Assembly: GCA_027064515.1 (NCBI GenBank)
Contig: JAMOPL010000120.1
Span: forward strand, 1 to 35,030
DNA length: 35,030 nucleotides
Direction of reading: 5' to 3'
Source: Sulfurimonas sp.
Lineage (GTDB): Bacteria > Campylobacterota > Campylobacteria > Campylobacterales > Sulfurimonadaceae
Numbering within the stretch: the first letter of the stretch is position 1; every line of letters starts with the position of its first letter. The notes under the pieces were generated by a model. It searched no databases. It had not been told where the DNA came from and saw nothing but the letters and a program-made list of their open reading frames with translations. The position numbers were made by a program, and so were the translations under genes. Of this stretch, positions 1 through 35,030 are shown in pieces.

Positions 1-1060
1 TATCACCAAAAACACCCATTGCAAGCACTACTACAGAACTAATACTGAAGTTTATTGTCATATAGACACTATTAATAAAAGTAGGCATTTTTGTCTCTAC
101 TTCATGAATCACTGACAACATAATAGGACCATTAGCAAACATAAAAAGACCTAAAAAGGCTAAAAGTGGAAATGTAGTATAAACGGTGCTGCTAAATAGA
201 AAAAGTGTCATGGTTAAGGCTGCGCCACTCGACATGATTACCAATGTCTTTTGTCGGCCTATTTTATCAGAAATTGTTCCACTTAAAAAAGTACCAATAA
301 CACCAAAAAACTGTAAAATAGAAAGAGCAATACTTGCATACCAGAGGGAAAAACCATGCTGCGTGAGATAGACTGCAAGATAAAGTGTCACAGCCATTTT
401 CATGGCTGATTGAAAGAACATAAATCCGCTCATCACCCCAAAAAGAGGTAAAAAACGTTTCACTTCAGCCATTGCATCACCCTTTTCAGCTTTTTTAGTA
501 AACTTCTTTTGAGTAAATGTAAAATCTTTTAGTCTAAAATAAAGAATAAATGAAGCCAAAAAACCAAATGGCATCAATTTCCACGTACCCTCCAATCCCC
601 AGAGCGAAACAGCTCCCGTTACAAGTAAAGGACCTACAGTCCGAGCCAACTCTCCACCGACCATATAGTAACTCATACCCCGTCCTAATTTCTTACCCGA
701 TGATGCTTTGATAATTCCAGGAGAGGGGATATGAAAAAGTGTTGAACTGACACCTGATATAGTAAGAAGTATCACTAACATTGCATAAGAGTCTGTAAAC
801 CCTAAAAGAGACATACTAAAAGCAGTAAGTGCCGGAGAGAGTATGACAAAATAGCGTGCATCTGTCCTCTCAGCCAAAAGCCCAAAAAAAGGATTCAACA
901 AAGAGGGCAGTTTTCTTGCTATATCTAAAAAAGCACTCATTGCGAGCGTCATACCAAGCTTCTCTATCAAAAGTGGTAATAAAGGAGCTAGAAAAGCTGA
1001 ATAGGTATCATGAGCCAAGTGCGCCAATGAAATTGTTATGACATGGTTTTTTTGTTGCAT
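1..1060 (-). CDS. MFS transporter, Fsr (fosmidomycin resistance)-like, C-terminus cut by the window edge
   Basis: The ORF track misses this gene because its stop lies before base 1. Read leftward from the ATG at 1060, the frame stays open for about 353 codons and begins MQQKNHVITISLAHLAHDTY. The early 'SLAHLAHD' stretch followed by hydrophobic segments and a 'GLLAERTDAR' loop is typical of the Fsr branch of the major facilitator superfamily, whose members export drugs or metabolites by proton antiport. About ten membrane segments are visible before the edge. A second cytoplasmic MFS loop reads 'GTISDKIGRQKTL'. No clear Shine-Dalgarno sequence precedes the ATG. The gene follows the DUF302 gene by 17 bases on the same strand and may be its operon partner. 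The substrate is unknown; the family call is by sequence pattern only. Confidence 0.8.
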   Translation of the reverse strand, partial: MQQKNHVITISLAHLAHDTYSAFLAPLLPLLIEKLGMTLAMSAFLDIARKLPSLLNPFFGLLAERTDARYFVILSPALTAFSMSLLGFTDSYAMLVILLTISGVSSTLFHIPSPGIIKASSGKKLGRGMSYYMVGGELARTVGPLLVTGAVSLWGLEGTWKLMPFGFLASFILYFRLKDFTFTQKKFTKKAEKGDAMAEVKRFLPLFGVMSGFMFFQSAMKMAVTLYLAVYLTQHGFSLWYASIALSILQFFGVIGTFLSGTISDKIGRQKTLVIMSSGAALTMTLFLFSSTVYTTFPLLAFLGLFMFANGPIMLSVIHEVETKMPTFINSVYMTINFSISSVVVLAMGVFGD

Positions 1061-1077
1061 TTTCAATATAACAGAAC

Positions 1078-1590
1078 TTAAAATATAGTAAATTGAAAAT
1101 GTAAAAAGCTCATTACACTCTCTATATCTTTAACAACATTTTCCATAATATCACCTACTTTACTGCCTGCAAAAAGACGTGCCATAATATAACCATTCAT
1201 CATGCCTATCATAACTTCACCATTACTTTTTTCATATACGGAGATACTCAACGGCATTTTAACAGACATATATTTATTACTATCATCTCGCAGCATTTCA
1301 CCAGAGAGTTTTGCATTACAAAATTTAATGATTTTTACTCTACCAACGTCAAGTCCTCCATTTTCTAAAATCTCTTTTTCCTGGTCTATTACAGTTGTTA
1401 CATGCCATCCTTTTTGATGGTTGATTCTTTGTACAATAAGATTCACTGTTTTATCAAAATCATAACTTGATTTAATCTCTTTAAATAGCATTGTTGGAGC
1501 CGCTACTTTAAATACAAAGCCCACAACAAAAAGACTCATAACCATTCCTAAAATAAAACCAATAACTACACCTAATTTAACATTCATCAT
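1078..1590 (-). CDS. Membrane-anchored DUF302 protein
   Basis: This 170-residue protein starts with one hydrophobic segment (about residues 6-30), followed by a soluble domain that probably faces the periplasm. The domain resembles DUF302: a 'SYDFDKTVNLIVQRINHQKG' helix early, a central 'NAKLSGEML' stretch where the family has its Cys-containing strand, and 'PLSISVYEKSNGEVMIGMMN' near the end. DUF302 proteins bind small ligands or act in stress responses, but no reaction is established. The start overlaps the stop of the SLAC1-type gene upstream by 4 bases (ATGATGA), so the two are translationally coupled. Met1 and Met2 are both possible starts. The molecular function is unknown. Confidence 0.75.
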   Translation of the reverse strand: MMNVKLGVVIGFILGMVMSLFVVGFVFKVAAPTMLFKEIKSSYDFDKTVNLIVQRINHQKGWHVTTVIDQEKEILENGGLDVGRVKIIKFCNAKLSGEMLRDDSNKYMSVKMPLSISVYEKSNGEVMIGMMNGYIMARLFAGSKVGDIMENVVKDIESVMSFLHFQFTIF

Positions 1591-2549
1591 ATCTCCTCAA
1601 CACAAATATTTCCGGCTACACACTCTTTGAGTGTTCTTTGCATTACAAAAGCAACAACCCCTGTTGTTACCAAAATAATACATAGGCTTAAACTATAAAA
1701 CAAAGCATTATGATAGGTCATATACATAAGCAATGTTGCAATCGTCATAGCCGCTAAAGGAAAGGTATATGCCCACCATGAGATAAAGAACTCTTGTGTA
1801 TCATATATTTTCATTAACAAAAGCAGTAGAACAAAAGTAAAAAATGCTATGGAGTATAAAAAAAGGCTCATCATATCAATACTGCCATTTGTAATTCTAA
1901 AATAGCTAATAAAAGCAACCGCAGGGGGAGCTATAAAAATAAAAAATGTCGGTACAAGCTTCTTTGCCAAAGGGTGATGAAATATAATTCTATAAAGCAT
2001 AATCGTAAAGAGTACCAACCAAAAAAACAACCCAATACTAAAGAAAAAAACTGACACATACAAGGGTGCAGCATCAACACCTACAACAGGAACCAGTAAA
2101 TTTCCCACTATTGGAATAAACCATGCAGGATTACTATGAACAATATCAAACTGATTGATAATCCAATAGCGCAGTACTATAAATGTAAAAATTAGCTGCA
2201 GTGGTGCACCTATATACCAGAATAAAATTGAAATTGTTGGTGCATAATCATAATAAGCAATACTCACAAGCAAAAAACTAATAGAAATTGTTGCCATAAA
2301 AGCACTCTTTACAGGATGATAAAATTCTTTTCTTACAGCATATGGGTAAAGAAATAACTTTATCATGTAGAGTATAAAAATAGTAAAAAAAAGTACTGTA
2401 TCCACAACAAGCAGTGTTTCATAGACAATATAAGGCATACCAATTAAATGATATGCCTTTGCCATAGCAATAACAAAACCCGAAAATCCCATCACAACGG
2501 CAAAAAGCTGTACAGGAAAAAATTCTAAGGAACGTTTTGTTATCTGCAT
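1587..2549 (-). CDS. SLAC1/TehA (TDT family) anion channel or transporter
   Basis: The 320-residue protein is almost entirely hydrophobic, with about ten membrane segments. It opens with 'LEFFPVQLFAVVMGFSGF', the N-terminal signature of the tellurite-resistance/dicarboxylate/SLAC1 family ('F...VMG..G'). 'NPAWFIPIVGNLLVPVVG' in the middle matches the conserved 'P.W..P..G....' pore helix. Characterised members pass malate, tellurite, sulfite or other anions through the inner membrane; the substrate here is not visible. Its ATG lies inside the 3' end of the Gly/Arg-rich gene (10-base overlap) and its stop overlaps the DUF302 start, so all three form one operon expressed from the promoter at 2830-2859. 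Confidence 0.85.
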   Translation of the reverse strand: MQITKRSLEFFPVQLFAVVMGFSGFVIAMAKAYHLIGMPYIVYETLLVVDTVLFFTIFILYMIKLFLYPYAVRKEFYHPVKSAFMATISISFLLVSIAYYDYAPTISILFWYIGAPLQLIFTFIVLRYWIINQFDIVHSNPAWFIPIVGNLLVPVVGVDAAPLYVSVFFFSIGLFFWLVLFTIMLYRIIFHHPLAKKLVPTFFIFIAPPAVAFISYFRITNGSIDMMSLFLYSIAFFTFVLLLLLMKIYDTQEFFISWWAYTFPLAAMTIATLLMYMTYHNALFYSLSLCIILVTTGVVAFVMQRTLKECVAGNICVEEI

Positions 2550-2767
2550 CTATTACCTCGACCAAAGCCCTGTCCTCTGCCACGACCTTGTCCTTCAAAA
2601 CCCTGTCCTCTACCACGACCTTGTCCTTCAAAGCTCTCTTTTCTTCCCATGTCGTTTCTCTCTTCAGAGAACGCTACTTCTGTTTGATTCATCGCAAAGC
2701 GACGCCCCATACCACATCTTTGTCTCATTCCGCGACCTTCGCATCTGAACATATTTCTATTTCTCAT
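2540..2767 (-). CDS. Small Gly/Arg-rich protein with 11-residue repeats
   Basis: A 75-residue basic protein begins MRNRNMFRCEGRGMRQRC and ends in repeats of the type 'GQGRGRGQGFE'. It has a good Shine-Dalgarno sequence (AAGGA, 7 bases before the ATG) and lies directly behind a consensus promoter, so it is probably a real gene even though two other frames are open across it. It carries three cysteines (two early, one near the C-terminus) and many Gly and Arg residues, as in short low-complexity proteins found beside redox or metal genes. No enzymatic motif is present. It overlaps the start of the SLAC1-type gene by 10 bases. Function unknown; an RNA- or metal-binding role is only a guess. Confidence 0.6.
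   Translation of the reverse strand: MRNRNMFRCEGRGMRQRCGMGRRFAMNQTEVAFSEERNDMGRKESFEGQGRGRGQGFEGQGRGRGQGFGRGNRCR
2568..2633. repeat. Two tandem 33-bp repeats
   Basis: Units 2568-2600 and 2601-2633 are identical except at two positions. Each encodes one 11-residue Gly/Arg/Gln block of the small protein. The unit length keeps the frame, so copy-number change would lengthen or shorten the protein without frameshift. Confidence 0.9.
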
Positions 2768-2817
2768 AATATTTCCTTTCTTGCGCCTTTTTTGGCGTTT
2801 ATTTCAAATTAATGTGC

Positions 2818-2849
2818 ACATATGTTCGAATTATAGCGAACATATGTTC
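2818..2849. promoter_or_regulatory. Palindromic operator overlapping the promoter
   Basis: ACATATGTTCG (2818-2828) and CGAACATATGT (2837-2847) form a perfect 11-bp inverted repeat around an 8-base centre that contains the -10 box. The right copy is part of a 12-bp palindrome, GAACATATGTTC (2838-2849), inside the -35/-10 spacer. This placement fits repressor binding. No regulator gene for it lies within the window's left flank. Confidence 0.65.
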
Positions 2850-2859
2850 AAAATGTCAA
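2830..2859 (-). promoter_or_regulatory. Consensus sigma70 promoter of the Gly/Arg-SLAC1-DUF302 operon
   Basis: Read leftward, the sequence has TTGACA (2859-2854), an 18-base spacer and TATAAT (2835-2830). Both hexamers match the sigma70 consensus exactly, which is unusual in such AT-rich DNA. Transcription would start near 2823, about 55 bases before the first ATG. Confidence 0.8.
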
Positions 2860-2896
2860 GTTTATATTATTAATTGGCTTAATAAAAATAACATTT

Positions 2897-3922
2897 TTAA
2901 ACAATATAAATATCTTTTTCTTTTTTAGTAATAATACTACCTATGATACTGCTATATTCATAACCACTATCAATAAGTTCAGTTAATAAATTGTTTGCAT
3001 CTTTTTCTTTTACTGATATTAAGAGTCCTCCTGAAGTTTGGGCATCATAAAATAATATATCATCTTTTTTATTAGAACATACAGTTTTTGGACTTAAATA
3101 TGCTTTGTTATTGTAAGTTCCCGCAGGGATTATTCCCATATCTGCCATATCTTTTGCTTCTTTTAAAAATGGGATATTATCATAAACAAATTTTATAGAT
3201 AAATCTTTATCTTTTATCATCTCAAAACTATGCCCAGCAAGACCGAAACCAGTTATATCTGTAACTGCACTTACATCATATTTTTGCATAATTTTTGAAG
3301 CATTATAATTAAGTTGTGCCAAAATATTAGAAACTTTTTTTATAGTTATTTTATCTAGCATATCTGCTTTTATAGCAGTAGTTAATATGCCCATACCAAG
3401 TGGTTTTGTTAATATTAAAACATCATCTATTCTTACAGTATTATTTCTATAAAATTTATTAGGATTAATAACTCCTGTAACACTAAGTCCATAAAGCATC
3501 TCTGGGGTTTCAATAGTGTGTCCACCAACTAGTTTGGCTCCACACTCATTTATCTTATCTAATCCACCTGATAATATTTCATTTAATATCTCTTTTGAAT
3601 GATTACAACCATCAAATCCTACAATATTAAGTGCAGTTTTCGCTTTGGCTCCCATAGCAAATATATCACTAAGAGAATTTGCTGCTGCTATTTGCCCATA
3701 AATAAATGGATCATCTACAACAGGGGTAATAAAATCTAATGTTTGGACTAATGCCATATCATCATTAATCTTAAAAATACTAGCATCATCACTTGTATCA
3801 AGTCCTACTAAAATATTTGCATCGCTACTTGCTAATCCACTAAGTGCTATGTTTAGATCGCCCGGATCTAACTTAGCAGCTCAACCAGCAGCTTTTACAA
3901 ATTTTGTTAATTTCGCATCCAT
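2897..3922 (-). CDS. selD: Selenide, water dikinase SelD, a selenoprotein with Sec14
   Basis: SelD makes selenophosphate from selenide and ATP, the selenium donor for SelA. The ORF track starts at 3757, but the real start is ATG 3922: an AGGA ribosome site sits just upstream, and the frame reads MDAKLTKFVKAAG, then UGA (3883-3881), then AAKLDPGDL, the family's N-terminal active-site region. The UGA falls where E. coli SelD has its catalytic Cys17, and a perfect 7-bp hairpin follows it, so it is read as selenocysteine at residue 14. Total length is 341 residues, normal for the family. Downstream motifs include 'TDITGFGLAGHSFEM' and 'DAQTSGGLL'. It is the last gene of a leftward transglutaminase-yedF-dsrE-selD operon. 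Confidence 0.95.
3853..3883 (-). promoter_or_regulatory. selD UGA codon with bacterial SECIS-like hairpin
   Basis: After the UGA (3883-3881) and nine more bases, TTAGATC pairs perfectly with GATCTAA (7 bp, 3871-3865 and 3859-3853) around the loop CGGGC. The loop starts 16 bases after the UGA and holds G residues, in the position where SelB binds bacterial SECIS elements. The stem lies wholly inside coding sequence. Confidence 0.8.
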
Positions 3923-3929
3923 TGTTATC

Positions 3930-4286
3930 CTAAAAAGTTAAAACTTTATCGCACTCTTCTACCCAAGAGGCTAATTTTCCCATAGTAGATTTGATACTAT
4001 CATCAAAATACGGCTGATCTTTAAACAATCCACATCTTGCTTGACAGCTTCCACAAACTTGTAGTTCAATCCCTTTTTCAAATAATTCTTTTAACATTTG
4101 AACTAAATCTACATCATATTGTTCTGGTTTTTTGTTGCATTCTCTTGCTAAATCAACAGAATCATTCATTAAAAATATTTTTACTTCATTGTCATTTTCA
4201 AATAATTTTTGTGCAAGTCTTAATCCATTGTAAGCTACATCACTTCCATCATATGGTTGATGATTAAATATAATTAAAATTTTCAT
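3930..4286 (-). CDS. DsrE-family sulfur/selenium-relay protein
   Basis: A soluble 118-residue protein starting MKILIIFNHQPYDGSD, typical of the DsrE/YchN fold, with helix 'AYNGLRLAQKL' and strand 'EVKIFLMNDSVDLA'. Near residue 78 it has 'CGSCQARCG', a three-Cys cluster where DsrE-like proteins carry the persulfide-accepting cysteine. In this position, between yedF and selD, it probably handles reduced sulfur or selenium on its way to SelD; that role is inferred from context. An AAGGA ribosome site precedes the ATG. Its stop overlaps the ribosome site of selD, suggesting coupled translation. It has no transmembrane segment or signal peptide. Confidence 0.8.
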   Translation of the reverse strand: MKILIIFNHQPYDGSDVAYNGLRLAQKLFENDNEVKIFLMNDSVDLARECNKKPEQYDVDLVQMLKELFEKGIELQVCGSCQARCGLFKDQPYFDDSIKSTMGKLASWVEECDKVLTF

Positions 4287-4297
4287 TTTTTATCCTT

Positions 4298-4900
4298 TTA
4301 TAATGTTGTTGTTTGTGTATGCAGAAGCATATCCATACTATCATAGGCATTTCCTATTTCACCTACTTGTAGTTCTTGTGTATCTATTTTATAAAAATTC
4401 ATACAAAGACCGCAACTATATATATTAACACCTCTATTTTCAAACTCTTTTAAAATCTCTATTGTTGTTTGATTTTTAGTCGTTAAAAAAACACCTTTAT
4501 TTACCAAAATAATATTTTTTGGCAACTCTTTAAACTCTAATGTTGTTTTTAAAAAACCTTCCATTAAAATGTTACCAAGCTCACCATCTCCTACTTTATC
4601 ATCTTTGATAAATATAGTTTTATCTAAAAACTTATTTTCTTGTGAAGTTCCCACGATATTACACTCATATCCTTTTATAATAATAATTTTTGTAATATTA
4701 TCTTCTAATTCTTCAATTTCATAACTATAGCCATTGTTTGTAGCATATCTTTTAATATTTTCAACTGACGAAGTTGCATTAACTAAAACCTCTAAAATTG
4801 AATCATTCTCTAAGCTCTCTAAAGCTTTTTTTGTATCCAGCACCGGTTTTGGACAATCTTGATTACAACAATTAATTTGCACTGTTTTACCTCTTTTCAT
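4298..4900 (-). CDS. yedF: Selenium metabolism protein YedF (TusA/SirA-like plus DsrE-like domains)
   Basis: The 200-residue protein has two domains. Residues about 5-75 form a TusA/SirA-like domain with the signature 'CPKPVLDTKKAL', whose Cys accepts sulfur or selenium as a persulfide. Residues about 95-195 form a DsrE-like domain with 'GVNIYSCGLCMNFYKI'. This architecture is the selenium-associated YedF family, found almost only in genomes that make selenocysteine; the exact reaction is not established, and selenium delivery to SelD is the usual proposal. ATG 4900 follows the stop of the transglutaminase gene directly (TAGATG). An internal GTG at codon 7 has its own AGAGGT ribosome site and is an alternative start. 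It lies 11 bases before the dsrE gene. Confidence 0.9.
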   Translation of the reverse strand: MKRGKTVQINCCNQDCPKPVLDTKKALESLENDSILEVLVNATSSVENIKRYATNNGYSYEIEELEDNITKIIIIKGYECNIVGTSQENKFLDKTIFIKDDKVGDGELGNILMEGFLKTTLEFKELPKNIILVNKGVFLTTKNQTTIEILKEFENRGVNIYSCGLCMNFYKIDTQELQVGEIGNAYDSMDMLLHTQTTTL

Positions 4901-6013
4901 CTATTTTACCTCATTTGATATTATTAAAAAAGAAAATGAACTTGGATCATAATAATCTAATGTTTTATTAGCAACTTCACCATAAGGATAACCAAACATA
5001 TTTAATGGATATTTTACTGTTTTTGGATAAAGTTCAAAATCTCTAGCATAATTAAAACCAATCCAATTCATCTCCCAAGAATGCAAATATTTTTCATTTA
5101 ATTCTTGAACTCTTTTATCTGAATATTGTAAATTTTCTACTAACTCAAGTTTTGTTATATCAGCAGGATCACAAGGTATCCATCCAATTCCAGGAATATA
5201 ATACTCGACTCTACAGTGTTGCCATGAAGAGATATTAGCCATTCCATTTTTACTTGTTCCAAGTGCATGAGAAAAATTACTTTTACCTAGTCGTATCCCA
5301 AACACTTCCCGTGCAGGTGTGCCTGAAGCTCGAACTAATGCAGTAAATAAAGAACTAAGATCAGTACATTTACCACCATAATAACCATTAGTATAAATTT
5401 TCTCTATCTCTTCATCTTTTACCATTTGTCCAACATCTCCAGTCCCACAACCGACAACATTTTTATCTCTAAAGGTATGTGAAGTGCACCAAAAATATAT
5501 AGCTTTTACTTTTTCAAATCTATCTTTTTTACCTCTTGTAATTCTATTGGCTAAAGCTTTTATAATACCTGTAGTAGGTATATGATTTGTTGATTTTAAA
5601 AAGGGCTCTACCTCTTTTGGTATAGATAAATTTTTATAACTTGCTTTTTGTATATCTTTTATATTAACTGTTCTAAAAGATGTCTGCACTTGCATAGATA
5701 TCTCTATATGATTATTTTTTATATTTTTATCCCATTTGCTAAATAAAGTTAATGCATCATATTTATTTTGTCTAGTTAAAAAGACTTTTTTATAATTACC
5801 AGCATAATGTAAATATTTTACTTCTTGGTAACTTGAATTATATGGCATAGGATTCCATAATTTCACTGGATACTTGTTGTCATTATTTTTGATATCAAAT
5901 ATATATTTAATATCAAAAGTTCTTATATTTTTATCTTTTGAAAATAGTATCGTTGGAGATATAGCTATAAGACTAAGTGCTGAACCAAATTTAAAAAAAT
6001 CTCTTCTTTTCAT
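4901..6013 (-). CDS. Tat-exported transglutaminase-like protein
   Basis: The ORF track starts at 6043, but ATG 6013 has a proper AAGGA site and begins MKRRDFFKFGSALSLIAIS, a twin-arginine leader; the longer start has none. The mature protein of about 340 residues contains a transglutaminase core near residues 205-285: 'GGKCTDLSSLFTALVRASG' supplies the nucleophilic Cys, 'SSWQHCRVEYY' the His and 'GWIPCDPAD' the Asp. Such domains are usually peptidases or amidases, rarely true transglutaminases. Export by Tat suggests a cofactor or folding before transport, or simply shared targeting with FdhA. It is the first gene of the selD operon, and its link to selenium is unexplained. Family confident, substrate unknown. 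Confidence 0.85.
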   Translation of the reverse strand: MKRRDFFKFGSALSLIAISPTILFSKDKNIRTFDIKYIFDIKNNDNKYPVKLWNPMPYNSSYQEVKYLHYAGNYKKVFLTRQNKYDALTLFSKWDKNIKNNHIEISMQVQTSFRTVNIKDIQKASYKNLSIPKEVEPFLKSTNHIPTTGIIKALANRITRGKKDRFEKVKAIYFWCTSHTFRDKNVVGCGTGDVGQMVKDEEIEKIYTNGYYGGKCTDLSSLFTALVRASGTPAREVFGIRLGKSNFSHALGTSKNGMANISSWQHCRVEYYIPGIGWIPCDPADITKLELVENLQYSDKRVQELNEKYLHSWEMNWIGFNYARDFELYPKTVKYPLNMFGYPYGEVANKTLDYYDPSSFSFLIISNEVK

Positions 6014-6140
6014 TGTAAATCCTTTTTTTAATGAGGATGACAAATAATTACAGCTTCGTAAAAAAATTATTGTCTGCCTAAACCTTAGGCCTAATTACAT
6101 TTATATATAAGAGTTTAACATTATTTATATAAAATTTTAC

Positions 6141-6146
6141 TATAAT
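6141..6146 (+). promoter_or_regulatory. -10 box of the selA-selB operon
   Basis: TATAAT at 6141-6146 has a TTAACA (6115-6120) upstream with a 20-base spacer, rather long. It overlaps the ATG at 6145 used by the ORF track, which therefore would not be transcribed; this supports ATG 6181 as the selA start. The divergent selD operon begins 130 bases away. A small hairpin GCCTAA/TTAGGC (6076-6090) lies between the two promoters. Confidence 0.5.
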
Positions 6147-6180
6147 GGTAAATAAAATTTTACTAAAATATGGGAAAAAT

Positions 6181-7515
6181 ATGGAATTATTGAGAAAATT
6201 ACCAAAAATAGATAAATTAATAGAAGAAAATCTTTTTAAAGATTGTTCAAACAAATTAGTAATAAAAATTGCAAAAATGAAAGTTGAAAACTTAAGATTA
6301 GATATATTAAATGGGAACATATCTGATTTTTCTTATGATGATTTGATTAAAAATATAAAAAAAGAGTATGAACAAATTTTAGCTTCATCTTTAATTCCAC
6401 TTATAAATGCAACAGGTGTGATTCTTCATACAAATATGGGAAGGAGTTTGATATCTCAAGAGATACTAGATAGGGCATCTAAGAATATTGTAAATTATTC
6501 AAATTTAGAATATGATTTGCAAAAAGGTTGTAGAGGCGAGAGATATGAGCATGTAAGTAAACATTTTAAATCACTTCTTGGAGTTGAAGATATTTTGATT
6601 GTAAATAATAATGCTAGTGCTGTATTTCTTATACTAAATACTTTTGCTAAAGAAAAAGAAGCTATAGTTTCAAGAGGAGAGCTAGTTGAGATTGGTGGAA
6701 GTTTTAGAATACCGGAAGTTATGAAAAATAGTGGTGCTATTTTATGTGAAGTTGGAGCTACAAATAAAACAAAACTAAAAGATTATGAAGAAAATATCAA
6801 TGAGAATACAGCAATGCTTATGAAAGTGCATAAATCAAACTATACCATTGAAGGATTTAGTGATGAAGTTGACTTTAAAGATATTAAACAATTATCTCAA
6901 AAGCATAATCTGCTTGATTATTATGATTTAGGAAGTGGTTATATTCCAAAATTACCTTATAATTTAAGCGCTTATGAACCAACGATTGATGATATACTAA
7001 AACATAATCCATCGTTGATAAGTTTTAGTGGTGATAAACTTTTTGGTAGTGTTCAAGCAGGTATTATTGCAGGGAAAAAAGAGCTTATTGATAAGCTAAA
7101 ACAAAATCAACTTTTAAGAATGTTAAGAGTTGATAAGATTACTTTAAGTATTCTTGAAGAGACAATAAAGGCATATCTTGAAGAAAATTATCAAGATATT
7201 CCTACACTAAATATGCTTTTTGTAAATCTAAAAGAGCTAGAAGACAGAGCAAATAAAGTTATAGAAGAGGTTGGAGATGGTATATGTAAATTAGTAAAGA
7301 CTACAACATATATGGGTGGAGGAACTTTACCAAATAAAACATTTCCATCTGTTGCTATTTCTATAAAAGGTAAAGCGAATAAATTAGAAAAAGAGTTTAG
7401 AAAAAGTAATATTATTGGAAGAATTGAAAATGATAAGTTTTTACTCGATTTTAGAACAATTTTACCTCAAGATGACAAACAAATGATAATTAGTATTAAA
7501 GAAATAATACTATGA
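6181..7515 (+). CDS. selA: L-seryl-tRNA(Sec) selenium transferase SelA
   Basis: SelA is the PLP enzyme that turns Ser-tRNA-Sec into Sec-tRNA-Sec with selenophosphate. The chosen ATG gives MELLRKLPKIDKL, the usual family N-terminus; the longer start at 6145 sits inside the promoter. The result is 444 residues, normal length. Visible motifs are 'INATGVILHTNMGRS' (about residue 75), 'VNNNASAVFLIL' and 'LISFSGDKLFGSVQAG', whose Lys (about residue 286) binds PLP. The ribosome site is weak (GGGA). The stop overlaps the start of selB (ATGA), so the enzyme and its elongation factor are co-translated. Confidence 0.97.
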   Translation: MELLRKLPKIDKLIEENLFKDCSNKLVIKIAKMKVENLRLDILNGNISDFSYDDLIKNIKKEYEQILASSLIPLINATGVILHTNMGRSLISQEILDRASKNIVNYSNLEYDLQKGCRGERYEHVSKHFKSLLGVEDILIVNNNASAVFLILNTFAKEKEAIVSRGELVEIGGSFRIPEVMKNSGAILCEVGATNKTKLKDYEENINENTAMLMKVHKSNYTIEGFSDEVDFKDIKQLSQKHNLLDYYDLGSGYIPKLPYNLSAYEPTIDDILKHNPSLISFSGDKLFGSVQAGIIAGKKELIDKLKQNQLLRMLRVDKITLSILEETIKAYLEENYQDIPTLNMLFVNLKELEDRANKVIEEVGDGICKLVKTTTYMGGGTLPNKTFPSVAISIKGKANKLEKEFRKSNIIGRIENDKFLLDFRTILPQDDKQMIISIKEIIL

Positions 7516-9335
7516 AAAATATAGTTATAGGAACAGCAGGTCATATAGACCACGGTAAAACATCTCTTATCAAAGCATTAAATGGTTTTGAAGGAGATAG
7601 TACAAAACAAGAAAAACAAAGAGGTATCACTATAGATCTTAGTTTTTCATATATGCAAAACAACGATACAAATATAGCTTTTATAGATGTACCTGGGCAT
7701 GAAAAACTTGTAAAAAATATGATTTCTGGTGCTTTTGGTTTTGATGCAGCATTAGTATTAATAGATGCAAAAGAGGGAATTAAGCCTCAGACAATTGAGC
7801 ATCTGGAGATACTTAATTTTTTAGAGATAAGAAATATTATTATAGCACTCAGTAAAGCTGATTTAGTAGATAAAGATACTGTTAAATATCAAAAAGATAA
7901 TATTTCAGAGTTTATAAAAAGATTTAAAAATCTAAATTTAAAGAATATAATACCTGTTTCAATTTATGATAACAATTCAATAGAGTTATTAAAAGAACAG
8001 CTTTTTTCTTTAACTAAAGTTGAAAAAAGATCAAATGGCATTTTTAGATATTATGTAGATAGAAGTTTTTCAATATCTGGAGCTGGTAGAGTCGTAACTG
8101 GAACTGTTTTGGACGGAAATATTTCATTGCAAGATAAAATTATAGTTGCAGGATATAATAAAGAAATAAAAATAAAAAATATTCAAGTACATGAAAAAGA
8201 TGTAGATGAAGCTTTAGTATCTCAAAGAGTAGCTATAAATTTACAAAATCCAAAAATAGATATAAAAAAAGGAGATCTTCTTACAAAAAAAGGTTTTATT
8301 AGGGGATTTACAACTATAGATGTATCTATAAATATTTTATCTGATCACAATATAAAACACAATAGTACTTTGGTCTTTTTTATGGGAACAAAACAACTAA
8401 ATGTTAAAGTGTTGTTTTTAGATCCAAATCAACAATTTGCAAAGATAGAATTTAATCAAGAGATATATAGTGTTTATAATGAACCATTTATACTAAGTCA
8501 ATCAGGTAGTGTAATAGCAGGTGGTAGAGTACTAAATCCTATAAATGATCCTATTAAGAAAAAAAATAAACTTATACTACTAGAAGCTTTAAAACAAAAA
8601 GATTTTATCAAGGCTTTTGAACTTCTTGTTGCTATTCATAAAAAAGGCTTTGGATTAATATCATCGAATCAAAGATTCGGATTAAACCATAAGAAAGCCA
8701 TTGAGATAGCATCAAAAATAAATAATATTTTTGTAGATGAAGATGAGCTTGTATTATATCCAAATACTACAATAACTTTAATAGAAAATATTATTTTGGA
8801 TATATATAAGAAAAACGGTTTTGCATTATTATCCTCCAAATCATTAAATTTAAAAATAAAATGGGCAAGTTTAAAATTGATAGATACAGCATTGCAAAAC
8901 TTACTACAAAAAAATTTGATTGTATTTGAAAATGGAGTTTATAAAAATCCAGATTGTAATATAGAAAATATAGATAAGTTTATGCAAGATAAACTTTTAG
9001 ATATATTAAATTCAGATAATATAATGCCAAAAGCTCCTTATAATATATATGATGATTTAGACATAGATAGACAAATGGGGGATAAAGCACTAAAAAAATT
9101 AACATCATCTAAACAAGTTGTAAGGTTAGAACATAATTTATTTATAAGTTATGAAAAATTAAATATATTAATAAGAGAATTAAAAAATATTATCAGAAAA
9201 GAAAGCTTTATAGATATAAACATATTTAAACGGCATTATCCTAATCTTTCAAGAAAATATATAATTGCATATTTAGAGTATTTAGATAAACAAAATGATA
9301 TAATACAAGATGGACTTAAAAGAAAATTATCTTAA
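7512..9335 (+). CDS. selB: Selenocysteine-specific elongation factor SelB
   Basis: SelB is the EF-Tu-like GTPase that carries Sec-tRNA-Sec to UGA codons marked by a SECIS hairpin. The 607-residue protein opens with the P-loop 'GTAGHIDHGKTS', then the switch region 'EKQRGITIDLSF', 'DVPGHEKLV' (G3) and 'ALSKADLVD' (G4). EF-Tu-like domains 2 and 3 follow ('SISGAGRVVTGTV'). The C-terminal third is lysine- and isoleucine-rich with helix-turn-helix-like blocks, fitting the SECIS-binding winged helices; the last ends 'YIIAYLEYLDKQNDIIQDG'. Length matches bacterial SelB. It overlaps selA by 4 bases and is followed after 15 bases by a small gene. Confidence 0.97.
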   Translation: MKNIVIGTAGHIDHGKTSLIKALNGFEGDSTKQEKQRGITIDLSFSYMQNNDTNIAFIDVPGHEKLVKNMISGAFGFDAALVLIDAKEGIKPQTIEHLEILNFLEIRNIIIALSKADLVDKDTVKYQKDNISEFIKRFKNLNLKNIIPVSIYDNNSIELLKEQLFSLTKVEKRSNGIFRYYVDRSFSISGAGRVVTGTVLDGNISLQDKIIVAGYNKEIKIKNIQVHEKDVDEALVSQRVAINLQNPKIDIKKGDLLTKKGFIRGFTTIDVSINILSDHNIKHNSTLVFFMGTKQLNVKVLFLDPNQQFAKIEFNQEIYSVYNEPFILSQSGSVIAGGRVLNPINDPIKKKNKLILLEALKQKDFIKAFELLVAIHKKGFGLISSNQRFGLNHKKAIEIASKINNIFVDEDELVLYPNTTITLIENIILDIYKKNGFALLSSKSLNLKIKWASLKLIDTALQNLLQKNLIVFENGVYKNPDCNIENIDKFMQDKLLDILNSDNIMPKAPYNIYDDLDIDRQMGDKALKKLTSSKQVVRLEHNLFISYEKLNILIRELKNIIRKESFIDINIFKRHYPNLSRKYIIAYLEYLDKQNDIIQDGLKRKLS

Positions 9336-9350
9336 ATACGAGGAAAATAA

Positions 9351-9659
9351 ATGAAATTAGTTGTCACAGCAGACGGAGGTTTTATGACTTCCAAATTTTG
9401 TCCTAATTTTGAAGAGGCTGAATATTTAATTGTCTATGATATTGAAGATAAATTTTATGGTGCCAGAAAATCTCCTTCATTTCAAACAAAAAATAAAGTT
9501 ACATTAATTGATTTTTTAAAAAAAACTTTTATGACACATATAGTTACAGGAAAAGAGATTGAAGATAACTATTTTAATGTATATATACCTAAAAAGTTAG
9601 ATGCTACAGTAGAAGAAGTATTACAAGAGAGTATTGCTGCATTGAATAAAATCATCTAA
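9351..9659 (+). CDS. Small protein after selB, NifX/NifB-C-like at most
   Basis: A 102-residue soluble protein with a good ribosome site (GAGG, 8 bases before the ATG). It begins MKLVVTADGGFMTSKFCPNF, which recalls the first strand of the NifX/dinitrogenase-cofactor fold ('kIAVtsdgg..vs.hFg.a'), followed by 'AEYLIVYDIEDKF', also as in that fold. The later part ('HIVTGKEIEDNYFNVYIP') does not match any motif I know well. Cys17 is the only cysteine. Its place in the selA-selB operon suggests a job in selenium or metal-cofactor handling. The family call is weak; it could be an uncharacterised small family kept with selenium genes. Confidence 0.7.
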   Translation: MKLVVTADGGFMTSKFCPNFEEAEYLIVYDIEDKFYGARKSPSFQTKNKVTLIDFLKKTFMTHIVTGKEIEDNYFNVYIPKKLDATVEEVLQESIAALNKII

Positions 9660-9665
9660 TACAAA

Positions 9666-10379
9666 ATGGACTTCAAAGAAAATTCTCAAATGAATAATTT
9701 AGTTAGTGATGCTTTGTTGTTGATAGAGCAAAATTTTTATTTTTTGCATATTGGAGAGTTTTTTACAACATTATCAAAACGAAAAAATTTAACTGTCAAT
9801 AATAACCTTGGGATTAAAAAATATTTTGAGAATGAAACAATATATCATTTTAATGCTAATATTATAAAAGAGTTGCTTCTTGATGCTAAAAAATCTGATG
9901 TTAAACAAACTATTCTTTTTGAATATTTTGTAGAATTTAATGCATTTAGAGGTATTTGTATGGCTATGGTTGAAGCACTAAGACTTGAAACACCATTTAG
10001 GAATTTTATCCAAGATAAACTAAAAGATAAATTTGAAGATTTTTTTGATATTGTATCTTTTATACGAAATGTATTATCTCATAATATTCATGCTGATATT
10101 TATCTATTAGAGAAAGATTATGCAGGAACATTAAAAAGAATAAGAAGGATGAATAGAGATCCAAATATATTTTTTAATTTTTTATATTCTGTGAATTTAC
10201 CAGAGATAAACTCACCTTCTTATGAATATGGTTTTTCTTGTAATATTAATTTTGAATCTTTAAAAGAGAATAAACCTTTTTTAGAAGTCATACCCCTTTG
10301 GGAACTAATGATGATAAGTGAATTGTGTTTTAATTTTGTATTTGCTTATAAAAAAGTAAATATTAAACTTTATTATTAA
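9666..10379 (+). CDS. Unassigned protein with HEPN-like RNVLSH motif
   Basis: A 237-residue, largely helical protein with no signal peptide. I do not recognise the family. Residues 134-139 read 'RNVLSH', which fits the Rx4-6H pattern, with a polar residue after the Arg, that marks HEPN domains (RNA-binding, sometimes RNase). The flanking predicted helices ('FEDFFDIVSFI' before, 'ADIYLLEKDYAGTLKRIRRM' after) are compatible with that. It starts 6 bases after the preceding stop without a clear ribosome site; Met9 is another possible start. It ends 17 bases inside the convergent wtpB gene. Its role in a selenium operon is unknown; regulation of an RNA such as tRNA-Sec would be a guess. Confidence 0.7.
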   Translation: MDFKENSQMNNLVSDALLLIEQNFYFLHIGEFFTTLSKRKNLTVNNNLGIKKYFENETIYHFNANIIKELLLDAKKSDVKQTILFEYFVEFNAFRGICMAMVEALRLETPFRNFIQDKLKDKFEDFFDIVSFIRNVLSHNIHADIYLLEKDYAGTLKRIRRMNRDPNIFFNFLYSVNLPEINSPSYEYGFSCNINFESLKENKPFLEVIPLWELMMISELCFNFVFAYKKVNIKLYY

Positions 10380-11130
10380 TATATCTAATTGATAAAAATA
10401 AACATATTGATACTAAAATCATAGATGCTGCAACAGGTGCAGAAAATTTCAATCCAAAATTATTAAATTTATCATATATAAGTACTGGTGCTACCATTGG
10501 ATGATATGCGATTATTACAACAGCACCAAACTCACCTAAGCCTCTGCTCCACATCATTAAAGCACCATTTAAAATATCGTTTTTTGCATTTGGTAATGAT
10601 ATTGATAAAAATACACTTAATTTACTAGCACCAAGTGTTTGTGCTACATGTTCATATTTTATATCTACTTTTTTAAATCCCTCTTTTGCTCCATTGATTA
10701 GAAAAGGAGCTGATAAAAACATCATAGCACTTATAATTCCTATCGTAGTATCTATAAATTCTAACCCTATAAATGATAAAAAATCACCAATATATCCATG
10801 ATTAAAAGATATAAGAAGTGCGATACCTGCGGCTGTATGAGGAACCATCACTGGAATATCAAGTAAAGACTCAAGAATGGATTTACCCCAAAAATTATAT
10901 CTAGCTATAAGATAAGCAAGTGGAATACCAGTAAAACAAACAAATAAGACTGCAAAAAATGATGATTTTAATGTTAAAAATATAGATTCATAAGTTTCTT
11001 TATCTTGTAATGTTTCAAATATATTATTTACTCCTACACTATAGAATAAATTCATAATAGGTACCATAAGAAATAAAACAATAATTGAACCTAAGAACAA
11101 AAAGACTATCAAAAAACTTTTATCTTTCAT
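10363..11130 (-). CDS. wtpB: Tungstate/molybdate ABC transporter permease
   Basis: The 255-residue inner-membrane protein has about six membrane segments. 'FTGIPLAYLIARYNFWGKSILESLLDIP' followed by 'MVPHTAAGIALL' is the ModB/WtpB signature. The permease loop that contacts the ATPase reads 'AQTLGASKLSVFLSISLPNA' (EAA-type). The N-terminus overlaps the wtpC stop by 4 bases. It is the last gene of the fdhD-modE-moeA-wtpA-wtpC-wtpB run. I choose Wtp over Mod because the binding protein of this operon is WtpA-like. The 3' end overlaps the convergent HEPN-like gene by 17 bases. Confidence 0.88.
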   Translation of the reverse strand: MKDKSFLIVFLFLGSIIVLFLMVPIMNLFYSVGVNNIFETLQDKETYESIFLTLKSSFFAVLFVCFTGIPLAYLIARYNFWGKSILESLLDIPVMVPHTAAGIALLISFNHGYIGDFLSFIGLEFIDTTIGIISAMMFLSAPFLINGAKEGFKKVDIKYEHVAQTLGASKLSVFLSISLPNAKNDILNGALMMWSRGLGEFGAVVIIAYHPMVAPVLIYDKFNNFGLKFSAPVAASMILVSICLFLSIRYINNKV

Positions 11131-12107
11131 ATAAATACCACATCCTTTTTATTAATAAATATATAACTCTTATCTCCCTCATTAAGCTTAAGTTCCATAA
11201 ATATCTGCTTTGGAATTTTTGCAAAAAAAGACTGTGTATCCTTTACTGTTGCGAATATTTTATAATGATCGGTAATCCCCATAATTTTTTCAATTTTACA
11301 CTCAAAACAATAATCATCTAAACATTTTTCTTTTAAAAAATCTATTTTATTAGGATCAATAGAAAAAAACTTATTTTTTTGTTCAAATCCTAATATTTTA
11401 GTAGAAAATATATTTTTAAATCCTAAGAATTTGGCCACTTCTATACTAGATGGAGAATTTAAAACATCCTTTGCATCACCTATTTGTAATATTTGTCCAT
11501 CAAGCATTACAGCAATTTTATCTGCAAGATATGATGCTTCTCTAAAATTATGAGTTACATGGATAATAGTTGTATTGTATCTTTGCACTATCTCTTTTAG
11601 TGATTTCATAATAGAATTTCTAAATGTGGGATCAACTGCACTTAAAGGCTCATCTAATAGTAATAATTTTGGTCTTGAATATATAGCTCTTGCAATTGCT
11701 ACTCTTTGTTTTTCTCCTCCACTTAAATATTTTATATCTCGTTTTAAAATATCTTTGATTTGTAAAAACTCTATCAAATCCAAAAATAGATTTTTTTCAT
11801 CTTCTATTTTTTTATATCTTGCACTAAATTTTATATTTTTCTCTACACTCATATTTGGAAATAGTGCAAAATCTTGATAAACAAATCCAAAATCTCTTTT
11901 ATTGGGTGATATATTTGAGATATCTTTACCATCAAAATATAGATTACCTTCTGGATTTTGAATACCTGCAATAGATTCTAAAAGCATAGTTTTACCACTA
12001 CCTGTTTTACCTAATATCACACAATATGAGTTTTTTTCAATTTCAAAAGAAATTTTACCTAATATAAAATTATCTTTTTTTAAAAACAAATTTTTTATTT
12101 TTAACAT
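11127..12107 (-). CDS. wtpC: Tungstate/molybdate ABC transporter ATPase
   Basis: This 326-residue protein energises import of the oxyanion. It carries Walker A 'GKTGSGKTM' (about residue 33), Q-loop 'YQDFALFPNMSVEKNI', signature 'LSGGEKQRVAIARAI', Walker B 'LLLLDEPLSAVD' and H-loop 'IHVTHNFREAS'. Residues after about 230 form a C-terminal extension in the place of the TOBE/Mop regulatory region of ModC and WtpC, which binds molybdate or tungstate and inhibits transport. It overlaps wtpA by one base and wtpB by four, so the three transporter genes are tightly coupled. Confidence 0.88.
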   Translation of the reverse strand: MLKIKNLFLKKDNFILGKISFEIEKNSYCVILGKTGSGKTMLLESIAGIQNPEGNLYFDGKDISNISPNKRDFGFVYQDFALFPNMSVEKNIKFSARYKKIEDEKNLFLDLIEFLQIKDILKRDIKYLSGGEKQRVAIARAIYSRPKLLLLDEPLSAVDPTFRNSIMKSLKEIVQRYNTTIIHVTHNFREASYLADKIAVMLDGQILQIGDAKDVLNSPSSIEVAKFLGFKNIFSTKILGFEQKNKFFSIDPNKIDFLKEKCLDDYCFECKIEKIMGITDHYKIFATVKDTQSFFAKIPKQIFMELKLNEGDKSYIFINKKDVVFI

Positions 12108-13060
12108 TATTTACCTAATATACTTGCATTACCAGTTATAATTGATGGGTTGATAATACCTTGACCATTTTGTTTCATAATTTCTTGTCCTTGTGGAGAT
12201 AAAACAAAATTTACAAATTTAATAGCACCATCGTGATTTCTTGGTAAATTTTTATCTTTATTTTGTACAATAGTTATACCATAAACCATGGCAGAACCTT
12301 TTTTTGTAATCCATGTTCCAGGTTTTTTACCAGTAATATTAATTACAGCTTGTTTATAAAAATCCTTATATTCTTTATCTTTTAAACTAATTTGTGGAGG
12401 TAATGTAATATATTTTAAATTATGTTGAATCGCTACTGATTTATAAATATATAAATAATCATAAGCCCCAGCTTCTAAAAGTCCCAGTAAATCGGTCTCT
12501 TTTGGTCTTACAATCACTTTATTTTTATTTTCTTTGCCATTTTCATAACTATTACCATAACCTAAAAGTTTATTATAAAATTCATTTTTTTTATAATAAA
12601 TTTCAGCTAATTTTGTTACAAGAATGCTTCTATAACCGCATGGATCTAAATTTGGATTTGAATGACCTATCTTAACTCCATCTCTTAAAAATATATCAGT
12701 CCAATTTTTTTCATTTATTTCATTTGCATATTTCGAGTGAGTAGTATATGCTATAACCATCTCATTAGTTGCAAATTGAATATTAAATTTGGCATAATTT
12801 GGTATTAAAAGATTATCAATAACTTTATATGCGGCACTTGCCATTACATCTGCTGGTTTTCCTATGTCTGTAATTTTTCTAGCACATGCTCTACTTCCTG
12901 CTGATTCTCGTACTACATCATACTGCGGATATTGTTTTTCAAAGGCTTTTTCTATTTGTGAAAACGGTACAGATAAACTACCAGCATGAAATACAACAAT
13001 TTTTTCTTTTGCAATAGCCATAGTTACAATTAAACTTAATATCAATAATAATCTTTTCAT
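12107..13060 (-). CDS. wtpA: Tungstate/molybdate-binding protein WtpA
   Basis: A periplasmic binding protein of 317 residues with a Sec signal peptide (MKRLLLILSLIVTMAIA). 'VVFHAGSLSVPFSQIEKAF' at the mature N-terminus and 'RESAGSRACARKITD' match the WtpA/ModA oxyanion-binding loops, where Ser residues bind the ligand. 'GHSNPNLDPCGYRS' is the WtpA-type hinge with Asp and Pro near the ligand, as in the archaeal WtpA branch that coordinates tungstate octahedrally. There is no lipobox Cys after the signal, so it is probably soluble. It lies 10 bases after moeA. WtpA-type proteins usually prefer tungstate, which hints at a W-containing FdhA; affinity itself cannot be read from sequence. Confidence 0.88.
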   Translation of the reverse strand: MKRLLLILSLIVTMAIAKEKIVVFHAGSLSVPFSQIEKAFEKQYPQYDVVRESAGSRACARKITDIGKPADVMASAAYKVIDNLLIPNYAKFNIQFATNEMVIAYTTHSKYANEINEKNWTDIFLRDGVKIGHSNPNLDPCGYRSILVTKLAEIYYKKNEFYNKLLGYGNSYENGKENKNKVIVRPKETDLLGLLEAGAYDYLYIYKSVAIQHNLKYITLPPQISLKDKEYKDFYKQAVINITGKKPGTWITKKGSAMVYGITIVQNKDKNLPRNHDGAIKFVNFVLSPQGQEIMKQNGQGIINPSIITGNASILGK

Positions 13061-13070
13061 TTATATTTAC

Positions 13071-14306
13071 CTAATTGATATTATTATCATTTGTATCTAA
13101 TGATACTAGATTTAATGGTATAATTTTTATAGTTTCATTAGCTTCAACCTGATCAATTCCCCCTGAGAATATTGCTACACAATTACTCTCATACATAGGT
13201 GTAATCATTCCCGAACCATATTTATTATCTCTTGTGGCTGTAAAGTAACCATCTTCAATAATTCCTAAAACAGTATTTGCTCTACGAGGATTTAATTTTA
13301 ATAATTTTTTATTTTTAACATTTATAAATGTTTGATGATATTTTGTACTGCCTTGTAGTTTGTATAATATTGGTAAAGTCAATACAAAGCAATTTAACAT
13401 AGTTGTAAGTGGATTGCCAGGCATAGCCATTACATAAGTTTTATCCATAAGTCCCATCATAGTTGGTCGTCCTGGCTTTACCTTGATACCATGAAAAAAA
13501 CTTTTAAGTCCATTTTTTTGAAATGCTTCATATAAATAATCAGCATCACCCATACTAATACCACCTGTGGTTATAACTACATCATAAGATTTTAAATTAT
13601 CTATAAATTGTATAGTTTTTTCTAAATTATCAGGGATTGAACCTACGTATGTTGGTTTGAAATTAAAACTTTGTAGCAAAGAAACAATAGCAAATCCATT
13701 TGCATTATATATTTCATCTTCATTTGCTTTTTCCCAAGGTTCTTTTATCTCATCACCTGTAGAAACTATTGCGATTGTTAACTCTTTATATACTTCAATT
13801 CCCATAATCCCTTGAGAAGCTAACATAGCAATATGAGCAGAAGTTAACAACTGCCCTTTTTTAAATAATATATTTCCCTTTTTTTGCTCTTCACCTTTAA
13901 ATTTAACTGAACTATTCTTTTTTATATCAGCTGGAATTGTAACAAACCTATCAGTTACATCAATACATTTTTCTATTGGCACTACAGTATCAACATCATT
14001 TGGAACTTTTGCTCCAGTCATAATTTTATAACAACAATTTTCTTTTAAAATATCCTGTGGTATATCTCCTGCGAAAATTGTATCTATTATTTCCAATCTT
14101 TTCCCTGCATCACTGAATTTAAAAGCAAAACCATCCATTGCAGAGTTGTTAAATGAAGGTAGATTTTTTTGACATATTATATCTTGAGAAATAACCCTAC
14201 CTAGTGCATCATTTAACAAAATAACATCTGTTTCTTTTATCAATACAGCATTGTTTAGAGCTAAACTTCTTGCATCTTTAAATGAGATGTCATCTAAAAT
14301 TGTCAT
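13071..14306 (-). CDS. moeA: Molybdopterin molybdenumtransferase MoeA
   Basis: MoeA inserts molybdenum (or tungsten) into adenylylated molybdopterin. The 411-residue protein shows 'LPSFNNSAMDGFAF' (domain 1), 'IMTGAKVPNDVDTVVPIE', 'VSTGDEI' and 'TTGGISMGDADYLYEA' (MoCF_biosynth domain 3) and 'KPGRPTMMG' before 'MAMPGNPLTTMLNCFV'. Domain order and length are normal. Its start shares one base with the stop of the regulator gene upstream. Genomes with W enzymes often carry two moeA genes; this one, tied to wtpABC, may be the tungsten-selective copy. That is an inference. Confidence 0.95.
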   Translation of the reverse strand: MTILDDISFKDARSLALNNAVLIKETDVILLNDALGRVISQDIICQKNLPSFNNSAMDGFAFKFSDAGKRLEIIDTIFAGDIPQDILKENCCYKIMTGAKVPNDVDTVVPIEKCIDVTDRFVTIPADIKKNSSVKFKGEEQKKGNILFKKGQLLTSAHIAMLASQGIMGIEVYKELTIAIVSTGDEIKEPWEKANEDEIYNANGFAIVSLLQSFNFKPTYVGSIPDNLEKTIQFIDNLKSYDVVITTGGISMGDADYLYEAFQKNGLKSFFHGIKVKPGRPTMMGLMDKTYVMAMPGNPLTTMLNCFVLTLPILYKLQGSTKYHQTFINVKNKKLLKLNPRRANTVLGIIEDGYFTATRDNKYGSGMITPMYESNCVAIFSGGIDQVEANETIKIIPLNLVSLDTNDNNIN

Positions 14307-15034
14307 TATCTATCTCCCCGTTTTTTTAAAAATAACTCTTTAAATCTTTTATTTGCAAACTCTTCAATATCCTCTTTTAATTGTTTATAATTTTCTATAA
14401 ATTCTAACGCTTTTGGTGTTAAAGTTGTCCCACCTTGTTCACCTGCTCCTTTTTGTGTGATAACTAATACATCATCAAGATTTTTTTGAAGTATTTGTAT
14501 ATGATTCCATGCTTTTTTATAACTCATATTCAGTTTCTGAGCAGCTTGAGAAATAGAACCAGATTCTTTTATAAGCTCAAGTATCTCAGTTTTGCCTTTA
14601 CCAAACAATAAATCTCTATTTTGATTTTCTATCCAAGTTTTGGTTTTTACATACAATCTTGTTCGTTTTTTTTCTTTAAAACAACCAAGTTCACAATAAA
14701 TTACATCCAATCCACCTTGCTTTATAGCGGTTCGAACTGTTTTTAAATTTGATTTTTTTGCTAATTCTCTAGCATCTTTACAATAGACTCTTTGTGTTTC
14801 ATCGCAAATTGTTTTTAAATCTTCTAATACATCTTGTTTAAATTCACCCATAGGTTGTTTACCAAATTGTCCTAAATCACAAGCACCGATTCTAACATTA
14901 ATATCTTTAGCTCTTTGCCCAACAATTTCAGGTGTAGTTTTTAATTTATTTGCTATTTTAAAAGCATTACTGCAACTCAATTTTCCATCATCACCAATAT
15001 ATTTATTTATTAATTCGTCTATTTGTTCAAACAT
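14306..15034 (-). CDS. ModE-like regulator with duplicated Cys-containing N-terminal domain
   Basis: Residues about 143-235 form a ModE-type winged helix-turn-helix: 'LLFGKGKTEILELIKESGSI', 'AAQKLNMSYKKAWNHIQILQ' and 'QKGAGEQGGTTLTPKALEF' are close to the molybdate regulator. The molybdate-binding Mop domains of E. coli ModE are missing. Instead the N-terminal half has two similar units (about 19-58 and 83-120), each with an early Cys (21, 85) in a 'C..A..iAkk' helix and a late Cys (52, 114) in 'CDLGQF/CELGCF'. It probably regulates this fdhD-moeA-wtp operon and perhaps fdh, through the twin palindromes upstream of fdhD. Ligand unknown. Overlaps fdhD by 8 bases. Confidence 0.85.
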   Translation of the reverse strand: MFEQIDELINKYIGDDGKLSCSNAFKIANKLKTTPEIVGQRAKDINVRIGACDLGQFGKQPMGEFKQDVLEDLKTICDETQRVYCKDARELAKKSNLKTVRTAIKQGGLDVIYCELGCFKEKKRTRLYVKTKTWIENQNRDLLFGKGKTEILELIKESGSISQAAQKLNMSYKKAWNHIQILQKNLDDVLVITQKGAGEQGGTTLTPKALEFIENYKQLKEDIEEFANKRFKELFLKKRGDR

Positions 15035-15818
15035 CTATTCTCCTTTGATTTGAATATATATTCATTCTACCATTTCTTACAAATCCAATAAGAGTTAATC
15101 CAAATTTTTTAGCAATATTTACACCTCTACATGTTGATGCTGTTCTTGAAGCTAAAATTGGAATCTGATGAGTAACTGCCTTAGCAACCATCTCAGAACT
15201 TAACCTTCCGCTTACCATCAAAAAACATTTTTTAAGATCAATTCCCGCTAATCTTGCTTTTCCTACTGCTTTATCTATAGTATTATGCTGTGCTATATCT
15301 TCACCTATAAAATATGTATCTTTATTGAGATATACTTTAGCAGTGTGCACGCAACCAGTCTGCTCATACAAGGGACATCCTAAATAAAATTGATCCATCT
15401 GTTCAAATAACAAATTCGCATCTATTGTAAAATCATCTTTCATAACCGTAGCATCAATAGCAATTTTTGATATTTGTGTGCTTTTTGCTCTACCACAACC
15501 ACTGACAATAACACCTTCTAAATCCAATCGATCAATATTTTCTTCTATTACCTTTGCATCTATATTAACTTCAAATGTAGTAGTATCAAGATCTTTTAAT
15601 TTTATTGTTTTGATATGATTTACATTTTCTATAATATTTTCACTCAGTAAATAACCAACTGCTAATTCTTTTAGATCAACAGGAACAGCCATAAGAGAAC
15701 CTATAAGTTTATTATTAACAATAATATTAAGTTTTATTTCATGAATTACTGTGTCTATTACTGTTATTTTTTTTCCATTTTTTATCTTTATAATCTCTGT
15801 TTCATATATCGTTTCCAT
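15027..15818 (-). CDS. fdhD: Formate dehydrogenase sulfurtransferase FdhD
   Basis: FdhD moves sulfur from the cysteine desulfurase to the bis-pterin cofactor of formate dehydrogenase, which is needed for activity. The 263-residue protein has 'VPVDLKELAVGYLLSENII', 'VSGCGRAK' (where E. coli FdhD has its essential Cys-x-x-Cys loop; only one Cys is present), 'GCVHTAKVY', 'GEDIAQHNTIDKAVGKARLAG', and 'ASRTASTCRGVNIAKKFGLTLIGFVRNGRMNIYS' near the end. The ATG has an AAGGGAT ribosome site. It is the first gene of the leftward Mo/W operon, behind the twin palindromes at 15833-15882. Confidence 0.95.
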   Translation of the reverse strand: METIYETEIIKIKNGKKITVIDTVIHEIKLNIIVNNKLIGSLMAVPVDLKELAVGYLLSENIIENVNHIKTIKLKDLDTTTFEVNIDAKVIEENIDRLDLEGVIVSGCGRAKSTQISKIAIDATVMKDDFTIDANLLFEQMDQFYLGCPLYEQTGCVHTAKVYLNKDTYFIGEDIAQHNTIDKAVGKARLAGIDLKKCFLMVSGRLSSEMVAKAVTHQIPILASRTASTCRGVNIAKKFGLTLIGFVRNGRMNIYSNQRRIDV

Positions 15819-15832
15819 AAAATCCCTTTATA

Positions 15833-15882
15833 TATGTAAATTTTGCATATTTCTATTATTTAAAATATGCAAAATTTGCATA
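15833..15882. promoter_or_regulatory. Twin 17-bp palindromic operators before fdhD
   Basis: TATGCAAAATTTGCATA (15866-15882) is a perfect odd palindrome. TATGTAAATTTTGCATA (15833-15849) is the same with one mismatch. Their centres are 33 bp apart, three helical turns, so a dimeric or tetrameric regulator could bind both on one face. They lie 15-65 bases before the fdhD start, at the expected promoter. The ModE-like protein of the same operon is the obvious candidate binder (inference). Confidence 0.7.
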
Positions 15883-15898
15883 ATTATTGTTATAAAAA

Positions 15899-15927
15899 TT
15901 TAACCTACTAAAAAATAGTAGATTAAA
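15899..15927 (-). terminator. Rho-independent terminator after fdhC
   Basis: Read leftward, TTTAATCTACTA pairs with TAGTAGGTTAAA (12 bp including one G-U) around a 5-base loop, followed by TTTTT. It lies 19 bases after the fdhC stop and separates the fdh operon from the fdhD promoter. Confidence 0.85.
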
Positions 15928-15945
15928 TCTTATATATTAAAAAAG

Positions 15946-16842
15946 TTAAATTTTCTTTTCTTTTTTTAGCTTTTTATACCAAGTACTATGGAGATATTTT
16001 ACCTCTTCTTCCTCTTTATAACCAGTAATTATACTATGCACAGCACCCTTTATAGCGAATAACGACATATAAATATGTGTAAAAAACAATGCCATAACTA
16101 CAAATGCTAACACATTATGTGTAATTGCAGTTGCTCTCAATAAATCAATTTGAGAAATACCAAATAATTTAGCAATTCCATAATCAAAATCTTGCAAATA
16201 CATAAAAGCACCGGTAATAATCATCACTATTCCACCAAGTGTTGCTACCCAAAACCACATTTTTTGACCTGCATTAAATTTACCTGCAGGAATCTCTTTT
16301 ATTTCTTTACTTAAATACCCACCTAAAATAAACATCCATTTGATATCATCAGATGTTGGTAGCATATCTTTAAACCAAAATAGGAACATTGGGATTACAG
16401 AAATAGTAAATAGAATTGTTGCTAATCCATGTAAGTGTCTAGCATATTCTATAATTGTGCCACCACCTAAATACTTACCAAATACTATCATTAAGCCCGT
16501 AGGAACTATTATAACAAATGCAATAACTGCAAAAAGATGAATAATTCTTTTAAAAGCTGAAAATGCATAAATTTTAACTCCGCCATGTGAAAATACTTTA
16601 GGTCCTACTATTAAATAATGTAAAAAAAACACAAAAGGAACTCCTATAAGTATTCCAAAGAATATTTTATAAAAATATTGACTTTGTAATTTAACAAATA
16701 AAGGTCCCAAATGTAAAGAATTCTCTTTTCCATATTCTAATATATTAGTTAGTCTCATGTTACCCCATATTTGACTATCAGTTGCATAAGCAACTGTAGC
16801 CAACAATATAGCAGCAATAAAGAGAAACATAAACTTTCTCAT
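15946..16842 (-). CDS. fdhC: Formate dehydrogenase cytochrome b subunit (gamma)
   Basis: The 298-residue membrane subunit anchors FdhAB to the periplasmic face and passes electrons through b hemes to quinone. A cleavable-looking N-terminal segment (MRKFMFLFIAAILLATVAYA) is followed by a periplasmic stretch and four or five membrane helices. Candidate heme His residues sit in 'HLFAVIAFVIIV', 'EYARHLHGLATILF' and 'ITHNVLAFVVMALFFTHIY'. The C-terminus is short and charged. It follows fdhB by 10 bases and ends the fdh operon before a strong terminator. Family and role are clear. Confidence 0.93.
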   Translation of the reverse strand: MRKFMFLFIAAILLATVAYATDSQIWGNMRLTNILEYGKENSLHLGPLFVKLQSQYFYKIFFGILIGVPFVFFLHYLIVGPKVFSHGGVKIYAFSAFKRIIHLFAVIAFVIIVPTGLMIVFGKYLGGGTIIEYARHLHGLATILFTISVIPMFLFWFKDMLPTSDDIKWMFILGGYLSKEIKEIPAGKFNAGQKMWFWVATLGGIVMIITGAFMYLQDFDYGIAKLFGISQIDLLRATAITHNVLAFVVMALFFTHIYMSLFAIKGAVHSIITGYKEEEEVKYLHSTWYKKLKKEKKI

Positions 16843-16852
16843 TATTTATCCT

Positions 16853-17449
16853 TTATTTGTATGCTTTATCCCATCCATAAGGAGCACCTTGAACACCTTT
16901 GCCTCTAGAGGCAACTCGTTTTCTATATATTTTGGAAACTTCTTGTTCATCTCCAACTATTAAAGCTTTTGTAGAACACATAGCAGCACAAATAGGTACT
17001 TTGCCCTCTGCAATTCTATTTTGTCCATAAAGTTCTCTCTCTTTTGCACTATTTGTTTCTTCTGGTCCACCAGCACACATAGTACATTTATCCATAACCC
17101 CTTTAGTGCCAAAAGCACCATCTCTAGGAAACTGAGGAGCTCCAAATGGACATGCATATAAACAATACCCACAACCAATACATTTTTCTTTATCATGAAG
17201 AACTATTCCATCCTCTCTGATATAAAAACAATCCACTGGACAAACTTGCTCACAAGGAGCATCAGTACAATGCATACAGGCAACTGAAGTTGAAAATTCT
17301 TTTCCAAAAATACCCTCATTTAGAGTCACAACTTTTCTTCTACTTATACCAACAGGAAGCTCGTGAGCTTCAGCACAGGCAACAGTACAACCATTACACT
17401 CTATACATCTCTCTTCGTCACAATAAAATTTCATTCTAGCATAATTCAT
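16853..17449 (-). CDS. fdhB: Formate dehydrogenase iron-sulfur subunit (beta)
   Basis: This 198-residue ferredoxin-type subunit relays electrons from FdhA to the cytochrome b. It has four cysteine clusters for four [4Fe-4S] centres: 'CIECNGCTVAC', 'CMHCTDAPCEQVCP', 'CIGCGYCLYACPFG' and 'CTMC' with 'CAAMC' later. There is no Tat signal, as expected for a partner carried out with FdhA, and no C-terminal membrane anchor, so FdhC provides the anchor. A strong GGGGGTGA ribosome site precedes the ATG, 10 bases after fdhA. Confidence 0.95.
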   Translation of the reverse strand: MNYARMKFYCDEERCIECNGCTVACAEAHELPVGISRRKVVTLNEGIFGKEFSTSVACMHCTDAPCEQVCPVDCFYIREDGIVLHDKEKCIGCGYCLYACPFGAPQFPRDGAFGTKGVMDKCTMCAGGPEETNSAKERELYGQNRIAEGKVPICAAMCSTKALIVGDEQEVSKIYRKRVASRGKGVQGAPYGWDKAYK

Positions 17450-17459
17450 CTCTCACCCC

Positions 17460-20291
17460 CTACGCTTTTTCTATGCGGCATAATCCGCCTTTAGTTTCAG
17501 GTAACTGAGTGATGATATCATAACCATAGTTTGTAACAGTATTTGCACTCTCACCAACAGCATAAGGTTCTGTTCCCTCAGGATAGTTTCCTGTTCTATC
17601 TTCACCCTGAAAGAATCCAGCAAAGTGAAATGGTATAAATACCCTATCTTCACCTACACTGTAAGAGTAGTGAGCTTTAACCTTTATCTTAGTGCCTTCC
17701 GGTGAATGAATCCACATCATGTCTCCATTCCTAATGCCGTGATTTGCAGCCAGATTTGGATTTATGTCACAGAACATTTCAGGAGTAAGAGCAGATAGAT
17801 ATTTACTAGCTCTCGTTTCAAGTCCGGCACCACTCATATTTACAAGTCGCGCTGTAATCAAATTGATAGGGAATTCTTTGCTCCAATTTTCTTTGTTTTG
17901 AACACTTGCATATTTCGTATCCACTCTATAGTGATTTGGCTTATCTTTATAGGTTGGATATTTCTTAACCAAATCTTCTCTTGGTGAGTGAATTGGCTCT
18001 CTGTGCATAGGAATCTGATCAGGGAATGTCCATACTTTTGCCCTTGCTTTTGCATTTCCATAAGGTGCAATTCCTCTTTCCATACATTTTTGGGCAATTA
18101 TATTACTTGTATCAACTTTCCAGTTTTTACCAATTCTTTTTTTCTCACTTGCAGTTAATTTAATACCAAGGACTTCTTCAATATTGTCTGCTGTAATTTC
18201 AGGGTAACCATCTGGATTTGCTGAATCTTTTGGTGCTGAATTTTTACCTGCTAATAAACTTACTCCATCATGCTCAAGACCAAATCTATTTCTAAATCCC
18301 ATACCACCTTCTTTTACACTTCTATTTATATCGTATAAAATAGGGCTTCCACTATGTGTTTCAGTCCATACAGGCCATGGTAATCCATAATATTCACCTT
18401 TAACTGGTCCAATTCCTCTAAGACTTACTTCATCAAATAGATGCCAATTATCAGTATGGAATTTTAATCTTTTAGATGTCCAACCAGTTAAACCGATAGT
18501 TTTAATAATTCTTGCAATTTCATCTGTTGCATCTTCAGGAAATTTAAAAGATTTTTTATTTTCTTTTATTAACATACCTTTTGTATATTCTTCATAAAAA
18601 CCTAATCTTTTTGCAAGTTCAAACATAATTTCATGATCTGGCTTACTTTCATACATAGGTTCTACTACTTTATATCTCCATTGAGCTGAACGATTTGTAG
18701 CAGTAACTGAACCACTAGACTCAAATTGAGTAGCAGCTGGAAGTATAAATACATCATCTTTTTTATCTGTTAACATTGCAGCTTCATTTACAAATGGATC
18801 TGCTAATACTATTAACTCTAAATTATCTAATGCTTCTTTTACTTTGGCTTGTTGTGCAATTGATGTAATACCATTACCCATTACAAATAATGCTTTTAAG
18901 TTTGTCCCTGCATTATCTATCTTATCTTCACCTGGTCTTCCAGCTAACACACCTGAATACCATTTTGCTAAAGTAAATCCTTTTGCATTCATCCATTTTT
19001 TAGATTTAAATCTTCCTTTAAGCCATTCATAGTCAACTCCCCAAGATTTTGCAAAGTATTTCCAAGAACCATCTTTAAGTCCGTAGTATCCTGGTAGAGT
19101 ATGCGATAAACAACACATATCCGTTGCACCTTGAACATTATCATGACCTCTTAAGATATTACATCCACCACCTTCTACTCCCATATTTCCTAAACATAGT
19201 TGTAAAATTGGAGCCATTCTTGTATTTGATGAACCAATTGAGTGTTGAGTAAGTCCCATAGCCCATATTAAAGTACCTGGAGTAGATTTTGCATAAACTC
19301 TAGTTATTTGCATAAGTAATTCTTCAGATACCCCTGTAACATCAGCTACTTTTTTAGGATTCCATTTTTTTGCTTCTTTTTTAATATCTTCTACACCATA
19401 AACTCTATCGTTGATAAAGTTCTTATCTTCCCATCCATTTTTAAATATAATATGTAGCATACCATACATAAATGGAATATCAGTTCCTGGTCTAATTTGT
19501 GCAAAATAATCAGCTTTTGCAGCTGTTTTTGTCATTCGCGGATCAACTACAATTATCTGAGCATTATTTCTTTCTTTTGCTTTTAAGAAATGTCCAAAAC
19601 CAACTGGATGGTTTACTGCTGGATTTGCTCCAAATATAATAATAGCTTTCGCATTTTGGATATCTCCAAGTGAGTTTGTCATAGCGCCATAACCCCATGT
19701 ATTCGCCACACCGGCGACTGTTGCACTATGTCAAATTCTAGCTTGATGATCTATATTGTTTGTCCCATACATTGCAGCAAATTTTCTAAAATAATATGCT
19801 TGCTCTGTACTCATTTTTGCTGAACCTAAAAAGATTGTACTGTCTGGTCCGCTTGTTTCTCTTAAACTATTCAATTTTTTTGAAATTCGATCATAAGCTG
19901 TATCCCAACTGATTCGCTTCCACTGACCATTTTCTTTTACCATTGGATATTTAAGTCTTGCTTCTGATCTAACCATATCGATCATATCAGCACCTTTACA
20001 ACAATGTCCACCTTTACTAATTGGATGGTCTTGTGCTACTTCTTGTCTTACCCATACACCATTTTGAACCTCTGCTGTAATTCCACAACCTACTGAACAT
20101 GAAGTACATATTGTTCTTACTTTTTTAGATCCAGGAAATGGGTTTTTTACCTCTTCTTCCGTTGCTGCTCTTGTTACATTTCCACTAGCAATTGCACTAG
20201 TAGCTCCAAACGCGCCTGCAATTGCAGCCATTTTTAGAAATGAACGACGACCCACCTTGGTCGATAGAGCATCTTTTGTATTTGTATTCAT
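17460..20291 (-). CDS. fdhA: Periplasmic selenocysteine formate dehydrogenase, catalytic subunit (Sec187)
   Basis: FdhA oxidises formate to CO2 at a W/Mo bis-pterin centre. The ORF track splits it into 19731-20291 and 17460-19709 at an in-frame UGA (19733-19731). Joined, it is 943 residues with selenocysteine at 187 in 'NIDHQARI-U-HSATVAGVANTWGYG', exactly where the family places the catalytic residue. The N-terminus is a Tat leader ('GRRSFLKMAAIAG'). A [4Fe-4S] motif follows: 'CTSCSVGCG' with 'GHCCKG'. Bases after the UGA fold as a SECIS hairpin. The last 600 bases are clearly richer in GC than the middle of the gene (see findings). The Mo/W operon next door supplies its cofactor. Confidence 0.97.
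19703..19733 (-). promoter_or_regulatory. fdhA UGA codon with bacterial SECIS hairpin
   Basis: After the UGA (19733-19731), TCGCC (19717-19713) pairs with GGCGA (19707-19703) around the loop GGTGT. The loop begins 18 bases after the UGA and contains a GU, the SelB-recognised feature of E. coli fdhF and fdnG SECIS elements. Confidence 0.85.
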
Positions 20292-20322
20292 ACTTTAGAA
20301 TCTCCTTTATAATTTATTTAAT

Positions 20323-20523
20323 TTATACAGCTGAACTGTAAAAATCTTCCCAAGCTTTTGTTTTTTTGTAAGTTATCTCTTTTTTAGGTGAATGACCTAC
20401 AACAACACCGTTTGAACTATATGGCTTTTTATTTCCACTTGCTAATGCACCAACAGCACCAACAGTTACTGCTGCGGCACCAACACCCATAAGCTTTTTT
20501 AAAAAGCCTCGTCTATTTTCCAT
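20323..20523 (-). CDS. Small Tat-signal protein of formate dehydrogenase regions
   Basis: A 66-residue protein with a twin-arginine leader (MENRRGFLKKLMGVGAAAVTVGAVG) and a short mature part ending 'TKAWEDFYSSAV'. This matches the small 'formate dehydrogenase region Tat target' family that nearly always lies just before fdhA in Campylobacterota and relatives. It has no cofactor motif; a role in assembly or export of FdhAB is proposed for the family but not shown. It lies 31 bases before fdhA and downstream of the hairpins at 20571-20621, so those would control it together with fdhABC. Confidence 0.85.
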   Translation of the reverse strand: MENRRGFLKKLMGVGAAAVTVGAVGALASGNKKPYSSNGVVVGHSPKKEITYKKTKAWEDFYSSAV

Positions 20524-20570
20524 AATAAGCTCCCCTTTTCATAAATTTACCTTATAAATACATAATTTAA

Positions 20571-20621
20571 AAGGCTACATAAAATAACTACTATTATCTT
20601 ATGTAGCCTTTAGGGCTACAT
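20571..20621 (-). terminator. Two mutually exclusive hairpins between the torD-like gene and fdh (attenuator-like)
   Basis: In the leftward transcript, segment 1 (20621-20614, ATGTAGCC) can pair with segment 2 (20608-20601, GGCTACAT) over a 5-base loop, or segment 2 can pair with segment 3 (20580-20573). The 2-3 hairpin extends to 12 bp and is followed by TTTT, so it looks like a terminator. Segment 1 includes the stop codon of the torD-like gene. Confidence 0.65.
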
Positions 20622-21401
20622 CTCACTTAAACCATTCTCATCTTCAAAATAATCATCTTCTAAAGCACAACTTTGCATTACAGATTCAGCTGCTTTATTA
20701 AGTCTGTTCTGTGCCCTTCTTTTTTCTTCTTCTGTACTTATAAATGTACAAGATTCTTGCGATTTTTTTCTATCTGTCTCTTTTGGTTTTGGTTTTTTTA
20801 CATCAAAATATAATCGTTCAAATTCCATAAATGCATTAAGTACTATAGCCAATGACTTATATACGTTTGATTTATCATGTTCGTATAATTCAATTATAAA
20901 TTGATCTATAAATTCATTAATAACTTCTGCAAATAAACAATGTTGTAAGGTTTCATATGAAGTTTCACCTTGGATAATAAGTTCTACTAATTCATACATA
21001 AAAGTAACTAAAAAACTAACACTATCTTCTGTTTCTTTAAATACTTTTTCATTTCTTCTTATTCTAGTTTTTCCTAAAAAATTTCGAACTTCTAATGTTT
21101 TTTTACCACTTTCAAATCCTTCTTCATAAAATGAAGCTGTAGTTCTTATATTTTTTGTTACAGGATTATGAAAAATTTCATCGTATTCTTTTATTAATAA
21201 TTCTTTTCCACCAATATTTAAAAACTCTTTGATCTCTTTTAATGCTTCACAAGAGTTCTCATCTAATGGATTTTGTATCAAAATATCAATTATCTCTATT
21301 ACATTTGCAAATCTATCTTCAGATTCAGTAAAAACCAACATTTGACTTAGTAAGCCATAATATAATGATCTTGCTGGATTTATATCATCTTGTTTTTTCA
21401 T
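20616..21401 (-). CDS. TorD-like chaperone for formate dehydrogenase
   Basis: A 261-residue soluble helical protein of the TorD/DmsD family. These proteins bind the Tat leader of molybdoenzymes and help cofactor insertion. 'ARSLYYGLLSQMLVF' at the N-terminus, 'LLIKEYDEIFHNP' and 'TTASFYEEGFESGK' are the usual blocks, including the 'Y..lF..P' and 'S.Y..e' patterns. After about residue 200 there is a charged, low-complexity tail ('KPKPKETDRKKSQES') and an acidic end, longer than in TorD itself but seen in the Campylobacterota fdh version. It starts 2 bases after the ferredoxin-type gene and its likely client is FdhA. Confidence 0.85.
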   Translation of the reverse strand: MKKQDDINPARSLYYGLLSQMLVFTESEDRFANVIEIIDILIQNPLDENSCEALKEIKEFLNIGGKELLIKEYDEIFHNPVTKNIRTTASFYEEGFESGKKTLEVRNFLGKTRIRRNEKVFKETEDSVSFLVTFMYELVELIIQGETSYETLQHCLFAEVINEFIDQFIIELYEHDKSNVYKSLAIVLNAFMEFERLYFDVKKPKPKETDRKKSQESCTFISTEEEKRRAQNRLNKAAESVMQSCALEDDYFEDENGLSEM

Positions 21402-21403
21402 TT

Positions 21404-23089
21404 TTAACCCTTTATTTCATTTTGTTTATTTAAATATTCTTGTAAAGTTACTTTTGGTTTACAATCAGCACAACAATATAATGCTCTTATTCTTGCTTTA
21501 TCATCTCCAAATCTAGGTGCCATTATACTTGCAATTTTTTCTATAGATTTTACTGTGGCAAATTCAATTCCGCATTCAACACACTTAAATAACTCATCTT
21601 TAGCCATAATATTTTTTATGAAATATTTTTTATTTAATTCTATCTCATCGTATATAACCTCCAAACAATCTTTTTCTGGACAGATAAATTCACAATATCC
21701 ACAGTCAGTACAAAGAGATGGATTAAATCTTAAACTATTATCCTCAGGGTGAGCAGTAAGGGCTTTAACATTACAAGCACCAACACATGCTAAACATAAA
21801 GTACAATTTGATTCTTTTATTTTTATATTTCCATAATGAATATGCTCACCAGTTTTTATAATACCTAAATCATCATCTCCCACTAAATGAAATAATCTAT
21901 AAGTAAAGATTTCTCTTTTATCTAAATCTTGGTCATAATGATTAAATTTACACTCGCTTAAATCTTCTAAATTATTTTGAGCATCTATAAGCTCTTCTTC
22001 ATCCATACAGACATATATTGCCTTTTTATTATATTTTCTTTGAAAAATTTCATTAATTAATGTAATTGCATCTCCTGTTCCTTTAGAGATAAAATCTGTA
22101 TAAAATATTATTGGTTTACCACTTGTTTGAAGTAATATTAAAAAATGCACTTCATCTAAAAATTTTCTACCTTCTATAGCCAAAGGTAAAATATTTTTTT
22201 CTAAAGATGGATGAAAATTATCATTTATTAGTTGTTCTGGTATTACTAAGGCTACAGTATCTTCATAAAATGAAGCGATTTGAGAGAATAAACTTCTAGG
22301 CATTTGAGTAAAATCTAATGCACCAGATGGGCATACACTTACACATCCTCCACATCCATGACAATCAATATTTGAAAATTCTAAATGTTTTTGTTCATCT
22401 ATTTTCATAATTGCCACAGTTGGGCATACATCAGCACATTTCCCACAAATTTCTGTCTGTCTTTCATGGTATTGGCATATATCAGGATTATACTTTATAT
22501 AATTTTTATATTTATATTCAGGGATATTATTTTTAATTGTATCTAATATATTTTCTATATCTTCAATATTTGGATCATATACGCCATTTTGTTTAGTTGC
22601 AAAATATGGCGCATCAAACCATATCATTTGATCTGTTTGCAAAGAGATATTATCTTCATTTTTTTTAATGGTTATTTTTAAATTCCCAATATGACCATCT
22701 ACATCCAATATATCTGTTGGCTTAAATATAAATAAGTCAAATTCATTTTCATTTAATTTTGATATTATCGAATCTATCTCTAATTTATTATCTGAAATAA
22801 TAAATAGTTTTTTACCAACTTCCTGACTATAATCAAGATCCAAAGAAGAATCATATTTTTCAAGTCTTATATCATAAAGTTTTTTTATATTAGTTATTTT
22901 ATTACTAATATCATCTTTTGTATTATCAATATACATATTTATTTCTGGTGCATAAATTAAAGAGTGTTTACTTTTGCAATTTGAAATTAAATACTCAGAA
23001 GATAAGTTTAAGTTATCTACAATATGGATTGATTCATCTAATGGAAAGTCTAATGGTGAGTCGTTATAAAATAAATAAGCTTGTTTCAT
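21404..23089 (-). CDS. Multi-[4Fe-4S] ferredoxin-type protein of the fdh operon
   Basis: A 561-residue protein without signal peptide. The first 195 residues have no motif I recognise. Then come ferredoxin-like clusters: 'CGKCADVCP', 'CHGCGGCVSVCP', and after a second linker domain 'CTLCLACVGAC' and 'CTDCGYCEFICPEKDC'. The C-terminus has two CxxC pairs ('CVEC', 'CADC') around 'IASIMAPRFGDDKARIRALYC', possibly a zinc or extra Fe-S site. Proteins like this accompany fdh operons in Campylobacterota. It is cytoplasmic, so it may be an electron carrier for a cytoplasmic process or an assembly factor. It is the first gene of the leftward fdh operon, behind a 9-bp inverted repeat. Confidence 0.85.
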   Translation of the reverse strand: MKQAYLFYNDSPLDFPLDESIHIVDNLNLSSEYLISNCKSKHSLIYAPEINMYIDNTKDDISNKITNIKKLYDIRLEKYDSSLDLDYSQEVGKKLFIISDNKLEIDSIISKLNENEFDLFIFKPTDILDVDGHIGNLKITIKKNEDNISLQTDQMIWFDAPYFATKQNGVYDPNIEDIENILDTIKNNIPEYKYKNYIKYNPDICQYHERQTEICGKCADVCPTVAIMKIDEQKHLEFSNIDCHGCGGCVSVCPSGALDFTQMPRSLFSQIASFYEDTVALVIPEQLINDNFHPSLEKNILPLAIEGRKFLDEVHFLILLQTSGKPIIFYTDFISKGTGDAITLINEIFQRKYNKKAIYVCMDEEELIDAQNNLEDLSECKFNHYDQDLDKREIFTYRLFHLVGDDDLGIIKTGEHIHYGNIKIKESNCTLCLACVGACNVKALTAHPEDNSLRFNPSLCTDCGYCEFICPEKDCLEVIYDEIELNKKYFIKNIMAKDELFKCVECGIEFATVKSIEKIASIMAPRFGDDKARIRALYCCADCKPKVTLQEYLNKQNEIKG

Positions 23090-23097
23090 TCTTTTCC

Positions 23098-23121
23098 TTT
23101 GGTAAAAGACTGTTTACCAAA
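23098..23121. promoter_or_regulatory. 9-bp inverted repeat next to the ribosome site of the ferredoxin-type gene
   Basis: TTTGGTAAA (23098-23106) and TTTACCAAA (23113-23121) are perfect inverted repeats with a 6-base spacer. The left arm ends beside the AAAGGA ribosome site of the first fdh operon gene (start 23089). It may be an operator or an RNA hairpin that limits translation. Confidence 0.6.
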
Positions 23122-23175
23122 TTTTAGTCCTTTATAACTTAATTATTACTGAATAGTAAAACAAAACTCATTTCT

Positions 23176-23194
23176 TACAATATTGTAGTATAAT
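23176..23194 (+). promoter_or_regulatory. Promoter of the binding protein/kinase/regulator operon with adjacent palindrome
   Basis: TATAAT at 23189-23194 lies 27 bases before the GTG start at 23222. Directly upstream is the 12-bp palindrome TACAATATTGTA (23176-23187), which takes the place of a spacer and may bind a regulator. No good -35 box is seen, which is common in Campylobacterota. Confidence 0.5.
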
Positions 23195-23221
23195 AAACAA
23201 ACAAATATTAAAGAGGTTGGT

Positions 23222-24373
23222 GTGAAAAAGGTTGTTTTTCTTTGCGTAGTAATAGTTATTTCTTTATATTTCTTTATATCTAAAAAATCAGATTATAAAG
23301 AGATAATATTTGGCTCTTCCCTTTCTATTCAAGGAACAAATAAGCAATTAGGGAATGAGGTTGTAGAAGGTATAAATACGTATTTCAAATATATAAACGA
23401 TAATAATGGTATTAAAAATAAAAGTATAAAATTTATATATTATGATGACAAATACGAGCCACAAAACACTCTTGTAAATACTAAAAAATTAATAAAGAAT
23501 AAAAATCTTTTTGGATTACTTGGATATATAGGAACTCCAACAGTTAAAAAGATTTTACCTATTATTGGAGATATTCCATTTATAGCACCATACACAGGTG
23601 CTTCTTTTTTAAGAACAACTACAAAAACAAATATTATAAATCTTAGAAGTTCATACAAAGAAGAGATAGAAAGTATTGTTAACTATTTATATGATAGTAA
23701 ACATATAAGAAGATTTGCAATATTTTATCAAAATGATGATTATGGAATAGATAATTACAATGCCATTGTAGAAGCATTAAATAAAAAAAATTTAAAACTC
23801 ACCGGAGAAGGGACATATAAAAGAAATACTTTATCTATTAAACATGCCTTATTAGAGATAAAAAAGACAAATCCACAAGCTATAATACTTGCAGGCGCTT
23901 ACAAACCAAGTGCAATTTTTATAAAACATGTAAGAGAAAATTTTACAAATAATGTTATATTTGTACCTATATCTTTTGTAAATGCAAATGCACTAATAAA
24001 AGAATTAGATTATAAAGGCATAAATATAATTTTTTCACAAACAGTTCCTTCTTATACTAATAAAAATTTATTAATCGCGCAAGAATATTTAGAATTATTA
24101 CAAAAATATTATCCAAATTCTAAGCCATCATTTGCATCCTTTGAAGGATTTATTTCTGCTAAAATTGTAGTAAGAGCTTTAAGAAATATCAAAGGTGATA
24201 TAACTCAAGATAAATTTTTAAATAACTTAAAAAATTTTAGAGATTTAGATTTAGATGGCATTACAATAAATTATAAAAATAATCAATTATTAAATCAAGT
24301 TTATTTACTATATTTTAAAAATAAAAAATTTTATCAAATAAATGGAAAAAAGAGCAATGATAATTGCATATAA
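23222..24373 (+). CDS. Periplasmic ligand-binding protein of the branched-chain amino acid type (sensor partner)
   Basis: The protein has 383 residues, a GTG start and a good AGAGG ribosome site. An N-terminal hydrophobic segment (residues about 4-18) anchors or exports it. The body matches the type I periplasmic-binding fold (LivJ/AmiC-like, peripl_BP_6): 'FGSSLSIQGTNKQLGNEVVEGI' at the start, 'GLLGYIGTPTVKKILPII', 'FAIFYQNDDYGIDNYNAIVEAL' and 'PQAIILAGAYKPSAIFIKH'. No ABC permease or ATPase of this type is nearby. Its gene runs straight into a histidine kinase gene, so it probably presents a ligand to the kinase, as in other sensor systems with a detached binding protein. Ligand unknown; formate or a related acid is a guess from context. 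Confidence 0.8.
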   Translation: MKKVVFLCVVIVISLYFFISKKSDYKEIIFGSSLSIQGTNKQLGNEVVEGINTYFKYINDNNGIKNKSIKFIYYDDKYEPQNTLVNTKKLIKNKNLFGLLGYIGTPTVKKILPIIGDIPFIAPYTGASFLRTTTKTNIINLRSSYKEEIESIVNYLYDSKHIRRFAIFYQNDDYGIDNYNAIVEALNKKNLKLTGEGTYKRNTLSIKHALLEIKKTNPQAIILAGAYKPSAIFIKHVRENFTNNVIFVPISFVNANALIKELDYKGINIIFSQTVPSYTNKNLLIAQEYLELLQKYYPNSKPSFASFEGFISAKIVVRALRNIKGDITQDKFLNNLKNFRDLDLDGITINYKNNQLLNQVYLLYFKNKKFYQINGKKSNDNCI

Positions 24374-25970
24374 TAAAATAAACCTATTTTTAAATAAATT
24401 AAAATTTAATAGCAAAACAAAAATACTAATATCAATCACAATACTAAGTATGATAATGATTATTTTTTTTATGTTTATTTCTATATTTGCTATTAAATAT
24501 GACTATGAGAATTTATATCATAAAACTACAACTTCACAAATCAATCTTGAACAAATAAAAGATATTTATACTGTAAATTTCTATGATACATTGTATGATG
24601 TAACACAAAAAAATATAAATAAAGATGATGCCATAGAAGTAATAAAATTAGCAAAACAGCTTGTACAAATAAGATGGGAAAAATATAATGCTTCAATTAA
24701 CTATAAAATAGGAGGAATTTCTCAGTTCGCAACTAATTGGTTAGATTTTTTTCTCTTTAGGGATCAAAAACAAATAAAAAGTTTTTATCAAGATAGTTTA
24801 AATAAAAAAATTATTATTAAAATTAACAAGATTAATAATACAGCCGATAAAATTATATACTGTCTAAACAAAAATGAATATAATTTAGCTAATAAATTTA
24901 TAGATGAGATATTTTTAGATATTAAGTCTATAAATATCTCATTGTCTAGTTTAATTAATTATTCTTTAAATAAGGCTATAGAAGAAAAAAACAAAAATGA
25001 TACAATGTTTAATACAAGTATTTTCATGTTGATATTACTTATTGGTTTCACATTTTTTTTAAGTATTTTAATATCATTTACTATTATAAATCACTTTAAA
25101 GAGCTACATAACTCTTTAGAAGATAAGGTATTTCAAAAAACAAAGGAATTGAGAGTTTTAAATAGTTCTTTAGAAGTTAAAATTAAAAAAGAGATAGAAA
25201 ATAGTCGTAAAAAAGATCAAATTATGTTTCAACAAGCAAAATTAGCTAGCATGGGAGAGATGTTACAAAACATTGCTCATCAATGGAGACAACCTCTTGG
25301 TGCAATTATGATGATAATACAAAGTTTTCAAACAAAATTTTATGCTGGAAAATTAAATGAAGAATTTATAGAATCACGAGTAAATGATGCTTTTACTTTA
25401 TCTAAAAATATGTCAGCAACACTAGAAGATTTTCAAACATATTTTAATCCACATAAAATAAGAAAACAATTTTATCTAAAAGGTGTTATTGAAAAATCTA
25501 TACAACTTAGTAAATATCAATTAACAAAAGAAAATATACAGATAAAAATAGATATTAAGCATGATGTTAAAATATATAGCTATGAAAATGAACTTACACA
25601 TATCCTTTTAAACTTAATTAATAATTCAAAAGATGCATTCGTAAATAAGCATATTAACAATAAAACAATATTAATAATTGTAAAAGAGAATCAAGAGTTT
25701 ATTATTATAAACTTTATTGATAATGCAGGTGGAATTAAAGAGGATATAATACAAAAGATATTTGAACCATATTTTACAACTAAACACCAAAGTGTAGGTA
25801 CAGGAATAGGCTTATATATGTCAAAACAAATTATAGAAAAACATATAAAAGGTAAAATAATGTATAAAAATATAAAATATAAAATAGATTCAACAAAAGA
25901 AATACTAGATAAATGTGCTATGTTTGTTTTAGAGATACCAAAAAAATATAAGGATGCGAATCATGAATAA
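24342..25970 (+). CDS. Membrane sensor histidine kinase
   Basis: A 542-residue kinase with one membrane helix near residues 30-50, a periplasmic helical region of about 180 residues, a second helix near 225-250, then a coiled coil ('LEDKVFQKTKELRVLNSSLE'). The phospho-acceptor His is in 'MGEMLQNIAHQWRQPLGAI', the form common in Campylobacterota. The ATP-binding domain shows the N box 'HILLNLINNSKDAF', G1 'IDNAGGIKEDI', F box 'IFEPYFTTK' and G2 'GTGIGLYMSK'. The first 32 bases overlap the binding protein gene; an ATG at 24357 is an equally possible start. The response regulator gene overlaps its 3' end. Confidence 0.9.
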   Translation: MEKRAMIIAYNKINLFLNKLKFNSKTKILISITILSMIMIIFFMFISIFAIKYDYENLYHKTTTSQINLEQIKDIYTVNFYDTLYDVTQKNINKDDAIEVIKLAKQLVQIRWEKYNASINYKIGGISQFATNWLDFFLFRDQKQIKSFYQDSLNKKIIIKINKINNTADKIIYCLNKNEYNLANKFIDEIFLDIKSINISLSSLINYSLNKAIEEKNKNDTMFNTSIFMLILLIGFTFFLSILISFTIINHFKELHNSLEDKVFQKTKELRVLNSSLEVKIKKEIENSRKKDQIMFQQAKLASMGEMLQNIAHQWRQPLGAIMMIIQSFQTKFYAGKLNEEFIESRVNDAFTLSKNMSATLEDFQTYFNPHKIRKQFYLKGVIEKSIQLSKYQLTKENIQIKIDIKHDVKIYSYENELTHILLNLINNSKDAFVNKHINNKTILIIVKENQEFIIINFIDNAGGIKEDIIQKIFEPYFTTKHQSVGTGIGLYMSKQIIEKHIKGKIMYKNIKYKIDSTKEILDKCAMFVLEIPKKYKDANHE

Positions 25971-26619
25971 AAAAGATTTTGATATATTGAATAATTTTAA
26001 TATATTGTATATTGAAGATGAAGAGGATTTATTAAAGCACACCACATCTGTTTTAGAAGATTTTGCCAAAAATATTTATGCTGTTAAAACTTGCAAAGAT
26101 GCTATTGAAATATTACATAATAATCATGTAGATGTAATTATTTCTGATATATTACTTAAAAATGAAAGTGGTATAGACTGTTTAAAACAAATAAGAGATG
26201 AGCTTAATTTGGATATTCCAGCTATACTGGTTACTGCACATACAAATAAAGAATTTTTAATGGATGCAATTGAGCTTAAAATTGAGAAATATATAATTAA
26301 ACCAATAAGCATAAAAGAGTTAATAAATACACTACATGATATATTTTTACCAAAATTAAAACAAAAGGAAATAGATCAAGCAAATAATATTATTAAATTA
26401 ATATCAATAGTAACAGATGGAAAACAAGTTGAACTTATTAATTTTATTATAAACAATTTAGATAATGAAAATATGTTAAATTATTCATATAATAATATTA
26501 TGGAACATATAGATATAAGCAAGCCAACAATTATAAAAATATTTAAACAGCTTTTGGATCGAGAAATCTTAGTAAAAATTCAAAATGGAAAATATTATTT
26601 TAACGAAAAAAATCTATAA
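25954..26619 (+). CDS. Response regulator with C-terminal winged-helix-like segment
   Basis: The 221-residue protein has a receiver domain (about 10-130): acidic pair in 'YIEDEED', phospho-acceptor Asp in 'VDVIISDILLKNESG', Thr in 'ILVTAHT' and Lys in 'KYIIKPIS'. The remaining 90 residues do not look like OmpR, NarL or NtrC output domains. Near the end 'HIDISKPTIIKIFKQLLDREILVKIQNGKYYF' resembles the recognition helix and wing of a small MarR/Crp-like HTH, so it probably binds DNA. It overlaps the kinase gene by 17 bases. Likely targets are the fdh or sel operons, by position only. Confidence 0.88.
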   Translation: MRIMNKKDFDILNNFNILYIEDEEDLLKHTTSVLEDFAKNIYAVKTCKDAIEILHNNHVDVIISDILLKNESGIDCLKQIRDELNLDIPAILVTAHTNKEFLMDAIELKIEKYIIKPISIKELINTLHDIFLPKLKQKEIDQANNIIKLISIVTDGKQVELINFIINNLDNENMLNYSYNNIMEHIDISKPTIIKIFKQLLDREILVKIQNGKYYFNEKNL

Positions 26620-26650
26620 TACACTTATGCTAGATTTTATATTATTTAGA

Positions 26651-26656
26651 TACAAT
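26651..26656 (+). promoter_or_regulatory. -10 box of selC
   Basis: TACAAT at 26651-26656 lies 14 bases before the tRNA, giving a start a few bases before the mature 5' end. No clear -35 box is visible. The tRNA may also be made from read-through of the response regulator transcript, whose stop is at 26619. Confidence 0.45.
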
Positions 26657-26670
26657 TCTTTGACTTACAT

Positions 26671-26768
26671 GGGAGGTATATGACCCTGGTGGGCATCACG
26701 GGCTTCAACCCCGATGTTTGGATAGTTGACTATCCAAAGGGAGGTTCGATTCCTTCACCTTCTCGCCA
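26671..26768 (+). tRNA. selC: tRNA-Sec (UCA anticodon)
   Basis: The 98-base gene has the anticodon loop CTTCAAC (anticodon TCA at 26705-26707), which reads UGA. The variable arm is a perfect 9-bp stem, TTTGGATAG/CTATCCAAA, with loop TTGA, diagnostic of tRNA-Sec. The T arm is regular (GGAGG, TTCGATT, CCTTC) and CCA is encoded (26766-26768), with discriminator G. The D stem looks like six pairs with a 4-base loop. The acceptor arm is odd: 5' GGGAGGT pairs with 3' ACCTTCTC for six positions including two G-U pairs, then needs a bulge. It is the tRNA that SelA and SelB of this window act on. Confidence 0.92.
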
Positions 26769-26870
26769 TTTAACTTAAACTTACAGTACTATAGCGTCCT
26801 CCTTTGTCAAGACCACTTAAACTATTATTATAATGCTCCAAAAAAGATACACAAAAGACCCAAAAGTAAT

Positions 26871-28097
26871 CTACTCTCTCGCTGATGTACCTTTAAGAGA
26901 AAGACTTAAGATAAAACCAAGCGCAAGAAGAGCAATACTTAAACTATAAATTACACTGTAATTTCCTATGTATTTTAAAAGAACCCCTCCTAAAACAGGG
27001 AAAAAGAGTCCTAGTGAGGTAATATTTGTCTGTAGTGCCGTATAGATAGGGCGTTTCTCTTCTGGTGCTATCTCAATAACAAGGTTCATACCACTAATAC
27101 TAAAACCATCAAGCCCTACCCCAAAAAGGAAAAAGATAAACGCATAGAGCCATAAAGAGTCTGCAAAAAGTGCCAAAACAAATGCTAAAATCATAAAAAT
27201 AAAACTCAATGTAAGCATCTTCTCATAATCACTGATTTTTTTCCAAAGCAGACTACTTCCTACAATACTTCCAAGCATCTGCACCATAATAAAACCACCA
27301 AGCATCCAACCACTAAGCGTAAAAGAGCTGTTTGCATGTAAAATAACAAAAGGCATAGAGAGATAGTAAGCAAAACTTAAAAAAATAACAATAATCTGAC
27401 GCTGCAGTCGCTTATCGCCTTTAAGTGTTTTCATGGCATTTTTCAAAAAGAGTCCAAAGTGTTTCTCTTTTATCTGTATATGTTCCTTCTTTGGCTCATC
27501 AATCGTCGAAAAAAGCAAAAAACCAATTCCCATAATAAAGCTACTTACCATGAACAAGTAGGCATAATTGAGCGGTGCTTCATAATTATTTAGCACATAT
27601 CCAGCTACTCCACCACTTACAATAGAAGCCACTGAGCCTGCAATCTGACGATTTGCCATTGTACGTCCACGATATTTTTTAGAAAATATCTTCGCTTGCA
27701 GCTCTTTGAAATAGATAGCACCAAAACCTGCCATAAAGGAGAAGAAGAAAAGCCCAAAACCAATAAGAAGAAGTGTTAATGTTTTGTTTGAATCCCCAAT
27801 AAAGTAGATACTCAAGCCAATACTCAGCCACGAAAGCCAACGAAAGAAGAAAACTCTTGAAAGATAAGGCAACACTCGCTTATAAGCCTGCGCATGAAAA
27901 GCAACATAGAGCTGAATAATAATAGCACCACCACGAAGCAGGGAGACAAAGAGTCCTACAACAACCATACTCTCACTAAAATGTTCTACTATAAGCGGTA
28001 AAATTGTAGAGGGCTCGGCTATGGTAACAGCAAGGGAGAGAAAAAATGCGTGGGCTACATTTTTATAGCCATTTTTAGGATTGTCTATCTTATACAT
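26871..28097 (-). CDS. MFS transporter
   Basis: A 408-residue inner-membrane protein with about twelve hydrophobic segments. It begins MYKIDNPKNGYKNVAHAFFL. The loop 'SKKYRGRTMANRQIAGSVASI' in the middle and 'EIAPEEKRPIYTALQTNITS' in the second half are typical of MFS proteins of the general drug/metabolite type. It is a different subfamily from the truncated Fsr-like gene at the window's left edge. A TATAAT box (28133-28128) sits upstream, just after the DUF523 gene. Substrate unknown. Its base composition is clearly richer in GC than the selenium block that ends about 100 bases away. Confidence 0.85.
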   Translation of the reverse strand: MYKIDNPKNGYKNVAHAFFLSLAVTIAEPSTILPLIVEHFSESMVVVGLFVSLLRGGAIIIQLYVAFHAQAYKRVLPYLSRVFFFRWLSWLSIGLSIYFIGDSNKTLTLLLIGFGLFFFSFMAGFGAIYFKELQAKIFSKKYRGRTMANRQIAGSVASIVSGGVAGYVLNNYEAPLNYAYLFMVSSFIMGIGFLLFSTIDEPKKEHIQIKEKHFGLFLKNAMKTLKGDKRLQRQIIVIFLSFAYYLSMPFVILHANSSFTLSGWMLGGFIMVQMLGSIVGSSLLWKKISDYEKMLTLSFIFMILAFVLALFADSLWLYAFIFFLFGVGLDGFSISGMNLVIEIAPEEKRPIYTALQTNITSLGLFFPVLGGVLLKYIGNYSVIYSLSIALLALGFILSLSLKGTSARE

Positions 28098-28127
28098 TTG
28101 CTCTCTTTATAATTTTTAGAAGATGAA

Positions 28128-28133
28128 ATTATA
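28128..28133 (-). promoter_or_regulatory. -10 box of the MFS transporter
   Basis: Read leftward, GCTATAAT at 28135-28128 lies about 30 bases before the MFS start and directly after the DUF523 stop (28139). A -35 box would fall inside the DUF523 gene and is not obvious. Confidence 0.45.
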
Positions 28134-28138
28134 GCAGT

Positions 28139-28588
28139 TTAGAGATAATCGTTCTCATTTTTTATGGGAACTTCACTATATCGTTGTAAAAAAATATCAG
28201 CTGCGATACCGTTGCCTTTTTTTAGCTCTCTCCCCTCTGTATCTAAAACAGGAGTAGTTTTATAACCACACGAAGGAGATTTTGCTTTAAGCACTATTGC
28301 ATCTGCGTGAGGGTTTGCTAGACAAAACGCTTCAATCTCCTCACGCAATAATGCTGTAACATCCTTTTTGCCCTCATGCGTAAGAATATGATTTTCACCA
28401 TCGATCTCTACTACATCAATACGCTCACGCGGTGTTCCAAAGAGCGGTGCTTCAGGACAAAAAGGGATAATCTCATAGCCATCAAATGCCTTTGCTACTG
28501 CACTTATCTCCTTGGTTTTACCATCATAGCGACAATACTCACCTAAAATACAGGCTGAAATAATGACCTTTTTCCTAGCAGATGACAA
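28139..28588 (-). CDS. DUF523 protein (TudS-type thiouracil desulfurase family)
   Basis: The 149-residue protein has the three conserved Cys blocks of DUF523: 'SACILGEYCRYDG' near the N-terminus, 'PFCPEAPLFGTPRE' and 'LKAKSPSCGYKTT'. In the characterised TudS enzyme three cysteines hold a [4Fe-4S] cluster that takes sulfur from 2-thiouracil. Not all family members need share that substrate. The N-terminus overlaps the aldehyde dehydrogenase gene by 14 bases, so the two are co-translated. Its presence beside sulfur transport genes (YeeE/YedE) fits general sulfur handling. Confidence 0.85.
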   Translation of the reverse strand: MSSARKKVIISACILGEYCRYDGKTKEISAVAKAFDGYEIIPFCPEAPLFGTPRERIDVVEIDGENHILTHEGKKDVTALLREEIEAFCLANPHADAIVLKAKSPSCGYKTTPVLDTEGRELKKGNGIAADIFLQRYSEVPIKNENDYL

Positions 28589-29990
28589 TTGATTTAATCT
28601 CCGTCATCTCTTCAATGGCAAAACGAGGACCTTCACGCCCAACACCAGAGAGTTTCACTCCACCATAGGGCTGAATGTCAAAACGCAGTGTCGGCATATC
28701 ATTAATGACAATGCCCCCTGCTTCAAGCTCATCAACGGCACGATTCATAAGACTCAAATCATTAGTGAAAACAGAAAATTGCAATCCAAATGGTGAATCA
28801 TTCATACGCCCAAGCGCATCATCAAAACTCTCAACTTTTACAAGTGAGACAATAGGAGCAAAAACCTCTTCACAGACAATCGCCATATCATCACGTACAT
28901 TTGCCATAACACAAGGGTGAAAGATTCTTCCCTCCACGTGAGGTACAAGCAGAGGAATCGCCCCCTCTTCTATGGCAGACTCAACCCAGCGTAGTGCACG
29001 TCCACACGCCTCATCATCAATGAGCGGTCCCATAAATGTTGCATCATCATAAGGGTTACCGACTTTGAGCTTCTTTGTTGCTGTTGCCATTAACTCTGCG
29101 AACTCGTCATAAATATCAGCCTCTACATAAATACGCTGCAGACTTATACAGACCTGTCCTGAGTTTACAAATGCACCAAGTGCACATTTTGTCGCTGCGA
29201 GCGCCAAGTCTGCCGATTTTTCAACAAAAGTTGCTGCATTACCGCCGAGTTCTAGTCCTACTTTTTTAATACCGGCACTTTTTGCAATGATATTTCCGAC
29301 AGGAACACTCCCTGTAAAACTGATGACACGAGGAATATCCGAAGTTACCAGAGCGCTTCCCACCTCTGCATCGCCATAAACAACTGAGAGAGCATCAGGA
29401 ATAGCAAATTCACTCTCTATGAATAGTTTTGCGAATTTATACGAAGTAAGCGGTGCTTCAGGAGTTGGTTTAAGCACTACGGCATTTCCTGCCACCAGTG
29501 CAGGTCCAAGTTTGTGTGCTACAAGGTTAAGCGGAAAGTTAAAAGGGGTAATAGCAACCACAACACCAACCGGTTCACGTCTAAAAAATGCCATTGTCTT
29601 TTTACCAGAAACAAAAGCGTCTGTGTTAATCGTCTCACCACCAATCGTTCGCATCGTCTCAGCAGAGAGCGTAATAGTCTCAATACAGCGTTCAACTTCA
29701 ACGCGTGCATAAGTAATAGGCTTACCTACCTCATCAGTAATGGTCTTGGCAATATCTTCTTTATTCTCACGCAGCTTTGCAGCAACATCAAGAAGCCATG
29801 CACAGCGTTGTGCAAGTGTTGATCTCTTTGCAAATTTTGCAGCATCTTGAGCAATTTTCAGCGCTTTTTTTGCATCATCTGCATCACAGATCGGAGCACG
29901 TGAGACAACATCACCACTATAAGGTGATCGACGCTCGCTCCACTCCTCTTTTACAGCTTGTATTGAGCCAAAAAATATCTTTGCATCCAT
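28575..29990 (-). CDS. NAD(P)-dependent aldehyde dehydrogenase
   Basis: This 471-residue enzyme of the aldehyde dehydrogenase superfamily oxidises an aldehyde to an acid. Visible are 'ITPFNFPLNLVAHKLGPAL' and 'VVLKPTPEAPLTS' (nucleotide binding), 'SFTGSVPVGNII', the general-base Glu in 'KVGLELGGNAA', the catalytic Cys in 'NSGQVCISLQRI' and 'EEVFAPIVSLVKV'. The pattern resembles lactaldehyde, phosphonoacetaldehyde or non-phosphorylating glyceraldehyde-3-phosphate dehydrogenases; the substrate cannot be chosen. A -10 box (30025-30020) precedes it. It lies 54 bases after the YeeE/YedE pair. Confidence 0.92.
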   Translation of the reverse strand: MDAKIFFGSIQAVKEEWSERRSPYSGDVVSRAPICDADDAKKALKIAQDAAKFAKRSTLAQRCAWLLDVAAKLRENKEDIAKTITDEVGKPITYARVEVERCIETITLSAETMRTIGGETINTDAFVSGKKTMAFFRREPVGVVVAITPFNFPLNLVAHKLGPALVAGNAVVLKPTPEAPLTSYKFAKLFIESEFAIPDALSVVYGDAEVGSALVTSDIPRVISFTGSVPVGNIIAKSAGIKKVGLELGGNAATFVEKSADLALAATKCALGAFVNSGQVCISLQRIYVEADIYDEFAELMATATKKLKVGNPYDDATFMGPLIDDEACGRALRWVESAIEEGAIPLLVPHVEGRIFHPCVMANVRDDMAIVCEEVFAPIVSLVKVESFDDALGRMNDSPFGLQFSVFTNDLSLMNRAVDELEAGGIVINDMPTLRFDIQPYGGVKLSGVGREGPRFAIEEMTEIKSIVIC

Positions 29991-30019
29991 AAAAATTCTC
30001 CAATAGTCATATGAAGAAA

Positions 30020-30025
30020 ATTATA
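30020..30025 (-). promoter_or_regulatory. -10 box of the aldehyde dehydrogenase operon
   Basis: TATAAT (read leftward, 30025-30020) lies 30 bases before the dehydrogenase ATG in the gap after the YeeE/YedE gene. Confidence 0.4.
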
Positions 30026-30044
30026 TCACGCAAAAGAGAATTTC

Positions 30045-30728
30045 TTACTTAACAACCTCAAAAGAGTCATTCTCTTTTTGTGCTTTAATATCTGGTCTCT
30101 CACTATTTTCTAGTTGATCAAGGTCATCACCATCAAAAAGTTCCATTTTTGGAATAACAATAGCAATAAGAATGAGAGCAATTCCAAAGATAAATACCCA
30201 CATAGTTGCACTCTCACCCGTAACACTGACAAGCGTCTCTTTACCAAGACTTTCACCCATTAATGGATGAAAGATATCATCATAATATTTTGTAAATATC
30301 CAAGCTGCAAAGATACCACCAACAGCACCAACAGCAACATCTACACGCCCTTCTGCAATTGATATAGGTCCGGTACCAGGACATTTACCCATAATCGCCA
30401 TGCCAATACCAAAAATAACACCTCCAATAATAAGGCCAGAGAGTATCATCGGTTTTACATGATAAGAGGCATACCCCATCTTTATCTCAAAATAAAGAAC
30501 AATACTGGTAATACCAATAGCCAAAAAGAGCATTTTAGGAATGATTGTATCTTTTCCCATCGCAAAACCGGCAATCTTTTCAAACTTATCAACACGTGTA
30601 TATTGAATAATTCCGCCAAAAACAATACCTATAAGAAATACAAGCCAAAAAGAACCGTGTCCTTCATTTTGAACAATAGTGTACATATCTGCTGTACGAG
30701 AGAGCACAAAATTAAAATATTCACCCAT
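30045..30728 (-). CDS. YeeE/YedE-type sulfur transporter, half subunit
   Basis: A 227-residue membrane protein with about five helices. 'GIGMAIMGKCPGTGPISIAEGR' holds the conserved Cys motif of the YeeE/YedE (TsuA) family, which passes thiosulfate or related sulfur compounds through the membrane by a Cys relay. The C-terminus is charged and cytoplasmic. It shares one base with the stop of the next half-size gene, so the pair forms one transporter. In Campylobacter the relative FdhT, with the SirA-like FdhU, is needed for selenium-dependent formate dehydrogenase, so a link with YedF here is possible. Confidence 0.88.
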   Translation of the reverse strand: MGEYFNFVLSRTADMYTIVQNEGHGSFWLVFLIGIVFGGIIQYTRVDKFEKIAGFAMGKDTIIPKMLFLAIGITSIVLYFEIKMGYASYHVKPMILSGLIIGGVIFGIGMAIMGKCPGTGPISIAEGRVDVAVGAVGGIFAAWIFTKYYDDIFHPLMGESLGKETLVSVTGESATMWVFIFGIALILIAIVIPKMELFDGDDLDQLENSERPDIKAQKENDSFEVVK

Positions 30729-31237
30729 TAAGACTCCTTATTTTTTTTATAAAAGAGTTTACCCGTCACTAAAAGTGTCACAAGTACAACTCCGCCAAAA
30801 ATCATCGAGCTAAATGCTGTTTGACTCATACCTGACATAAAGTGTCCTGATGTACAACCCCCTGCAAGACGCGCACCGATGATAAGTAAAAATCCAGAGA
30901 TAAAACTCCAAATGAGACGTGAAACTACAGAGTTGTTTTTATAGGCTTTCCAACCTGCTGGAATAACACTGATACGAAACGTTTTTGTAATAAAAACAGA
31001 AGTAATAAAACCGCCAACAAGCGCACCCAAGAGCATAACACCTTCCCAGGCACCAGCTTTTTCTACCTCTTGAAGATAGGTATAATCTTTTGGATCCATT
31101 CCAAATAAAATTCCTGCATAATACGGTACATACGTTGAAGCCCCAATAGGTCGGTTTGCGCCAAATACAGAAAATGTAAAAAGGAGCAGGAGTGCCATTA
31201 ATATGCCACCCATCCACCACGACAATCTTCTATTCAT
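30728..31237 (-). CDS. YeeE/YedE-type sulfur transporter, other half
   Basis: The 169-residue membrane protein has about four helices and the second family motif 'GARLAGGCTSGHFMSGMSQTAF' with its Cys. Full-length YeeE carries both motifs in one chain; here they are split over two adjacent genes (this one first), as often seen in Campylobacterota and other Proteobacteria. The start MNRRLSWWMGG is followed directly by a membrane segment. No clear promoter was identified in the 115-base divergent gap to the thioredoxin-like gene. Confidence 0.87.
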   Translation of the reverse strand: MNRRLSWWMGGILMALLLLFTFSVFGANRPIGASTYVPYYAGILFGMDPKDYTYLQEVEKAGAWEGVMLLGALVGGFITSVFITKTFRISVIPAGWKAYKNNSVVSRLIWSFISGFLLIIGARLAGGCTSGHFMSGMSQTAFSSMIFGGVVLVTLLVTGKLFYKKNKES

Positions 31238-31352
31238 TAAATTTCCTTATAGTAAAAATAAATCTACTATTATATTATATTATTTTTATAAATAAACAGC
31301 AACAGTAATGAAAAATAATTTTTTCTTAAATAAAAAAGTATAAAATAGCTTT

Positions 31353-31751
31353 ATGAAAACTTTTTTAACAATACTTTTACTTATAACACACCTCTTTGCC
31401 TATGAAACTGACTCATGGATTCACAACTATGACGCAGGCGTTAAACTTGCCAAGAAAGAGCATAAAAACATATACCTTTTCATTGGTGCAGACAAATGTA
31501 AATTTTGTAAAATCTTCAAAGAAAAAACACTTTCACAAAAAAAAGTTATGGATAAACTCCATAAAGATTATGTTCTTATCTATCTCTCACGTGACCGACA
31601 TAAAATCCCAGATAAGTTTGAAAAATTTGGCGCACCACGCCACTACTTTTTAGATGAAAACGGTAAGATAGTGTTTGCAACTTTTGGAGTAGTAGAACCT
31701 GCTGGTTTTTTTACTATTTTAGATGAAGCAGAGCTTAGCAAAGAGGATTAA
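31353..31751 (+). CDS. Periplasmic thioredoxin-like protein
   Basis: A 132-residue protein with a Sec signal peptide (MKTFLTILLLITHLFA). The mature part reads 'HKNIYLFIGADKCKFCKIFKEKTL', a thioredoxin active site (CKFC), and 'FEKFGAPRHYFLDENGKIV' with the usual strand and turn; the cis-Pro is probably that of 'GAPRHYF'. It belongs with the SoxW/DUF255-like short thioredoxins that reduce or exchange disulfides in the periplasm, sometimes in sulfur oxidation. It ends 4 bases inside the convergent yraN gene. Its partner is unknown. Confidence 0.85.
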   Translation: MKTFLTILLLITHLFAYETDSWIHNYDAGVKLAKKEHKNIYLFIGADKCKFCKIFKEKTLSQKKVMDKLHKDYVLIYLSRDRHKIPDKFEKFGAPRHYFLDENGKIVFATFGVVEPAGFFTILDEAELSKED

Positions 31752-32077
31752 AGGGTAATATTTTCTACCATCTCTACTACTTTTGGAGTAACGATGAGTG
31801 CATCAAAAGTAAAATCCCCATCAAAGCCATTTTTTTTCATATATACCTGAGCAGTTTTTATAATTTTAGAGAGTTTTGCAGGGGTAATGTTTTGAATAGC
31901 CAGTTCATAATCTTCACCGCTTTTCACCTCTACAAAATGCAAAACTCCCTCTTTTTCTGCAATAATATCAATCTCTCCAAAACGAGAGTAAACATTACGA
32001 TCGACAATGTTATAAGCAGCTTGAAAAAGATAATCACATGCCCTCTCTTCGGCTTCATTACCTTTGGCTCTGCTCAT
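31748..32077 (-). CDS. yraN: YraN/UPF0102 family nuclease-like protein
   Basis: The 109-residue protein matches UPF0102: 'KGNEAEERACDYLFQAAYNIVDRNVYSRFGEIDIIAEKEGVLHFVEVKSG' has the endonuclease-like 'GEIDIIa......FVEVK' core with Glu, Asp and Lys. The family is widespread and its cellular role is unsettled, perhaps linked to DNA processing. It starts one base after the stop of the formate dehydrogenase-like gene and so probably shares its transcript. Confidence 0.92.
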   Translation of the reverse strand: MSRAKGNEAEERACDYLFQAAYNIVDRNVYSRFGEIDIIAEKEGVLHFVEVKSGEDYELAIQNITPAKLSKIIKTAQVYMKKNGFDGDFTFDALIVTPKVVEMVENITL

Positions 32078-32078
32078 T

Positions 32079-34148
32079 TTAAGCCTTAATTACCTCAACT
32101 TTAATGCTCTTAAACGCAGCAGTGAAAATGAGCTCATCATGTGCATCTCCAAAGAGTGCATTAATGCGGCTGTTTGCATGGTGAAACGTAGTAAACAGTG
32201 TCTTTGGTTCTATTTTATCCGTTATTTTTACACGGAGTGGGCTTGTTTGACCGAATGCACTTTTGAGTATCACTTTTTCACTCGTAAAATCCGCTGCATC
32301 AGCTTCACTTACAAGCAGAATATCTTCAGCATATCTATTGTTTAACTTTTCGCTTCGTTTTGTCTGAGCAGCATTATTGTAGTGAGCAAGAGTTCTTCCT
32401 GTTGTTAGATGATAGCCATTGAGCTTACCATTTATAATCTCTTGCACCATTCCACGCAACTTATACTGATGATAGACAAAGCGTCCATACCCATCTTCTG
32501 TTCTAAAATCCAACTGATGTAAAATCGGAGTATCTTCAGTATGTACCGGCCACTGCAAACCACGCTTACGATGCTTCTCAAGTCGATGATAATCAGCTCC
32601 GCTAAAACGTCTGTACGCCACACGTTGAACCTCTTGCCACACCTCTTTTGAACTCTTATAGTTTGCACTTCCACCCATTTTATTATCAAGTATCTGCATT
32701 ACTTCCCAATCATCTGGCAAATCAGATTGTACCAGAGGTTGAGAGAGGTGCAGACGACGCATGGCATTAACATAGACACCTGTTTTTTCATACGCAGATT
32801 TTACACCCACAACAATATCCGCACGCTTGGCAACATCTGTCATAAAAAGCTCTTGAACAAAAAGAAGCTCAAGCTCTTCAAACGCTCGCTCTACTTTGTT
32901 TAGATTTGGGTGGATATGTGTCAAATCTTCACCCATATTCAAAATGGCTTTTACCTTACCATCAAACATTGCATCAACAAGTTGCGGTGTCATCAGCCCA
33001 ATCTCTTTTGGCTCTTGATAATCAGGATCATAATAAGGAAGCATCCCCATATCACAAGCGCCCTGCACATTATTTTGCCCACGCAAAGGCATCAATCCTG
33101 TTCCCGGTTTTCCTATGTTACCTGTCATAAGTGCAAGATGTGTAATTGCCATAACCGCATATGAGCCATCAAGATGTTCGGTAATTCCAAGTCCCCAAAA
33201 AATCATTGACTTTTTCAGAGCATATTCACGTGCCACTTTACGAACAAGCTTTGAAAGATCTTCATATCCCTCTACTGATTTAAAATAGTCAGGATTAGCA
33301 TAAGGATCATTCAGTATCTTCTCTTTAAATATCCCAAAACCTTTCGTTCTGTCTTCAATAAAACTCTCATCATAGAGCTCTTCATCGATGATAACATAGG
33401 CAAGCATATTCAGGATTAAGAGATTGGCTTCATGCGGCATAATCGCTTTATATTTTGCAAAGCGATGCAGTTTTATCTCACGTACATCAAAAACAGCCAG
33501 ATTATCATTTTCACGTGCCACATCAAGTATGCGATTTGCAATAATGGGATGCGCTTCTGTTGTATTTGAGCCGATAACTATCATAAACTCAGCATTATAG
33601 ATGTCATTATAAGGATTTGTTGCAGCACCCTCGCCAATGGTAGCACGCATACCTTTGAGTGATGGAGAGTGGCAAACACGAGCACAGTTATCTACGTGAG
33701 GAGAGTGTAAAGTATGACGGGTAAATTTTTGAAAAAGATATGAAGATTCACAGGAAGTACGTGCTCCACCAATAGAAGCTACAGATTTATTGCCATAATT
33801 TTTTTGAATCTCTTTGAGTTTCATCGCACAAGCAGTCGTTGCCGCTTCAAGATCACACTCATACCAAGTCTCATCAAAATCAACCAAAGCAGCACTTACT
33901 GTCTCATGAATAGCAGGATTTTTCTCTAAAAAACTTTTTCTTATGCGAGGTGTTTTTAGTCTGTCATCAGCATCAACAAACTCATATCCATATTTCCCCT
34001 TGATACAGAGTTTTCCTTGTGAAACCACACCATCAGGATGAGCAAAAATCTTTTTTATTTTATTCTCTTTGATATCAACATGTGCTGCAATATCACACCC
34101 AACACCACAGTAGGTACATACACTGTCTATTGTCTCTATATTTTCCAT
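32079..34148 (-). CDS. Cys-type formate dehydrogenase-like molybdopterin oxidoreductase
   Basis: The ORF track starts at 34178, but ATG 34148 has upstream GGGGAG/GCGGG sites and gives MENIETIDSVCTYCGVGCD, the normal start; the longer one has no ribosome site. At 689 residues with no Tat leader it is cytoplasmic. A [4Fe-4S] site ('CTYCGVGCD' and 'GKLCIKG') is followed by 'NCARVCHSPSLKGM', with Cys where FdhA has selenocysteine, and 'GLGITEHLDGSYAVMAI', 'RGQNNVQGACDMG'. The closest known relatives are cytoplasmic formate dehydrogenases (FdhF-like) and assimilatory nitrate reductases; the Cys-His pair favours the former. No partner subunit gene is next to it, so its electron acceptor is not visible. 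Confidence 0.85.
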   Translation of the reverse strand: MENIETIDSVCTYCGVGCDIAAHVDIKENKIKKIFAHPDGVVSQGKLCIKGKYGYEFVDADDRLKTPRIRKSFLEKNPAIHETVSAALVDFDETWYECDLEAATTACAMKLKEIQKNYGNKSVASIGGARTSCESSYLFQKFTRHTLHSPHVDNCARVCHSPSLKGMRATIGEGAATNPYNDIYNAEFMIVIGSNTTEAHPIIANRILDVARENDNLAVFDVREIKLHRFAKYKAIMPHEANLLILNMLAYVIIDEELYDESFIEDRTKGFGIFKEKILNDPYANPDYFKSVEGYEDLSKLVRKVAREYALKKSMIFWGLGITEHLDGSYAVMAITHLALMTGNIGKPGTGLMPLRGQNNVQGACDMGMLPYYDPDYQEPKEIGLMTPQLVDAMFDGKVKAILNMGEDLTHIHPNLNKVERAFEELELLFVQELFMTDVAKRADIVVGVKSAYEKTGVYVNAMRRLHLSQPLVQSDLPDDWEVMQILDNKMGGSANYKSSKEVWQEVQRVAYRRFSGADYHRLEKHRKRGLQWPVHTEDTPILHQLDFRTEDGYGRFVYHQYKLRGMVQEIINGKLNGYHLTTGRTLAHYNNAAQTKRSEKLNNRYAEDILLVSEADAADFTSEKVILKSAFGQTSPLRVKITDKIEPKTLFTTFHHANSRINALFGDAHDELIFTAAFKSIKVEVIKA

Positions 34149-34187
34149 TTTTCCCGCTCTCCCCTTAACTATTTTCATAGTCTCATA

Positions 34188-34262
34188 AGATTTTTTAAGA
34201 TTTTTTTCTGAAGCTCAGACCGAAAGGAGGATTTATCTTTAGAAAAGAGTCTTAAAAAATCT
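34188..34262. repeat. 13-bp perfect inverted repeat before the Cys-type dehydrogenase
   Basis: AGATTTTTTAAGA (34188-34200) and TCTTAAAAAATCT (34250-34262) are perfect inverted repeats 49 bases apart. The spacer holds a small hairpin, CTGA-AGC-TCAG (34208-34218). It lies 40-115 bases before the dehydrogenase start. It could be a folded leader RNA, an operator pair or the remains of a mobile element. Confidence 0.7.
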
Positions 34263-34349
34263 GAAATATACAATTAGTGAAGATAGTTTACAATTCTTTG
34301 CCTTAAGAGTGATGGAAGCCAAGCTATAAACTAAGATATTCAACGCACT

Positions 34350-34751
34350 CTAAGCTATATATTTCTTTACAAAATCACTGCTACTATATACTTCAACATC
34401 AACTTGAAGAAACTCTTTATCATTACTGATTATACACTCTGCAGCAGATTCTTTTGCACAGATATATTGTAAATTATCTTCCAAATCACTGTTTGTTAAG
34501 TGTAAAGCTTCTAAAACACTCTTGTTGTTAGCTCCAACAACTTCAAACATATCATTGACAAGTCTTAAAAATGCTCGAATATCTTTAATCTGTTTTCTAG
34601 CCACATAATCAATATTGAGCAGTGTAATATCCAAAACAACACCCTCAAAAAGATTCGCTTCTACACTGTTTAAAATGACAAGTGCATCTTCATAATTTGC
34701 TCGCTCTAAAAGAAGATCTAAAAATATATTTGTATCTACAAAGATTTTCAT
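34350..34751 (-). CDS. PIN-domain toxin (VapC-like)
   Basis: A 133-residue protein with PIN-domain layout: 'MKIFVDTNIFLDLLLER' gives the first acidic residue (Asp6), 'SDLEDNLQYICAKES' the middle cluster (Asp89, Glu91, Asp92) and 'ECIISNDKEFL' the last (Asp111). Such toxins are Mg-dependent RNases that cut tRNA or rRNA. The gene overlaps the antitoxin gene by 4 bases, the usual order. No frame damage is seen, so the pair looks intact. Confidence 0.85.
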   Translation of the reverse strand: MKIFVDTNIFLDLLLERANYEDALVILNSVEANLFEGVVLDITLLNIDYVARKQIKDIRAFLRLVNDMFEVVGANNKSVLEALHLTNSDLEDNLQYICAKESAAECIISNDKEFLQVDVEVYSSSDFVKKYIA

Positions 34752-35008
34752 TTGACTATCGCATTATATCGTGCATCATCAGTTTTAAAAGAGTCATCAA
34801 GCATACCGGTAAATTTTGAAAAACTCCCTTTTTTAAGCCCCTCTTTGTCAGCCGCTCGACTCACCAAATCTTGATACTCTTCATAAGGCAAAATTACTGC
34901 CCGTTTTTTATGAGACTTTTTATCTACAATAACGACTAGTTTATTTAATATTTTTGTAAATTGTGACTGTGCTTGAGATATACCTAGTTCTATCATATCT
35001 ATCTCCAT
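34748..35008 (-). CDS. Phd/YefM-type antitoxin
   Basis: An 86-residue protein with the Phd/YefM pattern: 'ISQAQSQFTKILNKLVV' as the N-terminal DNA-binding helix and 'KKRAVILPYEEYQDLV' as the following strand and helix. The C-terminal 30 residues are polar and probably wrap the toxin. Met5 is another possible start. Just before the start, in the last bases of the window, the DNA is a run of TATATAT-type repeats that could be the operator. Confidence 0.82.
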   Translation of the reverse strand: MEIDMIELGISQAQSQFTKILNKLVVIVDKKSHKKRAVILPYEEYQDLVSRAADKEGLKKGSFSKFTGMLDDSFKTDDARYNAIVK

Positions 35009-35030
35009 ATATTTATATATGTATATTATA

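Follow-up and report, generated by a model that had tools for sequence, protein, structure and literature searches.

A selenocysteine-decoding system and its formate dehydrogenase in one probably horizontally acquired block of a Sulfurimonas contig

Introduction

The transfer of clustered sel genes together with fdhA was described in 2006 for Pseudomonadales and other Proteobacteria, along with the proposal that transfer needs clustered sel genes and a co-transferred selenoprotein, most often fdhA (Zhang et al., PMC1794560). Transferred sel genes that include a selenocysteine (Sec)-type SelD are known from Photobacterium profundum (Romero et al. 2005, PMC1273633), and the 21-kb plasmids of Terrisporobacter (pTG1; 2023) carry selA, selB, selC and selD with proline reductase (PMC10564238). 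Further cases of sel transfer were published in 2016 (PMC5029168), and the Sec systems of Campylobacterota have been treated in a study of 2015 (PMC4607533).

The window analyzed here, 35,030 nucleotides long, comprises the entire contig C120 from a Sulfurimonas sp. draft genome (G000; 1.85 Mb, 166 contigs, 80% complete, 2% contamination), in which positions 2897-26764 are occupied by selD, selA, selB, the tRNA-Sec gene, yedF, a formate dehydrogenase operon and cofactor genes. As in the selA-selB-selC-fdhA cluster of 2006, the Sec machinery stands beside a single respiratory substrate and its tree is not vertical; the block in the window differs in adding selD (itself a selenoprotein gene), yedF, tungstate import, moeA, fdhD, a chaperone and a sensing module, and in that its likely donor and recipient belong to one order. 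The Terrisporobacter plasmids also combine the Sec machinery with the Sec enzyme that uses it, but they do so on a separate replicon with replication genes, in Clostridia and with a different substrate enzyme. The P. profundum system shares with the window a Sec-containing SelD beside transferred selAB, whereas it serves glycine reductases rather than formate dehydrogenase and involves inter-phylum transfer.

The co-transfer of sel genes and fdhA is thus already known and this block is a clear new example of it; with the idea itself dating from 2006, what the window adds is not another class but one well-resolved case and a candidate for a new gene. A genetic-code extension would here have travelled together with its dependent enzyme in unusually complete form: a single insert holds the decoding machinery, two selenoprotein genes, cofactor supply and a sensing module, its edges are pinned to about ten and about a hundred bases, and relatives without it are available for comparison.

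Gene content of the block

The original prediction, made from the sequence alone, had described an apparently complete Sec system packed in one block with its substrate enzyme, and NCBIfam/Pfam, ARAGORN and Rfam searches bear this out. The genes lie on the minus strand at 2897-6043 and 10363-23089 and on the plus strand at 6145-10379 and 23222-26764, as follows:

2897-3922, minus: selD, selenophosphate synthetase, in-frame UGA (Sec) at 3881-3883, putative start ATG at 3922 (TIGR00476, E 1e-108)
3930-4286, minus: DsrE/TusD-like protein, probable selenium/sulfur carrier (Pfam DsrE, E 2e-20)
4298-4900, minus: yedF, selenium metabolism protein (TIGR03527, 191 bits, cut-off 110)
4901-6043, minus: transglutaminase-core protein (Pfam PF01841; synteny)
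6145-7515, plus: selA, selenocysteine synthase (TIGR00474, 545 bits)
7512-9335, plus: selB, Sec-specific elongation factor (TIGR00475, 284 bits)
9351-9659, plus: 102-aa protein without family assignment, weakly NifX/FeMo-co-domain-like (PF02579, E 0.065, below cut-off)
9666-10379, plus: 237-aa protein (unkB), no name, conserved after selB in G082, G279 and G425
10363-13060, minus: wtpB, wtpC, wtpA, tungstate/molybdate ABC importer
13071-14306, minus: moeA-like molybdenum insertase
14306-15034, minus: ModE-like regulator
15027-15818, minus: fdhD, sulfurtransferase for formate dehydrogenase (NF001943 and TIGR00129)
15946-16842, minus: fdhC, cytochrome b subunit (TIGR01583, 221 bits)
16853-17449, minus: fdhB, FDH3-type iron-sulfur subunit (NF038355, 339 bits)
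17460-20291, minus: fdhA, Tat-signal formate dehydrogenase alpha subunit, UGA (Sec) at 19731-19733
19688-19733, minus: SECIS-like element directly 3' of the fdhA UGA (UCGCC-GGUGU-GGCGA)
20323-20523, minus: formate-dehydrogenase-region small Tat protein (TIGR02811, E 2e-4, below cut-off)
20616-21401, minus: TorD/DmsD-like chaperone (PF02613)
21404-23089, minus: 561-aa 4Fe-4S protein of fdh/sel clusters (family searches; synteny)
23222-26619, plus: sensing module of periplasmic binding protein, histidine kinase and response regulator (Sulfurospirillum-type genomes have the same order ahead of selA)
26671-26764, plus: selC, tRNA-Sec, anticodon TCA, the final block element (ARAGORN; Rfam RF01852 above gathering score)

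SelD, YedF, SelA, SelB, WtpA, FdhD, FdhC (gamma) and FdhB (FDH3 beta) were matched above the NCBIfam/Pfam cut-offs, while curated cut-offs were not reached for WtpB/C, MoeA, ModE and the TorD-like protein, nor for FdhA and DsrE with NCBIfam, although each of these assignments is the best hit. The quartet of Sec-decoding genes selA, selB, selC and selD is therefore complete by family and tRNA searches. In the proposed pathway, selenophosphate would come from SelD, YedF and the DsrE protein would be likely carriers of selenium, Ser-tRNA-Sec would be converted to Sec-tRNA-Sec by SelA, and SelB would bring the product to the hairpin-marked UGA codons of fdhA and of selD. The host has to provide seryl-tRNA synthetase and the early steps of molybdopterin synthesis, genes for which were not found in the block.

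The set for an FDH3-type respiratory formate dehydrogenase is likewise complete, with alpha, beta and gamma subunits, a Tat signal (GRRSFLKM, read by eye), FdhD and a chaperone. The metal cofactor would be supplied by WtpABC, MoeA and FdhD, FdhA would be exported with the help of its Tat signal and the TorD-like protein, and electrons from formate would pass to quinone through FdhBC. The operon may be switched by the binding protein, kinase and response regulator set, according to whatever signal this set would sense. Two minor observations concern the neighbors of the sel genes: a transglutaminase-core protein is also encoded among sel genes in G051, G082 and Arcobacter L159 (CECT 8985), and in G082 a tRNA-Sec-like stretch, for which ARAGORN gave no call, lies upstream of selA (L145:12860-12917).

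Recoded UGA codons and their hairpins

The designation of selD and fdhA as UGA-containing genes holds. The in-frame UGA of fdhA stands in the context A-R-I-U-H and that of selD in G-U-A-A-K, both at known Sec positions, and the same UGA was present in FdhA homologues wherever the site was covered. Each codon is followed by a SECIS-like hairpin, the loop of which begins 16-18 nt past the UGA and has a G within its first two positions. The fdhA hairpin has the stem UCGCC/GGCGA and the loop GGUGU, and the selD hairpin has its own loop, CGGGC. In 10 of 10 distinct homologues of fdhA, 100% of stem cells are paired, compensatory (two-sided) changes occur at two of the five stem pairs, and no shifted register does as well; the predicted fdhA hairpin is thus supported by compensatory changes in relatives. 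With its four sel genes, in-frame UGAs at Sec sites and SECIS-like hairpins, the block fits the bacterial Sec-decoding trait as far as sequence can define it.

Two genes after selB, left unassigned in the original prediction, fared differently. The 102-aa protein is still without assignment. The 237-aa protein gene, which is still unnamed, occurs downstream of selB in the window, G082, G279 and G425, four genomes from two families, with 57-64% identity and the strongly conserved blocks RGICMAM and RNVLSHNIHA; in the window one small gene separates it from selB. The protein matched no Pfam family and no PDB fold, the search with the unkB model returning nothing significant (best E 0.43). That it has an unrecognized accessory role in Sec decoding or in the handling of selenium, and travels with one SelB sublineage, is a tentative suggestion from its conserved position, and a doubtful one.

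Distribution and phylogeny

Within the genus, 14 of 135 genomes have selA, as compared to 204 of 399 genomes sampled from the whole order, so that, contrary to a block shared by all relatives at this place, most of the genus is without it, including G022, G023 and G027 at the corresponding neighborhood. The trees of SelA, SelB and FdhA are not vertical either. In the SelA tree the window and G082 fall inside a Sulfurospirillum-type clade (support 100/100) with genomes of families f20, f10 and f6, and the SelA of one f20 genome is identical to that of a named Sulfurospirillum record, UBA6810; the SelA proteins of the other 12 carriers in the genus (L130-L141) group with Arcobacter. In the FdhA tree the window adjoins G082 and the family-f20 genomes G355 and G424, and FdhA is 86-89% identical to its counterparts in G082, G424, G355 and L156. 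A single genus clade was rejected by the AU test for SelA (p-AU 2e-4), SelB (1e-23) and FdhA (1e-49), the conflict being judged against the supplied genus and family codes and not a full species tree. Descent of the window and G082 from one acquisition was rejected by SelB (p 0.005) and not by FdhA (p 0.26).

Vertical inheritance with loss was rejected by the AU tests of a single genus clade. The corresponding history, in which the genus ancestor carried a Sec-formate dehydrogenase cluster that most members later lost, might draw on the presence of selA in half of the sampled order and on the loss of the Sec trait documented in Helicobacter (PMC4607533), but it is very improbable, given that the genus carriers do not form one clade for any of the three proteins and that in G032 and G082 the cluster has a different location and gene arrangement. 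On the tree positions, the Arcobacter-type Sec system of the twelve genus members would be an acquisition independent of that in the window, and the trait appears to have been gained at least twice in the genus, from Arcobacter-type and Sulfurospirillum-type lineages. A genus with repeated gains would be a suitable setting in which to study what a host must already have for UGA recoding to be of use.

Because of this distribution, the trees, the composition and the relatives lacking the block, we consider it very likely that the block was acquired horizontally within Campylobacterota, entering a site with the TudS/MFS genes on one side and the operator, RG-protein and SLAC1 genes on the other. 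We infer the direction of transfer as follows: about 24 kb (about 2888-26768) would have come from a lineage that includes Sulfurospirillum-type clusters into a chromosome whose sampled relatives are mostly without the block, bringing the Sec-decoding trait in full (selA, selB, selC, selD), along with a periplasmic, Sec-containing formate dehydrogenase and the genes for its maturation.

Insertion site

The edges of the block can be placed at about 2887-2897 on the left and, on the right, between 26765 and the stop codon of the MFS gene at 26871, in agreement with the extent of 2897-26768 originally proposed. On the left, similarity to relatives extends to about 2887, some ten bases short of the selD stop codon, through a region that fixes this edge:

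2798-2887, no strand assigned: host-side operator/promoter region, conserved in G033, G014, G023 and G045 and more weakly in G022

A pair of GAACATATGTTC-type sites, set 22 bp apart at 2816-2849, lies in it before the Arg/Gly-rich (RG) small gene. In G014, G023, G033, G045, G048 and G022, sites of the GAACATATGTTC type are found ahead of this gene group, and the pair is a putative operator. The RG small gene itself (2540-2767) stands before SLAC1 in the window; in relatives it precedes iron-sulfur ATPase genes.

On the right, the genes for FdhF (cysteine), YraN, the YeeE pair, ALDH and TudS form a conserved neighborhood of the genus. Among the genomes without the block, G023 has the order FdhF-YraN-YeeE-ALDH-TudS, two small genes, operator and RG-rich small gene; G022 has TudS, one small gene, operator and gene1 (leftmost in the window); and in G027 the MFS gene adjoins gene1. 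The bordering genes have the same orientation in all three as in the window. The expectation that the flanking SLAC1 and MFS genes would be found joined in relatives was therefore borne out in part: the bordering genes lie close together where the block is missing, but these sites are near-exact only, and no genome was found with MFS directly beside the RG/SLAC1 genes.

The right flank holds a second formate dehydrogenase-like gene with an active-site cysteine (32079-34178; RVCHSPS). Relatives of its product occur in 133 of the 135 genus genomes, most at 65-90% identity, and the recipient therefore probably already had a selenium-free enzyme of the FdhF type. A PIN-domain-like toxin and antitoxin-like pair, recognized by eye and without an NCBIfam match, lies at the right contig end (34350-35008).

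Composition and assignment of the contig

The block had been described as AT-rich relative to its flanks. Raw GC in 1-kb windows is a poor guide, being 20-31% over most of the block and 31-39% over fdhB/fdhA; as the step is weak at the left and blurred by fdhA/fdhB, third-position GC (GC3) and codon usage were used instead. GC3 separates block genes (0.107-0.177) from flank genes (0.216-0.318) without overlap and changes abruptly at both edges, so that the step survives in this measure. The assigned genome, however, averages 29.3% GC with a GC3 of 0.163 (116 kb sampled), and relative to it the flanks and not the block are the odd part: block genes have codon usage z values of about -1 to +1.5, and most flank genes are 2-5 standard deviations off. 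The composition of the block equals that of the assigned draft genome, and its foreignness is thus not provable from composition alone.

The flank genes for FdhF and ALDH are 89-93% identical to those of the G068/G022 group, and flank genes rank G068, G022, G013, G071 and G020 at the top, whereas the bin's RpoB and MtaB are not particularly close to the G068/G022 group; in addition, the draft genome holds a second FdhF on contig C135 (76%). The contig is probably misbinned and would come from a G068/G022-like species, its binning with an AT-rich genome being explicable by the AT-rich block that makes up most of it. The argument from AT-richness for transfer holds only if the contig is misbinned, which the other evidence suggests.

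The same host-like codon usage of the block and the same affinities of the flanks could also be read the other way round, with the block native to the AT-rich draft genome and G068/G022-like DNA recombined in on both sides. This is unlikely: the left and right flanks would both have to be replaced so as to match and to restore the order seen in relatives, the FdhA, SelA and SelB trees are discordant within the genus either way, and another FdhF in the bin is what would be expected if the contig belonged to a different species. An assembly chimera, in which the sel-fdh cluster of an AT-rich organism was joined to the flanks of another species, would account for the GC3 jump at both edges and might arise in so fragmented and slightly contaminated a draft; it is nonetheless quite unlikely, as the flanks come from one ancestral neighborhood in one orientation, so that two independent false joins at the same locus would be needed, and the edges share no repeat.

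Mobility

Under horizontal acquisition, the means of entry can be considered from the gene content and the block ends. NCBIfam/Pfam searches named no integrase, transposase, recombinase, relaxase or transfer gene in the block, and neither direct or inverted repeats at its ends nor tRNA-based integration were detected beyond chance. The phage collection gave no match, and plasmid matches were all below 60% identity, with no close Campylobacterota carrier. The block thus lacks the recombinase and the att or target-site repeats that define an integrase-bearing mobile element or genomic island. Compact, cargo-like content and a tRNA gene at one edge might be expected of a self-mobile integrative element, but with these searches negative and the tRNA-Sec belonging to the cargo, such a nature for the whole 24-kb block is extremely improbable. 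The code extension had been called portable, a term that applies here to transfer and not to self-mobility, given that neither mobility genes nor boundary repeats were found. Entry by recombination after DNA uptake is possible.

Gene order

The region 10363-26619 is colinear with family-f20 G355 and G486, except for moeA, which is absent from both. Sulfurospirillum-type fdh-sel clusters (G355, G347, G486, L163) share the order wtp-modE-fdhDCBA-TAT-torD-FeS / PBP-HK-RR and have the Sec codon of FdhA at the same place as the window; this part of the block is a standard operon of that type and no new arrangement. In those clusters, however, selA-selB directly follow the response regulator gene, whereas in the window the tRNA-Sec gene stands there and selAB lie at the opposite end, beside yedF-DsrE-selD. 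The selD-DsrE-yedF-transglutaminase part resembles G051, a member of another family, in which it is located downstream of selAB. By gene order, the block looks like a mosaic of known modules, and the difference in nearest relatives between the selD-yedF-transglutaminase part and the fdh part counts against a single transfer of a finished block.

Follow-up and report, generated by a model that had tools for sequence, protein, structure and literature searches.

Stems cut by RNase III process transcripts in operons and leaders, as in T7 early mRNA and the E. coli pnp leader, and 5' stem-loops of the ompA type stabilize mRNAs by placing a hairpin ahead of the ribosome-binding site of an abundant gene. 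The element described here, at the boundary between a torD-like chaperone gene and the fdh genes of a formate dehydrogenase (FDH) operon, bears a likeness to both. With RNase III processing sites it shares a transcript stem roughly two helical turns long, in a genome that encodes RNase III; it differs in that we infer the cut, that its arms would re-pair with flanks on both sides, and that it recurs order-wide in a single operon type. As with ompA-type stabilizers, the hairpin lies upstream of the ribosome-binding site of an abundant gene, although here it is mostly operon-internal and has a second, exclusive pairing. Attenuators of the trp-leader type also use alternating exclusive pairings, but our element has neither a terminator tail nor a leader peptide and occurs without the upstream gene. 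Finally, the Moco RNA motif is, like our element, a leader RNA of molybdo-/tungstoenzyme genes (PMC2408646); our element is instead a single hairpin plus one arm, and an Rfam scan of the window (the whole 35,030-nucleotide stretch of DNA analysed) gave no Moco match.

The source genome of the window is incomplete and falls in the Sulfurimonas group; it carries an RNase III gene (TIGR02191, 240.6 bits), and among named relatives Sulfurimonas sp. NORP9 is the closest (chaperone 67% identical). The features that concern us, in order along the minus strand, are as follows.

21404-23089, minus strand: 4Fe-4S protein gene, in a same-strand run with torD, fdhX, fdhA and fdhB
20616-21401, minus strand: TorD-like chaperone gene (PF02613)
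20614-20621, minus strand: arm 1 (ATGTAGCC), holding the torD-like TAG stop (20616-20618); partner of arm 2 (8 bp, -10.3 kcal/mol)
20593-20611, minus strand: arm 2 (AAAGGCTACATAAGATAAT), 5' side of a 19-bp stem; G20598 lies in the positioned G.U pair
20589-20592, minus strand: loop AGTA, 4 nt, not conserved
20570-20588, minus strand: arm 3 (GTTATTTTATGTAGCCTTT), completing that stem on its 3' side
20550-20559, minus strand: arm 4 (ATTTATAAGG), conserved; can pair with arm 3, which lies upstream of it
20530-20536, minus strand: Shine-Dalgarno-like AGGGGAG of fdhX, identified by eye
20323-20523, minus strand: fdhX-type TAT protein of 66 aa (weak TIGR02811 match, below cut-off)
17460-20291, minus strand: fdhA, with an in-frame TGA (selenocysteine) at 19728-19730
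16853-17449, minus strand: fdhB, FDH3 beta subunit (NF038355)

At the loci carrying the element, an in-frame stop occupies the selenocysteine (Sec) position in all 38 readable fdhA genes. A tRNA-Sec gene (26671-26764, plus strand) lies near the selenocysteine FDH operon of the window, and a divergent stretch adjoining that operon (23222-26619, plus strand) carries genes whose products look like a periplasmic substrate-binding sensor, a histidine kinase and a response regulator, a possible regulator of fdh. At another locus (L018, 547-605, minus strand, on the fdhA strand) there is a sub-threshold SECIS_3 match (33.3 bits, E 2e-4).

The sequence GGCTACAT occurs on the plus strand at 20573-20580 and 20614-20621 and on the minus strand at 20601-20608, giving three 8-base arms, where the chance expectation for such an arm is 0.79 matches in the entire 35 kb. 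The original prediction had placed three arms here, with the torD-like stop codon inside arm 1, and the sequence agrees exactly on both points. The folding energy of the element (-29.9 kcal/mol, versus -17.5 with sd 2.9 in dinucleotide shuffles; z -4.3, none of 200 as good), together with co-varying pairs in relatives, sets the arrangement beyond chance. The short 1-2 hairpin stands as proposed, at 8 bp, whereas the 2-3 hairpin, thought to be of 12 bp, has 19 bp and a 4-nt loop, with the positioned G.U pair at G20598.U20583. Mutually exclusive pairings at the torD/fdh boundary were likewise correctly anticipated and are retained by relatives. Arm 4 had no part in that account; it offers the base of arm 3 an alternative partner (20565-20574 with 20550-20559), and predicted stabilities in the window are -22.6 (2-3), -10.3 (1-2) and -4.2 kcal/mol (3-4).

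Of 399 Campylobacterales genomes, 179 yielded a TorD homologue, and 70 torD-fdhX junctions from these, with gaps of 55-150 nt, made up the comparison set. Every one of the 70 has the stem (17-34 pairs, median 20), in widely divergent sequences, with a median stem score of 16.6 as against 7.6 in shuffled gaps; junctions at which torD and fdhX overlap (family f11 and similar) leave no room, and the element is absent from them. Pair changes in relatives exceed both shuffled and slid controls, so that the check on paired changes proposed with the original prediction finds the pairing kept through co-variation. A strand-neutral finder counted G.U against A.C oddities at 137:32, and we therefore conclude that selection acts on the sense-strand (minus-strand) RNA. 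Thirty-five loci place a G.U at a distance of exactly six pairs from the loop; no other position is used by more than 9. Some torD-like matches carry in-frame stops (G260, G105, G388, G272, G268 and others), and are perhaps decaying paralogs.

The inverted repeat gives a stable fold on the plus strand too, as expected if it acted in the DNA as an operator or cruciform palindrome, or were a repeat with no function as RNA. Against this, sense-strand G.U greatly exceeds A.C, pairing persists while sequence diverges, and the hairpin pattern occurs only once in the genome; already disfavoured, this reading now seems scarcely credible. A plus-strand element was rejected despite its stable fold, since the G.U bias favours minus-strand RNA, and a dispersed repeat was rejected on the uniqueness of the pattern. 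The boundary feature is almost certainly a conserved RNA element, and sequence comparison shows it to consist of a sense-RNA-selected stem of ~20 bp with a positioned G.U and a competing, co-varying 3-4 pairing.

Several lines of evidence bear on the pairing of arms 3 and 4. In alignment A1, the 3-4 register has 83.8% of cells paired and a covariation of 0.386, where slid registers reach at most 58.4% and 0.165. Swapping arm 4 between divergent loci costs ~2.8 kcal/mol, the own partner being better in 54 of 56, and the letters of the pairing are family-specific (AAUCUCUU/AAGAGAUU, ACUUCUUG/CAAGGGGU, AAGUCUC/GGGGCUU, UAUCUC/GAGAUA and GCCACUU/AAGUGGU). Where arm 4 differs from arm 2, its pairing with arm 3 still holds in 59 of 105 cells; we estimate that random replacement would pair at most one third, and arm 4 is on that estimate more than a copy of arm 2. 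Support from tail shuffling is modest (p<0.05 in 15 of 68 loci) because AT-rich tails pair easily, and more weight belongs to the swap and register tests.

Arm 1 is patchier in its occurrence. Pairing of arms 1 and 2 is found in the window, NORP9, Kmv14 and most of the Sulfurospirillum-like group, while many other loci have the stop codon inside a separate small hairpin; own partners average -7.0 versus -5.1 kcal/mol for swapped ones and are better in 41 of 56, and the pairing is absent in many loci. Three extra FDH operons (L166, L168 and L171, in genomes G088, G113 and G207) have a non-torD gene upstream and keep 2-3 and 3-4, with no evident arm 1, and in long-gap paralogous operons the element sits beside fdhX, ~70-130 nt from the torD stop. 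From these torD-less and long-gap operons it follows that the element belongs to fdhX, and that arm 1 is an add-on where the torD message ends. In the ~60 nt before the element, the three torD-less loci share AT-rich sequence that is conserved and finishes with (T/C)AAAAT, 4-5 nt upstream of arm 2, and their transcripts might start at the hairpin base. Paralogous junctions with longer gaps (L089, L091, L094-L096) contain AATATGCAAA/TTTGCATATT-based palindromes between the torD stop and the fdhX element, often two per gap.

The same observations weigh on the regulatory scheme of the original prediction, in which 2-3 is an intrinsic terminator promoted by a ribosome at the torD stop, and 1-2 the antiterminator. 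Arms 1, 2 and 3 exist, and several families keep the 1-2 pairing; the T run expected after the stem is absent (the sequence there is CCTTTTAAATT, three of whose T belong to the stem), and the site is not among the entries of a terminator scan of the window. Only 3 of 67 homologous stems are followed by a T-rich tail (at least 5 T in 8 nt), and, as an indirect argument from comparison, a ribosome ending torD is an awkward controller of an element that occurs without torD or far from its stop. The expected attenuation of FdhA runs opposite to Sulfurospirillum multivorans quantification (PMC4585668), where the downstream protein is the more abundant: FdhA2 (SMUL_2873) stands at 8.0-9.3, a value from membrane extract, and the upstream chaperone SMUL_2875 at 6.3-8.0. 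Translation or turnover could be the source of this gap. Attenuation here is very improbable.

Searches with a covariance model (R1) speak to specificity. This genome has one strong match (58.9 bits, E 6e-10), the next scoring 25 bits (E 0.04); all 44 forward-strand matches listed for other genomes at E<=1e-4 are immediately followed by an fdhX-type reading frame, and a phylum sample gave no match outside Campylobacterales at that threshold. Those weak matches outside fdh loci (E 1e-4 to 1e-3) that were inspected (L131-L133) fall within or ahead of unrelated genes; we set them aside as background. On these sequence grounds, the window holds one example of a conserved mRNA element, with arms 2, 3 and 4 as its core, that precedes fdhX-fdhA in the Sec-FDH operons of Campylobacterales. 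At one locus (L031, genome G386) the fdhX frame is apparently shifted (51 aa, only the TAT part fitting), by sequencing error or decay, and the RNA element is intact. Rfam has no match at the element, and assignment to a known RNA family was rejected accordingly. The literature searched does not describe it; the survey of Stav et al (2019, PMC6429828), which analysed Arcobacter sp. L, does not name fdh in its main text, and its supplements may contain the motif unnamed.

The reading we favour, with somewhat less than even confidence, is that the element forms a junction where the mRNA is processed and stabilized, at which we infer a cut. The stem, of about two helical turns, would be cleaved by a double-strand-specific RNase (RNase III being encoded), releasing the base-proximal half of each arm. 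Freed arm 2 would then form a hairpin with arm 1 that caps the torD message at its 3' end, and freed arm 3 one with arm 4 that caps the fdhXAB message at its 5' end, such that a scarce chaperone would be uncoupled from an abundant enzyme on a single original transcript. Where torD is not upstream, 2-3-4 alone would be kept, as a leader.

Several observations are consistent with this junction. Double-stranded stems of ~20 bp, a feature of RNase III sites, are present (median 20 pairs, 70 loci). The 3-4 pairing uses base-proximal nt, a median of 9 out of ~21, and in the window 1-2 occupies nt 4-11 of the 19 in arm 2; each is thus compatible with the half-arms that cleavage at mid-stem would leave. 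When cut RNA was simulated, 3-4 formed at 0.77 with own versus 0.49 with swapped arms (p 3e-8), and arm 2 paired with its own upstream sequence at 0.75 versus 0.63 when swapped (p 0.001), both p-values being inflated by relatedness among loci. In Campylobacter jejuni, RNase III processes an intramolecular duplex in pre-CJnc190 (PMC8687705). The excess of FdhA2 over the upstream chaperone in S. multivorans, and the torD-less operons that retain 2-3-4 with no evident arm 1, also agree with the junction. Against the cut, the uncut 2-3 stem is far more stable (-22.6 kcal/mol) than 1-2 plus 3-4 (-10.3 and -4.2); by comparison of loci, the 1-2 pairing is not general, and the torD-less operons would give a cut no clear purpose.

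The main alternative to a processing junction dispenses with cutting: a regulated switch in the fdhX-fdhA leader, in which a protein, small RNA or small molecule selects 2-3 or 3-4 and thereby governs translation or decay of the FDH mRNA, cleavage not being obligatory. Arm 3 does have two exclusive conserved pairings, and the element is specific to Sec-FDH operons and is also a leader without torD. Judged as a riboswitch with a ligand pocket, it is ambiguous; the conserved stem base motif and positioned G.U suggest a recognized structure, and arm 4 is conserved as well, but the loop and the stem middle are variable and so a binding pocket is not obvious. Access to the Shine-Dalgarno sequence shows no consistent shift between full-length and cut forms (8 up, 8 down), which led us to reject its sequestration by 3-4 and also counts against a switch, as does the much greater stability of 2-3. 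On balance we regard such a switch as possible but somewhat improbable.

An uncut stabilizing hairpin that blocks exonucleases or separates torD from fdhXAB decay, with arm 4 otherwise used (e.g., as a ribosome standby site), would accord with a long stable stem at every junction and the missing terminator tail; it leaves the 3-4 covariation, the near-constant stem length and the positioned G.U unexplained, and we think it unlikely. A broader proposal, which we consider rather improbable, is that of an undescribed order-wide class of cis-regulatory RNA for selenocysteine FDH, in which arm 3 would exchange arm 2 for arm 4, either on a signal (selenium, Mo/W, formate or redox state) or through a regulated cut, thereby setting the chaperone:enzyme ratio.

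Formate dehydrogenase is a main electron-donor enzyme in Campylobacterota, and post-transcriptional control of the C. jejuni FDH by FdhTU has been reported (PMC6682613). The conserved element at fdhX is a concrete site at which to test such control in other groups of the phylum. Should the cut and recapping hold, one transcript would yield two end-protected messages, a compact means of fixing the ratio in which a chaperone and its client are made.
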